Of a DNA stretch of 64,000 nucleotides, positions 1 through 64,000 are shown one piece after another. The position numbers and the translations under genes are program-made. The stretch's first letter is position 1, and every line of letters starts with the position of its first letter. The notes below the pieces were generated by a model, which was not told the origin of the DNA, searched no databases, and saw only the letters and a program-made list of their open reading frames with translations. Source of the stretch: Candidatus Cloacimonetes bacterium HGW-Cloacimonetes-2 (GTDB taxonomy: Bacteria > Cloacimonadota > Cloacimonadia > Cloacimonadales > Cloacimonadaceae); contig PHBP01000008.1 in NCBI GenBank assembly GCA_002842035.1, positions 1 through 64,000 on the forward strand, given 5' to 3'.

Positions 1-186
1 ACAGATGCTCTCATTCGGTATTAGCCCAAGTTTCCCTGGGTTGTCCCCAATTTGAGGGTAGATAACCTACGCGTTACTCACCCGTTCGCCACTCTCAAGC
101 TCCCGAAGGAACTCTACCGTTCGACTTGCATGCCTAATCCACGCCGCCAGCGTTCGTCCTGAGCCAGGATCAAACTCTCCATCATT
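1..186 (-). rRNA. 16S ribosomal RNA, 5' end (partial, runs off the left edge)
   Basis: Read on the minus strand, positions 177 to 168 give GAGTTTGATC, the universal start of bacterial 16S, followed by CTGGCTCAGGACGAACGCTGG and then GTGGATTAGGCATGCAAGTCG. The mature 5' end should lie about 8-10 bases upstream of GAGTTTGATC, near 186. Only helices of the 5' domain are present; the rest lies outside the window. The variable bases after GCTGGCGGC suggest Cloacimonadota (inference from memory of that group, not a search). The gene is divergent from queC. Confidence 0.95.
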
Positions 187-745
187 AAATTATGATTTCG
201 AATCGAATTGATTTGGACTCGCTCAAACCTATATGGCACTCTATAAACTTTTTGAAAGATCATTTTGTATCTGCTCATCGCAAGCAGGTTTTGCCAGACT
301 CTTGATGGCCGTTTTTTTGTCAATAGCTTTTTTTAAGATTTCTTCATATTGGAGACAGATATTAATCTTAACAGGCTGCATAATATGCTATTAGGAAATC
401 GTAAAAAAATCCTCCGCCCCTGTTAATGAACCCGGAAACAGCCACGTGACTGGTCTCTGGAGAGCATACACAAAGCCAAGCACTACTACCAAAACGCGAA
501 AATACTCTGTGTATGATTGCGCGATTGCCGGATAATGGCTCTACAACACCGCTCCATATCACCTCCTTTTCAATTGATGGTCATCAAACACTTACAGCAA
601 GCCTGTTTCCTGTATCTTCATACAGGATTCAAGCAGGATTCAAGCAGGATACAAGCAGGATATCAAGCAGGGAGTGAGAAGAGGCTTGACACAAAAACAA
701 CAGTCCTGTAAGCAGCATCTAAATCTACAATATAAGGAAGGAATC
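187..745. other. rRNA leader/promoter region and gap before queC
   Basis: No convincing gene. The 16S leader lies on the minus strand; a perfect TTGACA sits at 323-318, but no good -10 hexamer follows at 16-18 bp, so the promoter assignment is weak. The right half (561-674) is a family A repeat, listed separately. A 64-codon minus-strand reading frame at 368-562 has no ribosome site or protein-like composition and is ignored. Confidence 0.5.
561..674 (+). repeat. Intergenic repeat family A, copy 1 (11-bp tandem units)
   Basis: Starts with CCTCCTTTTCAATTGA, a left end shared with the copies near 13.9, 20.6 and 53.2 kb. A hairpin CCTGTAT/ATACAGG (609-615 and 620-626, loop CTTC) leads directly into tandem units: GATTCAAGCAG at 626-636 and 637-647, GATACAAGCAG at 648-658, and a 12-base variant at 659-670. 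It ends near GGGAG at 670-674, so the ends are roughly inverted (CTCC...GGGAG). It lies just upstream of queC. Confidence 0.85.
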
Positions 746-1420
746 ATGCGCAGAGCAGTGGTTTTGGTCAGCGGAGGGATGGATAGTCTGGTTGCGGCTG
801 CAATCGCGGTCAAAGAATGCGAAGAAGTGAATTTCCTGCATATAGATTATGGGCAAACTACGATGTCCAAAGAGGCTGAGTGTTTTGAGGCGATGTGCGT
901 ACACTATATGCCTAAGCGCTCCAAAACGATAAAGATGATGTGGCTTTCGGAGATTGGCGGCTCGGCTCTTACGGACGAATCGATGCAGATAGAAGATCAT
1001 AGCGAGCTCAACGAGATACCCAATACTTATGTCCCCTTCCGTAATGCTAATTTGATCGGAGCAGCAGTGAGCTGGGCGGAAGTAATCAATGCCAGCCGAG
1101 TCTATATCGGTGCTGTGGAAGAGGATAGCTCCGGTTATCCGGATTGCAGGGAAGATTTCTTTAGAGCTTTGCAGCTTGCCATCGGTAAAGGAACCAAAAC
1201 CCCCAATCCAATAATGATCAGTACGCCTGTGCTGCATATGAGCAAAGCCCAAATCGTTAAGAAAGGGCTGGAACTGGGTGCGCCTTTTCAGCACTCCTGG
1301 AGCTGTTACCGGGACAACCAAATTGCCTGCGGCACCTGTGATAGCTGCTATCTGAGGTTGAAAGCCTTCAGAGAAGCCGGCATACACGATCCGATCCCCT
1401 ACAAAAATCAAGGAATATAA
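746..1420 (+). CDS. queC: 7-cyano-7-deazaguanine synthase (QueC)
   Basis: Converts 7-carboxy-7-deazaguanine, ammonia and ATP to preQ0, the precursor of queuosine in tRNA. The 224-residue protein opens with a PP-loop ATP-binding motif SGGMDS near residue 9 and ends with the zinc-binding cysteine cluster (SWSCYR, then CGTCDSC) typical of QueC. The ATG at 746 is chosen because AAGGAAGGA lies 5-10 bases upstream; an in-frame start further up would fall in the repeat region. The asparaginase gene follows without a gap (TAA then ATG), so the two are probably cotranscribed. No other queuosine genes are nearby and no preQ1 riboswitch is recognisable upstream. Confidence 0.95.
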   Translation: MRRAVVLVSGGMDSLVAAAIAVKECEEVNFLHIDYGQTTMSKEAECFEAMCVHYMPKRSKTIKMMWLSEIGGSALTDESMQIEDHSELNEIPNTYVPFRNANLIGAAVSWAEVINASRVYIGAVEEDSSGYPDCREDFFRALQLAIGKGTKTPNPIMISTPVLHMSKAQIVKKGLELGAPFQHSWSCYRDNQIACGTCDSCYLRLKAFREAGIHDPIPYKNQGI

Positions 1421-2395
1421 ATGAAGAAGATCCTAATCATTCTCACCGGTGGCACAATTGCAATGAAGGCATCCGGCAATCTGGGCGTGGTGCCGACCAG
1501 TGACTTTGCCCAGTTCATAAAGTCATTTCCCCAATTGGAGAGCGTTGCTGATGTGGACGTCTGGGAATATTCCAATATCCCCAGCCCTTATATGACGCCG
1601 GAGATGATGTTTGGTCTTGCCAAGGATCTCGATCTCAAGATAGTGGATTATGATGGCGTAGTGATCACGCATGGCACGGATACTTTGGAAGAAACAGCTT
1701 TTCTTTGCGATCTGGTGCTCACGACACGCAAACCGGTCGTCTTTACGGCAGCAATGCGCAGCGGAAGCGATCTGGGACTGGATGGACCGCGTAATATCAT
1801 CGGTGCGGTAAGAGTCGCCAGCGATATCGAATCGTATGACAAGGGCGTTTTAGTAGTAATGAACGACGAAATCCACACTGCCAGGGACGTCGTAAAAAGT
1901 GATTCAGGCAAGGTGGGAGCTTTTACTTCCCCGGGGTATGGGCCACTGGGAATAGTCGATCCGGATCGCATAGTTTATCACCGCTCCAGCCACTACCGGG
2001 AAAACGTCTGGACCGATAAACTCGATACGAATATTGATTTGATCAAGGCTTCGGCAGGCATCGACGGCAGATACATCCGCTGTTCGATAGAGCATAATGC
2101 CAAAGCTATCGTAATTGAAGCATTCGGCAGGGGTAACCTGCCAAACTATCTGATTCCCGATATCGATAAAGCGATCGAGGCCGGGATCCTGGTTGTCATC
2201 AGCACCAGGACATTCACCGGCAGGGTCTTGCCGGAATACGGATATGAAGGTGGCGGAAAGGATCTGGAAGATCGGGGAGCTTTACTGGCTGGAGATCTCA
2301 AAGGCAACAAAGTACGGCTTAAACTGATGGCGCTATTTGGCAAATACGGCAATGCCGATACGGTGAAACGTTTCTTTCTGCAGAACCGGGACTAA
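1421..2395 (+). CDS. ansA: Type I L-asparaginase family protein
   Basis: Predicted cytoplasmic asparaginase (L-asparagine to aspartate and ammonia). The 324-residue protein begins with the family signature ILTGGTIAMK, where the first catalytic threonine lies, and contains THGTDTLEETAF around residues 84-95, the second catalytic Thr-Asp pair. There is no signal peptide. Length fits the AnsA/GatD-like asparaginase fold. It starts at the ATG directly after the queC stop and its stop codon overlaps by 4 bp the stop of the convergent radical SAM gene. Substrate could also be another amide, as the superfamily is shared with GatD; asparaginase is more likely because no GatE partner is present. Confidence 0.88.
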   Translation: MKKILIILTGGTIAMKASGNLGVVPTSDFAQFIKSFPQLESVADVDVWEYSNIPSPYMTPEMMFGLAKDLDLKIVDYDGVVITHGTDTLEETAFLCDLVLTTRKPVVFTAAMRSGSDLGLDGPRNIIGAVRVASDIESYDKGVLVVMNDEIHTARDVVKSDSGKVGAFTSPGYGPLGIVDPDRIVYHRSSHYRENVWTDKLDTNIDLIKASAGIDGRYIRCSIEHNAKAIVIEAFGRGNLPNYLIPDIDKAIEAGILVVISTRTFTGRVLPEYGYEGGGKDLEDRGALLAGDLKGNKVRLKLMALFGKYGNADTVKRFFLQNRD

Positions 2396-4833
2396 CTATA
2401 TATAAAACGTATCCTGCTAATCTCAAAGCTATAAAGAATCTTGCGGGATAGCCCCAGGATGCTCTCCAGAATGCCAAACAGGGATGGACTCTGTAAGTCT
2501 TTGGTGATCAGTATCTCATTGCCTTCCAGACTAATCTCCGTGATGATGAGGCTAAGATTGTAGGTCTTTTCCCGCTTCTCGGTTTTCTTTGTATAAGGAT
2601 GGGAATCGCGGCTGCGGAATAAGGCGATAGAGGATGCAACCTGATCGGCAAACAATGGATTGATTAGCACTCTGAGCTCTTCCGCAACAGGTAACATAGC
2701 CTTGGTGCCAGTCTTTTCCACGCGTATTATCTGGAAATCCGGGATCTTGATCTCTGCGAATTTATCTGCGATGATTTGAACTGCGTAAGGCTCAAAATAC
2801 GATACGTCAAAGTACTCTTCCTCACCGTTGATGCCAAGAGGCAGGGGTGGCGAAAGGCTTACTTTGGGATGGGGATTGAAGCCCTGGGTAAAGACGGTCT
2901 CCAGTTTGAGCGATGATATCCACCTAAATAGCATCCGCATCCAGTCCAGATGGGCAATAAAGCGCAGGATGCCGGTCTTGCGGTAGAAAACTCGATAGTG
3001 ATGCTGGTCTTGCAAGCGGCGAGCTGTGTCTATTGGCTCAATCTTCTGTCTTGCGGGTTTAAGGTCAATCGGGCTGGCAGAAACGGTTGCAGTCTTGTCA
3101 TCACAAGCTCCGCACATACTGCACAATTCGCGGCAATCCTCGGTGGTCTCCTCCGCCAAAGCTCTTTGAAGCTCGATCAATAGAAAGCTCTTGCAGACTC
3201 CGGTATCCACGAAATCCCAAGCCAAGTGGTCTTCGGTCTCGATGCGATCGAGAACAACTGCAAGATCAAGGTCCATCTCCCGGGCAGCATCTTCCCAGCG
3301 GGAATAACTAAAAGATTCGTTCCAGCCATCATAGATAGCGCCATTACGCCAGGCTTTGTGGATCAATTCCGAGATCTTGGCATCACCACGGCTGATGATG
3401 GCTTCCAGCTTGGAGCTCTCAAGATTGTGGTAACGTATCTTGATATTGCGCTGCTTATTGTAGTGGTGTTTGACTCTCAGGATACGGGAAAGGCTTTGTT
3501 CCAGAGGCGCAAAAGCTTCCCACTGGAAGGGAGTAAATGGCTTTGGCACAAAAGGAGAAAGGGTAACATTGATTTGTAGCCTGCCTCTGCCCAAGCGGTT
3601 TATCTTGCCAATCAGATCGATGATTCCATCGATATCTTCCTCTGTCTCGGTAGGGAGTCCGATCATAAAGTAGAGCTTGATCTTCTGCCAACCCAGCGAG
3701 ATAGCCGTCTCGATCCCTTTGAGGATGGATTCCTCGGTAAGATTCTTGTTGATCACGTCCCGGAGGCGCTGCGAACCGGCTTCGGGAGCAATGGTGAGCC
3801 CCTCTCTACCGAGGTCTTTGAGGCTGGTTACCAGCTCGTCATCCAGAGAATCAACCCTTAGAGAAGGCAGAGAAACGTGTGTCTGGTCTGTATCGAGAGT
3901 ATTAAGCAGATTTAGTAAGAGCGGCTTGATGCAGGAGTAATCGCTGGATGATAGCGAGATCAAGCCAGCTTCATCCCAGCCTGTCTGGCGAGTCTCACGC
4001 AGCAGCTCCTCAAGTATGTCGTCTGCATTGCGCTCCCTGACCGGACGGTAGAAGTATCCTGCGTGGCAGAATCTGCAACCCCGGGAGCAACCTCGCATAA
4101 TCTCCGCGACATAGCGGTTGTGTGTAGCCAATTGCCAGGACATTATCTGCGGACTATGCAGCGCATTCCCTTCGTGAAACAAGCTGTACTTTCTTGCTTT
4201 GATGGTCTTTGAAGGGTTCAAGCCGTGAATAGATGGCACATAGCAGGATTCAAGCCCGGATAGTCTGAGCAGCCTGCTTTCCTTGTCCGGACAAGCTCTC
4301 AGTATCTCTGCAATCTCCACAATGGCTTCTTCTGCCTCTCCAATAAAGAAGACATCTATAAAAGACGACAAAGGCAGAGGATTAGTAGCACAAGGTCCAC
4401 CTGCCATAACAATCGGACAATCAGTTCCTCTCTGGGCTGCAAGGACAGGTATCCCTGCAATATCCAGCATCTCCAGTATATTGGTAAAGGTGAGTTCACT
4501 CTGCAGAGTAAGGCCCAAAAGATCAAAATCTCTTACCAGCAATCTGCTTTCCAAGCCCCAAAGCGGCAGCTCTTCTTCCCGCATCAGCTTGATCATATCC
4601 AGCCAGGGCAGATAGACCCGATCCGCCATCGCCCAATCAAGACGGTTGATGATTGAGTACAGGATCTTAAGGCCAAGGTGAGAGACACCCAGTTCGTAAA
4701 GATCAGGAAAAGCCAGGCAGATACGGACGTCAACGTTATTAGGATCTTTGTGGACGGCATTGATCTCGTTATCAATATAGCGCGAGGGTTTTTCCACCAA
4801 AGGCAGAATGGAATTGATGTCTATTTGGTTCAT
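2392..4833 (-). CDS. Radical SAM protein fused to a DUF2344 domain (TIGR03960/TIGR03936 type)
   Basis: An 813-residue cytoplasmic protein. The N-terminal third resembles a B12-binding-like domain; the middle has a radical SAM core with the cluster motif RGCSRGCRFCHAGY near residues 251-264; the last roughly 210 residues match the DUF2344 family (ILRFIAHLDWMR and TQGFNPHPKVSLSPPLPLG). In many bacteria these are two adjacent genes near ribosomal or RNase E/G genes; here they are one polypeptide. Function is unknown; a role in RNA or protein modification has been suggested for the family. It lies 2 bp downstream of nrdG in the same operon. Family placement is strong, activity is not known. Confidence 0.85.
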   Translation of the reverse strand: MNQIDINSILPLVEKPSRYIDNEINAVHKDPNNVDVRICLAFPDLYELGVSHLGLKILYSIINRLDWAMADRVYLPWLDMIKLMREEELPLWGLESRLLVRDFDLLGLTLQSELTFTNILEMLDIAGIPVLAAQRGTDCPIVMAGGPCATNPLPLSSFIDVFFIGEAEEAIVEIAEILRACPDKESRLLRLSGLESCYVPSIHGLNPSKTIKARKYSLFHEGNALHSPQIMSWQLATHNRYVAEIMRGCSRGCRFCHAGYFYRPVRERNADDILEELLRETRQTGWDEAGLISLSSSDYSCIKPLLLNLLNTLDTDQTHVSLPSLRVDSLDDELVTSLKDLGREGLTIAPEAGSQRLRDVINKNLTEESILKGIETAISLGWQKIKLYFMIGLPTETEEDIDGIIDLIGKINRLGRGRLQINVTLSPFVPKPFTPFQWEAFAPLEQSLSRILRVKHHYNKQRNIKIRYHNLESSKLEAIISRGDAKISELIHKAWRNGAIYDGWNESFSYSRWEDAAREMDLDLAVVLDRIETEDHLAWDFVDTGVCKSFLLIELQRALAEETTEDCRELCSMCGACDDKTATVSASPIDLKPARQKIEPIDTARRLQDQHHYRVFYRKTGILRFIAHLDWMRMLFRWISSLKLETVFTQGFNPHPKVSLSPPLPLGINGEEEYFDVSYFEPYAVQIIADKFAEIKIPDFQIIRVEKTGTKAMLPVAEELRVLINPLFADQVASSIALFRSRDSHPYTKKTEKREKTYNLSLIITEISLEGNEILITKDLQSPSLFGILESILGLSRKILYSFEISRIRFIYS

Positions 4834-4835
4834 AT

Positions 4836-5576
4836 TTATAATGATCTAATACGTATTTTAATCTTGTTATCCTTGCCCCACCGGACAAAGTCCTTGCCGA
4901 CAGGATCATCAGAGAGATGCGGAAAAACGCTTTCTATCTGCTTGTTATCGGGCTCACCAAGCTGAATGAGTGTATCGTTGTAGCGGCATTGCTGGATATA
5001 ATACTTGTCACCGGGGTGCAGTAGGCTCTTGATTTGATCAATATCGCTCCATCCAAGGAGCTTGTCAAAAAGAGTAGTACGATACTCATAGTCGAGCCCG
5101 CTATTCCTGATAATATCCATCGATTCCCTGATCAAGGAACCGTCTATCGGTACTTGAGTGACCACAGGATACAGATGCATCGGTGCTTTGAGATCCATAG
5201 CGACATAATCGATCAATCCCAGATTGATCAATTCACTTAGCACCTCGGGCTTTGAGCCATTGGTATCAAGCTTGATGACATAGTCCATCGCCTTAACCTT
5301 GCGGATAAAGGGCAGCAGAGCTTTCTGCAAAGTTGGCTCTCCACCGGTGATTGTGACAGCGCCGAGCCTGCCTTTGCGCTGCTTTAGGAATGCTAATATT
5401 TCTTCTTCCGGGATTGTCTGCTGGTAGCGCAGAGGATCCACCAGGTCAGGATTGTGGCAATAGGGGCAACGGAAGTTGCAGCCTTGGGTAAAGACAATCG
5501 CCGATAGCTTCCCAGGATAATCCAAGAGCGAAAATCTTTGAAAACCGCCTATGATCACCGATGCAAGCCCTTTCAA
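4836..5576 (-). CDS. nrdG: Anaerobic ribonucleoside-triphosphate reductase activating protein (NrdG)
   Basis: Radical SAM activase that installs the glycyl radical on NrdD. The 246-residue protein has the [4Fe-4S] cysteine motif in TQGCNFRCPYCHNPDLV (residues about 30-46) and a GGEPTL motif near 79-84 that binds SAM. The long form (about 230-250 residues) is the one commonly paired with class III reductases outside enterobacteria. The start codon overlaps the nrdD stop (ATGA), implying translational coupling and equal dosage. Confidence 0.93.
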   Translation of the reverse strand: MKGLASVIIGGFQRFSLLDYPGKLSAIVFTQGCNFRCPYCHNPDLVDPLRYQQTIPEEEILAFLKQRKGRLGAVTITGGEPTLQKALLPFIRKVKAMDYVIKLDTNGSKPEVLSELINLGLIDYVAMDLKAPMHLYPVVTQVPIDGSLIRESMDIIRNSGLDYEYRTTLFDKLLGWSDIDQIKSLLHPGDKYYIQQCRYNDTLIQLGEPDNKQIESVFPHLSDDPVGKDFVRWGKDNKIKIRIRSL

Positions 5577-7708
5577 TTCCCGGCAGTCTTCTCAATACTG
5601 CTCTTTTGCCGGCTTTCGGGATTAGGATGTGCGACCGTATCGAAATTTGTCCGAAGCTTAAATTCCGCTTTCTTACCTTCGTTCCATTGTGATATAGGCC
5701 TTAAATAACCTACTATCCGCGAATATACTTCCGTCCTGGTCTGGCATTTGGGACAAGCCGGAATCTCACCATCCAGATAGCCGTGCACTGGGCAAATACT
5801 AAAGGTCGGTGAGAACGTAAAATATGGCAGGTGGTAATGGCTGCAAATGCTCTTGACCAGTTCCCGGATGCTCTTTCCGTGCTCGACGCGTTCTCCACCA
5901 AAGATATGCAGGACTGTCCCACCGGTATATTTGGTCTGGAGCTCATCCTGCAGCTCCAATACCTCAAAGATATCATCAGAGTAATTCACCGGCAACTGAG
6001 TCGAATTGGTATAAAATGGAGTATCGCCTTCCGGATTGGCGCTGGTGATGCGAGGAAACATCTTCTTGTCCAATAGAGCCAGGCGGTAGCTGGTACCCTC
6101 AGCCGGAGTAGCTTCCAGATTGTAGTTATTACCGCTATCTTCCTGAAAGCTGATCAGCCGCTCACGCAGATAATCCATCACCTTGAGAGAGAACTTTCTG
6201 CCTGTATCTGTGCCAATATTTTCTCCAAGGAAGTTCACGCAAGCTTCGTTCATTCCGATGATTCCAATCGTCGAGAAGTGGTTTTTCCAATACTGTTCAA
6301 AGCGCTCGTATATGGAATGCAGATAGTACTTTGTATAAGGATAGAGCCCGCTTAAGGTGTAACGCTCCAGTACCTTGCGCTTGATTTCGAGAGAACTGCG
6401 TGCCTGCTCGAGGACATCATCCAGTCGCTTGAAGAAATCTGCTTCATCTTTGGCTAGAAAACCGATTCTGGGCAGATTGAGAGTGACCACTCCGATCGAT
6501 CCGGTGAGCGGATTAGCCCCAAACAGCCCTCCCCCACGCGCTTCCAGCTTCCTGGTATCCAAGCGCAGACGGCAACACATAGACCTTGCGTCATTGGGAT
6601 CCATATCGCTATTGACAAAGTTTGAGAAATACGGAATGCCATATTTGGCAGTCACTTGCCAGAGGTAATCCAGAGTCGGATTCTCCCAATCAAAGTCTTT
6701 TGTGATATTATATGTCGGTATCGGGAAGGTAAAGACGCGTCCCTTGGCATCGCCCTCGATCATCACCTCCAAAAAGGCTTTGTTGACCATATCGATCTCC
6801 GGCTGGAAATCCCCGTAAGTCTTGTCCTGAGGCTCTCCACCGATAATGACCGGGCTATCCTTGTAAATATCAGGCGGGAACAAATCCATCGTGATATTGG
6901 TAAAAGGCGTCTGGAAACCCACTCTGGTAGGCACATTGATGTTAAAGACAAACTCTTGCAGAGCCTGCTTCACATCTTCATAAGAAAGCTTGTCATAATG
7001 CACAAAAGGAGCTAAAAGCGTATCAAAACTGGAAAAAGCCTGCGCGCCTGCCGCCTCTCCCTGAAGTGTATAAAAGAAATTGACGATCTGCCCCAGAGCA
7101 CTGCGGAAATGCTTTGCCGGAGCGCTCTCCACCTTGCCTTCCGCTCCACAAAAGCCCTTGAGCAAAAGATCCATCAGATCCCAGCCCACGCAGTAAACCG
7201 AAAGCTGACCCAGATCGTGGATATGAATATCGCCGGTTACGTGCGCCTGACGGATCTCCGGAGGATATATCTTGTTGAGCCAATAGGTTTTGCTTACTTC
7301 TGCCGCAATGTAGTTGTTCAATCCTTGCAGCGAATATGCCATATTGGAGTTTTCATTAACCTGCCAATCCAGCTTCTCTAGATACTGATCAATCAACTGC
7401 ACGCCGGCTTTGGAAGCCAATTCTCTCAGGCGATTGTGCTGATCTCTATATATAATGTAAGCCTTGGCTGTTTTTTTGTAGGGAGATGCGAGCAGCACTT
7501 CCTCGACGATATCCTGGATCTTCTCAACCTCTGGAATTTCATCATCTATGAGCTGAATAATCAGATTCAATACCCGCATGGCCAGAACGTCTGCAACGTC
7601 CCTGCCAAACTCGCCCGTAGCCTTGCCTGCCTTGTTGATTGCCACAGCAATCTTCTCTTTGTCAAAAGACACAATATGACCGTTGCGTTTCCGTATCTTC
7701 GAAAACAT
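5573..7708 (-). CDS. nrdD: Anaerobic (class III) ribonucleoside-triphosphate reductase (NrdD)
   Basis: Makes deoxyribonucleotides without oxygen. The 711-residue protein has an N-terminal ATP-cone (residues about 2-90, start MFSKIRKRNGHIVSFDKEKI), the large catalytic barrel, a C-terminal zinc ribbon (CPVHGY...CPKC around 640-655) and the glycyl-radical loop RIVGYLRP with the radical glycine near residue 667. GGAGGATCGG precedes the ATG. Overlaps nrdG by 4 bp. Upstream DNA has an AT-rich partial palindrome (AACAT, ATA, ATGTT near 7743-7755) that could be a -10 region or operator; a standard NrdR box is not visible. The sole reductase in the window, fitting anaerobic life. Confidence 0.95.
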   Translation of the reverse strand: MFSKIRKRNGHIVSFDKEKIAVAINKAGKATGEFGRDVADVLAMRVLNLIIQLIDDEIPEVEKIQDIVEEVLLASPYKKTAKAYIIYRDQHNRLRELASKAGVQLIDQYLEKLDWQVNENSNMAYSLQGLNNYIAAEVSKTYWLNKIYPPEIRQAHVTGDIHIHDLGQLSVYCVGWDLMDLLLKGFCGAEGKVESAPAKHFRSALGQIVNFFYTLQGEAAGAQAFSSFDTLLAPFVHYDKLSYEDVKQALQEFVFNINVPTRVGFQTPFTNITMDLFPPDIYKDSPVIIGGEPQDKTYGDFQPEIDMVNKAFLEVMIEGDAKGRVFTFPIPTYNITKDFDWENPTLDYLWQVTAKYGIPYFSNFVNSDMDPNDARSMCCRLRLDTRKLEARGGGLFGANPLTGSIGVVTLNLPRIGFLAKDEADFFKRLDDVLEQARSSLEIKRKVLERYTLSGLYPYTKYYLHSIYERFEQYWKNHFSTIGIIGMNEACVNFLGENIGTDTGRKFSLKVMDYLRERLISFQEDSGNNYNLEATPAEGTSYRLALLDKKMFPRITSANPEGDTPFYTNSTQLPVNYSDDIFEVLELQDELQTKYTGGTVLHIFGGERVEHGKSIRELVKSICSHYHLPYFTFSPTFSICPVHGYLDGEIPACPKCQTRTEVYSRIVGYLRPISQWNEGKKAEFKLRTNFDTVAHPNPESRQKSSIEKTAGN

Positions 7709-8100
7709 CCGATCCTCCTTCTATCAAATCCATAATTTATTTTAACATATAATGTTAGCTTACTCAAGACGGAATTCCCAAATTAAGCAAGACATACATA
7801 AGTTTAATTCTGACAGAACTTGTGAATCTGTCAAGACAATAAAAGCTGAAAAACAGAGGTTTTTTGACCCTAATCAATGCGAACTGACAGTCCTGATAAT
7901 GCTTATGAGCCTGAAGGCTATTTTGTTGATTTTTATACCAATTATCCTAATCTTCTGTTATGCAGGAAATTCCGGATTGGAGGGTGATAAACTACATTAA
8001 GCTCTGATCCCGGGAACACCTATATTCAAGCTAATACACCCCATTACCGAGTACTTTTTCCACATATTTCTATGCCAGCTTGCTGCTTGAACGGCCAGGT

Positions 8101-8148
8101 GATCCCCTTGTGATCCCCTTGTGATTCCCTAGTGGCGACAAGGGAATC
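8101..8148 (+). repeat. Intergenic repeat family B, copy 1
   Basis: Three direct 11-bp units (GATCCCCTTGT at 8101-8111 and 8112-8122, GATTCCCTAGT at 8123-8133), a 4-base loop GGCG, then one inverted unit ACAAGGGAATC (8138-8148). The third unit and the inverted unit can pair with a single mismatch to make a hairpin. The same plan is found at 43.87 and 60.0 kb. Confidence 0.88.
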
Positions 8149-8212
8149 TCCAGTGGAGTGCCTGTGTGTTACCGGAGATTTCAATAGGAGCGTATAAGGC
8201 AAAAGAAATAAA

Positions 8213-8237
8213 GTCCGGGCTCAGAAAGAACCCGGAC
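8213..8237 (-). terminator. Rho-independent terminator of the MBOAT/SGNH operon
   Basis: GTCCGGG (8213-8219) and CCCGGAC (8231-8237) form a 7-bp GC-rich stem; on the minus strand it is followed by the T-rich stretch TTTATTTCTTTT. It lies 25-50 bp after the MBOAT stop codon. Confidence 0.75.
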
Positions 8238-8261
8238 GTACGATATTATTAAGCTAAAGTC

Positions 8262-9722
8262 TTAGAATTGGAAATAGATAAAGGGCTGGATATCTGCGCT
8301 GCGAGCTTGGAACAAAACCCAGATCAGCACGGTAAGAACTGCTGCTTGTGCGACGACCGGTATCTTGACCAAGACCCGCTCAAAACCTTTGTCCACTCTT
8401 TGGGGAATCCAGTGGATCAGGTAGCCAAAGGCGATCAGGATTGCCACAAGCCGGTATTCAGTAATCCATTGCCAAAAGATCGGGGCTTTGAACTCTGTGA
8501 AGATACGATTCAACACCAGCCAGGCATCCTCGAAATTGCGGGCACGGAAGAAGATCCAGGCAAAGCTCACGAAATTGAAGGTCAGAATCACGCCCAGAAA
8601 GCGCATCAGCTTGGTCTGGGATATCTTGAGGCTTAGCCAGAGCTTGTCAAATGCCAGTCCGATCCCGTGCAGAGCTCCCCAAAAAACAAAGTTCCAGGAT
8701 GCACCGTGCCAAAGTCCGCCCAAAAGCATTGTGATAAAGAGGTTTATGTATTGACGAAGCTTTCCCTTGCGATTGCCGCCCAGCGGGATATAGAGGTAAT
8801 CTTTGAGCCAGGTGGAGAGCGAGATATGCCATCTGTGCCAAAATTCCGTTATGCTGGCGGCAGTATAAGGCACGTTGAAGTTTGGAGCAAGTTCAAAGCC
8901 CAGCAGATAAGCCAAACCAATCGCTATGTCGGAGTAACCGCTGAAATCGCAATAGATTTGGAGTCCATAAGCATAGACTCCCAGCAGGGTTTCCACTCCC
9001 GAAAAGAGAGCCGGGCTTTCAAATACCCGATCGACGAAATTGATGCTGATATAATCCGCGATTACGCCTTTCTTGATCAGTCCGGCAAAGATCAAGACCA
9101 GTGCTTTTGCCATTGTCTCCTTGTCCAGATGCAAGTGTTTGTTGATCTGGGGGATAAACCAACTGGCGCGCACTATCGGTCCTGCGACCAATTGAGGGAA
9201 AAAGCTCACAAAGAAGACGAAATCCTTGAAGCTGCGGATAGGCTCCAGCTTGCCGAAGTAGATATCCATCGTGTAGCTCATCGTCTGGAAGGTAAAGAAA
9301 GAAATTCCCACCGGCAGGAAAATGTCCATCAGAGGTATCTGCCCGCCAAACAGGCCGTTGATCGTATCTATCAGGAAATTAGTATATTTGTAATATCCCA
9401 GAGAGCCCAGATTCCAGATTACACTGAGGATCATCAGCCAGCGCTTGGAGCTTTTCTCTTGCCGACTGAAGATCAATGCTCCCAGGTAAAAGTTTACCGC
9501 TGAAGTAATCAGAAGTAGTAAAACAAAGACTCCGCTGGTTTTGTAATAGAAATAGAGGGAAAAAAGCAGCAGATACCAGGTGCGGATCTTGATGCGGTTT
9601 ACGATAAAGGGATAGACCAATACGATGGCGAGGAAGAAGAAGAGGAAGAAGCTGCTGGTAAAGAGCAGAGGCTGCTGGGGATTGTAGGGCAGGAAGCTCA
9701 GGATGCGGTTCAGTAGTTCCAT
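8262..9722 (-). CDS. MBOAT family membrane O-acyltransferase (AlgI-like)
   Basis: A 486-residue multi-pass inner-membrane protein that likely moves an acyl (usually acetyl) group across the membrane for transfer to an envelope polysaccharide. The MBOAT hallmarks are clear: FWHRWHISLSTWLKDYLYIP followed by LGGN (around residue 290-315) and the catalytic-histidine segment GGLWHGASWNF. About ten hydrophobic segments are visible. It is the last gene of a three-gene run with two SGNH-type proteins 10 bp or less apart, the same logic as AlgI with AlgJ/AlgX. The polysaccharide target cannot be told from sequence. Confidence 0.9.
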   Translation of the reverse strand: MELLNRILSFLPYNPQQPLLFTSSFFLFFFLAIVLVYPFIVNRIKIRTWYLLLFSLYFYYKTSGVFVLLLLITSAVNFYLGALIFSRQEKSSKRWLMILSVIWNLGSLGYYKYTNFLIDTINGLFGGQIPLMDIFLPVGISFFTFQTMSYTMDIYFGKLEPIRSFKDFVFFVSFFPQLVAGPIVRASWFIPQINKHLHLDKETMAKALVLIFAGLIKKGVIADYISINFVDRVFESPALFSGVETLLGVYAYGLQIYCDFSGYSDIAIGLAYLLGFELAPNFNVPYTAASITEFWHRWHISLSTWLKDYLYIPLGGNRKGKLRQYINLFITMLLGGLWHGASWNFVFWGALHGIGLAFDKLWLSLKISQTKLMRFLGVILTFNFVSFAWIFFRARNFEDAWLVLNRIFTEFKAPIFWQWITEYRLVAILIAFGYLIHWIPQRVDKGFERVLVKIPVVAQAAVLTVLIWVLFQARSADIQPFIYFQF

Positions 9723-9731
9723 TGGGTGGCC

Positions 9732-11024
9732 TTATCGTGGACTTTGAGTGTGAGATTGATAGCCCTTTAAGAGAGCTTGATAAAAGAGATATCCCTGCAG
9801 CATATAGCCTTTGGGAGCAAAGTGAAGCAGATCGTTGGCAGCGAGGGCGTTGCTCTTCCACTGGCGGATCGAGCCGACACCACCCATCACCTCCTGAAGG
9901 TTCCACCAAGCAGCGTTGTTTTGGCGTGCCCAGTCGATGATCTCCTGATTGACCTTGCTGATGTCCTGATTGGTGCGACGGCGTTTGTTGGAATCCGGTG
10001 CCAGACTAAAGAGGATGGGAGTCTCCGGCAGCTCCGCTCTCAGGAGAGTAAGCATAGAGCGTAACTCCCGGCGGAAGTTCTCTGCCCGGTAGTTGCCCTG
10101 AGCATCATTTGTGCCGAGCGAGATCAGGATCAGATCGGGTTGCGTGGCGCTAAGCTGGCGAAAGAACTGGGGATTGGCGGCATAGGAGCGGAAACTGGCA
10201 CCGTTGATGCCGGTAGAGTTGTACAACAAGCCGGGCTCACTACGCTCCAACATCAAGCCATAAAGCTCCAGAGCATCGGTCGCCTGACCCTTTTGAAGGC
10301 TAAGTTCCACCTGGCTGTGCAGACGGCTGAGTTCCAGATCGTGACGCATCAGGTTCTCACAACCTGCAATAGTCTGAGTGCGGGCATTACGATCTCCGGC
10401 AGACCAGCTATAATCCACAGAATTGGTCAAAATACCTACGCGATCGAAGCTATTTGCTATGCCAAAGAACTCATTGGTCCTGAGGCTAAAGCTACCGCCT
10501 GAAGAGGTTCTCACCGTGTAACCAGCCAGACCAAAGGCACTTGCGCGGCTCCAGGATGCGGAGGAGCTTACACGGTAGTCATCGGGTTGATTGGTCCCTG
10601 CCAGACGCAGCGGGAAGGTGAGTCCTCTGCCTGCGTTGCCAAAGTATTCCTGCAAGGCGCTGCGGGCTGTCCCGGCAAAGTAGCCTGATTGGATGTGTGA
10701 ATCTCCAAACTGGAAGATCGAGACACGGTCCCTAAGCCCTGATCTAAGCTCCACGAGCTTGTTGTAAAAGGATTGCATTGCCAGGGAATCGTTTTCGATA
10801 CGGTTGTGCTGGGAATTGATAAAGCTGTACTTGCTGAGCTCCTGGTCGCTATCCAGCAGCAGGTAGTAGGATTGGATGAATTCTTCCAGAGTGTCCAGAT
10901 CCTGAGGATATTCCTCATCCAGCATTCTCTGGTCGATGTCTGATTCATCTATGGAATCTCCTGCAACAGCGAGAGTGAAGAGCAGCACCATCAGCAGGAT
11001 CAGTCCTTGTTTACGAAGTTGCAA
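9732..11024 (-). CDS. Secreted SGNH-type hydrolase/acyltransferase partner 1
   Basis: A 430-residue exported protein: an N-terminal hydrophobic segment (residues 5-22) reads as a signal peptide or anchor. SGNH motifs are present: FQFGDSHIQSGY with the nucleophile Ser near 109, SLGTNDAQGN (block III, Asn), and DLLHFAPKG with the Asp-X-X-His pair near the C-terminus. Together with the adjacent MBOAT gene this suggests the periplasmic enzyme that places acetyl groups on a glycan, or a deacetylase. It lies 3 bp downstream of the second SGNH gene and 9 bp upstream of the MBOAT gene. Confidence 0.82.
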   Translation of the reverse strand: MQLRKQGLILLMVLLFTLAVAGDSIDESDIDQRMLDEEYPQDLDTLEEFIQSYYLLLDSDQELSKYSFINSQHNRIENDSLAMQSFYNKLVELRSGLRDRVSIFQFGDSHIQSGYFAGTARSALQEYFGNAGRGLTFPLRLAGTNQPDDYRVSSSASWSRASAFGLAGYTVRTSSGGSFSLRTNEFFGIANSFDRVGILTNSVDYSWSAGDRNARTQTIAGCENLMRHDLELSRLHSQVELSLQKGQATDALELYGLMLERSEPGLLYNSTGINGASFRSYAANPQFFRQLSATQPDLILISLGTNDAQGNYRAENFRRELRSMLTLLRAELPETPILFSLAPDSNKRRRTNQDISKVNQEIIDWARQNNAAWWNLQEVMGGVGSIRQWKSNALAANDLLHFAPKGYMLQGYLFYQALLKGYQSHTQSPR

Positions 11025-11027
11025 TGT

Positions 11028-12437
11028 CTATTCTCCCTCGACCAGCAGCTTAAAGAGCATATCTGCGATCTTATTGGCTCCGGCTCGGTTGAAGTGAGTA
11101 AAGTCTTTGGATGCCAGAGGAGGATTGTTATGAACCCAGGTGCTCATAGAATTGAGCCCGCCCATAGCGTCCAGGAGGTTCCAAAAGCCCGCTCCACTAT
11201 CCTCAGCAATGCGCGATTGGGTATTCACCAGATGCGGTATATCCGGCGAAGTCTGATACTGACCATTCCGTTTGATACTGCGATCATGCGCACTTACCAT
11301 CAGAATCGGTACGCCTGGCAGGTTCTGCTTGATATGGGCAAGCGTCTTCATCATTCCTTTGTAGTAAAAGCTGTAATCGGTAGTGGTTGGATTTGAGACG
11401 TTCTCGCCATACTGCAGGATCACCAGATCATAATCCAGATAGCGCTGAAAGCCTCTCATCAGATCCGATGGGATACGTTCAAAGTACATCCCAGAGAAGC
11501 CACGGATCGAGATATTATCCACATAGAGTCCTGTAGCTTTGTCCAAGGATACGCCATACACGTGGATAGGATCGAGAGCACTAAAGCTTAGCCTGATCTT
11601 AGTGATGGGGCTTGCTGGGCTGAGATCCAGCATCTTGAGTCCTGCACCGGGCTCCAGAGATCTGATCTGAGACGCTTGTCCGTCATAAGAGACTTTTACA
11701 ATTGAACCAACTGAGGCATTGGAATAGAACAACCTGATGCGATTGAACTGGCTGGAGCCACCCTGGATACTGGCTCCCGAATACTCCACCCAGGGCTCTG
11801 TATCGACATAGACACGCTGCACCCGGGGCTGAGGTTCTGCCGGTGCAGGCTGAACAGGAACGCCCAGACTATCGATTACTGCAAGGCTATCGACCCGGGT
11901 TTCCACCGGACGCTCTATCGTATAGTAGTTCCTGGGGATAAAGGTAAAGCCTCCAAAACCCAGAGGGATGTTGTTTCGTCCCTGGCTCATAAACGATACG
12001 GCTTCCCAGTTTTTTGCAAAGCTATGCCGGATGGTTTGCCTGAACCCAGCCACGATACTGGTGATCGGCATCCAGCCGACTCCTGTGCCACCATAAGCCT
12101 GCTGCAGATCATACCTGAGGCGCGCCGTGATCAGATCGCCCTCGATGATTGAATCACCAAAATAGGCAATCCTGATACTGTGATTACCGCCGGGACCGGC
12201 ATTCTCCAGCTTCTGGGTGAATGATGCCAGCTCACTGAGGCGGCTATCCGGCAAGACTGTATCAGCCAAGGCAGTCTCGCTATCGACACCACCTGGATTT
12301 ATCAAGTGACCAAACCACTTGAAAGGCTTGATCTTGATCAGTTTACCTTCGCAACCGGGTATGAGGGCGGCAAGCACCCCCAGTAGGACTATTGTGCTTA
12401 CAACCAGGATCAATGGCCGTATAAAATCTCTATTCAT
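11028..12437 (-). CDS. Membrane-anchored SGNH-like protein, partner 2
   Basis: A 469-residue protein with an N-terminal membrane segment (residues 7-27). IAYFGDSIIEGD carries the SGNH nucleophile Ser near 96, and DFTHFNRAGANKIA carries a C-terminal Asp-X-X-His pair. A roughly 200-residue insertion between the first and later blocks, including a Pro-rich stretch, is beta-rich and may be a carbohydrate-binding or jelly-roll domain (inference). First gene of the operon. Paralogous in plan, but not closely, to the next gene; having two SGNH proteins next to one MBOAT resembles alginate (AlgJ/AlgX) acetylation systems. Confidence 0.78.
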   Translation of the reverse strand: MNRDFIRPLILVVSTIVLLGVLAALIPGCEGKLIKIKPFKWFGHLINPGGVDSETALADTVLPDSRLSELASFTQKLENAGPGGNHSIRIAYFGDSIIEGDLITARLRYDLQQAYGGTGVGWMPITSIVAGFRQTIRHSFAKNWEAVSFMSQGRNNIPLGFGGFTFIPRNYYTIERPVETRVDSLAVIDSLGVPVQPAPAEPQPRVQRVYVDTEPWVEYSGASIQGGSSQFNRIRLFYSNASVGSIVKVSYDGQASQIRSLEPGAGLKMLDLSPASPITKIRLSFSALDPIHVYGVSLDKATGLYVDNISIRGFSGMYFERIPSDLMRGFQRYLDYDLVILQYGENVSNPTTTDYSFYYKGMMKTLAHIKQNLPGVPILMVSAHDRSIKRNGQYQTSPDIPHLVNTQSRIAEDSGAGFWNLLDAMGGLNSMSTWVHNNPPLASKDFTHFNRAGANKIADMLFKLLVEGE

Positions 12438-12615
12438 CTATCTCTCTGATTAGTTTTTTTTGTTTGAACCATACCGGGGGATACCCCATTTGATGGCTTT
12501 TATCTGCCAGACAGGCATAGTTCGCAATCCATATTTTTACAAAGGCTTAGGCGTCAAGGATTTCTTTTTGTCCACTTTATGCATCAGAGAGCTCAATCTC
12601 ATCTAAAGATAGGAT

Positions 12616-12621
12616 TTGACA
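12616..12621 (+). promoter_or_regulatory. Likely -35 box for the sigma-like gene
   Basis: Exact TTGACA 57 bp before the start codon; the expected -10 position has only weak matches (region TAGAAAACTG). One of a recurrent set of TTGAC boxes 47-66 bp before start codons in this window. Confidence 0.4.
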
Positions 12622-12677
12622 GATATCGAGCGTAGAAAACTGATTGCAAAAGACAAGATAGGAGAGATAGAGCTACT

Positions 12678-13799
12678 ATGAATAGCAATGTAATCAATGA
12701 AAGCCAGTTTCAAGAGCTGATAGACGACCTGGAGAGCCGCACAGACGCGCTCTATGGCAGACTGAACCTTGTTCCTGAGTTAAAAGGCGTATTCTCCAAG
12801 CTACTGCTTACCAGCGAGCCGGGCAATAATCACCGGCAGTTTCTATCCGACAAGCTGCCCTTTGTAGTGGAAGAGTGCTTCAAGGGGCTCAGAGGATTTT
12901 GTATGGGCTATCTTCTCAAGACCACCCGGGATCCCGAGCTTTCCGAGGACATTGCCCAGGAAGCCATCTTGCAGCTTATGAATTCAACCCGTCAAATCCA
13001 CAAGCCACGTCCCTGGTTGATTCAGGTCTGCCGAAATCTGCTGATTGCGCACTATCGCAACAACAACATCCAAAACGACCTTCTCAATACCCTGGAAATC
13101 GAGAGCAAGATCTCAACTCAGATAGACACGGACTTTGATCCCAGCATACTCACCCAATTCCCTGATCTTTTTGATAAGAATGACTATAAGGTCCTGCTCG
13201 AGATTATGTCCCACCCAGATCTCAAGTCTTACGCTCAAGCCAAGGGCATCAGCCTGGAAAAAGCAAAGCAAACCAGCAAAGAGCTAAAACACAATTTCAA
13301 AGCCGCGTGGATGCGTCACGAAGGCTGGGACGCCACCGCCAAAATTCTTAGCTATCAGCAATATAAAGCGCTCAAACGATACGTCGCCCAAATCCTGGAG
13401 ATCGTGAGCAGTAAAGACTTCTCCAAACTAAACAAAAACAATTTCGGAGTCGAACCCGCCAAGTTTTTCGAGGCTTTTGAGGGCTTTGAAGACTTGTATG
13501 AATGGAGCTATTTCGACAACGGCGAAAAGAGTGATTTGATCCTGGTCAGCACACCTGGTAAGGGACATCCGGTGATCGTGACGATTACCCTCAGCTTTAG
13601 CGACAAAGGCAGGATCATCACACACAAATGTTACCAAAATCAGCTCCGGGCTATCCTGCCGCCCTTGCCCGAGATCGAAAATAACATTGTACACAAGCGC
13701 TGCACGCTGAGCTTTCACCAGATTGAGGACATCATCAAACGGGCTGAAGAATCCGGAAAGATCATCTGGTCGGACTCTAACAACAAGCCCGAGGTCTGA
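12678..13799 (+). CDS. ECF-sigma-like protein with a long C-terminal domain
   Basis: A 373-residue soluble protein. Residues about 75-135 read as sigma region 2 of extracytoplasmic-function sigma factors: DPELSEDIAQEAILQLMNS, then KPRPWLIQVCRNLLIAHYR, the usual pattern of core-binding and -10-reading helices. Residues about 165-215 (with SYAQAKGISLEKAKQTSKEL) could be a degenerate region 4 helix-turn-helix. The last ~150 residues are of mixed alpha/beta character and not recognised; some ECF groups carry SnoaL-like or other sensory C-terminal domains. No anti-sigma gene is adjacent. GGAGAG lies upstream of the ATG. Divergent from the SGNH/MBOAT operon, which might be a target. Region 2 is convincing, the rest is inference. 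Confidence 0.72.
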   Translation: MNSNVINESQFQELIDDLESRTDALYGRLNLVPELKGVFSKLLLTSEPGNNHRQFLSDKLPFVVEECFKGLRGFCMGYLLKTTRDPELSEDIAQEAILQLMNSTRQIHKPRPWLIQVCRNLLIAHYRNNNIQNDLLNTLEIESKISTQIDTDFDPSILTQFPDLFDKNDYKVLLEIMSHPDLKSYAQAKGISLEKAKQTSKELKHNFKAAWMRHEGWDATAKILSYQQYKALKRYVAQILEIVSSKDFSKLNKNNFGVEPAKFFEAFEGFEDLYEWSYFDNGEKSDLILVSTPGKGHPVIVTITLSFSDKGRIITHKCYQNQLRAILPPLPEIENNIVHKRCTLSFHQIEDIIKRAEESGKIIWSDSNNKPEV

Positions 13800-14356
13800 A
13801 GAGCATTGAGCCGCTATCCCACGCTCTGGCTCTACTAATCGCGCTCCCCTACAGTTCCTGCATGCTGGCTGCTTGTAGCCTGCTTGAATCCTGCATGAAC
13901 ATCCATCAAAGAACTGTTTTACAATGACTTACCACTGCGCAATCGAAAGGGAGGGACTAAGCTAAAATACAGCAGAAGCTTACGCACATGATTCATCAAT
14001 AGAAAGTTTCTTCAAAAGCCCCAAGATTTTTTCATAAATCTCTCCCCCACTTTTAGCAAAACAGACACTACTCTATCAGAACGCCTGTACAGACGGGATA
14101 CTTGCTGCTGCCTCAATCGCATCAAGACTTGATCAGGGCTGGTTTCACAGGACTATCCAAAGTCTATCAATACCGGCGTTCGGACACGATATACCCTCGG
14201 AAGGGTTCGTGAAATAGATGGTGGGCTCGGCTGTGTCTTCTGTAGAACGGACATCTGCAAGATGCTCGTTTCGGAACAAAAACACGGTTCACATGGGACG
14301 TGTTTCGTTGCATTGCCCGGGAGATTTTGGGCGGGAGCTCAAGCCCCGGGCTTTTT
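13800..14356. other. Gene-free stretch with repeat and candidate ncRNA
   Basis: No protein gene seen. The left part is a family A repeat (13842-13956, minus orientation), the middle (13960-14150) is plain AT-rich sequence, and the right part (14165-14357) is a structured, terminator-ended region listed as a candidate RNA. Confidence 0.5.
13842..13956 (-). repeat. Intergenic repeat family A, copy 2
   Basis: Minus-strand reading gives CCTCCCTTTCGATTG at its left end, then TTTGATGGATGTTCATGCAG, then 11-bp units GATTCAAGCAG, GCTACAAGCAG and a degenerate unit, ending with GGGGAG. It is closely similar along its length to the copy at 20.6 kb (same GATGGATGTTCATGCAG core), showing that the family is a roughly 115-bp element rather than just a tandem repeat. 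Confidence 0.85.
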
Positions 14357-14357
14357 T
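14165..14357 (+). ncRNA. Candidate structured small RNA with its own terminator
   Basis: The strand is fixed by a strong plus-direction terminator: GCCCGGG (14315-14321) pairs with CCCGGGC (14345-14351), followed by seven T. No plus-strand gene lies upstream within 350 bp. Before it, three more hairpins are visible: CACGA...TCGTG enclosing CCCT/AGGG (about 14185-14211), CATCT-GCA-AGATG flanked by GAACG/CGTTTC (about 14245-14272), and AAACACG/CGTGTTT (about 14279-14305). I could not match it to 6S, SRP, tmRNA or RNase P. It might alternatively be a 3' remnant or a bidirectional terminator for the convergent acyltransferase gene. Confidence 0.38.
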
Positions 14358-14980
14358 TATTTCTGCCGGTTCAGCTTGGCTTTGAGTTCCAGCTCCATGC
14401 TATCCATCGTGTCGCGGAGTTGGCTCGCAATCAGGTCGTGACCATCCTTTGTCGTAATCCAAACGGGATCGCCATACTTAATCCAAGCGCGGCAAAAAGG
14501 CTTTGGAACGCGAAACTTGTCCCAGGAATTGAATACCCACTCGCGGGAAAGCTCTGCCTGTATAGGGATAATCGGGATTTTGGCGAGATAGGCAATAGTC
14601 AATACTCCAGGGCTGATGGACTTTGGAGGGCCTTTGGGACCATCGGGAGTGATGCCAATCTGGTGAGTTTTGCTGATCCTGAGTAGCTCTCGGGTGGCTT
14701 CAGTGCCTTGACGTGTGCTCGATCCACGCACCGGGATATAGCCGAGCTCGCTGACAGGTCCGGCGATCAGCTCACCATCTTTGGAAGAAGAGATCAATAC
14801 GGCAATCGGTACTCCCGCTCTTTGCAAGCCGATGGGCAGCAGATTGCGATGCCATATCATATAGATGCAAGGTTCGCCCGCGGGAAACTCGTTAACAACC
14901 TCAAATCGAATACTGGCTTTGAGCAGCCTCAGGAAGAGGGCTCCGAGCTTTCTTTCCAGCCAAAACAGGAGCTTAGACAT
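14357..14980 (-). CDS. DUF374 family lysophospholipid acyltransferase-like protein
   Basis: A 207-residue inner-membrane-associated protein of the DUF374 branch of glycerolipid acyltransferases. The family motifs are visible: MIWHRNLLP (residues about 41-49) standing in for the HX4D block, then SSSKDGELIAG, RGSSTRQG and ITPDGPKGP. In diderm bacteria these genes often sit with lipid A or 3-deoxy-manno-octulosonate genes, as here next to lpxB, suggesting acylation in lipid A or outer-membrane lipid assembly (inference). It overlaps the end of lpxB by 8 bp. Confidence 0.85.
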   Translation of the reverse strand: MSKLLFWLERKLGALFLRLLKASIRFEVVNEFPAGEPCIYMIWHRNLLPIGLQRAGVPIAVLISSSKDGELIAGPVSELGYIPVRGSSTRQGTEATRELLRISKTHQIGITPDGPKGPPKSISPGVLTIAYLAKIPIIPIQAELSREWVFNSWDKFRVPKPFCRAWIKYGDPVWITTKDGHDLIASQLRDTMDSMELELKAKLNRQK

Positions 14981-16121
14981 CGATCGAGAGCATCCTTCGG
15001 ATCAGCTTGACCATTTCCACAGAACAGCGCTTGCCTTCCAGCATTCCGCGGAGCTTGAGGAGACGGGCTCTGAGTTCGGTGTAATAAGCGTGATCATCCA
15101 GAATACGCCTTGCCGCAGAGACAATCCTGCTGGAATTGACGTCATCCTGCACCAGTTCCGGGAGCAGGTCTTCTTCGAGGATGATATTGGGCAGCCCGAT
15201 ACGCTTGATTCTGACAAAGTGACGGGCAATCAGATAGGACAAGGGAGATGCTTTGTAGCAGATTATGACGGGAGTGCCGATGAAGGCAGCCTCCAGAGTG
15301 ACAGTGCCGGAACAAGCCACCAGCAGCTTGGCGTATTTCATCATCTCATAACGGTAACCATCGACGATCTTGATCTCGCATTTCTTGTAGCGATCCACCA
15401 GATCGGAAAAAACGTGGGGCGAGATGCTGCGGGCCTTGGAAAGCATTATCTGATAGCCTTGCTGGTGCAATTCGGCAGCAGTCTCCAGGAAACCGGGCAG
15501 GAGACGCTCGACTTCTGCCTCTCTGCTACCCGGCATAAAGCCTATCCACTCTTTGTCCGGATCCAGCCCAAAGAACTTGGCAAAGCTCAGCCGATCCAGT
15601 TCATACTCTATCTCTTCAGCGATCGGATGCCCGACATAAGTGGACGTAACATTGTATATATCAAGCAGTTCCTTTTCAAAAGGAAGGATGCAAGCTACGT
15701 GACGAACGTTTTCCTTGAGCTTGTAAACGCGTTTGCGCTTCCAAGCCCAGAACTGAGGGGAAATGAAGTACAATACAGGCACTCTAAGGTCATCGGCAAT
15801 TCTGGCTATCCTCAGGTTCAAGCCGGGATAATCCACCAGAATGGCAAGATCAGGACGTTCTTTGGCGAGAGTCCGTTTGATCGTGCGCTCTACACCTATA
15901 AAGAAGAACAGGTGTTTCACCACCTCCACAAAACCCATTATGGCAAAACGGTCAAAGGGAAAGAGAGCTTTCAAACCCTCCCGCTGCATCAGGGTGCCGC
16001 CAATGCCGATGTGCCGGATGTTTTGGACAGAGCGGTTCAGCTCACGCATTACCAGCGAAGCGTGCAGATCGCCGGAGCTCTCCCCCGCCAGCCAGAATAC
16101 CTTGTAAGTCTTATCCATCAA
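14973..16121 (-). CDS. lpxB: Lipid-A-disaccharide synthase (LpxB)
   Basis: Joins UDP-2,3-diacylglucosamine and lipid X to form the lipid A disaccharide at the inner membrane face. The 382-residue length is normal. Family motifs: WLAGESSGDLHAS near residues 10-22, the FISPQFWAWK segment, MPGSREAEV around 195, and SGTVTLEAAFIGTPVI near 275-290. Its presence shows the organism makes an LPS-type outer membrane. It follows the COG2426 membrane protein gene directly (stop-to-start adjacency) and overlaps the DUF374 gene, so the three probably form one operon. Confidence 0.95.
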   Translation of the reverse strand: MMDKTYKVFWLAGESSGDLHASLVMRELNRSVQNIRHIGIGGTLMQREGLKALFPFDRFAIMGFVEVVKHLFFFIGVERTIKRTLAKERPDLAILVDYPGLNLRIARIADDLRVPVLYFISPQFWAWKRKRVYKLKENVRHVACILPFEKELLDIYNVTSTYVGHPIAEEIEYELDRLSFAKFFGLDPDKEWIGFMPGSREAEVERLLPGFLETAAELHQQGYQIMLSKARSISPHVFSDLVDRYKKCEIKIVDGYRYEMMKYAKLLVACSGTVTLEAAFIGTPVIICYKASPLSYLIARHFVRIKRIGLPNIILEEDLLPELVQDDVNSSRIVSAARRILDDHAYYTELRARLLKLRGMLEGKRCSVEMVKLIRRMLSIDV

Positions 16122-16691
16122 TTATCCTATGGCAACCTTGCCGAGAAGTGTAAGCGGAGTAACTATCGCGGCTGCGATCAGGACGCCCAGGAAGACACAG
16201 AGCAGACTTCGCCAGAACTTGAGACCAAAGATGTTCGCGGCAAATGCACCGGTCCAACCGCCGGTTCCGGGAAGAGGAATCCCGACAAAGCCAATCAGTC
16301 CGATTGCTTCGTACTTCTCAATGGATTTGCCTTTGCGCCTGGTGCGTGCGAATAACCAGTCTGTAAAGCGTTTGCCTGTCTTTACCTTGCTGATTAACTT
16401 GAAAAACTGATCCATAAAGAGCAGAATCAGGGGGATCGGGATCATATTGCCAATCACAGACAGGATTACCGCCTCTACAGGATTCATATGGAAGAAAAGG
16501 ATTGCGATAGGGATGGCGCCACGTAGCTCAATGATCGGCAACATACTGATCAGCACTACTACCATCCAGGGCTTGAGGCCAAAGCCACTAAGCCAGACAG
16601 CAGTCTTATGGCCAATACTCTCTGCTCCCAGGAGCTGACTCATCACCAGAATCGCTATCACAAAAAACAGCTTCTTATCTATTCTATTCAC
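16122..16691 (-). CDS. COG2426 small multi-drug export family membrane protein
   Basis: A 189-residue inner-membrane protein with four or five hydrophobic segments. The segment MLPIIELRGAIPIAI (around residues 50-64) and GNMIPIPLILLF are signatures of PF06695. The family name comes from an annotation with little experimental support; transport is assumed, substrate unknown. First gene of the lpxB operon; no obvious ribosome site stands out. Confidence 0.75.
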   Translation of the reverse strand: MNRIDKKLFFVIAILVMSQLLGAESIGHKTAVWLSGFGLKPWMVVVLISMLPIIELRGAIPIAILFFHMNPVEAVILSVIGNMIPIPLILLFMDQFFKLISKVKTGKRFTDWLFARTRRKGKSIEKYEAIGLIGFVGIPLPGTGGWTGAFAANIFGLKFWRSLLCVFLGVLIAAAIVTPLTLLGKVAIG

Positions 16692-16842
16692 TGATACTCC
16701 AGTTATTATTCTTGAGGTTAAAGTTCTGCGAGAGCCTACTTTCTGTCAACTCCAGTTTTCAAATCCAAAAATATACGTGCCAAAAGCCGGAACGTAACTT
16801 ATTATATCATTAGAAATACAAATAACCAAGCGAGAGGTAACA

Positions 16843-17346
16843 ATGGCACTCAAAGAAGCACTCATTCAGACCATAAAGAAGGCTATGCAAGGCGAGATGG
16901 ACAGCGTAACCCTATACCAGAACGCAGCAGATCATAGCTCTGATCAGGACGTAAAAGACTTCTTCGTATCACGTAGAAACGAAGAGAAGAACCACTACAA
17001 CTACCTGCTAAAGTACTATCAGGAAATCTCAAACGACCTCCAACCCAGCGATATGAGCACAGAGCTCAATGCACTGAAGGAGTTTAATCCTATCATTTCC
17101 GAGAACTTCCTAAAGCGTATAGGAGAAGATCAGTACTTGTTTTCAGCAATATCTACAGCCCTGCTACTGGAGAAAGATGCAATCGACCACTACCGTAAAT
17201 CAGCCAGTGAAGCCGAGAACGTAACCCTCAAATCCTTCTTTGATCTCCTGGCAAACTGGGAGACCAAGCACTACGACGATCTACTTGCCATCCAAAAGGA
17301 AGCAGAGACCTTCTATTGGCAGATCAATAACTTCGAACCTTTCTAG
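16843..17346 (+). CDS. Ferritin-like/rubrerythrin-family diiron protein
   Basis: A 167-residue four-helix-bundle protein. Two halves each carry an E...ExxH pair: EMDSVTLYQNA with RNEEKNHYNYL (helices 1-2) and EKDAIDHYRKSA with WETKHYDDLL (helices 3-4), the ligand set for a diiron centre. There is no rubredoxin-type CxxC zinc ribbon, so it is a sulerythrin/erythrin-type protein rather than full rubrerythrin. In anaerobes these are usually linked to peroxide or oxygen defence or iron handling. CGAGAGGTAAC lies upstream of the ATG. It is convergent with recO, with only 3 bp between stop codons. Confidence 0.82.
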   Translation: MALKEALIQTIKKAMQGEMDSVTLYQNAADHSSDQDVKDFFVSRRNEEKNHYNYLLKYYQEISNDLQPSDMSTELNALKEFNPIISENFLKRIGEDQYLFSAISTALLLEKDAIDHYRKSASEAENVTLKSFFDLLANWETKHYDDLLAIQKEAETFYWQINNFEPF

Positions 17347-17349
17347 AGA

Positions 17350-18111
17350 CTAAATAGGATAAAATTGTTCTAAAACGCTCAGGCTTTTCAGCTTGAGCGT
17401 TTTGTGGTATCTGGACTCAAAATACGCCAGCAAGAAGCTATCCATCTCTGTAACGAGACGTCTGTCCAGCTTGATCTTATCCAGATGCAGCCCAATCTCC
17501 GGGAGCATTGCAAGGAGATCTATACCCAGAGGACTCAAACACAGCAGGCTCTCATCCCCGGGATGCTCCAAAGCACAATCTCTGCATAGCACATTGCCTG
17601 TTTTTAGATCCAGCCCGGTGATCTTTGCTGAGGCACACGAACACTGCTCACAACCCAGCTCCCGCAGCTCATATCCGCTCAGAGCCAGTATCCTGCGAAA
17701 GAATCTCCACCATACAGCAATCGCTTTGAGTCCGCCTTTTCCCAGATAATCCAGATACTGCCTTAGCAACTCATAATACAATTCAGCTTCCTCATCAGGG
17801 ATTAAAATCTGGCTCATTACTTCGATACCGGCCTCTGCTGCAGCCCAGCAATCCGGCTTGTCAAAGAGTAAAGTCTCCTTGATCAGGCTACTATCCACAT
17901 ATAAGTATAGCCCGTGTTCCAACGGCGCATACAGATTGAACTCATATTCAAAGAGAGGAACCAGTGGAGACAGTGCCCCGGATTTCCTGATCCCCTTTGC
18001 CAGGATCGAGATCAAGCCCAACCGTGAGCAATAAACCTTTACAATCTGGCTGCTTTCGCTATAAGGACTGATCTTTAGGACGATACCCTTGTCCCGCACT
18101 TTCTTCTTCAC
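17350..18111 (-). CDS. recO: DNA repair protein RecO
   Basis: Mediator that loads RecA on SSB-coated single strands with RecR. The 253-residue protein has the N-terminal OB fold (DKGIVLKISPYSESSQIVKV and LGLISILAKGIRK) and the zinc-binding cysteine set CEQCSC...CRDC (about residues 150-178). The start is a GTG at 18111 that overlaps the stop of the upstream rqcH-like gene (GTGA), indicating coupling. Length is usual for RecO. Confidence 0.93.
   Translation of the reverse strand: MKKKVRDKGIVLKISPYSESSQIVKVYCSRLGLISILAKGIRKSGALSPLVPLFEYEFNLYAPLEHGLYLYVDSSLIKETLLFDKPDCWAAAEAGIEVMSQILIPDEEAELYYELLRQYLDYLGKGGLKAIAVWWRFFRRILALSGYELRELGCEQCSCASAKITGLDLKTGNVLCRDCALEHPGDESLLCLSPLGIDLLAMLPEIGLHLDKIKLDRRLVTEMDSFLLAYFESRYHKTLKLKSLSVLEQFYPI
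17372..17403 (+). terminator. Terminator hairpin lying inside the convergent recO 3' end
   Basis: AAAACGCTCA (17372-17381) and TGAGCGTTTT (17394-17403) form a perfect 10-bp stem. It lies 26 bp after the ferritin-like stop codon, within the last codons of recO on the other strand. The T run is short (four T), so it may be a weak terminator serving the plus-strand gene. Confidence 0.4.
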
Positions 18112-19535
18112 AGACCCAGCTTTTCCCTTGCTGCTCTCAAATCCATCGGCTCTGAGTACATAGTATGATGATTGGTATAAGTTACAAAGCCTGGAGCACT
18201 CTTGCGAGGCTTGCGCACAAAGCGTATCTGAGTGTAATCCACAGGGACATTGGACGAGAACTTAGCTTTGCTGTACCAGGCAGCCAAAGATGCACAAAGG
18301 CTGATCAGATCAGGCGAAGGATCCTTCTTGGTGAGGCAACGCAGCAAGATATGAGAGCCGTGGTAGATCCTGGTATGAAACCACCAATCGGTCGGTCTGG
18401 CAAGCTGTGTAGTGATAAAATCATTCTCCCGCGCCTTTCTGCCGATTACAATCTCGTAATCACTACTGATCCTGAGGCTTAGCAGCTTCTGCGCTTGCGA
18501 GAGGTTCTGCCCGATATCCCTGGATTTACCCGCTCCTGGAGGATAGACCAATTCACCCTTACCCAGCCTTGCAATCACGTCCTCGATCAAAGCCAGCTCC
18601 GCCTTCGTTTTTGCTATATTCTCTTCAATGATCTGCTTGCCCTTCTTGGCTTTGTGATACTTCTTGAGATAGCGCTCCATATTCTGAAGCGGACTCTTTT
18701 CCGGCAGTAGCGGTACCTCAATCTCAGCCAGCTCAGGATCGTGATAGTTTACCGCACTGAGCTCTGAATCCCCCTGTTTGATCCGGCTCAGGCTGTATTT
18801 GATCGCTTCTGCATAGGCAAACCAGGTCTGCGCTTGCTCCGCTTCCTCCAGATCTTCCTGCTGTTTGCCAAGCTTTTTCTTTAGCTTTCCGGCTTCCTTT
18901 GCCCAAATAGCCTTGAGTCGCTTTAGCTCAGCTTCCAGATGCTTGTAGTGTAAAACCTCTGTATGATAAAGATGCAGGTACTCGTTCGCTGAGGTACAGT
19001 GCCTCTCCTCTCCGCTTTGAGGCATTCTCAGGATCAATGACGGCTCATTTGCAAGAGGCTTAAATCCTGTCTCGGGAGCCTGATACGGCAGATTGGGCAA
19101 GACCTGCCTCTGCGGGTTATCGGCATAGCTATACTTGTTCAAAGCATCACGGATGATCAGCTCTCCATCCCTATCCTCGCAGAGGATCAGATTAAAGTGA
19201 CCGCCTGCCAGCTCCAGTATCATCACATATTTGGTGGTCTGTCCATAAATATCATCATTCTCCCAGCCCAGATAGATGATCCGGTCTGCCTCGGCAATCC
19301 TGATCCCGGTGAGCTTTGAGTGCATCATAAAAGGCCAGAGCTGCCCGGTTTCAGGTTCACTTGGCGAATCATCCGTCCAATACGCAAACGACTCTCCACC
19401 AAGGTTTACCACCACCAAATCGGCAGAAGCCTTGATCCTGAGCCGGATCGTTGATCCTCTCAGCTCAATCTTCTCGAGTGCTTTTTTGGGCTTTGGATTC
19501 TCCTCCACCCATGCTTTTAAGATGCTATATTCCAT
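18108..19535 (-). CDS. rqcH: NFACT-domain protein (RqcH/fibronectin-binding family)
   Basis: Bacterial homologue of Rqc2/NEMF, which adds alanine tails to peptides stuck on split large ribosomal subunits. The 475-residue protein has an N-terminal NFACT-N region, a highly charged coiled coil (about residues 190-310), and the C-terminal NFACT-R (DUF814) domain with DWWFHTRIYHGSHILLR around 393-409. It is shorter than Firmicute RqcH (about 570 residues), mainly in the N-terminal half, so substrate-binding detail may differ. Shares a 4-bp overlap with recO. Confidence 0.85.
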   Translation of the reverse strand: MEYSILKAWVEENPKPKKALEKIELRGSTIRLRIKASADLVVVNLGGESFAYWTDDSPSEPETGQLWPFMMHSKLTGIRIAEADRIIYLGWENDDIYGQTTKYVMILELAGGHFNLILCEDRDGELIIRDALNKYSYADNPQRQVLPNLPYQAPETGFKPLANEPSLILRMPQSGEERHCTSANEYLHLYHTEVLHYKHLEAELKRLKAIWAKEAGKLKKKLGKQQEDLEEAEQAQTWFAYAEAIKYSLSRIKQGDSELSAVNYHDPELAEIEVPLLPEKSPLQNMERYLKKYHKAKKGKQIIEENIAKTKAELALIEDVIARLGKGELVYPPGAGKSRDIGQNLSQAQKLLSLRISSDYEIVIGRKARENDFITTQLARPTDWWFHTRIYHGSHILLRCLTKKDPSPDLISLCASLAAWYSKAKFSSNVPVDYTQIRFVRKPRKSAPGFVTYTNHHTMYSEPMDLRAAREKLGL

Positions 19536-19556
19536 AAGTCTCTATTTCTTTTTGCC

Positions 19557-19562
19557 TTGACA
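19557..19562 (+). promoter_or_regulatory. Likely -35 box before the coiled-coil membrane protein
   Basis: Exact TTGACA 57 bp before the ATG, followed by the T-rich GCTATTTTATTTGG where a -10 would lie. Part of the recurrent TTGAC set. Confidence 0.45.
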
Positions 19563-19618
19563 GCCAAGCTTGCTATTTTATTTGGGACAAATATCAAAAA
19601 CGCATAAAGGAGTCAAGT

Positions 19619-20494
19619 ATGAAAGCTACGACATGGATAATAATAGCCGCAGCTCTCGCCATCCTGGCAGTCGTCTTCGGAATTATGTCAGCCAGTTCAG
19701 CGAACAAAGCCAAAGCCCTTGAAAAAAAGAATGCCCAGCTTACCGCTGAATATAATACCGCAACAGAAACTATTTCGGAGATTCAATCCAGCCTGGATGC
19801 TCTGGATCGGGATTTGCTAGGGCAAATTTCACCCACCAGCGAGGTACCCGGTACTACTCCTGAAGATAGACGCGCTCGTCTGATCAGCAATATCGCCAAT
19901 ATGAGATCACAGATCGAAGCCGATAAAGCCCGCATTGCCCAACTGGAACGCCAGGTCGCTTCCTCAGGCGGACAGCTTCGCAATCTGCAAAGCCTGATCA
20001 CCCAGCTTCGTAATTCTGTCGCAGACAAAGAGACCATTCTGGACGAACTGCAATCCAGACTCAATATCGCCAATGAGACCATCGAGACCGAACGCCGCAA
20101 TTCCTCCCAGGAAATCCAAAACCGCGAGCGCACCATCGCCGAGCGTCAAGCTGCCCTCGAAGAGCAGAATGTAGCCGCCAATTCTATGTTTTATGTGGCT
20201 GCTACCCGCGCTCAATTGATCGAGAAAGGCGTCATCGACCGTCGTGGTGGCATCCTCGGTATCGGCCGTGTCTCCACCGTCTCCAGCGATTACGATACTG
20301 CTATCTTCACTCCCTTTAACCTCCTCGAAACACAGACCATTAGCTTCCCCGCTACCCGCAAAGGCTATGCCATCCTTTCAGATCAAAGCGCAGATTCCTA
20401 TACGGTAGCTAAAGTTGGTGAGAACTATGTCCTGACGATTACCAATCCTCAGCAGTTCCGCCGTCACAAATATGTAATTATTGAAATTCTCTGA
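19619..20494 (+). CDS. Membrane-anchored coiled-coil protein of unknown function
   Basis: A 291-residue protein: one transmembrane helix at residues 4-24, a long coiled coil (about 30-190, heptad-rich with many Glu, Gln, Arg and Leu), and a small globular C-terminus (about 195-291) with GGILGIGRVSTV and a run of beta strands ending in HKYVIIEIL. The C-terminal part resembles a domain seen in Bacteroidota-type coiled-coil proteins, but I cannot name it. The layout suggests a periplasmic spacer or scaffold tethered to the inner membrane. It is a single gene with its own promoter-like TTGACA and terminator. Confidence 0.8.
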   Translation: MKATTWIIIAAALAILAVVFGIMSASSANKAKALEKKNAQLTAEYNTATETISEIQSSLDALDRDLLGQISPTSEVPGTTPEDRRARLISNIANMRSQIEADKARIAQLERQVASSGGQLRNLQSLITQLRNSVADKETILDELQSRLNIANETIETERRNSSQEIQNRERTIAERQAALEEQNVAANSMFYVAATRAQLIEKGVIDRRGGILGIGRVSTVSSDYDTAIFTPFNLLETQTISFPATRKGYAILSDQSADSYTVAKVGENYVLTITNPQQFRRHKYVIIEIL

Positions 20495-20516
20495 TCCCAA
20501 AAGGATCGTCTTTAGA

Positions 20517-20547
20517 AAGAACCGCTCAATCGAGCGGTTCTTTTTTT
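20517..20547 (+). terminator. Rho-independent terminator after the coiled-coil gene
   Basis: AAGAACCGCT (20517-20526) pairs with AGCGGTTCTT (20533-20542), a perfect 10-bp stem with a 6-base loop, followed by a run of T to 20547. Confidence 0.92.
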
Positions 20548-20571
20548 ATCTGTATAAGAGGTAATCCCTTA

Positions 20572-20688
20572 GCCCCTCCCTTTCAATTGACATCTGCTAA
20601 ACACTTGTAAATCAGTTGTTTGATGGATGTTCATGCAGGATTCAAGCAGGCTACATGCAGGCAGCATGCAGCATATCAAAGGGGAGGC
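20572..20688 (+). repeat. Intergenic repeat family A, copy 3
   Basis: Left end CCCCTCCCTTTCAATTGA, centre TTTGATGGATGTTCATGCAG, then 11-bp units GATTCAAGCAG, GCTACATGCAG and GCAGCATGCAG, right end ATATCAAAGGGGAGG. The ends are a clear imperfect inverted repeat (CCCCTCCCTTT against AAAGGGGAGG). Lies between convergent genes and their terminators. Confidence 0.88.
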
Positions 20689-20695
20689 ATAAAGA

Positions 20696-20717
20696 AAGCG
20701 TCTCAGATGAGACGCTT
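20696..20717 (-). terminator. Terminator of the ECF transporter operon
   Basis: AAGCGTCTC (20696-20704) and GAGACGCTT (20709-20717) form a perfect 9-bp stem with a 4-base loop; on the minus strand it is followed by TCTTTAT. It lies about 28 bp beyond the S-component stop. Confidence 0.75.
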
Positions 20718-20744
20718 AAATGATTGCCTTGTAATATGCTGTGA

Positions 20745-21215
20745 TTAGCCTGTAATGCCAAATCGCCGGGTAGCGATAAATAAAAGCCTGGCTCCGATAT
20801 TAGCCAGGAGTGCTTGCACCAGATTAGCTGGGAATTCCGCCACTGCGGCTCCTATCCCGAAAGCAGGCAGCAGCCAAGTGCCAAAGAAATAGACGATCAC
20901 CATCATCAGACTGCCCAGGATGGGAAAGAGGTAATTGAGAAAAGCCCTTTGGCCTTTGCCCAGACCTGCTATCAATCCTTCCAGACCTTTGGCGACCAGG
21001 GTAATCGGTGCAAAGATCGGGAAGCCGATCAAATCTGCCAGGGCAGAGCCCACTCCGCCTGCGATCATACCCGCTTTGGGGCCGGAGTATAGTGCTGCAA
21101 AGATCACGGCTACATCACCGAAATTGAAGTAACCTCCCCCGGGCAGGGGGATGCGGATCAGGTATGTCGAAAGCATCACCACAACGGTGAAACCGACCAG
21201 ATTATACCATTTCAT
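20745..21215 (-). CDS. ECF transporter S component (vitamin-type, substrate unknown)
   Basis: A 156-residue membrane protein with about five or six hydrophobic segments. Sequences such as LPGGGYFNFGDVAVIFAAL, GPKAGMIAGGVGSALADL and FAPITLVAKGLEGLIAGL are characteristic of S components of energy-coupling factor transporters, which bind a vitamin or related compound. GGAGACATA precedes the ATG. It overlaps the end of the EcfT-like gene by 14 bp. Which vitamin is carried is not apparent; no riboswitch is visible upstream. Confidence 0.85.
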   Translation of the reverse strand: MKWYNLVGFTVVVMLSTYLIRIPLPGGGYFNFGDVAVIFAALYSGPKAGMIAGGVGSALADLIGFPIFAPITLVAKGLEGLIAGLGKGQRAFLNYLFPILGSLMMVIVYFFGTWLLPAFGIGAAVAEFPANLVQALLANIGARLLFIATRRFGITG

Positions 21216-21840
21216 TATGTCTCCTGTGACAGTGTTTGATGCGATTATCGATCAGCTCGCCTTTGCGCTCTGATTCGCTTAAAATTATATAAAGCAGAGC
21301 AAGTAAGTAAGCCAAACGGAGCTGAAACTTGGATTTGAGGGATTTGGGACGGATCTGATTTCCGGGTATCAAAGACAAATACCGGGTGATCCCTGCAAAC
21401 GAAGAGAAAGCCATCTCGTAGAGGGACTTGCCGAGGATGAGGTATTTGAGCTTGGAGATTGAGAGAGGGAGCTTTAGGATATCTTGCCAGGAGATCAGGC
21501 TGCTGAGTAATTGGATTGCAAAGATCACGCTCATCAGGACTAATACGCGTACACCTCCATAACTGACCCAGTATGCGAGGGCAGTACCCGGGGCATTTGC
21601 AGGTTTGAAGCCTAGCAAGGCAAAGATCAAATATACCGCAGCCAGGCTCAGGATAAAGGGGAGTAATAGGTAAAGCTCTTTGAGGTAAGCTCTTGCCCCT
21701 CTGCGAAGGATTAGGAAAAAGCTGGCAATTGCAAAGATGATTAGCTGGATGTCCAGCTTCTGTAGCCAGACAATTCCTACCATCACAAAGAAGATCAGGA
21801 AGGCAATAGTGAGGATGCAGAGTTTAAACAGAGCTTTCAT
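21202..21840 (-). CDS. ECF transporter transmembrane (T) component
   Basis: A 212-residue membrane protein with four or five hydrophobic stretches in its N-terminal and central parts and a cytoplasmic helical portion (KYLILGKSLYEMAFSSFAGI) that would contact the ATPases. The segment replaces the usual A-R-G coupling motifs only loosely, so the protein is divergent. The ATG at 21840 is preferred; an in-frame TTG at 21879 would add 13 residues and overlap the preceding gene more deeply. Order ATPase-ATPase-T-S supports the assignment more than the sequence alone. Confidence 0.7.
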   Translation of the reverse strand: MKALFKLCILTIAFLIFFVMVGIVWLQKLDIQLIIFAIASFFLILRRGARAYLKELYLLLPFILSLAAVYLIFALLGFKPANAPGTALAYWVSYGGVRVLVLMSVIFAIQLLSSLISWQDILKLPLSISKLKYLILGKSLYEMAFSSFAGITRYLSLIPGNQIRPKSLKSKFQLRLAYLLALLYIILSESERKGELIDNRIKHCHRRHNEMV

Positions 21841-22345
21841 AAATGCTTGATAAATATGGTGACTGTGGAATAAAGTCAATATGCTCGGTGACTCCCGTGG
21901 AGGGCTGATGGTGATGATCTGCGAAGATCAGGATCAAATCACTGCTGAGCCCTTGCAGTTTCCTGCAGATATATTCGAGGTGTGCAGATTCGTCTATCAG
22001 AGCGTAAACCGGGCGTGTCTGTTTTGCCAGGGCTTTGGCAAGATCATCCAGCAGGTAATGAATACAGTCCTCCTCGGTCTTGAGCGCTTTGGGATAGTTT
22101 TTCAGAGCGGCATCTGCACGGATGGCATAGAGTTGGCGCATCATCTGCTGTTCAAAATAGAGCAGGTATTGTGAGCTGGCTTGCAGAACTAGTGCCGGGA
22201 TCAGGATCTGCTTTAGGAAGGAGCTCTTGCCAGATCCATTCTCGCCGCGCAGCATATAGGAATTGCCTCTTGTCAGATCCAAATCTTTGTCCATTGACAG
22301 GCTAAAACCGTCCCAGACCCGGTAGCTTCCGCTGCTGATCTTCAT
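21824..22345 (-). CDS. Degenerate ABC ATPase with Walker A/B but no signature motif
   Basis: A 173-residue protein, far shorter than the usual 270-residue EcfA. Walker A GENGSGKSS is intact (residues 34-42), a Q-loop-like FEQQ lies at 64-67, Walker B VYALIDE with the catalytic Glu is at 113-119, and a switch histidine is in ADHHH near 144. The helical region that should hold LSGGQ is missing. It starts 3 bp after the stop of the neighbouring ATPase fragment, which has the signature but no Walker A. Together they could form one complete ATP site at their interface (inference). Coupled to T and S components downstream. Confidence 0.75.
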   Translation of the reverse strand: MKISSGSYRVWDGFSLSMDKDLDLTRGNSYMLRGENGSGKSSFLKQILIPALVLQASSQYLLYFEQQMMRQLYAIRADAALKNYPKALKTEEDCIHYLLDDLAKALAKQTRPVYALIDESAHLEYICRKLQGLSSDLILIFADHHHQPSTGVTEHIDFIPQSPYLSSIYESSV

Positions 22346-22348
22346 CTT

Positions 22349-22705
22349 TTACACTACCAGAATGTCCTTGTGCTCGCCGAACTTTACTATGAGCAGATCT
22401 ATCTCTTTTATCCTGACGGCATCAAGGCTGTCATAGAGGTGGAAAAAGACGATTCTCTCGGCAGGTGATAACAATGCCAATAGTACCATCAGGATTACCT
22501 TTTGCCCTCCGGAAAGCTCTTCCGGGCAAAACTCAGGATGCAACTGATGCGTGCACATTGATTTGAAATGGGAAAAAAGCAGTTCACGTGCAGTATTGTT
22601 GAGATTGTAGAGCAGGAGCTCGTCTTCGAGGAGCTTGTTAGTGATCAGTGGACAGCTTGCGTCACAGATCAAGCGGTCGGGGTACTTGGAAATCAGATCA
22701 AGCAT
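22349..22705 (-). CDS. Minimal ABC-type subunit with signature motif but no Walker A
   Basis: A 118-residue protein. EELSGGQKVILMVLLALLSP (residues 62-81) is a textbook ABC signature region and the following RIVFFHLYDSLD resembles a Walker B/D-loop region in which the catalytic Asp-Glu pair is lost. Nothing upstream of it resembles a P-loop, and the reading frame begins only 15 bp after tRNA-Ser, so there is no room for a full N-terminal half in this gene. It is the first transporter gene in the unit and is followed 3 bp later by the Walker A-containing partner. No clear ribosome site is visible. Confidence 0.7.
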   Translation of the reverse strand: MLDLISKYPDRLICDASCPLITNKLLEDELLLYNLNNTARELLFSHFKSMCTHQLHPEFCPEELSGGQKVILMVLLALLSPAERIVFFHLYDSLDAVRIKEIDLLIVKFGEHKDILVV

Positions 22706-22719
22706 AATATCTATTTTAG

Positions 22720-22809
22720 TGGCGGAGAGTCAGGGATTCGAACCCTGGGTACCCGTAAAGATACAACGGTTTTCGAGACCGTCCCGATCAACCACTCTGG
22801 CAACTCTCC
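22720..22809 (-). tRNA. tRNA-Ser, anticodon CGA
   Basis: The minus strand gives acceptor arm GGAGAGT (starting 22809) pairing with ACTCTCC, discriminator G and an encoded CCA at 22722-22720. The anticodon loop reads TCTCGAAAA with anticodon CGA (codon UCG), there is a long variable arm as expected for serine, and the T loop GGTTCGAATCC is standard. It lies 3 bp after the tadA stop and 15 bp before the first transporter ATPase gene. Confidence 0.96.
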
Positions 22810-22812
22810 ACA

Positions 22813-23268
22813 CTATCTCTTTCTCTTTTCCCGGAAGAAACTTTGCAAAAGTAATGCGCATTGTTCTTCCAGGAGACCACGAAGTAAAATGGGTTGGTGA
22901 TTAAAGCTCTTATCCCTCAAGACGTTGTAGATCGATCCGGCTGCACCGCCCTTGGGGTCTTTGGCTCCATAGACAACAGTCCCAATGCGGCTCCAGATCA
23001 TCATTCCGGCACACATTGTGCAGGGTTCGAGAGTAACGTATAAGCTATAATCGTAGAGGTACTTGATTTTTGAGGTAAGGATTTTGTCAATGATCAATTT
23101 CTCCGCGTGTGCCAGAGGGTCCTGTAGCTGACGAGTGCGATTGTGTTCTGCAAAGACCAGTTCATTGTCTTTCACAAGCACGGCTCCGACCGGGATCTCA
23201 TCCTCGAGCAAAGCCTGTTCCGCCTCTTGCAGCGCAATACGCATCCAGTATTCGTGATCTCTTTTCAT
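22813..23268 (-). CDS. tadA: tRNA-specific adenosine deaminase (TadA)
   Basis: Deaminates A34 to inosine in tRNA-Arg(ACG). The 151-residue protein has the zinc and catalytic motif HAEKLI (around residue 53) and PCTMCAGMM (about 83-91), in the order and spacing of TadA; length is typical. A related guanine deaminase is possible but less likely given the EIPVGAVLVKD start of the fold. The next feature downstream is tRNA-Ser, probably in the same transcript. Confidence 0.92.
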   Translation of the reverse strand: MKRDHEYWMRIALQEAEQALLEDEIPVGAVLVKDNELVFAEHNRTRQLQDPLAHAEKLIIDKILTSKIKYLYDYSLYVTLEPCTMCAGMMIWSRIGTVVYGAKDPKGGAAGSIYNVLRDKSFNHQPILLRGLLEEQCALLLQSFFREKRKR

Positions 23269-23329
23269 AGTGGGTCAGACTAATTTGTGGGCATTGAGTG
23301 TCAAGCCTTAGTATCTTTTGAAATTGTGC

Positions 23330-23335
23330 TTGACA
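23330..23335 (+). promoter_or_regulatory. Likely -35 box for the M29 peptidase gene
   Basis: Exact TTGACA 70 bp before the ATG, followed at 13 bp by TATAGG. Spacing is short for a standard promoter, so only the -35 part is called. Confidence 0.4.
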
Positions 23336-23404
23336 TATAGGGCTGTGCTATAGGAGCTTGAGCAAATCGGGCGAAAGCCCGAAGCTGCAAAGAAAGGAAC
23401 GAAG

Positions 23405-25441
23405 ATGAAAAGCATTTATACTCAAGTCCAGGAGCAGATGCTATCCTACAAATCTGCTTACGAAATATCAATCGATACCCTCGCAAAGCTTGTGATACCT
23501 GTTGAAATCCCAATACGGGACTTTTTTGTCCAGACCCAGCGCTTGATGCTGATGGGCGAGGAATTTGCCAATCTACTCTCCTCTGATCCAGGCTTTAGGA
23601 AGAGCCCGCTTGCCTCTCTGCAAGAGATGAATCAACGCTATTTCGCCAGTCTGGAGCCCGACACGGGCTACCAAAGCAGCTTGGAGAATCCCGATTATGC
23701 AGTAGAGCTTTTCGGCATCCCGATGGGTCAGCTCATAACAGCCCTTTGCGTGCAATACCGCCAAGTAAGACAGCATCACATCACCGGTAATTACTTCCAG
23801 CTGGAACTGCTCCTTGATCTCTATTTCAAGCTCTATGATCTGGCAAGCTCCGGCAATACTGACTTCCAGAACTGGAAGAATGAGTATCGCAAGATGACTA
23901 TGGCAGATATGCAGCTCAAATCAATGATCCAAAATGCACTGCGCTTGTGCCCGGATTTTGACTATTACCGCAAGATAGTACAGACAGCCGATCTCAGCGA
24001 CCCCCGTTACCTCTATCTATATGGCAGCTCTGTCAATGAGCACGACATCGCCATGGCAGAATACGTAAATCAATATCCTGCCAAGGATCTGGAAGCTCTG
24101 GCTGCTTTCATCGTGCAGAGCTGGGTGGATGGCTTTGTAAGGGCAAAGAAAGACTATCGCATCAAAATGTATGCCAATCTGATCATCCCCTGCGGAATGG
24201 AACGCCTGGGACGCCTCATTATTTCCGAGCTCGAAAAGATCGGTATGCAAGCCCTTGTGCCTGCTCCCCACAATCGTGGCTTGAACAAGCAATATAGCTA
24301 CGACCACCGCTTCAACAGCGCTCTGGTAATGGATCGTGACTTTGTGGATCAAAGCCTTGCCATCGCGGAGACCATTTTGGAAGAGCTCAAAGAGACTATC
24401 CAACTCCAGGCAGGCCCTGTCTATGTGGAGCTCTTTGGCGAGACTCCCTTCTCCCCCATCTCAAAGCAGAGTGCTATCCAGCTTAGTCCCGATCAGCAGC
24501 AGCTTTACCGTGAATTCACCGGACGCAATGCCCAGCTCTATTACAAATATTACAAGCGTGACGAAGCCAGCTTCACGATCATCGCCTTCCCTTCACCTGA
24601 GATCGGCCCAAAGTTCCCGGAGATCTTTGCAGACACCCTCAAGATCAACCTCTTGGATAGCAACCACTATGCCCGGATTCAGCAGAAGATTATCGACGTG
24701 CTGGATACTGCAGAGTTTGTCCACGTAAAAGGCAAGCCCGGCAACGACACGGATATAATGGTCAAGATGCATCCTATTACTGATCCCGAGCATCAGACCA
24801 ATTTTGAGAACTGCGTAGCCGATGTAAATATCCCCGTAGGCGAAGTCTTTACATCTCCGCTTCTAACCGGCACGACCGGCACGCTGCACGTAGAGGATAT
24901 CTACCTGGGCAGCCTGCGTTACTACAATATCAAGCTACACTTTGAAGATGGCTGGGTAAAAGACTATTCCTGCACAAACTTCTCTGATAGCGAGCAAGGC
25001 AAGGATTATATACACGAAAACTTGCTTTTGCCCCATACAAGCTTGCCCATAGGTGAATTTGCCATAGGGACAAATACCACTGCCTATCAGATTGCCAAAA
25101 AGCACGATATCCTATCACTCCTGCCCATCCTGATCATAGAAAAGATGGGACCGCACTTTGCCATCGGCGATACCTGCTTTAGCCACGAAGAGGATGCTCC
25201 ACATCCCAGCTTTATGAATGGCAAGGAGATGATCGCTGTGGAAAATGAGCATTCTGCCAAACGCAAGGACGATCCCCTGGGAGCATATACCCAAAAGCAT
25301 ATGGATATCACCCTGCCTTATGAGATGCTCGCTTCGATTACGGCAATAGCCAAGGATGGCACCAAGACCGATATCATCCGGGATGGGCGCTTCGTAGTCC
25401 CCGGCACCGAAGAGCTGAATTTCCCCCTGGACAACTTATAA
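23405..25441 (+). CDS. M29-family metallo-aminopeptidase with N-terminal extension
   Basis: A 678-residue cytoplasmic protein. The C-terminal roughly 450 residues match M29 aminopeptidases (AmpS/PepS): conserved Glu in IPVGEVFTSPL, Glu in LPIGEFAIGTN, His in MGPHFAIGDT, and the C-terminal His-X-Asp in KHMDITLP are the expected two-metal ligands. The first ~225 residues are helical and unrecognised; classical M29 enzymes are about 410 residues. It stands alone with a TTGACA upstream and a terminator downstream. Likely releases N-terminal amino acids from peptides, in keeping with an amino-acid-fermenting lifestyle (inference). Confidence 0.83.
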   Translation: MKSIYTQVQEQMLSYKSAYEISIDTLAKLVIPVEIPIRDFFVQTQRLMLMGEEFANLLSSDPGFRKSPLASLQEMNQRYFASLEPDTGYQSSLENPDYAVELFGIPMGQLITALCVQYRQVRQHHITGNYFQLELLLDLYFKLYDLASSGNTDFQNWKNEYRKMTMADMQLKSMIQNALRLCPDFDYYRKIVQTADLSDPRYLYLYGSSVNEHDIAMAEYVNQYPAKDLEALAAFIVQSWVDGFVRAKKDYRIKMYANLIIPCGMERLGRLIISELEKIGMQALVPAPHNRGLNKQYSYDHRFNSALVMDRDFVDQSLAIAETILEELKETIQLQAGPVYVELFGETPFSPISKQSAIQLSPDQQQLYREFTGRNAQLYYKYYKRDEASFTIIAFPSPEIGPKFPEIFADTLKINLLDSNHYARIQQKIIDVLDTAEFVHVKGKPGNDTDIMVKMHPITDPEHQTNFENCVADVNIPVGEVFTSPLLTGTTGTLHVEDIYLGSLRYYNIKLHFEDGWVKDYSCTNFSDSEQGKDYIHENLLLPHTSLPIGEFAIGTNTTAYQIAKKHDILSLLPILIIEKMGPHFAIGDTCFSHEEDAPHPSFMNGKEMIAVENEHSAKRKDDPLGAYTQKHMDITLPYEMLASITAIAKDGTKTDIIRDGRFVVPGTEELNFPLDNL

Positions 25442-25458
25442 TAATCTACTACATAGTA

Positions 25459-25489
25459 AAACCCCGGGCTTCAGTACCGGGGTTTTTTT
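25459..25489 (+). terminator. Rho-independent terminator after the M29 peptidase gene
   Basis: AAACCCCGG (25459-25467) pairs with CCGGGGTTT (25477-25485) and runs into seven T ending at 25489, immediately before the stop codon of the convergent arsC. Confidence 0.93.
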
Positions 25490-25909
25490 CTAATCCAAAG
25501 TCTTCAGATAGCCCAAGACCTTGTCGATCACATCCTCTAAAGCTTTTCTAAAGTAGGGCAAAGCCTCTTCCTCTGGCAAGCCACTGTAAGGCGCAGGGTC
25601 TTCTATCCCCAGATGCACCTGCTGTACTGGCTTTAGGAATACCGGGCAGCTCTCCCTGGCATGATCGCAGACCGTAATCACCAGATCAAGATCCTCCCGG
25701 CTCAAGAATTCTGTCACACTTTTGGAGTAGTATGCCCCGGTATCAATACCAAGTTCTGAAAGCACTCTCACCGCCCAGGGATTGATCACTGAAGGCTGTA
25801 CTCCCGCAGAGTAGGCAATGAACTGATCCTTCAGATAATGATTGATCGCGGCTTCTGCCATAATACTACGGCAGGAATTACCGGTGCAGAGCACCAAGAT
25901 CTTCTTCAT
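25490..25909 (-). CDS. arsC: Arsenate reductase, low-molecular-weight phosphatase type (ArsC)
   Basis: A 139-residue enzyme that reduces arsenate to arsenite with thioredoxin. The P-loop CTGNSCRS (Cys near residue 8, second Cys 13) and a later redox cysteine in ITVCDHARESCPVF (about 77-90) fit thioredoxin-linked ArsC rather than a protein tyrosine phosphatase, which lacks those cysteines. Last gene of the operon that also holds an ArsR regulator and a permease. It overlaps the thioredoxin lipoprotein gene by 4 bp. Confidence 0.9.
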   Translation of the reverse strand: MKKILVLCTGNSCRSIMAEAAINHYLKDQFIAYSAGVQPSVINPWAVRVLSELGIDTGAYYSKSVTEFLSREDLDLVITVCDHARESCPVFLKPVQQVHLGIEDPAPYSGLPEEEALPYFRKALEDVIDKVLGYLKTLD

Positions 25910-26334
25910 TTGCGTTCCAGCCCTGCAAGGTACTCATCCAGCATACTTACGATCTCATCTTTAGGAAAAAAGCCTTCGTGGCGATAGAACTCCTTTCCCT
26001 GGGCATCCAAAAAGATCTGCGTAGGCATTACTCTTACACCATACTGCTGACCTACGCTGCGATTCTTGTAGAGGTCGTGAAAGATCACATCCACCACTCC
26101 CGGATAGATCGCTGCAATCTCCCGCAAGACAGGCTGCATCATCTTGCAGGGTATGCAAGATTCCGCTCCCAGCTCCAGAAAAGTAACCTTGTATCCCTGT
26201 GATGACGTACTATCCGAAACGGCTGTAGTATTATCCGTTACAGTTTCATTCTGCTGCTCTTCAGGTCGCTCATTGCTCGCGCCACAAGCCACGAGACCCA
26301 TCAGAACTATCATTATTATTAGTAATCTGTACAT
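25906..26334 (-). CDS. Thioredoxin-fold lipoprotein
   Basis: A 142-residue exported lipoprotein: signal peptide with lipobox LVAC (Cys 17), a low-complexity linker rich in Glu, Asn and Thr, then a thioredoxin fold with active site CIPC (Cys 60 and 63) and a cis-Pro segment VMPTQIFLD. Probably faces the periplasm and receives electrons from the CcdA protein encoded upstream in this operon (inference). Start overlaps the stop of the DGC gene. Confidence 0.88.
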   Translation of the reverse strand: MYRLLIIMIVLMGLVACGASNERPEEQQNETVTDNTTAVSDSTSSQGYKVTFLELGAESCIPCKMMQPVLREIAAIYPGVVDVIFHDLYKNRSVGQQYGVRVMPTQIFLDAQGKEFYRHEGFFPKDEIVSMLDEYLAGLERK

Positions 26335-26750
26335 CAGAACCCCTTGCCACTTAGTTTGGTCATCAAGTCCCCGATCAGCTCCGGAGGATAATCAAATACA
26401 GGCTCTTTTTTCACACCCAGTTGAGTCACAATTACGTGATTATAATTAGTCTTGCCAAGTTTGTCAAAGATCTTTTTCAAGCAACCCACTTTACAACCAT
26501 CGATCAGTAGATCCTTTGGGCTGGTTTCATCAAAAGCATCACCACAACCGCAATCTCCAACTGCCACGCAAACTGAACAGCCCATCTTGTATCTATCTGC
26601 TGTATGCAGAGCTTTCGCCAGATCCAGGCTGATTATCCCCACGTTGCTTGCTCCGGCACAGGCATAAACGCTGGAGGGTGCAGAATTCGAAACGCAGCTT
26701 TGATCGCCGCAATCGGTTCCACAGGAACATGAACATGTGCTTTCAGTCAT
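26334..26750 (-). CDS. DGC-domain putative metal-binding protein
   Basis: A 138-residue cysteine-rich protein. After a Cys-rich N-terminus (CSCSCGTDCGDQSC, residues 5-18) comes the DGC domain (PF08859): VYACAGASNVGIISLDLA, MGCSVCVAVGDC, and the name-giving DGCKVGC near 86-92. The family is described only as putative zinc-binding; occurrence with CcdA, thioredoxins and ArsC suggests a thiol-based metal or arsenic role (inference). Its stop overlaps the start of the downstream lipoprotein gene by one base. Confidence 0.83.
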   Translation of the reverse strand: MTESTCSCSCGTDCGDQSCVSNSAPSSVYACAGASNVGIISLDLAKALHTADRYKMGCSVCVAVGDCGCGDAFDETSPKDLLIDGCKVGCLKKIFDKLGKTNYNHVIVTQLGVKKEPVFDYPPELIGDLMTKLSGKGF

Positions 26751-26751
26751 C

Positions 26752-26991
26752 TCAGACTCCTTTTTGGATAAAAGATTTGATCTCTACTGCCGTAAGCAGC
26801 TTCCCACTCGCCACCACCTTCTCATCAATCACAAGACCGGGCGTCATCATTACTCCGTAATCCATGATCTTATCCAGATCGGTCACTTTCTCAAAGCTTG
26901 CTTCAATGCCCAACTCCGCTACTGCCGTGCGGGCATTTTCTTCCAGTTTCTTGCATTTGGGGCAGCCTGTGCCCAAAATCTTGATAATCAT
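26752..26991 (-). CDS. Small thioredoxin-like protein (redox-active disulfide family)
   Basis: A 79-residue cytoplasmic protein with a CPKC active site (residues 10-13) and the fold landmarks MMTPGLVIDEKVV, characteristic of TIGR00412-type mini-thioredoxins commonly encoded with permeases and CcdA in metal-resistance operons. It probably shuttles electrons to ArsC or to CcdA. Confidence 0.88.
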   Translation of the reverse strand: MIIKILGTGCPKCKKLEENARTAVAELGIEASFEKVTDLDKIMDYGVMMTPGLVIDEKVVASGKLLTAVEIKSFIQKGV

Positions 26992-27002
26992 CGTATTCTC
27001 CT

Positions 27003-27695
27003 TTACTTAAAGATCAGATACAATCCGGCAGCCAAAACAAGCGCGGCACATACGTACCTGAGTGTTTTTGTACCCTTCGATTGACTGCTCCAATTCAAAT
27101 ATACTTGCACTTTCCCGGCAAAGGTTCCTGCCAGGATTATTACTAAACAATGTCCGATTATGTATGCTCCCAGTAGTGCCAGGGCAAAGACCAGCCTAGA
27201 ACCTGCCGCCCCAAAGGCTATCCCCAAGATAGGGGCCATAAAGGCAAAGGAGCAAGGCCCCAAAGCAATCCCCAAGAGAAAGCCCAGGCTCAGCGCAGCC
27301 CAGGCTCCCCTGCCCCGGTTATTGATCCCGGAGACAAAAGATGGCATTTTCACCAAGTCGGAGATGAAAAGAGCCACGATAATAAAGACAACTCCCATCA
27401 CCGGCTCTATCCATGCTCCGAGATCTCCCATCAAACGTCCCAGAATGCTGGTCACCACACCGATCAGGGCCATCATCAGGATGATACCCAAGGTAAACAG
27501 AGATGATAGCCGCAATGCCTTAGCTGTCGTCAAACCTCCTTGACCATTCAGAAAGCCAATTATCAATGGGATACTTGCCAGATGGCAGGGACTGAGCAGA
27601 ATACTCAGCACTCCCCAGATAAAGGCTGCACCCAGAGCAATCGCAGGATTGGCCGTGAGCGCATTACTGAGGCTATTAAAGAGCTCAATAATCAT
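27003..27695 (-). CDS. ccdA: CcdA-type transmembrane thiol electron carrier
   Basis: A 230-residue inner-membrane protein with six predicted helices that carries reducing equivalents from cytoplasmic to periplasmic thioredoxins. One conserved cysteine lies in LLSPCHLASIPLIIGFL (helix 1) and its partner in ALGPCSFAFMAPILG (helix 4). Overlaps the permease stop (ATGA) and is followed by two thioredoxin genes, one cytoplasmic and one lipoprotein: a complete electron path across the membrane. Confidence 0.9.
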   Translation of the reverse strand: MIIELFNSLSNALTANPAIALGAAFIWGVLSILLSPCHLASIPLIIGFLNGQGGLTTAKALRLSSLFTLGIILMMALIGVVTSILGRLMGDLGAWIEPVMGVVFIIVALFISDLVKMPSFVSGINNRGRGAWAALSLGFLLGIALGPCSFAFMAPILGIAFGAAGSRLVFALALLGAYIIGHCLVIILAGTFAGKVQVYLNWSSQSKGTKTLRYVCAALVLAAGLYLIFK

Positions 27696-29002
27696 CCGAA
27701 GAAAGCTCCGAAGATAAAGCCCGTGATAGTGGACATTATTACAACCAAAGCCACGAATGCAGCAGTCTTTTGCAGACCCAATACCGTATTGATCACCAGC
27801 ATACTGGGCAGTGAGAGTGCAGGGCCGGATAATAGCAATGCCAGAGCAGGTCCCCTGCCCATTCCGGAGCCCAATAGCCCCTGCAGGATCGGAACCTCCG
27901 TAAGGGTCGCAAAGTACATAAAAGCTCCGGAGATCGCGGCAAAGAAATTTGCCCAGATAGAATTGCCACCCACTGCCATCTCTATCCAGCGGGATGGCAT
28001 CCAGGCTTCATACCCGGGACGTCCCAAGAGCGCCCCAGCCACCATCACGCCCAAAAAGAGCAGCGGAATAATCAGCTTGGCAAAATCCCAGGTTGAGCCC
28101 AACCATTCCTTCAGCTCACCCTTCTCAAAGCTCAGAAACGCACTCAATAGCACTACTACCGTCACAAATGGAATCAGGGGTTGCATCGGGAACAACAAGC
28201 CCATCACAACAGTCCCAATAGTGATCGCGAGCACCTTGAACATATTGAAACCATAAAACAGATTCAGGCTTAGTCCCAGCAGAAATGCCAATACGGCAGA
28301 GACAAACCACTTGTACGAATATGCCCAAACCACAAATCCGGTCGCGGTAGCGCTATTAGGCTTTGCCCAGTTCAGAAAGATCAAAATCAGGATCATCAAG
28401 GCAAAGTAGATCATAGTCTGCCACATCGGGCGCGCTTCCTCCCCACCCTCAAAGCCTGCTGCTTTCATCTGTCTCTCGCCCTCTTCCTTTCTAAAAAGAA
28501 GATGCATTATCAGACCAATAATAACGCTGAAAAGCACCGCTCCCACTCCTCTGGCAATCCCGATCTGCAAGCCCAGGATACGCGCAGTCATCACAATGGC
28601 AAGTATATTGATGGCAGGTCCGGAATACAAAAAGGCAATTGCCGGTCCCAAGCCTGCTCCGCGTTTGTAGATACCGCTAAAGAGAGGCAGGATTGTACAG
28701 GAGCATACAGCCAGGATTGCTCCCGATACGGATGCCACTCCATAGGCGATTACCTTCTTTGCCGAGGGCCCCAGATACTTCATTACGCTCGCACTGCTGA
28801 CGAATACGCTCACCGCTCCGGCGATAAAGAGCGCCGGGATCAGACACAAGAGTACATGCAGACGTGCGTAATCCTGCAGCATATAAAAAGCTTCCAGCAC
28901 TCCGCCTTTGAATCTGGCGCTTTCAAAGGGTATAAAGTATGCAGCGATAAAGATCGCCAGCATTATCCCCAGGACCTTTAATTCTTTCAATTTCTCAGTC
29001 AT
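27692..29002 (-). CDS. ArsP/DUF318-type permease
   Basis: A 436-residue inner-membrane protein with about ten helices and two related halves (PF03773). Features include AVCSCTILPLFSGIYKRGAG with a Cys-X-Cys pair and FLYSGPAINILAI; the second half repeats the pattern near FATLTEVPILQGLLGSGMG. The ATG at 29002 is chosen because GGAGAG lies 4-8 bases upstream; earlier in-frame codons would overlap most of the arsR C-terminus. Members export arsenite, organoarsenicals or other metals; with ArsR and ArsC present, arsenic is the best guess. Confidence 0.85.
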   Translation of the reverse strand: MTEKLKELKVLGIMLAIFIAAYFIPFESARFKGGVLEAFYMLQDYARLHVLLCLIPALFIAGAVSVFVSSASVMKYLGPSAKKVIAYGVASVSGAILAVCSCTILPLFSGIYKRGAGLGPAIAFLYSGPAINILAIVMTARILGLQIGIARGVGAVLFSVIIGLIMHLLFRKEEGERQMKAAGFEGGEEARPMWQTMIYFALMILILIFLNWAKPNSATATGFVVWAYSYKWFVSAVLAFLLGLSLNLFYGFNMFKVLAITIGTVVMGLLFPMQPLIPFVTVVVLLSAFLSFEKGELKEWLGSTWDFAKLIIPLLFLGVMVAGALLGRPGYEAWMPSRWIEMAVGGNSIWANFFAAISGAFMYFATLTEVPILQGLLGSGMGRGPALALLLSGPALSLPSMLVINTVLGLQKTAAFVALVVIMSTITGFIFGAFFG

Positions 29003-29288
29003 TTTGACTCTCCCTGATCTGCACCACGCACCTGAACATATCCAATACACAGGGACAGAGCAAGCTGTAGATCATCTGATTATTGTATTTGCGGACCGTG
29101 ATTATCCCGGCTTGGCGTAAAATGCTGAGATGCCGGGAGATTGTGGATATATCAATCCCCACCATAGTAGTGAGATCGCTTACATTGCGCTCCCCCTCAT
29201 TGAGTTGCTCTACGATGAAGAGCCTGGTGGGATGCGCCAGCGCCTTCATCACCCCCGCCATATATATGTATCTGCTGCTATTCGGCAT
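28995..29288 (-). CDS. arsR: ArsR-family metalloregulator
   Basis: A 97-residue winged-helix repressor that starts the arsenic/thiol operon. The helix-turn-helix reads TTMVGIDISTISRHLSILRQ. The classical ELCVCDL cysteine site of ArsR is replaced by ERNVSDL, so arsenic cannot bind there; instead a CPC motif followed by a third Cys (LLCPCVLDMFRC) sits near the C-terminus, the likely sensor site. Overlaps the permease gene by 8 bp. A 7+7 inverted repeat lies 20-41 bp upstream and is probably its operator. Confidence 0.88.
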   Translation of the reverse strand: MPNSSRYIYMAGVMKALAHPTRLFIVEQLNEGERNVSDLTTMVGIDISTISRHLSILRQAGIITVRKYNNQMIYSLLCPCVLDMFRCVVQIRESQND

Positions 29289-29307
29289 TGTAACCTCATT
29301 GATTTAG

Positions 29308-29346
29308 TATTTGGTCACTTTGCCAAATAGCCCAGCTAATTGTCAA
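29308..29346 (-). promoter_or_regulatory. Likely arsR promoter -35 box and operator
   Basis: On the minus strand TTGACA occupies 29346-29341 and is followed by an inverted repeat TATTTGG (29329-29323) and CCAAATA (29314-29308) with an 8-base centre. The palindrome covers where the -10 box would be, the usual place for an ArsR-type repressor to block RNA polymerase. Confidence 0.6.
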
Positions 29347-29872
29347 GCCCAATCTCATCCTGTTTGTTTAAAACCTTCTTAATCAACACTCTATACACTG
29401 CATCAAAGATCTGCAGGCATCAGCCTCTATATCTATATGGGGGACAGATCTCAGTTTTTGGGACAGATCCTGGGGATTATTTCGCCAAAGCTAAAAATAA
29501 TTGCTAGCCCATCTGAGTCATGGTATGAGATAAATGCCCGTAGAATTTGCATAGATCTGGTTTGTTAGCAATGATGATCCAGTCCCAAGTCAGCGAAAGA
29601 TAATGGAGATTATCAGCAAGTGAGATATTGTCAGCAAATACGACATCGCGAAACCGACGCTACCCTAAAGATGATAGACTAAACAGATCCCGGATTACTC
29701 ACTAATGTCGGATATCTCTTATCGGATTCTCTGGATAACAGGCTCAATAATGATAGTGATCTGCCCTATCAAAGTATCGGAAGGATACCCATTTTTCTCA
29801 GGAAAGCCTTATGATGCTTGGATGTATCTGTTCTATGCAAAACAACTTCACAGAAAAGCGTGTCGATTTATC

Positions 29873-29878
29873 TTGACA
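29873..29878 (+). promoter_or_regulatory. Likely -35 box for the methyltransferase
   Basis: Exact TTGACA 58 bp before the ATG, with TTAAAATAG further on as the only -10 candidate; spacing to TAAAAT is 12 bp, shorter than usual. Confidence 0.4.
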
Positions 29879-29935
29879 GGAATGTCTAGTTAAAATAGCC
29901 TTCCAACAAGAATAATCATAGGAATGGAGTTCTAA

Positions 29936-31528
29936 ATGGATGCCCCTAAACAGGATATGTTAACTATTCAGGATGCCAGCAAGCTTGCATCAGACTATTT
30001 GTCCAAGAATGTCACGACTTCCAATATCAGTTATCTCATTCAATATGGCCGCATCAGGAAGTTTGGAGAGAATGGCAACACGCTGATATCCAAGCAAGAA
30101 CTAATGGCATATTACGAATCACTCAACGGGGGAAGGGAGTCATCCTGGCGTGGTCAACTGGGAGATGATTTGAACTGGGCTTTGTCTTTTGACCAGTACA
30201 AGGAAGCCGAAACTACCAAACATGTCCACCGCTTGCATCCATACAAAGGGAAATTCATACCCCAATTGGTGGAGTACTTCCTGGATGATCATACAGATAA
30301 GTTTAAGACCGAGACGTTCTTTAAGAAAGGTGATATTGTTCTTGATCCGTTCTCAGGAAGCGGAACGACTATGGTACAAGCCAATGAACTGGGGATCAAT
30401 GCTATAGGCATAGATATTTCTGCCTTTAATGCCCTTATCGGCAATTGTAAGGTAACAAGATACGACTATCATGATCTTCAGAGTGAGATCTTCCGGATTT
30501 CTACAGCACTTCGGACTTATCTCTCAGATTCACATGTTTTAGACTTTGAAGATAGATTACTCAAAGCTCTCTACTCGTTTAATAATCAACACTTCCCAGT
30601 CCCAGACTATAAGTATAAACTGAGGCAAGGATTGATTGATGAGAAACTCTATGGACAAGAGAAAGAGCAGGAGTTCTTACCGATATTCGATGGTCTTGTT
30701 GAGAGCTATGGAATCAAACTTAAGCAAGAAAGCAACAGCACTTTCCTGGATAAATGGTTCTCGCAGCATATTCGGGAAGAGATCGAGTTTGTATATAGCG
30801 AGATTCAAAAGATAAAAAACCAAGACACTAAGAACATTCTCAGTGTAGCTCTTAGTAGAACGATCCGAAGTTGCAGGGCTACAACTCATGCGGATTTGGC
30901 TACTCTATTGGAGCCGGTTACCACCACCTATTACTGCTCTAAGCATGGGAAAATCTGCAAGCCTTTGTTCTCTATCCTGAAGTGGTGGCTTACCTATTCT
31001 CACGATACCCTGAAGAGAGTGATGCAGTTTGATAAACTGAGAACAGCAAGCTATCAGACCTGTCTCACAGGTGATAGTAGAACAATAAACATAATAGAGG
31101 AATTGGATAATGTAAATCCTGCTTTAGGAGAGCTGGTCTCACGTCAGAAAGTGAAAGGCATATTCTCCTCACCGCCTTATGTGGGATTGATAGATTATCA
31201 CGAGCAACATGCCTATGCCTATGATTTGTTTGGCTTTGAACGCAGAGATGATTCTGAAATAGGACCGCTGTTCAGAGGACAGGGAAGAGAAGCCAAACAA
31301 AGCTATATCCAAGGGATAAGCGATGTTTTGAATAACTCTAAAAAGTTCTTGGCAGAGGATTATGATGTATTCTTGGTTGCTAACGACAAATACAACATGT
31401 ATCCCACCATAGCAGAACTTGCAGGAATGCGTATAGTTAACCAGTATAAGAGGCCAGTATTGAATCGCACTGAAAAGGATAAAGGTGCGTATTCGGAAAC
31501 CATTTTTCACTTGAGGGAGAAGGCGTGA
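29936..31528 (+). CDS. Site-specific DNA methyltransferase of a type II R-M system
   Basis: A 530-residue protein predicted to protect host DNA from the adjacent nuclease. Residues about 8-60 look like a small helix-turn-helix/excisionase-type DNA-binding domain. The SAM-binding motif I DPFSGSGTT is at 137-145 and the catalytic motif IV SSPPY at 411-415. SPPY is usual for N4-cytosine or some N6-adenine enzymes, and motif I preceding IV with about 270 residues between, likely containing the target-recognition region, is an alpha/gamma-like order. GGAATG precedes the ATG. More AT-rich than flanking genes, suggesting acquisition by transfer. Confidence 0.87.
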   Translation: MDAPKQDMLTIQDASKLASDYLSKNVTTSNISYLIQYGRIRKFGENGNTLISKQELMAYYESLNGGRESSWRGQLGDDLNWALSFDQYKEAETTKHVHRLHPYKGKFIPQLVEYFLDDHTDKFKTETFFKKGDIVLDPFSGSGTTMVQANELGINAIGIDISAFNALIGNCKVTRYDYHDLQSEIFRISTALRTYLSDSHVLDFEDRLLKALYSFNNQHFPVPDYKYKLRQGLIDEKLYGQEKEQEFLPIFDGLVESYGIKLKQESNSTFLDKWFSQHIREEIEFVYSEIQKIKNQDTKNILSVALSRTIRSCRATTHADLATLLEPVTTTYYCSKHGKICKPLFSILKWWLTYSHDTLKRVMQFDKLRTASYQTCLTGDSRTINIIEELDNVNPALGELVSRQKVKGIFSSPPYVGLIDYHEQHAYAYDLFGFERRDDSEIGPLFRGQGREAKQSYIQGISDVLNNSKKFLAEDYDVFLVANDKYNMYPTIAELAGMRIVNQYKRPVLNRTEKDKGAYSETIFHLREKA

Positions 31529-31585
31529 GCTACGTAATTGATACAACGCATATGATAGCAGATTTATTACATCAATGGAGTCAGC

Positions 31586-32362
31586 ATGGAGAATAAACAA
31601 AGGTCACACATAGAAGATACATTAAAATCTTGTCTTAGAAATAAGTTTAATAAGTACAACCCTGAGCCTGCATCAATGCCTTTTCACACAAGGCTGCTTG
31701 GCCATGATCGGTTAGCTCTTTACTCGTTCATTCATTCTCTCAATACAAACTTTGGCACTAGTATATTTGAGCCGGTAGCTAAAGCTCTCGGCTCTACCAG
31801 ATTTGTCTCTGCTGAATCCCAGCAAATCGCTGGCAATCTGATATCTTCTGAAGCGCATTTAGTAATTCAGAATATTATGGACAGATTGGACACATCAACG
31901 GCTCTTCCTAATAAACCAAACGAGATAGAAGCAATTCGGCAAGTTTGCACCAAGGGTGTAATGAAGAAAGTCAAACCAACCAAGGTTGATCTCAAGCTAG
32001 TCTCTAAAGATAGTACCATTTATCTGATTGACATCAAGACTGCCAAGCCTAACGCTGGAGGGTTCAAAGAGTTTAAGAGGACGCTTCTCGAATGGGTGGC
32101 TGCCACGTTAGCAACTGATCCACAGGCAGAGATACAAACTCTCATAGCAATTCCGTATAATCCTTATGAACCACAACCTTATAGCCGCTGGACAATGCGA
32201 GGCATGCTTGATCTTGATCATGAACTCAAAGTCGCAGCGGAGTTTTGGGACTTCGTGGGTGGTGAAGGAGCCTACGAGGACTTGCTGGATATCTTTGAAA
32301 GAGTGGGAATTGAACTGCGATCTGAGATTGATGATTACTTCAAGCGATTTAACAAACCGTAG
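31586..32362 (+). CDS. TdeIII-family type II restriction endonuclease
   Basis: A 258-residue nuclease. A PD-(D/E)XK-type core is visible: Asp135 in KVDLKLV and Asp149-Ile-Lys151 in YLIDIKTAKPNAGG, followed by KEFKRTLLEW, which I recognise from the TdeIII family (PF09520). Family members I know of cut GGNCC; the specificity here is not shown by the sequence. It follows the methyltransferase gene by 57 bp in the same direction, the order expected if protection must precede cutting. Confidence 0.75.
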   Translation: MENKQRSHIEDTLKSCLRNKFNKYNPEPASMPFHTRLLGHDRLALYSFIHSLNTNFGTSIFEPVAKALGSTRFVSAESQQIAGNLISSEAHLVIQNIMDRLDTSTALPNKPNEIEAIRQVCTKGVMKKVKPTKVDLKLVSKDSTIYLIDIKTAKPNAGGFKEFKRTLLEWVAATLATDPQAEIQTLIAIPYNPYEPQPYSRWTMRGMLDLDHELKVAAEFWDFVGGEGAYEDLLDIFERVGIELRSEIDDYFKRFNKP

Positions 32363-32754
32363 GAACCGAAGTGCAGTATCCTGATTTGAGTTGACCCTTA
32401 TCAAATCATTGTCCGTTTATAATTGAAACGACTAACTAAGACCTGAAAATTCATCCTGCTCCCTTCCTTAGTCCCCCATAAGATTCTTTAGTGATTCTTT
32501 AATGACTCTTTAATGATTCTCTAATCGGATTAGAGAATCATTAGAGAATTGTACCAGCATTATTAGTCAGTCTTAGCAGGGAGAAAAGGGGCATAAGGCT
32601 AGATTAAAGCACTATCCCTGCTGGATAGCACTGCCACCCAAACCAAATCTCTCGATCTGCTTGACAGTTTTAGCAGTGGCAATATCGGGGACTATGGAGT
32701 GATGATGATAGCTATTAGAGATATTGATCCCGTGATGACAGGGAGCGCTGGCTG
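32363..32754. other. Gene-free stretch with the family C repeat
   Basis: Contains the 11-bp-unit element at 32482-32550, described separately, with flanks CCCTTCCTTAGT on the left and GCAGGGAGAAAAGGGG on the right. No gene or further signal is seen between the repeat and the EamA gene. Confidence 0.6.
32482..32550 (+). repeat. Intergenic repeat family C (11-bp units, direct then inverted)
   Basis: Four direct 11-bp units (GATTCTTTAGT, GATTCTTTAAT, GACTCTTTAAT, GATTCTCTAAT at 32482-32525), loop CGG, then two inverted units ATTAGAGAATC (32529-32539) and ATTAGAGAATT (32540-32550). A transcript could fold into a perfect 11-bp hairpin extended by a second turn. Same plan as family B but different unit sequence. 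Confidence 0.88.
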
Positions 32755-33570
32755 ATGCTGTATTTGCTGCTAAGCGTATTGTGTTCTGTAACGATTGCCA
32801 ATCTACTGATGCGTTTTAACCGCAAAGGCAGGCGGAGCATATTGCCGGTTTTTTTGGGTAACTATATGGTGGCAGGGATTTTCAGCTTTGCAGCGATGCC
32901 TTCCCGGCAGCTCAATCTCCCCCTCTTTGATCTGGTTTTGGGCATCCTCACCGGGGCATTCTTCCTGCTCAATTTCTGGGTATATCAACGCTCCATCGTG
33001 ATCAACGGCCTCTCGCTCTCGGTCGGCGTAATGCGGATCAGTATGATAATCCCGGTCATTTTGGCGGTTATCTTCTTCCAAGACAAGCTCAATGCCTTTA
33101 GTATAGCGGGGATTATCACCGGCTTGGCAGCCTTCGGTTTGAGGGCAAATCTAAAAGAATTGCACAATCTGCTCTGGCTTTTGGGACTCTTTGCCGTCTC
33201 CGGGCTTACGGATGCCAGCCTGAAGATTTTCAAGGAACTGGGCAGCGGGATGGAAGCGGGCTTTATCGCGATCATCTTTAGCTCTGCCTTTGTTTTTACG
33301 CTGGGGGCAATCCTATTGGGGAGGCTGCCGATACCGCTTTCCAGCCTGATCTTCGGCTGTTTGCTGGGTATCCCAAATCGCTATTCCACGGTCTTTTTCC
33401 TCAAAGGACTGGATAGTGTGCCGGCATCCATTGCCTATCCCCTGGTAGCTGTGGCGATAATGCTACTGAGCATCCTGAGCGATCTGCTGATCTGGAAAAA
33501 ACAGGCAAAAGCGCGTGACGCAATCCTCTGGGCACTTCTGATAATCAGCCTGATCCTGCTAAATCTATAG
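32755..33570 (+). CDS. EamA/DMT-family transporter
   Basis: A 271-residue inner-membrane protein with about nine or ten short hydrophobic helices arranged in two similar halves, as in the drug/metabolite transporter superfamily; RISMIIPVILAVIFFQDKL and SIAYPLVAVAIMLLSILSDLL occupy equivalent ends of the halves. Substrate unknown. The ATG is within a TG-rich context without a strong ribosome site. Monocistronic by position. Confidence 0.8.
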   Translation: MLYLLLSVLCSVTIANLLMRFNRKGRRSILPVFLGNYMVAGIFSFAAMPSRQLNLPLFDLVLGILTGAFFLLNFWVYQRSIVINGLSLSVGVMRISMIIPVILAVIFFQDKLNAFSIAGIITGLAAFGLRANLKELHNLLWLLGLFAVSGLTDASLKIFKELGSGMEAGFIAIIFSSAFVFTLGAILLGRLPIPLSSLIFGCLLGIPNRYSTVFFLKGLDSVPASIAYPLVAVAIMLLSILSDLLIWKKQAKARDAILWALLIISLILLNL

Positions 33571-33873
33571 CCCCTGCCGGCACTTTGAGATATCAGTGCT
33601 GTAATCGGAGGCTGATTTCTCAAAAAAGTAGCCTCCAGGAAGCGCACAGGAGAGAGACCTGCCAGAGCTAAGTGCTTGAAATATATAGCTGAGTCACTTT
33701 TTTCTTGACAGATTGTTATACTGTTTTAGTTTGGTACAACAGTAACGTGCCTGGCTTGCCAATGATATTGAATAAAGATATTGACAAGAGCTTACCGGCG
33801 GAAAAACCTGTAGCACATTCAGGCATTACGATCAACAGCTTTAGATAAAAAAAAGATCCTTAAGGAGGATACG
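33571..33873. other. Gene-free stretch before sppA
   Basis: A hairpin GGAGGCT (33607-33613) and AGCCTCC (33630-33636) may end the EamA transcript although no T run follows. TTGACA at 33705-33710 is a possible -35 box for sppA, 164 bp before its start. AAGGAGG at 33860-33866 is the sppA ribosome site. No gene seen. Confidence 0.5.
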
Positions 33874-36324
33874 ATGCGAAGCAGTTTCAAAATGGCTCTG
33901 ACGCTCCTGATACTAGCTCTGGGAGCAGCTCTTTGGGCGGATAACCCAGCCGGAGTGATCAAGCTGGAAAATTTCGATCTACCGCTTGCCACTACCGATA
34001 ATCTCTTCAGTCCCCTGATCAATCCATCTCTCTTGGGCACAGGCAGGCCGAGCGGCTTGGGCTGGGCACATCTCAATGATGAGGAAAAGTGGCAGGATCA
34101 TTATTGGTTTTCAGCCAATCTGGAAGGGTTGTCTTATGTACTGGAACACGATAACGGAGCGGATTACCATACCTTTGCCACCGGCACTGAGTTCTTTGCC
34201 CGCAATGTGTTTCCCAATCTCTATGCAGGCACATCCTATGGCTGGCGCAATAACAAGGCTGGCGAGGGACATTTCCGTTCCGCGATCAGCTATCGTCCCC
34301 ACGATGCGGCTTCCCTGGCATTTCGCTGGGACAATCCTTACAAAGCTGCTCCCGCCTATCACGCCGGCATAGGCTTGCGTCCTCTGGCGCTGATTATGCC
34401 CAGGCACGACTATCGCCTGGAGCTCACCGCTGATCTGGATTATGCCAAAGATGCCACCGGCGATTACAAGATGTTTAAGCCTTCTATCGGGATCAATACC
34501 CAGATCCTGGATGGCATCCTGATGGGTGCCAGCTACAATCTGGAGACCGAATCGACCTTCCTCAATTTCTCTCTGCGCAAAGGCAGCAGCGAGCTGGGCG
34601 CGACGATGCGTCAGCACGAGAATGACAACTATGGAGTAGCCTATCTGCATCTGGGCGAGCAGACCTTTAAACCCTTCCTGGGAATCAATAGCCCCGGTTG
34701 GTACAATATGCCGCTCAAGGGCGAGGTCGTAGCTTACCGCGCTCCCAAATACACACTTGGTCCTATAACCGTCTTTGATAGCGAGCAGCGTTCGATCGAG
34801 AGTCTGATCGAGGATATCCAGATCGCCAAAGCCAATCCCGCCATCAAAGGCATCGCCCTGGTCAATCCCTCCTTCTCCGCTTCCTTTGCCCTGCAGCAAG
34901 AGCTTTACAACGCTATGCTGGATTTTAAGGAAGATGGACGCAAGATAGCATTTTACTTTGATAATATCTCCAATGGAGGCTATATCTTTGCCTCTTCCCT
35001 GGCTGATAAGATCTACCTCAATCCGATGGGTTCGCTTGATCTGAAGGGTATTTCGATCTCCAGTCCCTATCTGCACGGGATGCTTGAGAGCCTGGGAATC
35101 GAGGTGATGAACTTCCGTTCGCATCCTTTCAAGACCGCCGGCAATACATTCTCCGAGAGTGAGATGAGCCCTGCCGAACGCGAGATGTATGAATCCTTCC
35201 TCGGCAGTATTTACGATCAGATGATCGATCAGGTAAATCGCGGCAGAGGCGACAAGCTGGATGGCAACCTGCGCGATATCATCGATCAGGGGCCTTATTA
35301 CCTCGCCAGTGACGCTCTGGACAAGGGTTTGGTAGATGGCCTGGTTTATCAGGATGAGTTTTACAAGACGCTCAAGGAAGAATTTGGCTTTTCCAGAAAT
35401 AGCACCAGCAATCCGGAGTATTCGGATTATAGCTGGGCACATCCCAAGACCACCAAGATCGCTGTGATCTATACTCAGGGCAATATCGTGATGGGCGAAG
35501 GCACTCCCGGGCAAAAGATCGCTCACGCCACGACGGTGCGCCAGATTCGGGCTGCCCGCCAGAATAAGGAATACAAGGGAATTATCCTGCGCGTGGATAG
35601 CGGCGGTGGCTCCGCACAGGCATCCGATATCATCCTGAGGGAATTGGAGCTCGCACAGAGCGAGAACAAACTGCCGGTCGTGGTCTCAATGGCTGGTGTG
35701 GCTGCATCCGGCGGATATTACATCTCCTGCGGTGCGGATCGCATCATAGCTGATCCTGCTACGCTTACGGGATCGATTGGCGTGATTGGGCTTACCTTTA
35801 ATGCACAGCGTGCCTTCCAAAAGATCAGGGTCAATTGGTCAACCGTGAAGACAGCCGAACGCTCTGATTTTGGCTCAATCTACCGTCCCTGGACACAGGA
35901 TGAAAAAGACTTGATGAGCCGGATGATCGAGCATACTTACGACGATTTTACCCGCAAAGTGGATACCGGACGCGAAACGATGAATCTGGATCAGGTATTG
36001 GCAAATGCCCAGGGCAGAGTCTGGACAGGTGCGCAGGCGCATCAGATCGGGCTGGTGGATGATCTCGGCGGGATGGACAAAGCGCTGGAGCATATGCGCG
36101 AACTCACCGGTATCACAGGAGAGATCGAGCTGATCGATACCACTACCAATCAAAAGGGGTTTGTCGTGAATATGAAAGGCAATCCGCTCTCGATGCTGGC
36201 TCCTGTGGCAGCGCTGGAGGAGATGGGCAGGGATTATATCCAGATCTACGAGATGTGGAAAGACTTTGATGGTGATAATGTCCTGATGCTGAGCCCGCTG
36301 GAGACTCAGATGCATCAATTCTGA
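33874..36324 (+). CDS. sppA: Signal peptide peptidase SppA with a large N-terminal extension
   Basis: An 816-residue membrane-associated serine protease that degrades cleaved signal peptides. Residues 1-22 are a signal peptide or anchor. The two-domain SppA body follows: catalytic Lys near 420 in HPFKTAG and the nucleophile Ser near 612 in AASGGYYISCG; their spacing (192) is close to that in E. coli 67K SppA (200). Ahead of it is an extra ~250-residue, strand-rich region with repeated aromatic-ended strands (GMSYN-like, LGATMRQHEND) resembling an outer-membrane barrel or PorV-like segment. AAGGAGGA precedes the ATG. The fusion is unusual; see findings. Confidence 0.88.
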   Translation: MRSSFKMALTLLILALGAALWADNPAGVIKLENFDLPLATTDNLFSPLINPSLLGTGRPSGLGWAHLNDEEKWQDHYWFSANLEGLSYVLEHDNGADYHTFATGTEFFARNVFPNLYAGTSYGWRNNKAGEGHFRSAISYRPHDAASLAFRWDNPYKAAPAYHAGIGLRPLALIMPRHDYRLELTADLDYAKDATGDYKMFKPSIGINTQILDGILMGASYNLETESTFLNFSLRKGSSELGATMRQHENDNYGVAYLHLGEQTFKPFLGINSPGWYNMPLKGEVVAYRAPKYTLGPITVFDSEQRSIESLIEDIQIAKANPAIKGIALVNPSFSASFALQQELYNAMLDFKEDGRKIAFYFDNISNGGYIFASSLADKIYLNPMGSLDLKGISISSPYLHGMLESLGIEVMNFRSHPFKTAGNTFSESEMSPAEREMYESFLGSIYDQMIDQVNRGRGDKLDGNLRDIIDQGPYYLASDALDKGLVDGLVYQDEFYKTLKEEFGFSRNSTSNPEYSDYSWAHPKTTKIAVIYTQGNIVMGEGTPGQKIAHATTVRQIRAARQNKEYKGIILRVDSGGGSAQASDIILRELELAQSENKLPVVVSMAGVAASGGYYISCGADRIIADPATLTGSIGVIGLTFNAQRAFQKIRVNWSTVKTAERSDFGSIYRPWTQDEKDLMSRMIEHTYDDFTRKVDTGRETMNLDQVLANAQGRVWTGAQAHQIGLVDDLGGMDKALEHMRELTGITGEIELIDTTTNQKGFVVNMKGNPLSMLAPVAALEEMGRDYIQIYEMWKDFDGDNVLMLSPLETQMHQF

Positions 36325-36347
36325 TAAGATAAGTAACTTGTACAAGA

Positions 36348-36378
36348 GGCTCAGAGCATATACTCTGAGCCTTTTTTT
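36348..36378 (+). terminator. Rho-independent terminator after sppA
   Basis: GGCTCAGAG (36348-36356) pairs with CTCTGAGCC (36363-36371), a perfect 9-bp stem with a 6-base loop, followed by seven T. Confidence 0.95.
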
Positions 36379-36560
36379 GTGTACAGGAACGAACAAGGAC
36401 TGCCTCCTGGCCGTTAGATGTCAGGCAGTTTGGTGTTAGCAGTCAGCACTCTGCAACGTTTGAATATCCAGTCTTCGACTCTTGATAATAGATCACAGAT
36501 TTTATGTCCACTGATCTGAGCAAAGCACTTCTATCCTGTGGTAATTCCAGCACCTACTGT

Positions 36561-36613
36561 GGGTGCGTCATCTTGACGCACAGCCAATCTGAGCGACAGG
36601 ATGTCGCTCCCAC
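36561..36613. repeat. Two REP-like hairpins
   Basis: GTGCGTCA/TGACGCAC (36564-36581 region, loop TCT) and GCGACA/TGTCGC (36593-36607, loop GGA), followed by TCCCAC which mirrors GTGGG at 36559. The nested arrangement looks like a small palindromic repetitive element; single copy in this window. Confidence 0.65.
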
Positions 36614-36686
36614 ATATACTGCCATTCTAGACCCCCGTCATTCCTGCGAACGACTCAGCAAAGCCCTTGATTTGGTGAGTCTTGCA

Positions 36687-36902
36687 GGCAGGAATCCATA
36701 AAGTCCCGGAGGTAAGAATCTAAAGTGTCCCGGAGGCAGGAATCCATAAAGTCCCGGAGGTAAGAATCTAAAGTGTCCCGGAAGCAGGAATCCATAAAGT
36801 CCCGGAGGTAAGAATCTAATGTGTCCCGGAGGCAGGAATCCATAAAGTCCCGGAGGTAAGAATCTAAAGTGTCCCGGAAGCAGGAATCCATAAAGTCCCG
36901 GA
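36687..36902. repeat. 24-bp tandem array of two alternating unit types (nine units)
   Basis: Units of type a (GGCAGGAATCC then ATAAAGTCCCGGA) and type b (GGTAAGAATCT then AAAGTGTCCCGGA) alternate strictly a-b-a-b-a-b-a-b-a for 216 bp. Copies differ only by single bases (for example AGCAGG in the third and fifth a units and TAATGTG in one b unit). Because 24 is a multiple of three, the minus strand stays open for 85 codons with a 16-residue periodic translation; this is a by-product and not called a gene. No unique spacers, so not CRISPR. Confidence 0.93.
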
Positions 36903-36980
36903 GGGACGTCATTCTATAGCCTGGGGTGGAGCGTAGCGTAACCCCAGGAAAATGGTATCTGAGAGTATTTTTCCCGTATT

Positions 36981-37036
36981 ATCCCCACCCCCAGATACGA
37001 GGAAACTCTTGTTTCCTCGTATCTGGGGGTGGGGAT
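36981..37036. repeat. Perfect 26-bp inverted repeat with 4-base loop
   Basis: Left arm 36981-37006 begins ATCCCCACCCCCAGATACG and right arm 37011-37036 ends ATCTGGGGGTGGGGAT, exact complements over 26 bp around TCTT. Too long and without a T run on either side to be a standard terminator; it may be a palindromic mobile-element end or a structural element. Confidence 0.92.
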
Positions 37037-37060
37037 CCGGGAGGCTTATGGTTGTGGAGG

Positions 37061-37097
37061 AAAAAAGAAAGCCCGGCTCATCGAGACAAGCCGGGCT
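37061..37097 (-). terminator. Terminator of the C25 protein gene
   Basis: AGCCCGGCT (37070-37078) pairs with AGCCGGGCT (37089-37097); on the minus strand the stem is followed by TTCTTTTTT. It lies about 22 bp after the stop codon. Confidence 0.88.
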
Positions 37098-37118
37098 ACA
37101 TGTGGCTGTTGTGTTTAT

Positions 37119-40100
37119 TTACTTCATCAGGATTGCCTTGCGGGACATTGTATAGCCTGGGGCAATCAGGCGGTAGAAATAGACTCCCGACGAGACGCTG
37201 CGTCCGCTGTTATCGCGTCCGTTCCAGACCAGGCTGTGGTTTCCTGAGCTCAGGTTGCCATCGACCAGAGTCTTTACGAGCTGTCCGCGCATATTGTAGA
37301 TGCTTAGTTGGGCGCGTCCGGCTTCCCTGAGGCTAAAGCGGATATTGGTCTCGGGATTGAAGGGATTGGGATAACAGCTAAAGAGCTTGGTTATCAACTG
37401 ATTGTTGTTCTCTTCGCCATCCACATAGGGATAGGAGAAGCTGATAACGGGGCTGGCAATGCTATTACCCTCCGCGTATTTGGCTTCGACATAGTATTTG
37501 TAGGTGCCAATCTCGGGGATTTGCTGGCTGAATGATTGCTCCGAGATCACCCCGAGCAGTTCAAAGCGTCCGGCATTGACTTTACGGTAGATGTTGTAAC
37601 CCTGTACGGGGAACCAAGGCTCAATCGGAGCAGCCCAGGAAAGGCTCACCTGATCACCGGTAACCGTAAAGGCAAAGTTTTGCACTGGAGGCAGGTAACC
37701 CAATACGAAGTCCTTGACCTCGATCTGATTTGCCAGAGATATGGAGAAGCCGGTGGAAGTCTGGGTCTGATAACCTCTTCCGGATGCTTCCAGGCTGTAG
37801 TTTCCGGCAGGCAAATAGAGCTTGTAGATACCATCTTCCTGCGGACGGGTAATCATATTGTTTGTGGCTTTGAGGAGGATATCGTTATAGTCTTGCTCGT
37901 CATTCCCTGTAACCACTTCACCTGTAACCATACCGGCAAAATCTATGTAACCATTGGTCTGTACGTCGTCTATAAACCAGCCTTGAGCCTGCACCCCCTG
38001 ATCAGATGCCATAGTCCATTTGAAGCGGACATTCTGATTGGCGTAGGCGCTAAGGGGGAATCTGGCAAGAGTCCAGGCAGCCTGTACGTTTGAGTAGCCC
38101 GGCTCACCCATTGCTGCTATCTGATCTTCGGGATAGCCGCCTTCGGGAGTCAGTAGAGTCCAGGTGCTGCCGTTGTTTGTTGAGATCTTCACGTTTCCGC
38201 CATCGTAATAATCTTCGAAATCGTATCTGTGATAGAATTCGAGGGCGAAGTTTGAGCCAATGAAGACACTCGGCGAGACCAGGGTATAGACCTGGTTGTT
38301 ATTATAATTGCTATTCAGGCGTGTGCCCCAAACAGCGACTCCGGAATGGGCTCCCGCATAGGCAGAACCGCCCCATTCCCAGCCACCGGTTGCAGGACTG
38401 GGCACAAACTGGCCGTCATCAACCTCAAAATCCTCACTCATGCCGGTATTGCCCACAGAGAGCATAATCTGCTGGTTTTGGGCATCGATCAGATCTCCCA
38501 GATAGGTCAGGTAGAAGGTGATGAAATTGCCGAGGGTAACGTTTTCGCTGAGGTGGACACCATAGACAGCCTGAGCAGTAGCTCCGGCAGGAATGCGATC
38601 AAAGAGCACATCCAGATTACTGATGGTGACATTGGGATCCATTACGGAGATATAGCTGGTGATATTTGTGGCATCCACTGTGGTGTTATTTGTGTAGTTT
38701 ACGATCAATTTGATGGACTCGCCGGGCTCAGCCATCCCGTTGCCATTGGCATCGGTATCATTGAGATAGACTTTGCCAAGGGTAAGAGCGGGTTTGTGAA
38801 CAGTGAAGCTGACCGGATATTGCCAGGAATTGCCATTGATCGTGATGTTGCAGATCACGGTAACTGTGTGGTTATCGGGGCAATTGGGCGAGATCTGGAA
38901 CTTCAAGGGCGAGATATTGATCCCAAAGTTGCTACCGGCGATGTTGTTGTATTCGCTGGTATTGTTGATCACTGTGACATTGGGATTGGATATGGCACCC
39001 ACGAGATGGACTTCTGTGGCATCATTGAGACCTATGTTATTGAGTTTGACACCGAGTTCGGCTGTCTCGCCGGGCTCGACGATGCCATTGCCATTGCTAT
39101 CTGAAACGATCAGTTCGCCGATCACAAGATGGGCATTCTGATGCAAAACCGGCATCGTAGTGATCATCAAAGCTTTGTTGTTTGAAAGCGGTGCGGCAGT
39201 GGGAGGATATTGGTTGTTATAAGTATATTCCAAGCCACGTGTATTGGTGTGATCCTTGATACCGATGGTGCTGTAGTTTCCGTGGACAGGGCTGTAACCG
39301 CCTCCACCCACGTCGATGTTGTTGAAGACCTTGTATTGGATCTTGATCATACCATCGCCAAGGCCGGTAGGATAAAACATCGGATCATAGAAGATCACCT
39401 GGAAAGTCTCTTCTGTATTTAGATCGTAGCCATTGCGCATCTTGTAATACTCTATGACAAAGTAGTTTTCAGCGCTGTTGTAATAACGGTAGATCCCGGC
39501 ATCGCCTCTGAGGGTGAGATCATCCCAGAATGGAGCTATCATCGGTGAGGGTCCCATTGCACCGGGCAGGCGGTAATTGCGGAACTCTCCGTTTTCGGAT
39601 GCTCCCATGGCGATGAAGCCATTGACGCAGACCGTGATCTGGTCGTATTCTACTCCGTAGAAACCAAAATTGAAGGGCAGATCAATCACCTGTACAACGG
39701 TGGAATTGTTTTGATCTCCTTCATCGCCGGAGGTGCCTTGATCGTTATAACCTGTGATCAGACTGCCGGAACCGCCCTGGCCGGGATGAATCTCTATCCA
39801 TTCGTAGGTCGGGCAATCAGGATAAGCCGTATCTGTAACATCGTAGATAAAGTATCCGTAAGCATCCGGACCCAGAGGAGTGTTTTGCGAAGGTGTTCCC
39901 ACAGGAATGTTGAAATTGACAATCTGTTCAAAACCGGTATCGTTATAGAGTCTTAGCTTGAATGGCATCTGCATTCCGGGAATCAGAAGAGCTCTGGCAA
40001 AGAGACCAAAGCCATCGATGGAAGCACCATTTGATCCAGCCGGAACCAGCCCAAAGAAGGAGACAGAATCAGTGACAACCACCAAATCATTCAGAGAGAC

Positions 40101-42572
40101 CAGCTCACCCCAGATATCAAAAGCTCCAAAGGTGGAGCTATTGTGGATACTGACGTGGAGCGTAGCATTCTCTGCAGGATCAAGGATATTGTTACCACCT
40201 GCATTGATGCTATATGTGCCAAAATCCAGAGCTGCATTGATCGTGCCAAGATGGAAGATCGTCTCATACTGATTACCTTGATCATCCGTGAGGTTCAAAG
40301 TGAACCGGCTGTCGTGCATCGGATCAATATTGTGATTGATGCTGATCAGGTAGGCAGTCGGATTGGAGGAGTTATCAGTAGGCTCCAGATTGGGATAGCT
40401 GCTCGTGCCCTGCAAGACTGTCAAAGCAGGGTCGTTTGTGCTAAGCTGGGCAGTAATACCATTGATCGTAGCCGAGGTGCTGTTACGCACGTTTACAAAT
40501 AGAGCTATGGTCTCACCGGCATTGGCAAATCCATCCCCATTACCGAAAGAGCCTTGAGTATTATCATCGAAGAAGGACTTGTCATAATAGACCAGAGAAC
40601 CTGCGGATTCCACGATCATATTCATCTGAGTAGGCTTGTAATCGTGACGGCTGGCTGTCACAACGCAATCTCCACCCAAAGAGGTAGGCAGGAAGAGCGA
40701 GATAAAGCCTTCACTATTGGTAAAGCCCTTGGCTACTATAGCAGAGGAGGAATTTGACCAGACAGTGACACTCACTCCCTCGACGGGTTCACCTTGGTTA
40801 TTGGTAACCGTAACATCATAGACAGAGGTGCCTGAAGGTATCGCCGGAGCAGCACTTAGCTCCAATCCACCGGGAATACCGACAAAGACTTCGACTGTGG
40901 GATCACCCATCAGGTTGCACCAGTGGGCAAAGTAATTCACCTGGTTAGGATTGGTAGCGCTATAGGTGTTATTCAGATAGAGCTTACCATTGAGGATAGC
41001 CTCTCCCATAGTCCTCATATGATAAGTGAGGATACCATCATAGATACCACCGGCAAGGGTATTATTGAACATAGTATGAGTACCGGAGGTGGACATTCCT
41101 GTAGCAGTGATGGCTCCGGCAGGACTAGCAACTGTTCCGAGGCGCATAAAGGTCTCTGAGTCGGCTGTGCCATTCAAATAATTCCCGGTTCCGCAGGTAA
41201 GAATGGTAGCATGAGGCATTTTGACGCCATTGACCAACGAACTGGACGGACTCCATCCGCTCATGCCGATATAGCCGCGATAGTTAAAGAAGCCAACACC
41301 CTGATTCACTCCGCTATTCATCGTTGAGGAATAGCCTCCGGAGTAATTCTCGATAAAGGTGTAATTGGGATTGACTTGTAGAGCCATCTCTTTGATAAAC
41401 TTGTTTACATACTTGGTGGAGATACCGCTGGATGTAGGATCGCCCACCAAGACCATCCTGTTCAGCCAGGCAGCAGCCACCGGGTCGATATTGACGTTCT
41501 TTTCGTATGTATAGATCTTATTGAATAAGACTGAAAGCTGAGATAGGTTCTCTGCGGAGATACGCCCTATATAAACATCTCCGAGAGTGTCGTTACCAGC
41601 CAGATGAGTATAAGGATAATCCCCACCGCCCTGATAGCTCGACCAGGTCTCCGTCCAGCCCGGGATGGCATAAGTTCCGGTTGTATCGCCCAAAAGGATG
41701 ATATAATCCGGACGAGTCTCAAGATTATTGTATTGAGCTTGTATATAGTTCTTGATCGAAGTGTTTGAGCTACCGGTCTGAGTAGTAGTTACGACGTTTA
41801 CTTCGTGTCCTTTTTGCCTTTTCCAGGCGACAAACTGTGCAAGCTGCTGCAGAAATGCCTGATCAGTACTTGTGCCGTGGATCAGCAGAATACGGCTATG
41901 ACGCAACTCCTGACCCAGGATACGGTAGTCGTTAAAATTACTGATGATCGAAGCATAAAGCTTCTCAAAATTGGGATCATAACCGCTGTAGCCCGGCAAT
42001 TCATTGATGCCCGGCTCGTCGTTGAAACTGATCTCCAGCTCTATATTGTCATAGACTCTCAGTTCCTGAGCTCCTGCATCCCATTGCACGGGATTGATGC
42101 TGATCTGCAAGACCCTGAAATCCCTCATTATAGCCGGTTGGGAGTTCTGCATAATCCTCTGCGGATAGAGCCCAGTGCCTTCATAAGCAGCCCGGTTTAC
42201 GTTAAAAGCTTCTGGTGCGGTTCCATCCGGAATCACCGGATAGGGCTTGATGCCATTTACCACGCGGTAGTTGCCGGCATTGACCCTGATCTCATAATTA
42301 CCTGTGGGTGGTATGGCAATTGTCGTAGAGTAAAAGGGCAGCTCGGGATAACCGTCTTCACCGGTGAGAGACGCATCAGGCATCGAAAGCCTCTGATAAT
42401 CTGTCTGAGCGATCTTTTCAGCCTGGTTGACCAATTGAGGGGTCTGCAAGCTGATCATCATACTGCCCCCGGCAGTTGATCTGACTTGCAGAGGATTTGT
42501 AGAATCCATTGCATACAGTGTAAACGCTGCCAAAAGCAGCAGGATTGTTCCGACACAAACCTTGATTTTCAT
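37119..42572 (-). CDS. Giant C25 (gingipain-like) secreted protein with T9SS-type C-terminal domain
   Basis: About 1817 residues. The start MKIKVCVG at 42572 is preferred because AAGAAGGA precedes it; an upstream in-frame ATG lies at 42593. Order: signal peptide; C25 propeptide (about 25-180); C25 catalytic-like domain (about 200-570); several Ig-like/CARDB-like repeats with calcium-type loops such as DSNGNGIVEPGETAEL; a beta-sandwich of MAM/jelly-roll type near 1390-1520; a fibronectin-like module; and a C-terminal sorting domain with CYPNPFNPETNIRFSL and SSGVYFYRL. The catalytic Cys (ILTCGTGNY, near 460) is present, but the expected GHG histidine is replaced by GYIG near 434. Probably a surface or secreted protein. 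Confidence 0.88.
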   Translation of the reverse strand: MKIKVCVGTILLLLAAFTLYAMDSTNPLQVRSTAGGSMMISLQTPQLVNQAEKIAQTDYQRLSMPDASLTGEDGYPELPFYSTTIAIPPTGNYEIRVNAGNYRVVNGIKPYPVIPDGTAPEAFNVNRAAYEGTGLYPQRIMQNSQPAIMRDFRVLQISINPVQWDAGAQELRVYDNIELEISFNDEPGINELPGYSGYDPNFEKLYASIISNFNDYRILGQELRHSRILLIHGTSTDQAFLQQLAQFVAWKRQKGHEVNVVTTTQTGSSNTSIKNYIQAQYNNLETRPDYIILLGDTTGTYAIPGWTETWSSYQGGGDYPYTHLAGNDTLGDVYIGRISAENLSQLSVLFNKIYTYEKNVNIDPVAAAWLNRMVLVGDPTSSGISTKYVNKFIKEMALQVNPNYTFIENYSGGYSSTMNSGVNQGVGFFNYRGYIGMSGWSPSSSLVNGVKMPHATILTCGTGNYLNGTADSETFMRLGTVASPAGAITATGMSTSGTHTMFNNTLAGGIYDGILTYHMRTMGEAILNGKLYLNNTYSATNPNQVNYFAHWCNLMGDPTVEVFVGIPGGLELSAAPAIPSGTSVYDVTVTNNQGEPVEGVSVTVWSNSSSAIVAKGFTNSEGFISLFLPTSLGGDCVVTASRHDYKPTQMNMIVESAGSLVYYDKSFFDDNTQGSFGNGDGFANAGETIALFVNVRNSTSATINGITAQLSTNDPALTVLQGTSSYPNLEPTDNSSNPTAYLISINHNIDPMHDSRFTLNLTDDQGNQYETIFHLGTINAALDFGTYSINAGGNNILDPAENATLHVSIHNSSTFGAFDIWGELVSLNDLVVVTDSVSFFGLVPAGSNGASIDGFGLFARALLIPGMQMPFKLRLYNDTGFEQIVNFNIPVGTPSQNTPLGPDAYGYFIYDVTDTAYPDCPTYEWIEIHPGQGGSGSLITGYNDQGTSGDEGDQNNSTVVQVIDLPFNFGFYGVEYDQITVCVNGFIAMGASENGEFRNYRLPGAMGPSPMIAPFWDDLTLRGDAGIYRYYNSAENYFVIEYYKMRNGYDLNTEETFQVIFYDPMFYPTGLGDGMIKIQYKVFNNIDVGGGGYSPVHGNYSTIGIKDHTNTRGLEYTYNNQYPPTAAPLSNNKALMITTMPVLHQNAHLVIGELIVSDSNGNGIVEPGETAELGVKLNNIGLNDATEVHLVGAISNPNVTVINNTSEYNNIAGSNFGINISPLKFQISPNCPDNHTVTVICNITINGNSWQYPVSFTVHKPALTLGKVYLNDTDANGNGMAEPGESIKLIVNYTNNTTVDATNITSYISVMDPNVTISNLDVLFDRIPAGATAQAVYGVHLSENVTLGNFITFYLTYLGDLIDAQNQQIMLSVGNTGMSEDFEVDDGQFVPSPATGGWEWGGSAYAGAHSGVAVWGTRLNSNYNNNQVYTLVSPSVFIGSNFALEFYHRYDFEDYYDGGNVKISTNNGSTWTLLTPEGGYPEDQIAAMGEPGYSNVQAAWTLARFPLSAYANQNVRFKWTMASDQGVQAQGWFIDDVQTNGYIDFAGMVTGEVVTGNDEQDYNDILLKATNNMITRPQEDGIYKLYLPAGNYSLEASGRGYQTQTSTGFSISLANQIEVKDFVLGYLPPVQNFAFTVTGDQVSLSWAAPIEPWFPVQGYNIYRKVNAGRFELLGVISEQSFSQQIPEIGTYKYYVEAKYAEGNSIASPVISFSYPYVDGEENNNQLITKLFSCYPNPFNPETNIRFSLREAGRAQLSIYNMRGQLVKTLVDGNLSSGNHSLVWNGRDNSGRSVSSGVYFYRLIAPGYTMSRKAILMK

Positions 42573-42595
42573 CTGAATCCTTCTTTTATTCATAC

Positions 42596-42628
42596 TAAAA
42601 AACCTGAAGCGCGTGAGGCTTCAGGTTT
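42596..42628 (-). terminator. Terminator of the LVIVD lipoprotein gene
   Basis: AAACCTGAAGC (42600-42610) pairs with GCTTCAGGTTT (42618-42628), an 11-bp stem; the minus strand continues with a T run (42601-42596). It separates this gene from the downstream C25 gene, so they need not be cotranscribed. Confidence 0.88.
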
Positions 42629-42663
42629 CTCAGCTTTGTCTCTTTATGAATGTGTTTGTTTTA

Positions 42664-43683
42664 TCATTTGATCTTGTAAATCAGGACGCCCTGATCTCTT
42701 GCAGCGACCACTATCTGGTCGCCGTGGAATTTCGCATTGTTCGTATAGCCACAATCTGTAAGCCGCTGCTTGAGTACGGGGCTGGTAGGGCTGGTGATAT
42801 CAAATAGGTAGATGCCGCCGCTATTGGAGCTAATTACTGCCAGATTACCGGAGACGTCAACCGTCGTGGCATAGCCTGTGGTATCCCAATTGCTGACCAA
42901 AACAGGTACCGCAGGATTGGAGATGTCAACGATGCTGAATCCACCTTGGCGACCTGCTATATAGGCATAATTGCCGACTACTTTGACCTTCTGGGCTTCA
43001 CCGGGAATGGCAAGCTGGCCGATCAATTGTTGATTGGCTTTGTTATAGATCATCAGCCCAAGCTGTTGTGCCGCGATATAGATGTATTGATCGTTCATAT
43101 CAAAACCGGAAGCAGAGGCGGGTGTGGACATATTGTCTATGGCAAAACCCATCCAGAGGTTGTTGTCATAGAGACCCTGGCGGAAGTTTCTCCCGGCAGT
43201 GAAACCCATCTCGATCTTGTTGTTGCCAATCGGGGTGGGCAGCGCAGTGAATCGCATATCGGACATATCTTGAGTGGCGCCGGTGATCCCATCGATAATC
43301 TTCAGGGTATCAGCTTGTGCCAAATCTATGATGTGGATCGTATCCACACCGTCAATCTCCGTAATGAAGAGCCGGTCATACTGGCTTACAACAGATACTT
43401 TCCTGATTCTGTAGAGAGGCTTGAATCCGCCGGTAGCTTCCTTGACTTCGGTAAACCAGCGAACATTGCCACTGGCACTGTTGATAATGGAAAAACCACC
43501 CTGATCCTGAGCAACATAAATATCATCACCCGCGATTGAAATATCCAGTGGATCTCCAACTATAGGCACAGTACGTATTAACTCCAGGACGTCATCTTGC
43601 TGGTATTGTGTGCTGCGCTTTGCACAGGCACCAAGCACCAGTAAAACAAGACCTGCTAAAACCAGAATCACTAGTCTTCGCAT
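42664..43683 (-). CDS. LVIVD-repeat beta-propeller lipoprotein
   Basis: A 339-residue exported lipoprotein: signal peptide with lipobox LGAC (Cys 20) followed by repeated segments of the LVIVD type (VQGGFSIVDIS-like, for example GGFSIVDISNPAVPVLVSNW and GGIYLFDITSPTSPVLKQ), each a beta-propeller blade. Function unknown; such proteins are commonly surface-exposed in FCB-group bacteria. It lies just upstream of the C25 gene. Confidence 0.87.
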   Translation of the reverse strand: MRRLVILVLAGLVLLVLGACAKRSTQYQQDDVLELIRTVPIVGDPLDISIAGDDIYVAQDQGGFSIINSASGNVRWFTEVKEATGGFKPLYRIRKVSVVSQYDRLFITEIDGVDTIHIIDLAQADTLKIIDGITGATQDMSDMRFTALPTPIGNNKIEMGFTAGRNFRQGLYDNNLWMGFAIDNMSTPASASGFDMNDQYIYIAAQQLGLMIYNKANQQLIGQLAIPGEAQKVKVVGNYAYIAGRQGGFSIVDISNPAVPVLVSNWDTTGYATTVDVSGNLAVISSNSGGIYLFDITSPTSPVLKQRLTDCGYTNNAKFHGDQIVVAARDQGVLIYKIK

Positions 43684-43865
43684 AACTTAAAATCCTCGCT
43701 ATATATCATTTCTTGACTTCTAAATCTACATCTCTATCCTTGTGCAATTATCGTTCCGAAATATAAAAAGACAATCAAGTACAGAGCTTTTATTGCCGAT
43801 TCTCAGGTTTTGGATGCTATCCTCCCTCTTTGAATAGTCTGGCAATGGCAGGGCACAGCTCTGGA

Positions 43866-43913
43866 GATCCCCTTGTCGTCACAAGAGGATCACTAGGGGA
43901 TCACTAGGGGATC
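43866..43913 (-). repeat. Intergenic repeat family B, copy 2
   Basis: On the minus strand: two direct units GATCCCCTAGT, one GATCCTCTTGT, loop GACG, then inverted ACAAGGGGATC. Plus-strand positions: inverted unit 43866-43876, loop 43877-43880, direct units 43881-43913. Outside it CTCCCTCTTTGAAT (43822-43835) and ATTCAAAGGGAAAG (43922-43935) are inverted, giving outer ends. Confidence 0.88.
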
Positions 43914-43967
43914 ACCTGAGAATTCAAAGGGAAAGAACCAGGGAAAAGCCCGGGATCAATATCTTAC

Positions 43968-43996
43968 TTGACAATAAAATGAAAAGCTATTTTACT
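43968..43996 (+). promoter_or_regulatory. Promoter of the adk/potassium operon
   Basis: TTGACA (43968-43973), a 17-bp spacer, then TTTACT (43991-43996) in an A/T-rich context with TATTTTACT. It ends 23 bp before the adk start codon, giving a short leader. The best complete sigma-70-like promoter in the window. Confidence 0.6.
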
Positions 43997-44019
43997 GCTC
44001 ACATTGAGGTTAAAATGGT

Positions 44020-44649
44020 ATGGAAACTATAGTATTTTTGGGGATTCAAGGCAGCGGCAAAGGTACGCAAGCCCTGCTGCTAAGCCAAAAAATCCACTAC
44101 CAGCATATCAATATCGGCGACTTGCTGAGAGCGCAGATAGCTGCCCAAAGCGATATTGGAAAGAGAGTTAAGTCTGTGATTGATGCGGGTAATCTGGTAC
44201 AAGACGATCTGATCTTTGAGCTGATCTCCAGCTCGATCGATCCCGCTTGTCCGGGCATTATCTTCGATGGTTTCCCCAGAACAAAAGTACAGGCTGAGCA
44301 TCTTCTGGAGCATTTTCGGGTGAAGACAGTCATCCTGCTCGAGCTCACTGAAAAGATCGCCCAGATCAGGATGGGAGCACGCCTCAATTGCCCGAACTGC
44401 AAAGCGACTTACAACAAGCTGAGCAAAGCGCCAAAGATCGATATGATCTGCGATGAATGCGGCTCGAACTTGGTTCAGCGGGATGATGATAGTCCCGAGG
44501 CAATCCAGAAGCGATTTGAAGAGTTCAGATTGCAGACCTTTCCTCTGATCGAGCTTTTTGAAGAGCGCCACTTACTAAAGCGGGTGCCTGCCAATGGATC
44601 GATAGAAGATATCTTTGCAGAGGTCTGCCGAAAACTGGATCTGAAGTGA
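44020..44649 (+). CDS. adk: Adenylate kinase (zinc-type lid)
   Basis: Balances ATP, ADP and AMP. The 209-residue protein has the P-loop GIQGSGKGTQA (residues 8-18), the NMP-binding region GDLLRAQI, the FDGFPRTKVQ motif (about 83-92) and a lid with four zinc-binding cysteines (CPNCK and CDEC). Its last codons overlap the GTG start of the potassium transporter gene. First gene of a ten-gene run. Confidence 0.93.
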   Translation: METIVFLGIQGSGKGTQALLLSQKIHYQHINIGDLLRAQIAAQSDIGKRVKSVIDAGNLVQDDLIFELISSSIDPACPGIIFDGFPRTKVQAEHLLEHFRVKTVILLELTEKIAQIRMGARLNCPNCKATYNKLSKAPKIDMICDECGSNLVQRDDDSPEAIQKRFEEFRLQTFPLIELFEERHLLKRVPANGSIEDIFAEVCRKLDLK

Positions 44650-46346
44650 AGGAAATGGACAAAGGGCCTTACGCAAGATTTCTGAAGATCACGGAAAATC
44701 TTGCCTATCCGCTGGCTATCCTGAGCTTTTTGGTGCTCTTTCTGGAGCCCATTGTAGCTTACTATACAGATTACAAGCTGGTGGAAGGGCTTACAGCCCT
44801 GGCGAATCTGGTGCTTTTGGCTCTTGTAATTCTGGGCAGATTGGCGGTAAAATCCAGCCAGCAAAAACGCCGGATCATCTTCATCGATCTGGTAATGCTG
44901 GTGATGGGCTTGATGCTCTTCTTTTACCAGGCCAAGTTTGCGGTCTTTGTGCTGCTGATCAGGCAATCCTATTTCATCATAACTTATATAATATTCAGGG
45001 CATTTGAGGGAAGGTTTTACAAGCTGTTGGCCAGCAATCCGCCGGTTACTTTGATGTTCAGCTTTTTGGCTGTGATCGCGATCGGAACTGTCTTGCTGAT
45101 GTTTCCCGCCTCTTCCGCCAACGGCCAGGTTACACCCTTTGTAGATGCTTTGTTTACATCCACTTCGGCCACCTGCGTGACCGGACTGATTGTGGTGGAT
45201 ACCCCGAATTACTTTTCGGTCTTTGGTCAGGTCGTAATCCTGCTTTTAATTCAAATAGGCGGTTTGGGAATTATGACCATATCCACAGCCTTTGCTCTGA
45301 TCTTGGGGCAGAGACTGACTCTCAAGCTGGAAAATGTGATGCACTCCGTGGTTGGAGGCACACCGTCTTTGGATCTGTTCCAGCTCTTGAAAAGCATCGT
45401 CTTGGTGACATTGATCATAGAGATCAGCGGAGCCATCGTGCTATATATGAGCTTCATTCGGGTGATGGAGCCGCTCAAAGCTTTTTGGTACTCGCTTTTC
45501 CATGCCATCTCTGCCTTTTGTAATGCAGGATTTGCCCTGTATAGCGATAATATGATGGCTTATGCCAAGAATCTGAATGTGAATCTCGCGATTACTTTAT
45601 TGATCATCCTGGGAGGCCTGGGCTTTACAGTGATCATCGATATGTACCAGCATGTTACAAATCGCAGAAAACACAGGCATCTCAGCTTGCATACCAAGCT
45701 GGTCTTGGTGACCACCGCAAGCCTGCTGGCAGGAGGTATGCTGGCGTTTTATCTGGCCGAATACCACAATACTATGCGAGGCTTTACCATCCCGATGAGA
45801 GCCTTGGCATCGTGGTTCCAGTCAGTCACGACCAGAACAGCCGGATTCAATACGATCGATATCGGCGGGCTAAGCTCTGCCTCGATCTTGGTCTCACTGC
45901 TGCTGATGTTTATCGGAGCATCTCCGGGAGGTACCGGCGGTGGAGTGAAGACATCCACCTTCGCGGTCCTGATGCTTTCCATTACGAGTCTGCTGCAGGG
46001 CAAGAAAGATCTTTCCGTCTTCAATCGCAAGATCCCGCTTTCAAACTTCAGGGAATCTGCCAGTTTGATCACATTGTCGGTCTTGATCGTAGTCAGCATC
46101 ATCTTTGTATTGATGTTGATCGAACCATTCCCCTTTGAGGAAATAGCCTTTGAAGCAGTCTCGGCCTTCGGTACGGTCGGGCTGTCCACGGGGATTACAT
46201 CCAAGCTCTCGGTAGGTGGCAAGTTGCTCATTACATTGCTCATGTATATCGGCAGAATTGGTCCCCTCACAATGATTTACGCACTGTCTCTATCCAAAAG
46301 ACAGAGCAATATAGAATTTGCAGAAGAGAAGATAGCCGTCGGCTAA
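44646..46346 (+). CDS. trkH: TrkH/KtrB-family potassium uptake membrane subunit
   Basis: A 566-residue inner-membrane channel-like transporter with four M1-P-M2 repeats. The filter regions are visible: TSTSATCVTGL, AFCNAGF, TTRTAGFNT and AFGTVGLSTG, each with the conserved glycine. An extra ~120-residue N-terminal membrane region precedes the first repeat. Starts at GTG 44646 overlapping the adk stop (GTGA); ATG at 44655 is an alternative. Works with the RCK protein encoded next. Confidence 0.92.
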   Translation: MKEMDKGPYARFLKITENLAYPLAILSFLVLFLEPIVAYYTDYKLVEGLTALANLVLLALVILGRLAVKSSQQKRRIIFIDLVMLVMGLMLFFYQAKFAVFVLLIRQSYFIITYIIFRAFEGRFYKLLASNPPVTLMFSFLAVIAIGTVLLMFPASSANGQVTPFVDALFTSTSATCVTGLIVVDTPNYFSVFGQVVILLLIQIGGLGIMTISTAFALILGQRLTLKLENVMHSVVGGTPSLDLFQLLKSIVLVTLIIEISGAIVLYMSFIRVMEPLKAFWYSLFHAISAFCNAGFALYSDNMMAYAKNLNVNLAITLLIILGGLGFTVIIDMYQHVTNRRKHRHLSLHTKLVLVTTASLLAGGMLAFYLAEYHNTMRGFTIPMRALASWFQSVTTRTAGFNTIDIGGLSSASILVSLLLMFIGASPGGTGGGVKTSTFAVLMLSITSLLQGKKDLSVFNRKIPLSNFRESASLITLSVLIVVSIIFVLMLIEPFPFEEIAFEAVSAFGTVGLSTGITSKLSVGGKLLITLLMYIGRIGPLTMIYALSLSKRQSNIEFAEEKIAVG

Positions 46347-46355
46347 GGAGTTGAT

Positions 46356-47060
46356 ATGGCGAAATATGCAGTTATCGGAATAGGAAGATTAGGATACACG
46401 GTAGCGACTATCCTGGCAGAAAACGGGATGGACGTGATTGCAATCGATAAAAACAAGGATTTGATTGATGAGATCAGCGGTAAAGTAACGACTGCTCTTT
46501 GTATAGATTCGACCGACGAATCAGCCCTCAGATCGCTGGGCTTGAATGAGGTGGATGCCGTGATCATCGGTATCGGCACCAATATCCAGGAGAGTATTCT
46601 CACCGCGGCAATCCTCAAAAAGATAGGCGTGGGAATTATCTATGCCAAGGTCGAAAGCCAGTTGCACGGAAGGATTCTGGAACTGATCGGGGTGCAGCAT
46701 ATCCTTTTACCCGAAGAGATGGTGGGCAATCAGCTTGCCAAATCACTGATCTCCCGCAATATCCTGGAGTATATCAATCTCTCCAGCGGTCACATTGTGG
46801 TGGAGATGGTGGTACCCAAAGCATTTGTGGGCAAGACACTGCAGGAATTGGCTTTACCAAGTGCCAGAGGCATAAACGTTATAGCAATCAAGTATAACTA
46901 CCTGTCGGTCACCGAGGAAGGCAAAAACGTGATAGAAAAGCGTTTGAACGATATGCCCGGTGCTAATGACATCGTTGAGGAAGGCGACGTCCTGATCCTC
47001 TTGGGGCCCAAAGGCAATATCGATAAACTGATTTACGACACATCGGTGAAGAGGGACTAA
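46356..47060 (+). CDS. trkA: TrkA/KtrA-family RCK gating subunit
   Basis: A 234-residue cytoplasmic protein. RCK-N (residues 1-130) has the nucleotide-binding GIGRLGYTVATIL and the acidic end of strand 2 in VIAIDKNKD; RCK-C (about 145-230) follows. Binds NAD(H) or adenine nucleotides and the cytoplasmic face of TrkH. AAGGAG lies 7 bases upstream of the ATG. Nine base pairs after trkH. Confidence 0.93.
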   Translation: MAKYAVIGIGRLGYTVATILAENGMDVIAIDKNKDLIDEISGKVTTALCIDSTDESALRSLGLNEVDAVIIGIGTNIQESILTAAILKKIGVGIIYAKVESQLHGRILELIGVQHILLPEEMVGNQLAKSLISRNILEYINLSSGHIVVEMVVPKAFVGKTLQELALPSARGINVIAIKYNYLSVTEEGKNVIEKRLNDMPGANDIVEEGDVLILLGPKGNIDKLIYDTSVKRD

Positions 47061-47062
47061 TT

Positions 47063-47791
47063 ATGAAACAATCATTTAAAAGCCGTTTTCACATGCTGAT
47101 CATAATCCTGTTTGCCATCATCGCTGTAGAAGCCCTGCTCTTGCTCTTTTCCATCTCCGGGGCGCAGCAGGTCTCGGATCTTGCCACTGATATGCAATCC
47201 ATCATCATCATCTTTGTCTTTGCCATATTTGTGTATCTGATTGTGCTTTACAACTATATCCCCTATCGGGTGCACAAGGCTTTGCGCGAAGTGAGAGCCA
47301 AGATCGATGAGATCTCCAATGGCAACTACTACATAGATTTTGATTCTTCGCTCTATGATCAGGATGAGGACGTCCAAAGCCTGATCCTGGCTCTGCAAAA
47401 GATGCTGGGGATCATCATCAGATTTGATCAGGCCAAGGCGGATAAGATTTTTGAACATCATCAGAGGATAAACCAATTGATCGGTTTGCTGCCTCAATGC
47501 GTGGTCATTACCGGCATCAACGGCGATGTAATATACTGCAATGAAGTATTCAGAAAGCTCTATCCCACTATCAGCGAGATGAGCAATCTGAACGAACTGA
47601 TCTTCAAGGAAAACTTTAATCGGCAACTCTTTGATACGATCCTGAATTCACTGCGCTATGGCAACAACCTTGCAGATGTGGTGATTCAGGACGAAAACTC
47701 CGTGAGAACCGTCAAGATAGACGGATCTATCATCAGAAATAGAAAAGGCGTAGGCACAGGGGCGGTATTTACCTTGGATTTTAATAAGTGA
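47063..47791 (+). CDS. Membrane protein with HAMP-like linker and PAS domain
   Basis: A 242-residue protein: two transmembrane helices (about 10-32 and 43-65) with almost no periplasmic loop, a HAMP-like linker rich in charged residues (about 66-115), and a PAS-type domain (about 130-240; LLPQCVVITGINGDVIYCNE). No kinase, cyclase or methyl-accepting output is present, so it resembles the sensor half of a histidine kinase. It lies 2 bp after trkA and overlaps the rluA-type gene by 4 bp; a role in sensing for the potassium system is inference. Confidence 0.72.
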   Translation: MKQSFKSRFHMLIIILFAIIAVEALLLLFSISGAQQVSDLATDMQSIIIIFVFAIFVYLIVLYNYIPYRVHKALREVRAKIDEISNGNYYIDFDSSLYDQDEDVQSLILALQKMLGIIIRFDQAKADKIFEHHQRINQLIGLLPQCVVITGINGDVIYCNEVFRKLYPTISEMSNLNELIFKENFNRQLFDTILNSLRYGNNLADVVIQDENSVRTVKIDGSIIRNRKGVGTGAVFTLDFNK

Positions 47792-48846
47792 AGAATCAGA
47801 AGATCAAGATAATCTTTGATAGAACTGAGCCGGAACGCCTGGATAAGTATCTGGTCGATCTCAGGATACAAGAGCTATATAGCCGCAGCTTCATCGAAAA
47901 GCTAATAGCAGAGGATAGAATCCTTGTAAATAACGTCCCGGTCAAAAAAAGCTATCAGCTTGAAACGAATGACGAAATTGACCTCAAGCTGCCCGATCCG
48001 GAGCCGAAAGAGGTTGTTCCTCAAGACATCCCGCTGCATATTATCTATGAGGATGATGATCTGGCGATTATCAATAAACCTGCGGGTATGATTGTGCATC
48101 CGGGATTTGGAAATCCTGATCAGACCTTGGTCAATGCCATAATGTACCACTTTGGAGAAAATCTCTCCACCGGTAGGGAAGTCAACCGACCGGGGATAGT
48201 GCACAGGCTGGATCGCGGGACTTCCGGCTTGATGATTATTGCGAAGAATGACCTCATCCAATCCAAGATCAGCGATCTCTTTGCCGAGCGCAGGATCAGA
48301 AAGACTTATCTGGCAGTGAGTACAGGTGTGCCGGAGCCTTTGGAAGATAGCATCGAGACTTGTCTGACTCGTAGTATGTCCAATCCACGCAAGATCTGCG
48401 TTGCAGATGAAGGCAAGTGGGCTCTGACCCACTATCGTGCGATCAAGCTTTATCACTACTTTGCCCTGCTTGCGATTCAGCTGGAGACTGGCAGGATGCA
48501 CCAGATCAGAGTGCATCTGGCACATGTAAATTACCCCATTCTGGGGGACTTGCTGTATAATACGAGACGTTATGTACACTCCATAGTGCCTGAGAATATG
48601 AAGCGGAAAGTAACTGAGCTCTTGACAACCAAGCTGCTCAGACAAGCCTTGCACGCATGGAGGTTGGAATTTGTCCATCCCCTTAGCGGTAAGCTGATCG
48701 ATGTCCAGGCACCCTTGCCGGAAGATTTTATTTATTGCCTTGAATGGCTTACTAGATTCTTTGGCACCGAGCTCGATACCCAGTCCATCGATAGCGTTTT
48801 GGACAGGGAACTCAAGACCAAATACGACCCAAGAGAAGATATATGA
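47788..48846 (+). CDS. RluA-family pseudouridine synthase
   Basis: A 352-residue enzyme that isomerises uridines in rRNA (RluD/RluC-like). An S4 RNA-binding domain (residues about 10-70, [10 protein letters not shown] start) precedes the catalytic domain with [19 protein letters not shown] (catalytic Asp near 143) and [18 protein letters not shown]-terminal ~35-residue acidic tail is extra. Start GTG overlaps the preceding stop; stop overlaps the ribBA start (ATGA). Confidence 0.9.
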
Positions 48847-50048
48847 AAGGATTTACCAGTATAGACGATGCCATCCTGGCAATCAAAGCCGGTGAGATGA
48901 TTATCGTCGTGGATGACGAAAACAGAGAGAACGAAGGCGACCTCCTGATGGCAGCCGACAAGGTTAGCCCTGCCGCTGTAAACTTTATGATCACTCACGG
49001 CAAAGGATTGCTCTGTGTACCAATGGAAGAAGACAGACTCTCACGTCTGGAGATTCCCTTGATGACCAATGAGATTACAGAGCGTCACGGTACCAAATTT
49101 ACCATCTCAGTGGATGCCATCGAAGGCACAACCACCGGGATCTCAGCAGCCGAGAGAGCCCTTACCATCAAGCTCCTGGCTGATCCACGCTCTCGTCCCG
49201 AGCAGTTTATGCGCCCGGGTCACATTTTCCCTCTAAGAGCCGAGAAAGGCGGTGTCCTAAAACGTGCCGGACATACAGAAGCAGCCGTTGATCTGGCTCG
49301 ACTGGCAGGACTCTCCCCCATCGGGGCAATCTGTGAAATCATCCGTGAAGACGGTGAGATGGCTCGCCTTGACGACCTCTATCCCTTTGCAGAAAAGCAC
49401 TCACTCAAGATGATCACAATTGCAGATCTGATTGACTACCGCAGGCACAAAGAGAAGCTCGTGAAGCAGGTCAGCAAAGCCCAGCTTCCTACCGACTACG
49501 GTATGTTTGAGATATCTACTTACATCAGCACAGTGAGTGATGAGTATCATATTGCCCTCACTATGGGCGAGATCAGCAAGGAAGAACCTATCTTGGTGAG
49601 AGTTCATTCCGAATGCCTTACCGGGGATGCTCTGCACTCCAGGCGTTGTGATTGCGGAGAGCAGCTAAAGCGTTCCTTTGAAGTAATCTCCGAGGCAGGC
49701 AAAGGCGTTATCCTCTATATGCGTCAGGAAGGACGTGGTATCGGATTGTTAAACAAGATCAAAGCTTATCACTTGCAGGATAATGGACGCGATACTGTCC
49801 AAGCTAATATCGAGCTGGGTTTTGATGCAGACCTGCGTGATTACGGCATTGGAGCTCAGATACTCAAGGATTTGGGGCTCAGAAAGATCCGCCTCCTGAC
49901 AAACAATCCCAAGAAGATCATCGGACTGCAGGGCTATGGACTGGAGATTGTCGATCGCGTACCTATTGAAATACAGCCAGTCAACGACAACCTCAGCTAC
50001 CTACAGACCAAGAAAGACAAGATGGGACACATCCTCAATGGCATCTGA
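48843..50048 (+). CDS. ribBA: Bifunctional DHBP synthase / GTP cyclohydrolase II (RibBA)
   Basis: Makes the two precursors of riboflavin. Residues 1-200 form the RibB domain ([18 protein letters not shown], then [13 protein letters not shown]), residues 205-401 form RibA with zinc ligands [18 protein letters not shown] and the [13 protein letters not shown] loop. Length 401 is standard for the fused enzyme. It sits in the middle of the operon, 4 bp overlap upstream and 11 bp overlap downstream, unusual company for a riboflavin gene. Confidence 0.95.
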
Positions 50049-50841
50049 TAGCAGATACCTTTCAAGACTAATACTGTCGCTGTTTCTACTGCTATCCGGC
50101 ATTATGCTCCACGCAAAAGAGCCGGTCTTTCCCGCTCCGGTGGGATTCGTAAATGACTTTGCCGGTATATTGGCAGACAGCACCAAGGTTTCAATCAACG
50201 ACTGGGCTATTGAGCTCAAAGAAAAGACCGATGTAGAATATGCCATCGCTATCTTTAGTGACTTGCAGGGGATGAACGAGCTGGATTATGCCGTAAAACT
50301 CTGGGAAGCATGGAAGATAGGTAATAGCAACGACGAAGGGGTCTTGCTTGTGATGGGAGTAAACGACCGCAGAATCCGCATCGAGGTCGGCTATGGCTCC
50401 GAAGGCTATGTCACAGACGCTTTCTCATCCCAGGTATTGGGAGAGATGCGCAAATTCCTTACCAAAGGCAGTGAAGACTGGAACCAAGCCTTTATGCAGG
50501 CAAGCCTGATCATCCTGGGTCAGATTGCCGGCGAGAAAGGCGTTACCCTCACAGGGATGCCCGAATACCGCAACAAAGGCTCAGAAAGAGCTGCAGGCGG
50601 TGGTGTGGCGACCCTGGTCATCTTCATCATCCTGGTCATCGTTACGCGAGGCAGGATCTTTGAATGGCTCCTCTGGATGTCCATTCTGGGTGGACGCGGT
50701 GGCGGCACCTGGGGCGGCGGAGGTTCCTGGGGAGGAGGCGGTAAGAGCGGAGGCTCCAGCGGTGGCTTTGGCGGATTTGGTGGCTTTGGCGGTTTCGGAG
50801 GAGGCCGTTCCGGTGGTGGTGGTGCAGGAGGAGGTTTTTAA
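50038..50841 (+). CDS. TPM-domain (YgcG-like) membrane protein with glycine-rich tail
   Basis: A 267-residue exported protein. The ATG at 50038 overlaps the ribBA stop and starts a clear signal peptide (residues 5-25); a longer upstream frame lacks support. The TPM domain (about 33-165; [31 protein letters not shown]) faces the periplasm, a transmembrane helix (about 188-206) follows and the tail is almost only Gly, Ser and Phe, as is typical of YgcG proteins. The function of the family in bacteria is unsettled; photosystem repair is known only in plants. Confidence 0.88.
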
Positions 50842-51425
50842 TGATATTTCTCAAATCCTTATTGTTCATAGTGTGGAACGTCGCCATAGGCGTATCCCTG
50901 GTTTATCTCTTCAACTGGCTGCTCTTCAATCGTAAAGCACGTTATATCTTCAATTGGCGTATCCCGCTCACACCCGGATTCCTGGTTAGCAAAAGAGACT
51001 GGCTCTTCACCAAAGCCAAGGATATTCTGCACGACTATCTGAATCAAGCCACAGATTATGCCCGTAAAAACGGCTATCTTGCCAAGTGGGAACAAGCCAT
51101 TCGGGACATAGTCTTCGAGAAGGTCTCGTTCATTGAAGACTGGCCCCTGATCCCCAGATCGATCAAATTGCAGATCAAGGGACGCTTGGCAGAAGCTGCC
51201 AAGGGAATAGCCTCATCGCTGCTTCGCAAGCTTGTGCCACATCTGATCGAGCAGTGGCGAGTGGAACATATGATCGAAGATTTTGACGAGAAGTTTAGTA
51301 TCGAGTTCTTTTACGGCTACTTCAAGCAGTACGTTTACAAGCCTCTGATCTACATCTTTATGGGCTTGAACTTCCTGATTGGCGTCACCAATATGATCCT
51401 CTATCTACTATTGTCCATATTCTAA
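50841..51425 (+). CDS. Membrane protein, short DUF445-like
   Basis: A 194-residue protein with hydrophobic helices at both ends (about 5-28 and 170-193) and an amphipathic helical middle. The segment IPLTPGFLVSKRDWL resembles the start of DUF445/YheB proteins, where it follows the first helix, but the protein is only half the usual length. Its start codon overlaps the TPM stop (TAATG). No function can be given. Confidence 0.6.
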   Translation: MIFLKSLLFIVWNVAIGVSLVYLFNWLLFNRKARYIFNWRIPLTPGFLVSKRDWLFTKAKDILHDYLNQATDYARKNGYLAKWEQAIRDIVFEKVSFIEDWPLIPRSIKLQIKGRLAEAAKGIASSLLRKLVPHLIEQWRVEHMIEDFDEKFSIEFFYGYFKQYVYKPLIYIFMGLNFLIGVTNMILYLLLSIF

Positions 51426-51431
51426 TGTAAG

Positions 51432-52595
51432 ATGCGTAAACACCGTCTCTTGCGGAAGCTACTCGGTCCCGACCTGATGAGGGCTGACAACCGCAAGCTG
51501 ATCGTTCGTTTCTTTTACGTCTGCCTCTTTATACTCCTGCTGCTTCTGCTCTCCAGTTGGCTGGTCTGGCTGTTTGAGACCGATGCCAAAAGCCCCAGCA
51601 TCCGCAGTTTCTGGGATGGACTCTGGTGGGCAGTAGTCACAATCGCCACAGTCGGTTATGGCGATGTCGTCCCCGGTACATCCGCCGGCAGGGTAGTCGG
51701 ATACATCCTTATCGTAATGGGCTTTGTCCTGCTTTCAGTCTTCACAGGCTTAATCGCCTCGCTGTTTGTGGAAGACAAACTCAAAGGAGCCAAAGGTTTG
51801 AAACAGATCAGAACTCACAATCACATAATTATTTGCGGCTGGAACAAGACTGCCTCATCCATCCTGACAGCCCTGCAGGAAAAGAGTCCCGACAACTTGG
51901 AAATCTGCCTCGTGATGAATCAAAGCGCAGAGTTCTTTGAAAGCCTCGAAAGCCAGTATGCTGCTCTCCAACTGAAGTTTATCCGTGGCGAACCCAGCCA
52001 GGAAGAAGTGCTCAAACGTGCCTCAGTCTCTACTGCATCCCAAGTAATAGTGCTTGCAGACGAGAACCTCGACCGCCTGGTTGCAGACGACCGTAGCATC
52101 ATTATTGCCAATACTTTGCAGTATATGATCGCCAAAGACAAGATCACTGTCCAACTGCTCAATCCGGATAATGTAAGCCTGCTTTCCCGCAGCGGAATCA
52201 ATGACATCGTCGTTTTTGACGATATAGGAGGCTATCTCCTGGCAGATAATATCTTGGATAATAGCAGCTTATGCATCTATAGCGAACTGCTTCGCGCCAA
52301 AGACAAACATCTGCATACGATTCCCATACCGGCTGAATTCGTCGGCAAAAGCTATGGCAGTTTCTTCGATCACACCTACGCACAAAACCAAAAGCTGCTC
52401 CTGGGCTTGATCAATAAAGAACCGGTTTTGGAGCTTGATTCCATCTTTTCCGATGACACCTCCGCTATCGACCAATTCATCAAGACTACCCTGGCAAAAT
52501 CCCGCAAACTACGTCCGGAAGAGCGCGCCAACATTCGGTGGAATCCATCCCGCGAGAGCTTGATCCAAGACAATGACCATGCGATTGTGATGTGA
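51432..52595 (+). CDS. Two-helix potassium channel with RCK domains
   Basis: A 387-residue protein: transmembrane helices at about 28-48 and 84-110, pore loop with the selectivity filter TVGYGD at 73-78, then a cytoplasmic RCK/TrkA-N domain (IIICGWNKTASSILTAL) and a second, shorter regulatory domain. Similar in plan to MthK-like channels, but the Rossmann start lacks a full GxGxxG. It is the second potassium pathway in the operon and lies 6 bp after the DUF445-like gene. Confidence 0.9.
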   Translation: MRKHRLLRKLLGPDLMRADNRKLIVRFFYVCLFILLLLLLSSWLVWLFETDAKSPSIRSFWDGLWWAVVTIATVGYGDVVPGTSAGRVVGYILIVMGFVLLSVFTGLIASLFVEDKLKGAKGLKQIRTHNHIIICGWNKTASSILTALQEKSPDNLEICLVMNQSAEFFESLESQYAALQLKFIRGEPSQEEVLKRASVSTASQVIVLADENLDRLVADDRSIIIANTLQYMIAKDKITVQLLNPDNVSLLSRSGINDIVVFDDIGGYLLADNILDNSSLCIYSELLRAKDKHLHTIPIPAEFVGKSYGSFFDHTYAQNQKLLLGLINKEPVLELDSIFSDDTSAIDQFIKTTLAKSRKLRPEERANIRWNPSRESLIQDNDHAIVM

Positions 52596-52604
52596 GGTAA
52601 GAGT

Positions 52605-53102
52605 ATGATTGATATAGCATTACTTCAAAAGGTCAGGATCTTCTCAGGGCTCTATCCCCAGCAAATGCAACTCCTACAATCGATCCTCAAAGAAGCCCGC
52701 TTTTCCAAAGGCGATTACATCCTCAAAGAGGACAGCCTGGGTGATACAATCTACCTGCTTACAGAAGGTAAGGTAAAGGTCACCAAGGAATTAGTAAAAG
52801 GGATAGACGAGAATAAATCCGGCGACAAAGTGCTGGCAAGCCTTGAGGCCAGCCTCCTCCCCACCTTCGGGGAAAACGGCATTCTGGGTCACGCACCCAG
52901 AACAGCAAACGTCATTGCCGCAACGGATTGCCTCTTGTACTATATCACCAAACAGGATTTCGATCTGCTTGCCACAAAGGATGTCAACGCTGCCTATCAG
53001 ATTACTCTGAATATTGCGCAGGTGCTTTCCGACCGTTTGCATAGCACCGATGAAAACCTCGTTAAGCTGGCAACCGCTCTATACATAGCTGTTCAGCAAT
53101 AA
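52605..53102 (+). CDS. Stand-alone cyclic-nucleotide-binding domain protein
   Basis: A 165-residue soluble protein made only of a cNMP-binding beta-roll with flanking helices. The phosphate-binding cassette is intact: FGENGILGHAPRTANV with Glu 90 and Arg 99. There is no helix-turn-helix, so it is not a Crp-type regulator. Last gene of the run, directly after the channel gene, so it may gate the channel in trans (inference). GAGGTAAG precedes the ATG. Confidence 0.87.
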   Translation: MIDIALLQKVRIFSGLYPQQMQLLQSILKEARFSKGDYILKEDSLGDTIYLLTEGKVKVTKELVKGIDENKSGDKVLASLEASLLPTFGENGILGHAPRTANVIAATDCLLYYITKQDFDLLATKDVNAAYQITLNIAQVLSDRLHSTDENLVKLATALYIAVQQ

Positions 53103-53127
53103 CTTATCCACGATCGTCGGATTAAGG

Positions 53128-53253
53128 CACCCCATAGGGCTCTGCTTGATAGGATGCTTGTATCCTGCTTCTATCCTGCTTGAATCCTGCATGAACATGC
53201 ATGATACTACTGTCCTGCAAGGTTTTATGGATTATCGATTGAAAGGGTGGGCT
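53128..53253 (-). repeat. Intergenic repeat family A, copy 4
   Basis: Minus-strand reading starts CCACCCTTTCAATCGAT, continues with GCATGTTCATGCAG (itself a small hairpin with loop TTCA), then 11-bp units GATTCAAGCAG, GATAGAAGCAG and GATACAAGCATC, ending near CAAGCAGAGCCC. Lies between the convergent cNMP and acpS genes. Confidence 0.87.
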
Positions 53254-53274
53254 GAAAGGCTGGATTGGGGAAGT

Positions 53275-53658
53275 TTAGGCTCCGCTACTTTCCAGGATCA
53301 CGTAGGCAATGGCATAATCCTTTTCGTGGCTGAGAGATAGGTGGAGTCCGTCAATACCGTGCACGCGGACATATTCCAGGCTGGCATTGTGTAGAACGAG
53401 CTCCGGTTTGCCCAATTCATCGGAGACCACTTCGATATCTGCCCAATTGATTTTACCATCCCAGCCTGTACCAATCGCTTTCATCACAGCTTCTTTGGCA
53501 GCAAAGCGTGCAGCATAGCTTTGGTATTTTGATGCCCTTGATTCGCAATAAGCTATTTCATTTGGGGTGAAGACCTTATCCACAAAGCGGGGATTGTTTG
53601 TGATAGTGCGTTCCAATCTCGAAACCTGGATAATATCAGTGCCTATACCTTTGATCAC
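53275..53658 (-). CDS. acpS: Holo-[acyl-carrier-protein] synthase (AcpS)
   Basis: Attaches 4'-phosphopantetheine to acyl carrier protein. The 127-residue protein shows the magnesium and CoA-binding motifs GIGTDIIQVSRLER (start) and RFAAKEAVMKAIGTG (about 53-67), and the C-terminal HLSLSHEKDYAIAYV. Last gene of a minus-strand pair, overlapping ogt by 4 bp. Confidence 0.94.
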   Translation of the reverse strand: MIKGIGTDIIQVSRLERTITNNPRFVDKVFTPNEIAYCESRASKYQSYAARFAAKEAVMKAIGTGWDGKINWADIEVVSDELGKPELVLHNASLEYVRVHGIDGLHLSLSHEKDYAIAYVILESSGA

Positions 53659-54101
53659 GAGAGGTTTCCCTCCAATCTCAGGAGCATTTCCTTGAGCTCC
53701 AATCCCCCGGCATAACCGCGCAGGTTGCCGTCTTTGCCGATTACTCTGTGGCAGGGGATAATGATGGCTATGGGGTTCTTGTTGATAGCGTTACCGACTG
53801 CGCGAGAAGCCTTTGGACGGCCAATCGCCACGGCAATCTCGCTGTATGTCCGGCTCTCACCATAAGGTATTTTTAGCAGCTCTTCCCAGACCAGCTTTTG
53901 GAAGTCTGTACCCTCGGGAGCGAGAGGCAGATCAAAGCTGCTGCGACTACCTTCAAAGTATTCCTGGAGCTGCTCTTTGACTTGCTGTTCCAGAGCGGTC
54001 AGGGGACGCTGGGTCTCCTCACCTGTTCTGAAGCTCAAGGATACAATCGCATCCTCTGAGCAGATCAAATCGAGCTTGAGGCTTATCTTCATTGGTTTCA
54101 T
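53655..54101 (-). CDS. ogt: Methylated-DNA-protein-cysteine methyltransferase
   Basis: Repairs O6-methylguanine by transferring the methyl group to its own cysteine. The 148-residue protein has the active-site IPCHRVIGKDGNLRGYAGG (Cys near 116) and the recognition helix YSEIAVAIGRPKASRAVG. It lacks the N-terminal Ada domains, so it is the stand-alone type. In-frame starts at 54101 and 54092 are both possible. Confidence 0.92.
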   Translation of the reverse strand: MKPMKISLKLDLICSEDAIVSLSFRTGEETQRPLTALEQQVKEQLQEYFEGSRSSFDLPLAPEGTDFQKLVWEELLKIPYGESRTYSEIAVAIGRPKASRAVGNAINKNPIAIIIPCHRVIGKDGNLRGYAGGLELKEMLLRLEGNLS

Positions 54102-54138
54102 AGGCTTGCCTTGTATTAGCTTGGTATGTCTGAGCTAA

Positions 54139-54172
54139 AGAAAAAGCCCCAAACCAGCGGGTGGCAGGGGCT
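54139..54172 (-). terminator. Terminator of the rpsP-rplS operon
   Basis: AGCCCC (54145-54150) and GGGGCT (54167-54172) pair; on the minus strand TTTTTCTTT follows. It lies 22 bp after the rplS stop and about 38 bp before the ogt start. Confidence 0.8.
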
Positions 54173-54193
54173 GTGAATCTGTGAATTACGCAT

Positions 54194-54547
54194 TTAGGCA
54201 GTGAATCTTCTGCGTTCTTTGATCCTGCCGGCTTTGCCTTTGGCGCTGCGCAGGTAGAACAGCTTGGCGCGACGGACTTGACCGTGACGGACGATCTCGA
54301 GTCTGTCGATATTGGGTGAATGTTGCGGGAAAATTCTTTCCACGCCGATACCATTCGACACCTTGCGTACTGTGAAGGATTTGGAAATTCCGGCTCCACG
54401 CTTCTGTATGACGATGCCTTGGAAAACCTGAATACGCTCTTTGCTTCCTTCTTTTATTTTATAATGGACCTTGACCGTATCGCCTACGCGATAATCGGGA
54501 AAGTCGGTTCTGATTTGGTCTCTGCCGATTGTTTGCAGAATATCCAT
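54194..54547 (-). CDS. rplS: 50S ribosomal protein L19
   Basis: A 117-residue ribosomal protein at the subunit interface. Family signatures: [37 protein letters not shown]. The ATG at 54547 is chosen since GGAGG lies 4 bases upstream; an earlier ATG (54559) would sit before that ribosome site. The start lies inside the tail of the upstream RNA methyltransferase gene. Confidence 0.96.
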
Positions 54548-55118
54548 GGTTCCTCCCATTTATATTTTCGGAAGTGATGCGGTCCAGCACTATGGCAACT
54601 GCACTGCGAACAGAAAGATGATTGTAAGATCCTGTGCCCTTTATCGGCATCAGGATGTAATCCGCAGAACGGTGAATTTCTTCAGCGAGGCCATAACCGG
54701 TGCCAAACAAAAGCAGTGCCGGACGAGAGCCTGCGCAAAGTGAATCGAGATCCCCAAAGCTGATCTGCCCCGGGATCTCCCTTGCAGTGGTCGTTATTAC
54801 TATGGGCTGCAACCCTTCCTGACTTGTAATCTGTGATATGAGCGCTTCGATACTCTCTTGACAAGTCACCCTGGCAAGAGCTTCCCGACGGTCGGGATTG
54901 TAGAGCAGTGCGTCGTTTGTATCCCAGAAATCGAGGATACGCCCGACCATCTCCCTTTGAAGCGGATCGGGACTGATAATAGTATAAGATTCAATACCGT
55001 AACAGGCGGCTGTTCTGGCAATATCGTGGATATCAAGATTGGCGATCGAGGTCATAATGACCTTCCCGTACTTGTTATAAACGGGGTAATGCACCAATGC
55101 CAGGTATAGCTTAGTCAC
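54459..55118 (-). CDS. Predicted SAM-dependent RNA methyltransferase (Methyltrn_RNA_4)
   Basis: A 219-residue protein of the SPOUT-like family found between trmD and rplS in many bacteria. The N-terminal [20 protein letters not shown] and [11 protein letters not shown], and C-terminal [31 protein letters not shown], are family marks of the knotted fold. The conserved part ends near residue 186; about 33 extra, basic and low-complexity residues follow and overlap rplS by 89 bp. The start is GTG and overlaps trmD by 8 bp. RNA target unknown. Confidence 0.85.
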
Positions 55119-55788
55119 GCTTGAGAAGATCCGGCCTGCGCATTCTGGTCAGCAACGAGGCTTGGTCTTTTGCCCAGGCAGTGATCTTTTTGTGATTGCC
55201 TTGCTTCAGCACTTCCGGAACACCCAATCCCATTATTTCTTCAGGACGGGTATAGCAGGGAAAGCCAAGCAAGCCATTGTAAAATGAATCACTTTCAGCA
55301 GATCCGATATCGGAAAGAACTCCCGGCAATAGCCGCGCCACTCCATCGATGAAGACCATTGCTGCCAGCTCTCCGCCTGAAACGACGTAATCTCCAATAG
55401 AGATCTCATCGCTGACGGCAAGATCGCGGACGCGCTGATCAATGTCTTTGTAGTGGCCGCAAAGGAGTATCATACGATCCAGCTTGCTGTAATGCAGCAG
55501 GATGTCCTGAGTAAGCGGTCTGCCTTGTGGGCTGAAGTAGATCACTGGAGCGGGGCCATCATCGAGAACACTATCGATTGCTTTGATGACGGGCTCTGCC
55601 TGCATAACCATTCCGGCAAAACCGCCATACGCGTAGTCATCGACTTGACGATGCTTGTTTGTGCTAAAATCACGGATATCGGTAAAGCGGAGCTCCAAAG
55701 CCTCCTGACGGATGGCTTTGCCGATCATACTGCTGCTTTTAAAGCCTTCAAAGATCCCCGGGAAGAGGGTAAGCGTGTTTATCAGCAC
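55111..55788 (-). CDS. trmD: tRNA (guanine-N1)-methyltransferase (TrmD)
   Basis: Makes m1G37 in tRNAs reading CNN/CGG codons, preventing frameshifts. The 225-residue length is normal. Trefoil-knot motifs: DDYAYGGFAGMVMQAEP (about 51-67), FSPQGRPLTQ, LLCGHYKDIDQRV and IGDYVVSGGELAAM. Start codon is GTG. Encoded between rimM and the RNA methyltransferase. Confidence 0.95.
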   Translation of the reverse strand: MLINTLTLFPGIFEGFKSSSMIGKAIRQEALELRFTDIRDFSTNKHRQVDDYAYGGFAGMVMQAEPVIKAIDSVLDDGPAPVIYFSPQGRPLTQDILLHYSKLDRMILLCGHYKDIDQRVRDLAVSDEISIGDYVVSGGELAAMVFIDGVARLLPGVLSDIGSAESDSFYNGLLGFPCYTRPEEIMGLGVPEVLKQGNHKKITAWAKDQASLLTRMRRPDLLKRD

Positions 55789-55792
55789 GGCT

Positions 55793-56305
55793 TTAGTCCT
55801 CCTGCGGGATTAGCTCTTCCAGGTTGGTTAGCTCGATAACAGCTGCTTCGGCATCCGCGCTGCTCACAAAGTGATCAACGAAAGGTACCAAGAGCTCCTG
55901 CTCGTCCGAGCTTTCAATCTCCAGAACGTATTGGGCATTATTGTGAAAGTATGACCTGAGCGTTCCTATCTGCTTCCCCTGATGCAAAACAATTGCACCA
56001 ATGAGAGCATCAAGCTCGTCGTCCTCAGATTCCATATCCTCGGGAGCAACAGCCAGAATAACTTCCCGGTGCTTCTGACGCTCCTGACGGATACCATCCT
56101 CGCGGAACTTGATCCATATCTTCTTATCAGTCTCTTTTAGTTCACTGATACTAACGTAAAACACTCTATCGCTGTTAAAGATCAGAAACACCTCATCAAG
56201 CTCCTGGAGCAAGTCCCGATACTGCGGTTTCACCATTATATGGTAATATCCATCAGCATCAAGACCGCCAAGCCTGCCTATTCCGATGAGGTCTTGAAGG
56301 TTCAT
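55793..56305 (-). CDS. rimM: Ribosome maturation factor RimM
   Basis: Assists 30S head assembly around S19. A 170-residue protein with the N-terminal RimM barrel (LIGIGRLGGLDADGYYHIM) and a PRC-barrel C-terminal domain ending in LTNLEELIPQED; the usual IPYVDEFV-like core appears as VPFVDHFV. Its ATG follows the khpA stop without a gap. Confidence 0.92.
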   Translation of the reverse strand: MNLQDLIGIGRLGGLDADGYYHIMVKPQYRDLLQELDEVFLIFNSDRVFYVSISELKETDKKIWIKFREDGIRQERQKHREVILAVAPEDMESEDDELDALIGAIVLHQGKQIGTLRSYFHNNAQYVLEIESSDEQELLVPFVDHFVSSADAEAAVIELTNLEELIPQED

Positions 56306-56536
56306 TTATTCGATAATTTCGAGTTCTGCTCGTTTTCCTTGCTTGGTGCTCACTGCGTTGATGATCACACGGATAGCACCGGCAGTTCTGCCGCGCTTTC
56401 CGATCACCTTACCGATGTCGCTCTTAGCCACTCTAAGTTCATAGAGAGTAATCTTGTCTCCGGCAATCTCAGTGATGTTGACTTCGCTGGGATCATCAAC
56501 CAGAGCCTTGACCATAAATTCAATAAGCTCTTTCAT
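56306..56536 (-). CDS. khpA: KH-domain RNA-binding protein KhpA
   Basis: A 76-residue single KH domain; the RNA-binding GxxG loop is GKRG in KSDIGKVIGKRGRTAGAIR (about 40-58). In other bacteria it pairs with KhpB and binds many RNAs. Its place between rpsP and rimM is the widely conserved one. Confidence 0.95.
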   Translation of the reverse strand: MKELIEFMVKALVDDPSEVNITEIAGDKITLYELRVAKSDIGKVIGKRGRTAGAIRVIINAVSTKQGKRAELEIIE

Positions 56537-56567
56537 TTTGCACCTCTTAAGTACTAGACTTCAGTTC

Positions 56568-56858
56568 TCAGGCTTCTTGTTCGGCTTTCTTTTGGGCTAC
56601 CTTATGCTCGTGCCAAATCTGCAGGACGCCGGCTCTGCGAAGCAGTGAGCGCACTGTATCAGTAGGCTGGGCACCGACGCTCAGCCAGTAGATGGCACGA
56701 TCGGTTTCGACATTGAGCTTCAGGTCTTTCGGCTTGGGGTCGTACCAACCAACGCACTCAATATATTTGCCATCACGCTTTACGCGGGAATCGACAGCAA
56801 CGATGCGATAGAAGGGTTGGTTGTTGGCACCCATCCGTCTCAATCTCAGCTTGACCAT
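56568..56858 (-). CDS. rpsP: 30S ribosomal protein S16
   Basis: A 96-residue ribosomal protein beginning [19 protein letters not shown], with [11 protein letters not shown] in the middle. First gene of the ribosome/tRNA-modification operon. A TTGACG 66-71 bp upstream (56929-56924, minus strand) may be its -35 box. Confidence 0.96.
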
Positions 56859-56923
56859 TATTTCTCCTTGTATTTCATTAACTTTTACACTTAGAGTGCC
56901 ACATTTTTACGGGAACACGATTT

Positions 56924-56929
56924 CGTCAA
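56924..56929 (-). promoter_or_regulatory. Possible -35 box of the rpsP operon
   Basis: TTGACG on the minus strand, 66 bp before the rpsP start, with TAAAAATG 20 bases further as a weak -10. Confidence 0.35.
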
Positions 56930-56980
56930 GCCATTTCTTTGGAAAAATATAGGGCTTGTGTGGCAGATTGATCACGCAGG

Positions 56981-57862
56981 CTAAAAGATCAGCTCTGAGA
57001 CATCAAATGGAATAGCTCCCCGATACTCGTAGGGCTTGGTGATTTCCATACCAAAGGCATCAATCACGACTGTTCCGCTGATTCGATAGGCAATTTCTCC
57101 CCTTACGACTCCGCCAAGAGCATTTATGATTGACTTGAAGTTGTTGATCCGCATAATCATAGTACCATTCTTGCTATAGATATCTTCTGTAAATCCAAGC
57201 TGATATTCAAGATTGGCAGTGCCCACTTTACGGTCGTTGATAAAGACCTCCGCGGGGAAATTCCTGAGCCTGAAGGACAGTCCATAAGGATTCAGGATCA
57301 AAAACTCAGATTTGACCTCTGTGGATGTAATACCCCAATCCGAGATATAAGTCCTCTGGAGGCGAAAGAGATCCTGCCCGTTTGCTGAAAACCTGGGTAT
57401 CAGATCCGAGATATAATCCCTGATATTAAGCTCATAAGGCTCCTCAAAACTTATCCGCTTAGTACAACCGAGAGCTTTGCCGCGCCCTTGCCCCACTATG
57501 TAAAAGAAGACAACCTGATCGGAGTGACTGATCATCTTGGCTGTCTTGCGGGTATCCAGGACTACATTGAAGTCAATATTGGTCGATCTGGTGCCCGGAA
57601 TCATAATCCTGTTGTTCATTCTGGCAGTTCCGATTGCCACTCTGTCACGATCCAAAAGCGTAAGATTGAGCTCATTCAATGTAAGCTTGTAACTATTGGG
57701 ATTATTTACTTTAACACTGATCAAAAGATTAGTCTGATCCGGCGTCATCGAGGCTATCCTGATATCGTGGATCTTATCAACTGTAGGCTTCTTGAAGAGC
57801 CGGCAAGAGCTGAGAACCATCACCAATACCAGCATAATGATTATCTGAATTGATCTTTTCAT
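56981..57862 (-). CDS. LEA14-like (WHy-domain) lipoprotein
   Basis: A 293-residue exported lipoprotein: lipobox LSSC (Cys 20), then two copies of an LEA type 2/WHy beta-sandwich. The first has ISVKVNNPNSYKLTLNELNL (about 49-68), the second EFLILNPYGLSFRLRNF (about 183-199), each with the Asn-Pro hallmark. Such proteins are linked to stress or membrane stability, but no activity is established. 13 bp downstream of asnB in the same direction. Confidence 0.85.
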   Translation of the reverse strand: MKRSIQIIIMLVLVMVLSSCRLFKKPTVDKIHDIRIASMTPDQTNLLISVKVNNPNSYKLTLNELNLTLLDRDRVAIGTARMNNRIMIPGTRSTNIDFNVVLDTRKTAKMISHSDQVVFFYIVGQGRGKALGCTKRISFEEPYELNIRDYISDLIPRFSANGQDLFRLQRTYISDWGITSTEVKSEFLILNPYGLSFRLRNFPAEVFINDRKVGTANLEYQLGFTEDIYSKNGTMIMRINNFKSIINALGGVVRGEIAYRISGTVVIDAFGMEITKPYEYRGAIPFDVSELIF

Positions 57863-57875
57863 TTCCTAAAATCCT

Positions 57876-59852
57876 TTACTTATTGTCACAAAAGCGTCTA
57901 AACCAGATTTCCTGCGCCAGGACATTGAAGAGCATCTCGGCAGGAGCTTGCTTGCCACTAAGATATTCTTTCCACTTGCGATGAATGACCGGCAGATTCC
58001 ACAAGTTCCTGCGTCTGAACTCACTGGAGTGAACAATCTCCTCAATATACGGCTTTAGCGGACCCCTCATCCAGGTGCTAAAGAAGGGCGAGGAAAAGAT
58101 ACCCTTATCCCTGCGTTCATAGATCTCACGCGGCACGATTTCTTTCATCGCCTCGCGGTGTATGTATTTGTGCATTGGAGGTTTAATCTTGTATTCAGCA
58201 GGCAGGCTAAAGGCAAAATCTACTAGCCTGTGATCCAGGAAAGGAACCCTGCTTTCGACCGAATTAGCGCTGGACATCCGGTCTTCCAGATGCAGAAGTG
58301 TCTGGATCGATGTACTATGCAGCATATTAAAGAGGAAGTTATCCAGCCTGGAACCCTTGATATCGTGAATCTGCCCCAGAATCCCTCCCGAGGCAGCAGT
58401 ACGCGCCTGCTCGATGAAATCCCGGTTAAAAGGCTCAAAGCGATAGTGGCTGAATTCCAGCTTGTAGAGTGACGATTCGGGAAGCAGCGCAGATAGTAAG
58501 ACCTTGCCCAGTTTTGCTCCCATAGTTCCCGGCTTGTCACCTGATAAATAGTCTCTCAGCTCTTTCTGCAAGATCCCAAAACGCCCGGAGCGGATTTGAT
58601 CCGCAAAATAGCGGTATGCAGAATGACGATAGCCGGCAAAAAGCTCGTCCGAGCCCTGTCCGGAGAGCAACACTTTGATGCCCTGCTCTCTCACAGAATG
58701 CATTACTGCCCACTGCGAGGTATATCCTGCCCGTGTCGGCAAGTCGTTGTAATATGTAACTTTATCCAGCCAATCCCAGGCATCCTGCGCCCCTGGTGAG
58801 ACATAGTAAGGCTGCGAACCGGTCTGCCCCACGATAAGATCTATCCACTTCCTTTCATCCAAAGCCGGATCGTCCGAATAGAAGCTGCTAAAGGTCCGCA
58901 TTCCGTGCCCTGATTGGCGATGGGCGCTACAGACAATTGCCGAGGAATCCATCCCTCCGGAAAGACTTGCCGCGATCTCCACATCGCTGCGCAGATGCAG
59001 GCTAAGGCTATCTTCAAACAAGCCCCGATAGGTCTCCACTGCTTTTTCAAAGCTGAGCCCGGACTTACCAAATGCTGCCGTATCAATTTCATAATATGCG
59101 TGGGTAGTGATCTCCCGATCCGATACGATCATATTATGCCCCGGCTTGAGAGCTCTGATCCCTTTCCAGAAAGTCTCCTCGCCATAAACCAAGAGAGAAT
59201 TGATCTTCATCGAACGCCAGATCATCGGATAATTCAGCGACTTATCGATTGGCAGATCCAAGAATTGCTTCATTTCAGAGCCCCAGAAGAGCCCCTTATC
59301 CGTCTTTGCATAGTAGAAAGGCTTGATTCCAAAGCGATCCCGGGAGATGAAAAGTCTCTGCTTTTTCTGATCCCAGATCACAAATGCCCACATTCCGATG
59401 AAGTGATCTACGCAAGCATCGCCCCAATGGTGATATGCCTTGAGAATCACTTCCGTATCGGAATGTCCCGTAAAGCCATAGCCCAGGGCAGTCAATTCCC
59501 TCAGGAGTTCCTGATAGTTGTAAATCTCACCATTAAAGGTTACACTAAGCCCCAGAGCCTCATCGTGCATAGGCTGATGACCTGCCTGAGATAGCTCCAA
59601 TGTAGAAAGCCTGCGAAATCCAAGACCGAGCGAAGCAGAAGCAGGTGCTGACAAGAGAGGACAGAGCTGCCGTGCCTCATCGGTTGATTGAGGACCCGAA
59701 AACGAACACGCCTTCCCGGCTGCCCGATCGATCAGCAAATAGCCTTCATCATCCGGCCCGCGATGCCGGATCGTATCCGTCATCCGTTTCAACTGATGGA
59801 TATCGACTACTGCTTTGGGATCAAAGAGATAGATTCCGCTTATTCCGCACAT
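57876..59852 (-). CDS. asnB: Asparagine synthetase, glutamine-hydrolysing (AsnB)
   Basis: A 658-residue enzyme. The N-terminal Ntn glutaminase begins MCGISGIYLF with Cys 2 as nucleophile, with RHRGPDDEG and SVTFNGEIYNY; the C-terminal synthetase has the pyrophosphate loop SLSGGMDSSAIV near residue 295 and VLLSGQGSDELFAGY near 381. It is the long (about 610-660) form seen in polysaccharide loci as well as in primary metabolism, so another amidotransfer target is possible. Opposite in metabolism to the asparaginase at 1.4 kb. Confidence 0.9.
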   Translation of the reverse strand: MCGISGIYLFDPKAVVDIHQLKRMTDTIRHRGPDDEGYLLIDRAAGKACSFSGPQSTDEARQLCPLLSAPASASLGLGFRRLSTLELSQAGHQPMHDEALGLSVTFNGEIYNYQELLRELTALGYGFTGHSDTEVILKAYHHWGDACVDHFIGMWAFVIWDQKKQRLFISRDRFGIKPFYYAKTDKGLFWGSEMKQFLDLPIDKSLNYPMIWRSMKINSLLVYGEETFWKGIRALKPGHNMIVSDREITTHAYYEIDTAAFGKSGLSFEKAVETYRGLFEDSLSLHLRSDVEIAASLSGGMDSSAIVCSAHRQSGHGMRTFSSFYSDDPALDERKWIDLIVGQTGSQPYYVSPGAQDAWDWLDKVTYYNDLPTRAGYTSQWAVMHSVREQGIKVLLSGQGSDELFAGYRHSAYRYFADQIRSGRFGILQKELRDYLSGDKPGTMGAKLGKVLLSALLPESSLYKLEFSHYRFEPFNRDFIEQARTAASGGILGQIHDIKGSRLDNFLFNMLHSTSIQTLLHLEDRMSSANSVESRVPFLDHRLVDFAFSLPAEYKIKPPMHKYIHREAMKEIVPREIYERRDKGIFSSPFFSTWMRGPLKPYIEEIVHSSEFRRRNLWNLPVIHRKWKEYLSGKQAPAEMLFNVLAQEIWFRRFCDNK

Positions 59853-60180
59853 ATTAGTTTCCTTTGAGGCAGAAAAGACCGATCAGCAAAAGAGTCAAGG
59901 AAATAATTGCGCAGTCCAATCCCGCCCGTTGAGATAAGTCCTATCACTATGTGCCAGCTGCCTTTGCGCCAAAGCCCCAATCATTCCTGCTTGAATACTC
60001 TGGAGATCCCCTAGTGATCCCCTAGTGACTCCCTTGTGGCGACCAGAGGATCTCCAGAGAATTGCCCGCCCTATTCGAGAGATCTCAAAAGGCAAGCCAG
60101 CGAGCAGCAAAATTTTTGTATTGACAGCTAAAATGTGTCTTGAAAAATGATCTTACAATTACGCTAAGAAAGGAGTCGTC
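59853..60180. other. Gene-free stretch with a family B repeat
   Basis: Upstream of asnB. Contains the family B repeat at 60005-60052, with outer inverted arms GCCAGCTGCCTTT (59950-59962) and AAAAGGCAAGCCAGC (60088-60102), and a TTGACA box at 60121-60126 facing the small ORF. Nothing else seen. Confidence 0.6.
60005..60052 (+). repeat. Intergenic repeat family B, copy 3
   Basis: Direct units GATCCCCTAGT (60005-60015 and 60016-60026) and GACTCCCTTGT (60027-60037), loop GGCG, then inverted ACCAGAGGATC (60042-60052). Flanked by TCTGGA on the left and TCCAGAGA on the right, which extend the pairing. Confidence 0.88.
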
Positions 60181-60339
60181 GTGAAAACAGAACGTTTCAA
60201 CCGCATACACAGCCGTACTGAAGCGCTCTATGAAGTGCTTTCCCGAGCCATTTGGACCGACGACGAGGAGGTATTGCTACAACTATCCGTTTTTAGCGCA
60301 ACATTGACACCTCTTTTCCCTGCCTCTATAGCCCGATAA
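60181..60339 (+). CDS. Small ORF of unknown function (52 residues)
   Basis: Begins with GTG at 60181 five bases after a strong ribosome site AAAGGAG (60169-60175), with TTGACA at 60121-60126. The peptide MKTERFNRIHSRTEALYEVL... is polar and then hydrophobic near the end; SRTEALYEVL resembles SRTDALYGRL at the N-terminus of the sigma-like protein at 12.7 kb, so it could be a remnant of a related gene, a real small protein, or a leader for speD. Followed by a run of nine C at 60358-60366. The start signals are good; reality as a gene is uncertain. Confidence 0.45.
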   Translation: MKTERFNRIHSRTEALYEVLSRAIWTDDEEVLLQLSVFSATLTPLFPASIAR

Positions 60340-60445
60340 GCAAAGAGGCAGAGGCTCCCCCCCCCCTATTCCCAAGAACGGATTTTTCCCCAAATCCCGG
60401 TATATTTACCGGATTTCCCTTTAATCCTGAAATAAAGAGGTGATA

Positions 60446-60835
60446 ATGCAAGCATTAGGAAGACAGATTCTCGTAGAATTCTACGATTGTGATAAAGACA
60501 TTTTGACCGATGAGCAGGCGATTCGCACCGCGATGATCGATGCCTGCAAAATCGGCAAGGCAACCGTTGTAACCGATACTTTGCACTCCTTTAGCCCTTA
60601 TGGCGTGAGCGGAGTGGTGGTAATCGCCGAATCCCACGTGGCAATCCACACCTGGCCGGAGTATGGCTATGCAGCCGTGGATATCTTTACCTGTGGTGAG
60701 ACGATCTCCCCCTGGGAGCTGTTTCATCACCTGAAAAAGGAATTTAAGAGCCAGCACAGCAGTAATATGGAGCTGCGCAGAGGTCTCTTTGAAAATGGCG
60801 GCAACCCGATCAAGCACAAGCCGGATGCCCTATGA
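60446..60835 (+). CDS. speD: S-adenosylmethionine decarboxylase proenzyme (SpeD)
   Basis: Makes decarboxylated SAM, the aminopropyl donor for spermidine. The 129-residue proenzyme cleaves itself before Ser 63 (ESHVAIHTWPE), turning that serine into the pyruvoyl cofactor; Cys in FTCGET and His in TLHSFSPYG are the other active-site residues. The ATG at 60446 is favoured by AGAGG 5 bases upstream; a GTG at 60440 is also in frame. Overlaps speE (ATGA). Confidence 0.95.
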   Translation: MQALGRQILVEFYDCDKDILTDEQAIRTAMIDACKIGKATVVTDTLHSFSPYGVSGVVVIAESHVAIHTWPEYGYAAVDIFTCGETISPWELFHHLKKEFKSQHSSNMELRRGLFENGGNPIKHKPDAL

Positions 60836-61674
60836 ACAGGTGGCATTCTGATTATCACAGCCCTCATCGCGCCCTGAGCTTTGAGGTGACTCGATCCCTC
60901 TATACTGAAAAGAGCGAGTACCAGGAGATCGAAATCCTTGAGACGCCGGAATTTGGCAAGGTGATGCTATTGGATGGAGTCCTGATGGTGACCGAAAAAG
61001 ACGAATTCGTCTATCACGAGATGCTGGCACATCCCGCACTCTTCACGCATCCCAAGCCAGCCAGAGTTTTGATTATTGGTGGCGGAGATTGCGGCACTTT
61101 GAGCCGTGTACTGATGCACAAGGGAGTGGATAAGCTCGTCCAAGTCGAACTGGATGAGATGGTTACGCGAGTATCGAGAGAGTACTTTCCGGCTCTTACC
61201 GCCGCCTGCGAGGATCCCCTGGTCGAGTTGATCTTTGGTGATGGCATCAAATATCTGAGGGAGACCCAGGCGAAGTTTGACGTTATCCTGATTGATTCCA
61301 CTGATCCGGTTGGTCCGGCAGAGGGCCTCTTCAGGCGTCCCTTCTTTGCTGATTGTAAAAGAGTTCTAAACGATGACGGCATCCTTTGTCTGCAATCCGA
61401 AAGCCCCTGGATCGAGGATTTGAGGCCGGTAATCAGCGAAGTCAACCGTGATCTGCATAGTCTGTTTCCGATTGTCCGGGCTTATAGCGCAGCAATCCAG
61501 ACCTATCAGGCCGGGTTTTGGCTGTTTCAGATAGCTTCCCTGGCATATGATCCGTGCGATCAGGCAGTTTATGAACGGATCACCGAGGCAGGGCTCAAAT
61601 GCAGTTACTATCACGCAAATCTGCATTTTAGTTCGTTCGTTTTACCGGCATTTGTAGAAAAATTACTCAATTGA
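60832..61674 (+). CDS. speE: Spermidine synthase (SpeE)
   Basis: Transfers the aminopropyl group to putrescine. The 280-residue protein has the N-terminal strand domain, the dcSAM-binding VLIIGGGDCGTLSRVLMHK (about 74-92) and the catalytic IDSTDPVGPAEGLF. Encoded with speD in one translationally coupled unit, giving a complete two-step route. No ornithine or arginine decarboxylase is in the window. Confidence 0.95.
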   Translation: MNRWHSDYHSPHRALSFEVTRSLYTEKSEYQEIEILETPEFGKVMLLDGVLMVTEKDEFVYHEMLAHPALFTHPKPARVLIIGGGDCGTLSRVLMHKGVDKLVQVELDEMVTRVSREYFPALTAACEDPLVELIFGDGIKYLRETQAKFDVILIDSTDPVGPAEGLFRRPFFADCKRVLNDDGILCLQSESPWIEDLRPVISEVNRDLHSLFPIVRAYSAAIQTYQAGFWLFQIASLAYDPCDQAVYERITEAGLKCSYYHANLHFSSFVLPAFVEKLLN

Positions 61675-61676
61675 GC

Positions 61677-61682
61677 TTGACA
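61677..61682 (+). promoter_or_regulatory. Likely -35 box of the membrane protein gene
   Basis: Exact TTGACA 60 bp before the chosen start and just after the speE stop; TAAGCT at 16 bp is a weak -10. Confidence 0.4.
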
Positions 61683-61741
61683 AGTTTCTATCTACTTGTA
61701 AGCTGTAACAAAATCAAAGGCTTGTGACCCGGGAGGTACAG

Positions 61742-62599
61742 ATGCCGCAATACAAGACAGTTCTTAGCTTGGCGTTGATAATAGTTCTCCTCGCTGAGTT
61801 TGCTGCTATTATGGGGATTTTTTCGGAAGGCGGAGAAGGTTCTTATGAATTCACTTCGTTGCACAAGCAAAAGGTAATGATCTATGGCAGAGGTGTTTAT
61901 AAGGATATGCCGGCTGAGATGGCACCTCAGGGCATAGCCCAGGATTATGTCACATTATTTCTGGGAATTCCACTGCTCTTGATTGCTTTGATCGGAGCAC
62001 AGAAAGGGAATGCCCGTTCCAGATTGCTCCTGGGCGGCGTCTTGCTCTACTTCCTGGTGACTTATCTGTTTTGGCTTACGATGGCAGCTTTCAACGACCT
62101 CTTTCTGGTCTATGTCGTGATCACTTCGCTGAGTTTCTTTTCCTTCTTACTGGTACTTTTGCATCTCCCGCCCCGCAAGGTAAAGGCTACCTTTGTAAAT
62201 CCGATCCCCAGAGGAGCTGCTGGAATCTTTCTGATCGTATCGGCTGTGCTCGTCGCGTCGATGTGGCTATCCAGGCTCTTGCCCCCCTTGATCCGGGGCA
62301 CTGTCCCTGCGGAGCTTTACCATCTCACTACGATGATCGTGCAAGGTCTGGATCTGGCTCTTTTTTTGCCGATTGCCCTGATTAGCGGAGTCCTTTTGTA
62401 TCGCAAGAATCATTGGGGATATCTTTTTGCCCCGATTTATCTGGTCTTTCTGGCGATGTTGATGACGGCGCTTTTGGCAAAGCTGGCATATATGCACATC
62501 GAAGGATATCCCTCTCCAGTGGGAGTTTACTCTCTGATTGGCTTACTTTGGGCGGGTTCAGTGTACTTTTCAGTAACTTGTCTCAAAGGAACCCGATAG
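61742..62599 (+). CDS. Seven-helix membrane protein of unknown function
   Basis: A 285-residue inner-membrane protein. The ATG at 61742 follows GGGAGG by 5 bases; a GTG at 61724 in frame lies before that site. After the first helix there is an ~35-residue outside loop (SEGGEGSYEF...MAPQ), then six more hydrophobic segments (about 65-85, 95-118, 120-140, 160-185, 205-228, 235-285). No family is recognised. Confidence 0.75.
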   Translation: MPQYKTVLSLALIIVLLAEFAAIMGIFSEGGEGSYEFTSLHKQKVMIYGRGVYKDMPAEMAPQGIAQDYVTLFLGIPLLLIALIGAQKGNARSRLLLGGVLLYFLVTYLFWLTMAAFNDLFLVYVVITSLSFFSFLLVLLHLPPRKVKATFVNPIPRGAAGIFLIVSAVLVASMWLSRLLPPLIRGTVPAELYHLTTMIVQGLDLALFLPIALISGVLLYRKNHWGYLFAPIYLVFLAMLMTALLAKLAYMHIEGYPSPVGVYSLIGLLWAGSVYFSVTCLKGTR

Positions 62600-62719
62600 G
62601 CTCGAGAGCCAATTACGCAGATGAATCAGGCATCATTTACCGGTCTTTGTGATGATGCGAATTTATAGAAGTGTTGTCAAATTTCCCCTTGGCATTAGCG
62701 CCATTGGGCAAAAAAAAGA

Positions 62720-62725
62720 TTGACG
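62720..62725 (+). promoter_or_regulatory. Possible -35 box of the response regulator gene
   Basis: TTGACG 52 bp before the start codon; no clear -10. Confidence 0.35.
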
Positions 62726-62776
62726 TAAGATGGCTTAGCCTTTCGTTTGATAAAAAAATAGTAAAAGAGGTGGACA

Positions 62777-63136
62777 ATGAGTTCTCGAATTCTTCTCGTC
62801 GATGATGACCGTTTATTGCGGGAAGTAATAGGTGAACACCTGTCTGCTTTCGGATTCGATGTGGATTTGGCAGAAGATGGCGAACATGCCTATGCCAAGT
62901 TTATGCCGGGTAAATACAAGCTGGCTATCATAGATCTTATGATGCCTGGGATGAATGGTCTGGAGCTGATGCATAAACTGCTCGAAGAAGATGATCAGAT
63001 GTTTTGTCTAATTATGACCGGCTATCCCACCATTGATTCGGCTTACAAATCCATGGTTGAAGGGGCAAGTGATTATATTATCAAGCCCTTCCAGCTGATG
63101 GAGCTCATCAATATAGTACAAAAATATATCAAGTAA
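62777..63136 (+). CDS. Receiver-only response regulator (CheY-like)
   Basis: A 119-residue single receiver domain: acidic pocket DDD at 9-11, phosphorylation Asp 53 in AIIDLMMPG, Thr 81 and Lys 103 in IIKPF. No output domain, so it acts by protein contact. AAAAGAGG lies upstream. Stop overlaps the next start (TAATG), which links it to the acetyltransferase-like gene. No histidine kinase is in the window. Confidence 0.92.
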   Translation: MSSRILLVDDDRLLREVIGEHLSAFGFDVDLAEDGEHAYAKFMPGKYKLAIIDLMMPGMNGLELMHKLLEEDDQMFCLIMTGYPTIDSAYKSMVEGASDYIIKPFQLMELINIVQKYIK

Positions 63137-64000
63137 TGGCTTATAAGATCTCTTCGGTAGCCTCTGCGGACTTTAAGGCGCAGAAGGTTGTCGGTTTTTG
63201 GAGTGATCCCCGCTTGATGACTGCGGTGGCAGGGGCTCTGGATCTTGAGCCCAAGCTGATCCTATGTTACAAAGGCGAAGAGCTTTTGGCCAGCTTGCCA
63301 ATCTATGAGAAATCCCGGCTCGGTATCAAGTATCTGGTACACCCATCCTTATCATATTATCAAGCCTTGAATTTTTACTTTCCGGACAATGTTCCGGCGG
63401 CACGTCGCGGACTGGATGAGCTTGGCATCTCCAAAGAGATGGCGGTCTACCTAAAGGGCAAATATCGAAAGACTGGGATCAACCTGGCGCCTCAGAATCA
63501 GGATGTAAGGGGTTTTGTATGGTCTGGATTCCGGGCAAAACCGCTTTATACCTATACCTGGAACACCTCAGACACACCTCAAGCATTGACAGATGAGAGG
63601 AAGAAGCTGAAAGTAGCCGAATCCAGAGGCTATACACACGATGAAAGCTTTGAGCCGGAAAGTTTTATGAAGCTCTATCGGGAAATGAACCTGCGCAAAA
63701 AGCAGAATCCCGGGATCAGTATGGCAAGAATACAGGATTTCTTTGTTAGCTTACATAAGCAGGGCTTGCTAATCCAGAAGAACTTGAGGTTGGATGGCGA
63801 GATTGTAAGCGCAAACTATACCCTCGGGAATGGCAAAGGCACGGGATATACCGTCATTAGGGCATCCAAAGAGCAAGAGATGGCTTATGGAGTTAGCAGT
63901 CTGCACACGATGATCCTGCTTGAGAGCCTGGGAGATAGATACTCCGAGATAGATTTTTGCGGTGCTAATGTTGCGGATGTGGCTCGGTTTAAAGCAGCTA
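63136..64000 (+). CDS. FemAB/GNAT-like acyltransferase (partial, runs off the right edge)
   Basis: At least 288 residues, open to the end of the window. The N-terminal half has short strands and KLILCYKGEELLASLPIYEK; the C-terminal half with MKLYREMNLRKKQ and GEIVSANYTLGNGKGTGYTV resembles the Acetyltransf_6/FemAB fold, in which a peptidoglycan or polysaccharide precursor is modified. Coupled to the response regulator by TAATG. Assignment is by pattern only. Confidence 0.6.
   Translation, partial: MAYKISSVASADFKAQKVVGFWSDPRLMTAVAGALDLEPKLILCYKGEELLASLPIYEKSRLGIKYLVHPSLSYYQALNFYFPDNVPAARRGLDELGISKEMAVYLKGKYRKTGINLAPQNQDVRGFVWSGFRAKPLYTYTWNTSDTPQALTDERKKLKVAESRGYTHDESFEPESFMKLYREMNLRKKQNPGISMARIQDFFVSLHKQGLLIQKNLRLDGEIVSANYTLGNGKGTGYTVIRASKEQEMAYGVSSLHTMILLESLGDRYSEIDFCGANVADVARFKAA

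Follow-up and report, generated by a model that had tools for sequence, protein, structure and literature searches.

Short intergenic palindromes with 11-bp modular arms in a Cloacimonadaceae genome suggest a hitherto undescribed kind of mobile or chromosome-organising element

Background

Why should repeats that differ in sequence keep the same unit length of 11 bp? This question is raised by the first 64,000 nt of contig PHBP01000008.1 (assembly GCA_002842035.1, positions 1 to 64,000 of the forward strand; hereafter the window), in which a first-pass annotation had listed eight places with tandem 11-mers and sorted them into three unrelated-looking families, A, B, and C. Dispersed bacterial repeats normally keep one sequence and often cluster. 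Here, the geometry (11-bp phase, symmetry, and length) persists while the sequence is exchanged, and members of different families avoid one another over kilobases. The literature searched, whose coverage leaves most subscription journals outside, contained no description of such an element.

Results and discussion

The repeats are the cores of longer elements

Tandem 11-mers are present at all eight places. The arrangement ascribed to B (three direct units, a loop of GGCG or GACG, and one inverted unit) is found in all three window copies, and that ascribed to C (four direct units, a 3-nt loop, and two inverted units) is likewise correct. The arrays had been described as lying beside a hairpin; they are real, but they are merely the cores of elements of 114 bp (A and B) or 125 bp (C), which are listed in Table 1. 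The common plan is a near-symmetrical inverted repeat with arms made of 11-bp units and with pyrimidine- or purine-rich ends (CTYCC..TTGA / TCAA..GGRAG). The ends CTYCC..TTGAA and TTCAA..GGRAG pair in register, and terminal inverted repeats are thus present. In B, two 55-nt arms enclose a 4-nt loop, the same total length was obtained for A from an ungapped alignment of 28 copies, and the length of C corresponds to 114+11 bp. The families are thus more alike than had been assumed, as they agree in their ends and in total length and exclude one another in spacing. Even the units are not wholly different after the fifth base, as had been claimed, because the pattern GAYYCYYTWRT taken twice fits both B and C with zero mismatch.

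Table 1. Elements with 11-bp units in the window
Element	Position	Strand	Parts and ends	Basis
A, whole, 114 bp	562..675	+	CAAGCAGGATN units in right arm, weak 11-bp phase in left arm, TCTTCA close to the centre; ends CTCC../..CAAGCAGGGAG	28-copy alignment; A-model match C4:563-674
B, whole, 114 bp	8079..8192	+	arms 8079-8133 (left; three GATYCCCTWGT units, starting at 8101) and 8138-8192 (right; a single inverted unit) around loop GGCG (8134-8137)	
A, whole, 114 bp	13841..13954	-		alignment and A model
A, whole, 114 bp	20575..20688	+		alignment and A model
C, whole, 125 bp	32459..32583	+	loop CGG between four direct units of GATTCTYTAAT type and two inverted ones; ends CTCCCTTCCTTAG / CTTAGCAGGGAG	sequence by eye; strong + strand hairpin
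B, whole, 114 bp	43822..43935	-	loop GACG	
A, whole, 114 bp	53137..53250	-		alignment and A model; top A-model score in genome
B, whole, 114 bp	59983..60096	+	loop GGCG	

A hairpin had been assumed for every family. This holds for B and for C, which folds strongly (32459-32580, + strand, z -5.59), but A folds weakly, with z at best -1.21 over both strands in three of its four window copies; values of -1.69 and -3.97 were obtained for the remaining copy (20570-20690). The units abut without unique spacers between direct repeats, which is not the layout of a CRISPR, and none of the three Rfam matches obtained in the window at gathering scores lies at an element.

The genome contains well over 160 intergenic palindromes of 11-bp units. 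They are about 90-127 bp long, carry no genes of their own, and differ in unit wording by family, further families being, for example, D with the unit AGCAGATCAAG. Model searches, in each of which 150 first-look candidates were scored, gave at least 86 copies of A and at least 77 of B. A search for the pair of end motifs gave a weak signal (9 pairs, 5 of them at 116 bp, versus 1 in shuffled sequence).

The period is kept while the units change

Six tandem arrays in the window have a period of 11, against three at all other periods from 7 to 25, two of which are at 22. Among the non-coding arrays in 464 kb of the genome, period 11 occurs 37 times, periods 7, 9, 16, and 22 together seven times, and periods 8, 10, 12, and 13 not at all. 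The objection that the 11-mers are chance matches thus fails. Changes in length follow the same step. Of the 77 B copies, 66 have 114 bp, five have 125 bp, one has 103 bp, and five have 112-113 bp, and six of the 11 copies that deviate do so by plus or minus 11 bp. In 12 of 20 sampled relatives from the family, hairpins chosen blind to period have a mean repeat lag of 11 with other unit sequences, and several relatives have perfect hairpins. The period therefore does not vary freely, and the central suggestion of the first-pass annotation, that an 11-bp grammar is shared while the sequence changes, is supported by the B lengths, the arrays, and the hairpins of the relatives. The period and length data also support the idea that each unit corresponds to one helical turn.

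Congeners have different unit sequences. A further unit family occurs patchily, being present in some species but not in others of three genera (g3, g4, and g6). Family A is in essence limited to the present genome, given that only five of 30 relatives had matches, all of them weak. The exact B pattern is absent in 59 relatives and had no match in a collection of 84,980 species, in which its own genome may not be included; the reversed-pattern control was no guide for B, since GATCCCCTAG is unchanged by reversal. Neither an 11-bp array nor a hairpin was found in 62-80 kb of the family members G004, G005, and G007, and 280 kb from ten order-level outgroups contained no hairpin and one period-11 array.

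Replication slippage on palindromes, acting together with the ~11-bp periodicity that bacterial DNA shows in general, would agree with unit numbers that vary by single units. Such a genome periodicity is on record as a nucleotide or dinucleotide bias in the abstracts of PMC4132750 and PMC516772. However, exact words are repeated here, and units unrelated in sequence all take 11 bp. Slippage also cannot yield dispersed copies or the 5-kb exclusion described below, is disfavoured by the gap and permutation tests, and is regarded by us as very improbable.

Arms, ends, and candidate enzymes

The elements could be transcribed hairpins, such as terminators, attenuators, or mRNA stabilisers, in which the 11-nt step would be one turn of an RNA helix. 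The perfect hairpins of relatives and the strong C fold would fit, as would the enrichment in convergent spacers (15 arrays in 22, versus 27 in 100 others). However, the arms of 46 B copies, although pairing in register, do not covary (score 0.087 versus 0.090 shuffled; 72.1% of cells paired versus a shuffled mean of 72.1), A folds weakly in most window copies, 8 of the 42 placed arrays are in divergent spacers, and the 5-kb exclusion between families is left unexplained. The selected transcript hairpins proposed earlier are thus not supported, given arms without compensatory change in B and arrays in divergent, convergent, and tandem spacers alike. Because there is no arm covariation and no target duplication in the B copies, and a distribution over all spacer types, a role as RNA hairpin is unlikely, and terminators and the like are distinctly improbable.

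Target-site duplications of 2-9 bp were sought in the 46 copies of B only, with boundaries moved by +/-8, and none was above the highest null value (best counts for k from 2 to 9 were 14, 5, 2, 1, 1, 1, 1, and 0). Mean column identity in these copies is 0.82 and 0.76 at the outer ends versus 0.95 in the inner units. A Y1/HUH transposase might instead act on the hairpins in single-stranded form, in a REP/REPIN or IS200/605-like manner, which would suit high-copy intergenic palindromes without target duplication in a genome with a Y1 gene. However, there is a single Y1/RAYT-type match in the genome (PF01797, C2:456445), it sits among GGGTCCGTC/GACGGAC repeats in a locus with other hairpins, and these 3.2 kb are without an 11-bp array. 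The tags GTAG and CGTC, sought on either strand, occur near the element end in at most 4 of the 46 B copies per tag and end, and the arms do not covary. This explanation is improbable, and RAYT was set aside as mobiliser on account of the foreign flanking repeats and the missing array. A Mu-type transposase/ATPase pair at C10 was not linked to the element ends. The search for dif gave one place with two mismatches, near the number estimated for chance. A mobilising protein was not found and no clean empty site was demonstrated; like the missing target duplications in B, the less conserved outer ends, and the family members without arrays or hairpins, this counts against a mobile element.

Elements avoid each other within about 5 kb

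Mutual exclusion of the elements extends over about 5 kb and also applies between A and B. None of 73 A-A gaps and one of 64 B-B gaps are below 5 kb, where uniform placement would give 16.3 and 18.5, respectively. Only one of 86 A copies lies less than 5 kb from a B, whereas a rotation null gave 16.3, and not one of its 2000 values was as low. When positions were permuted among the real spacers with the spacer type kept, 18.2 gaps below 4 kb were expected (sd 2.5, lowest of 5000 permutations 9), against one of 49 observed. Recombination between close copies was set aside as the cause because A and B, which have little sequence in common, still exclude each other. The relatives G006, G015, and G010 also have fewer close gaps than the uniform null. 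Three close doublets in G006 (155-239 bp) and one A-D pair in the present genome, with array centres 138 bp apart, are not expected under strict immunity.

The chief rival explanation is that of chromosome-organising sites, where a protein would polymerise along the phased 11-bp units and the cell would keep about one site per 5-12 kb; the spacing would then reflect selection on the size of domains or on the handling of supercoils. It would account for the exclusion between A and B and in three relatives, for the preference for convergent spacers, and for near-regular stretches on contigs C1 (85-200 kb, 16 elements, CV 0.15) and C2 (43-200 kb, CV 0.31). However, the C1 stretch was picked after looking, and over C1 0-200 kb the regularity is no greater than in a 3.5- or 5-kb hard-core model. 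Gaps of 18-42 kb exist even where the other families were also sought, and one gap for A and B extends over 60 kb. In addition, congeners differ in unit sequence, some family members have no elements in 62-80 kb, and the element is missing from the congener in four of six orthologous spacers. Organising sites are thus possible but doubtful.

A possible mechanism and known systems

Established here are the 11-bp modularity, the end motifs, the copy number, the intergenic dispersal, the patchy, species-specific unit families, and the 5-kb exclusion within and between A and B. In addition, no element was detected in an AT-rich polysaccharide island (C2 0.6-43 kb), and the region around the Mu-type transposase locus (C10 126-186 kb) has no A or B match. 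Together the data suggest mobile or chromosome-organising elements of a kind not yet described. With a probability of about one half, they are small gene-less intergenic DNA elements, similar to MITEs or REPs, that multiply by a process resembling transposition or copying, with immunity-like spacing. One trans-acting protein would bind the phased units along one face of the DNA duplex, and the same protein would pair the two ends of the element. Units bound in this way would be free to change in sequence and number, provided that each step is one full turn. A resident bound copy would block new insertion nearby, similar to target immunity, which would space the families as one set.

REP/REPIN, together with BIMEs and their RAYT (TnpA-REP), resemble the present elements in forming species-specific families that are often located at gene 3' ends and in being intergenic high-copy palindromes without target duplication. 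According to PMC3733652, REPs are palindromes of 20-40 bp that are tagged GTAG or CGTC and occur in clusters, whereas the elements described here have 114 bp, 11-bp modular arms, and CTYCC/GGRAG ends, and avoid one another. In addition, REP tags are rare at their ends and they are not linked to the Y1 gene. MITEs share the lack of genes, the dispersal, the inverted ends, and an immunity-like spacing, and the miniature Tn3-type elements among them show immunity. However, neither a target duplication nor a parent transposon was found here, the interior is more conserved than the ends, and the 11-bp arrays are additional. In plasmid centromeres (R1 parC/ParR and R388 stb repeats/StbA), about five repeats follow each other at 11-bp steps on one helix face, as here, and ParR polymerises on 11-bp iterons, but the present elements have hundreds of chromosomal copies, inverted arms, and lineage-specific units. 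Many copies over the chromosome with regional bias are also known for matS, KOPS, and Noc sites. Those have one conserved sequence for one protein, whereas the unit sequence here changes between and within genomes.

Because sequence-unrelated families keep the same ~5-kb exclusion, a single machinery may read phase and symmetry and no fixed word. It is a tentative proposal, to which we give rather low odds, that bacteria of the family Cloacimonadaceae carry chromosome-wide self-spacing elements whose identity is geometric (phase, symmetry) and not sequential, and which depend on one machinery. Such elements would consist of symmetrical arms of one-turn units enclosed by polypyrimidine/polypurine ends, and families unrelated in sequence would take each other's place. 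The kept geometry and the exclusion point to a mode of recognition and to a mechanism of spacing, and the elements may help to tell long-resident from newly acquired DNA in this little-studied group of bacteria. If the geometric reading is true, they would represent either a new type of transposition with immunity or a new marker of chromosome domains that is absent from newly acquired DNA.

Architecture of the elements

The intergenic elements built of 11-bp units combine a modular geometry and shared ends with mutual exclusion and turnover. The tandem 11-mers that the first-pass annotation had claimed at eight places are present at all eight, and our confidence that the feature is real is very high. 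Extending the sequence outward from the arrays revealed that every array forms the central part of a longer element. Family B (arm, 4-nt loop, arm) was read from the loop in 18 copies from contig C1 (1-200 kb) and the window; C2 (1-200 kb) was scanned too and yielded none. The left arm comprises 55 nt in 17 copies and, with one additional unit, 66 nt in the other. The right arm comprises 55 nt in 16 of the 18 by end-motif calling and also, by eye, in the other two, where the motif call was misplaced. In family A, 28 copies, picked out of 38 anchors for regular arrays, align without gaps across 114 columns. Local matches to the A model cover 109-112 positions in 72 of all 86 places, 119-123 in four, and 86-108 in ten, and because these spans vary A is not invariably whole or exactly 114. 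The ends are similar in A, B, and C (left CTYCC..TTGA or TTAG, right TCAA or TTAG..GGRAG). Across 46 B copies the mean column identity is 0.95 in the units compared with 0.82 and 0.76 in the two ends, which fits a unit-reading protein better than a classic end-cutting transposase. The genome has further families, among them D, which consists of AGCAGATCAAG units flanking TCGAAC-NNN-GTTCGA. The two arms of D do not match in their innermost units, which carry CACC on one side and CTTG on the other side of TCGAAC/GTTCGA in 11 of 11 copies inspected (e.g. locus L079, 12.9 kb), giving a direction to an otherwise palindromic element.

Duplex sites or folded transcripts

In register, 72% of the cells of the B arms are paired, compared with 41-48% when the arms are slid (46 copies). 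Covariation between the arms was not found in these copies: 72.1% were paired against a shuffled mean of 72.1, 279 of 500 shuffles were equally high, and the covariation score was 0.087 compared with 0.090 after shuffling. Because the letters of the two arms change independently, the symmetry of B suggests duplex sites arranged as two inverted sets, not a folded strand under selection. The earlier suggestion that transcripts could form hairpins finds no compensatory signal in the 46 B copies, a test that applies to imperfect arms and not to relatives with perfect hairpins.

Preference for a period of 11

Arrays in non-coding sequence were counted if they had 18 or more self-matches out of 22. 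In 464 kb of the own genome there are 37 at period 11, seven at periods 7, 9, 16, and 22 together, and none at 8, 10, 12, or 13. Twenty relatives from the family (about 1.17 Mb sampled) contain 27 at period 11, spread over ten genomes, 18 at 7, 13 at 8, four at 9, nine at 22, and none at 10, 12, or 13, where the two arms of one hairpin may score as two arrays. One of the 27 (L224 of G016) resembles a DnaA-box repeat. Ten outgroups from the same order (280 kb) have one array at 11, one at 10, three at 9, and two at 7.

A period-blind search for hairpins (40-nt arms, 29 or more pairs) recovered 38 from 12 of the 20 relatives, not all 38 being 11-bp elements. It recovered 11 from the own genome and none from the ten outgroups or from shuffled DNA. 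At lag 11 the mean self-match of the hairpins lies between 0.38 and 0.60 for every one of these 12 relatives and is 0.59 for C2; at other lags it is mostly 0.15-0.38. Exceptions are G002, where a 7-bp repeat gives 0.48 at lag 7 compared with 0.44 at lag 11, and one window hairpin (Table). A and B are too imperfect for this search (none found in C1), and the hairpin and array tests are therefore complementary. The 11-bp units vary from genome to genome (e.g. GTATAACCTTA, TCAATACGGAC, TGATACTCGGG, GACTCTTCGCC). In the congener G001, near-perfect hairpins with GACTCTTCGCC-type units at L081, L086, and L090 represent a different family.

Copy number and genomic distribution

The covariance model of B gave 148 rows, corresponding to 77 copies once second-strand matches at the same places were removed (114 bp in 66, 125 in five, 103 in one, 112 in three, 113 in two), and the sequence model of A gave 87 rows at 86 places. 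With 150 first-look candidates scored per search, these counts are lower bounds (at least 86 A and at least 77 B). A is dense on C2, C3, C8, and C10, and B on C1, C4, C5, C11, C13, and C14, the last of which carries dnaA. The two families partition the chromosome, with 61 of 86 A and 66 of 77 B on these respective contigs. D was seen in C2 (1-200 kb); the first 200 kb of C1 and the window gave no match to it. At a threshold of 17 of 22, there are 50 arrays on C1, C2, and the window together, of which 42 were assigned to spacers no shorter than 120 bp. Convergent spacers (22) hold 15 of these, tandem spacers (71) hold 19, and divergent spacers (29) hold eight. The other eight lie inside ORFs or short gaps by a simple ORF call.

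Many B copies in C1, C11, and C14, not those of the window, have GATTTAACAAGGAGTAAAGGAG-like sequence on their right flank. GCGACATC..GTCGC hairpins adjoin some B copies in C1 and also flank a Y1/RAYT-type gene (Table).

Coordinates of individual features
Feature	Location	Remark
Family C element	window 32459-32583	125 bp, read by eye
48-bp tandem array	window 36686-36948	4.6 copies; end overlaps predicted Acido-Lenti-1 RNA
Hairpin	window, about 37006	without 11-bp phase
A-D pair	C2, 96.6 kb	merged (within 200 bp)
Y1/RAYT-type gene, L140	C2, 456 kb	amid GGGTCCGTC..GACGGAC hairpins; separate REP-like system
AT-rich polysaccharide biosynthesis cluster, L071-L073	C2, 0.6-43 kb	no element detected; GC 0.41-0.43 over first 40 kb vs 0.46-0.50 elsewhere in C2 1-200 kb
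60-kb stretch	C10, 126-186 kb	no A or B model match; searched for A and B only
Mu-type transposase and AAA ATPase neighbours, L341	C10, about 166 kb	inside the 60-kb stretch

Spacing and mutual exclusion

Neighbouring A copies are separated by at least 5,029 bp (gaps below 5 kb: 0 of 73, 16.3 expected) and neighbouring B copies by at least 4,031 bp (1 of 64, 18.5 expected). A single A of 86 has its nearest B within 5 kb, compared with 16.3 under rotation of A inside contigs, and no rotation out of 2000 gave so low a count. Because uniform and rotation nulls disregard genes, real spacers were permuted too. For B in C1, gaps below 5 kb then gave a P of 0.001 or less. Taking together every family detected on C1, C2, and the window gives 52 elements once those within 200 bp of each other are merged, a step that removed the A-D pair. 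Of their 49 gaps, one is below 4 kb compared with 18.2 expected, the lowest of 5000 permutations being 9; spacer type was preserved, and seven elements without assignable type were dealt across all spacers. The A-versus-B count among real spacers was 0 of 6 in C1 (3.7 expected, P 0.0008) and 0 of 4 in the window (0.8 expected, P 0.37, not significant). Our confidence in exclusion between A and B is high for the own genome.

For other genomes our confidence in exclusion is moderate; the null here distributes elements uniformly along contigs whose ends were estimated by the position of the last match. With 57 own-family copies and one other element, G006 has no gap below 3 kb (4.6 expected) and one below 5 kb (7.5 expected, P 0.0024) after merging of three doublets spaced 155-239 bp. 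Below 5 kb, G015 has 1 of 22 gaps among the matches listed (7.2 expected) and G010 0 of 17 (5.9 expected). Exclusion is not absolute, because these doublets and the A-D pair exist. Regularity over and above exclusion is suggestive only: the CV is 0.15 in C1 85-200 kb, a region picked after inspection, and regularity in C1 0-200 kb is no greater than in a hard-core model.

Turnover and possible mechanism

A is essentially restricted to the own genome (weak matches in five of 30 relatives, best E 1.7e-5), and the exact B pattern was found in none of 59 relatives. Six element-bearing spacers of the own genome have an orthologue in congener stretches. The orthologue in G002 clearly contains an 11-bp array of a different kind, that in G001 something similar but weaker (by eye, 13 of 20 self-matches), and the remaining four contain neither. 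The unit TAATGAGTCCGTAWTGA (at most one mismatch) occurs at 147 places in G015, where one hairpin often has two, 72 in G010, 44 in G029, 41 in G027, 17 in G030, and 16 in G009, and at one to three places in G011, G024, G035, and two order-level genomes; its reversed control gave zero. It is not present in other species of the genera g3, g4, and g6.

As a rival to a mobile origin, the elements could be a set of chromosome-organising sites, which would account for the spacing equally well and would less easily explain the large gaps, the patchy presence, and the replacement of sequence. A mobile origin has about even odds, and target duplications of 2-9 bp do not exceed the null in 46 B copies. 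Under a mobile origin, a single protein would read the phased duplex sites of both arms and would also spread the gene-less copies, and resident copies may repel insertion close by. There are likenesses to parC/stb and to MITE immunity. Given the patchy families, the orthologous spacers without an array, and the element-free stretches, gain and replacement of elements seem to have gone on over time, and DNA acquired recently seems to lack them.
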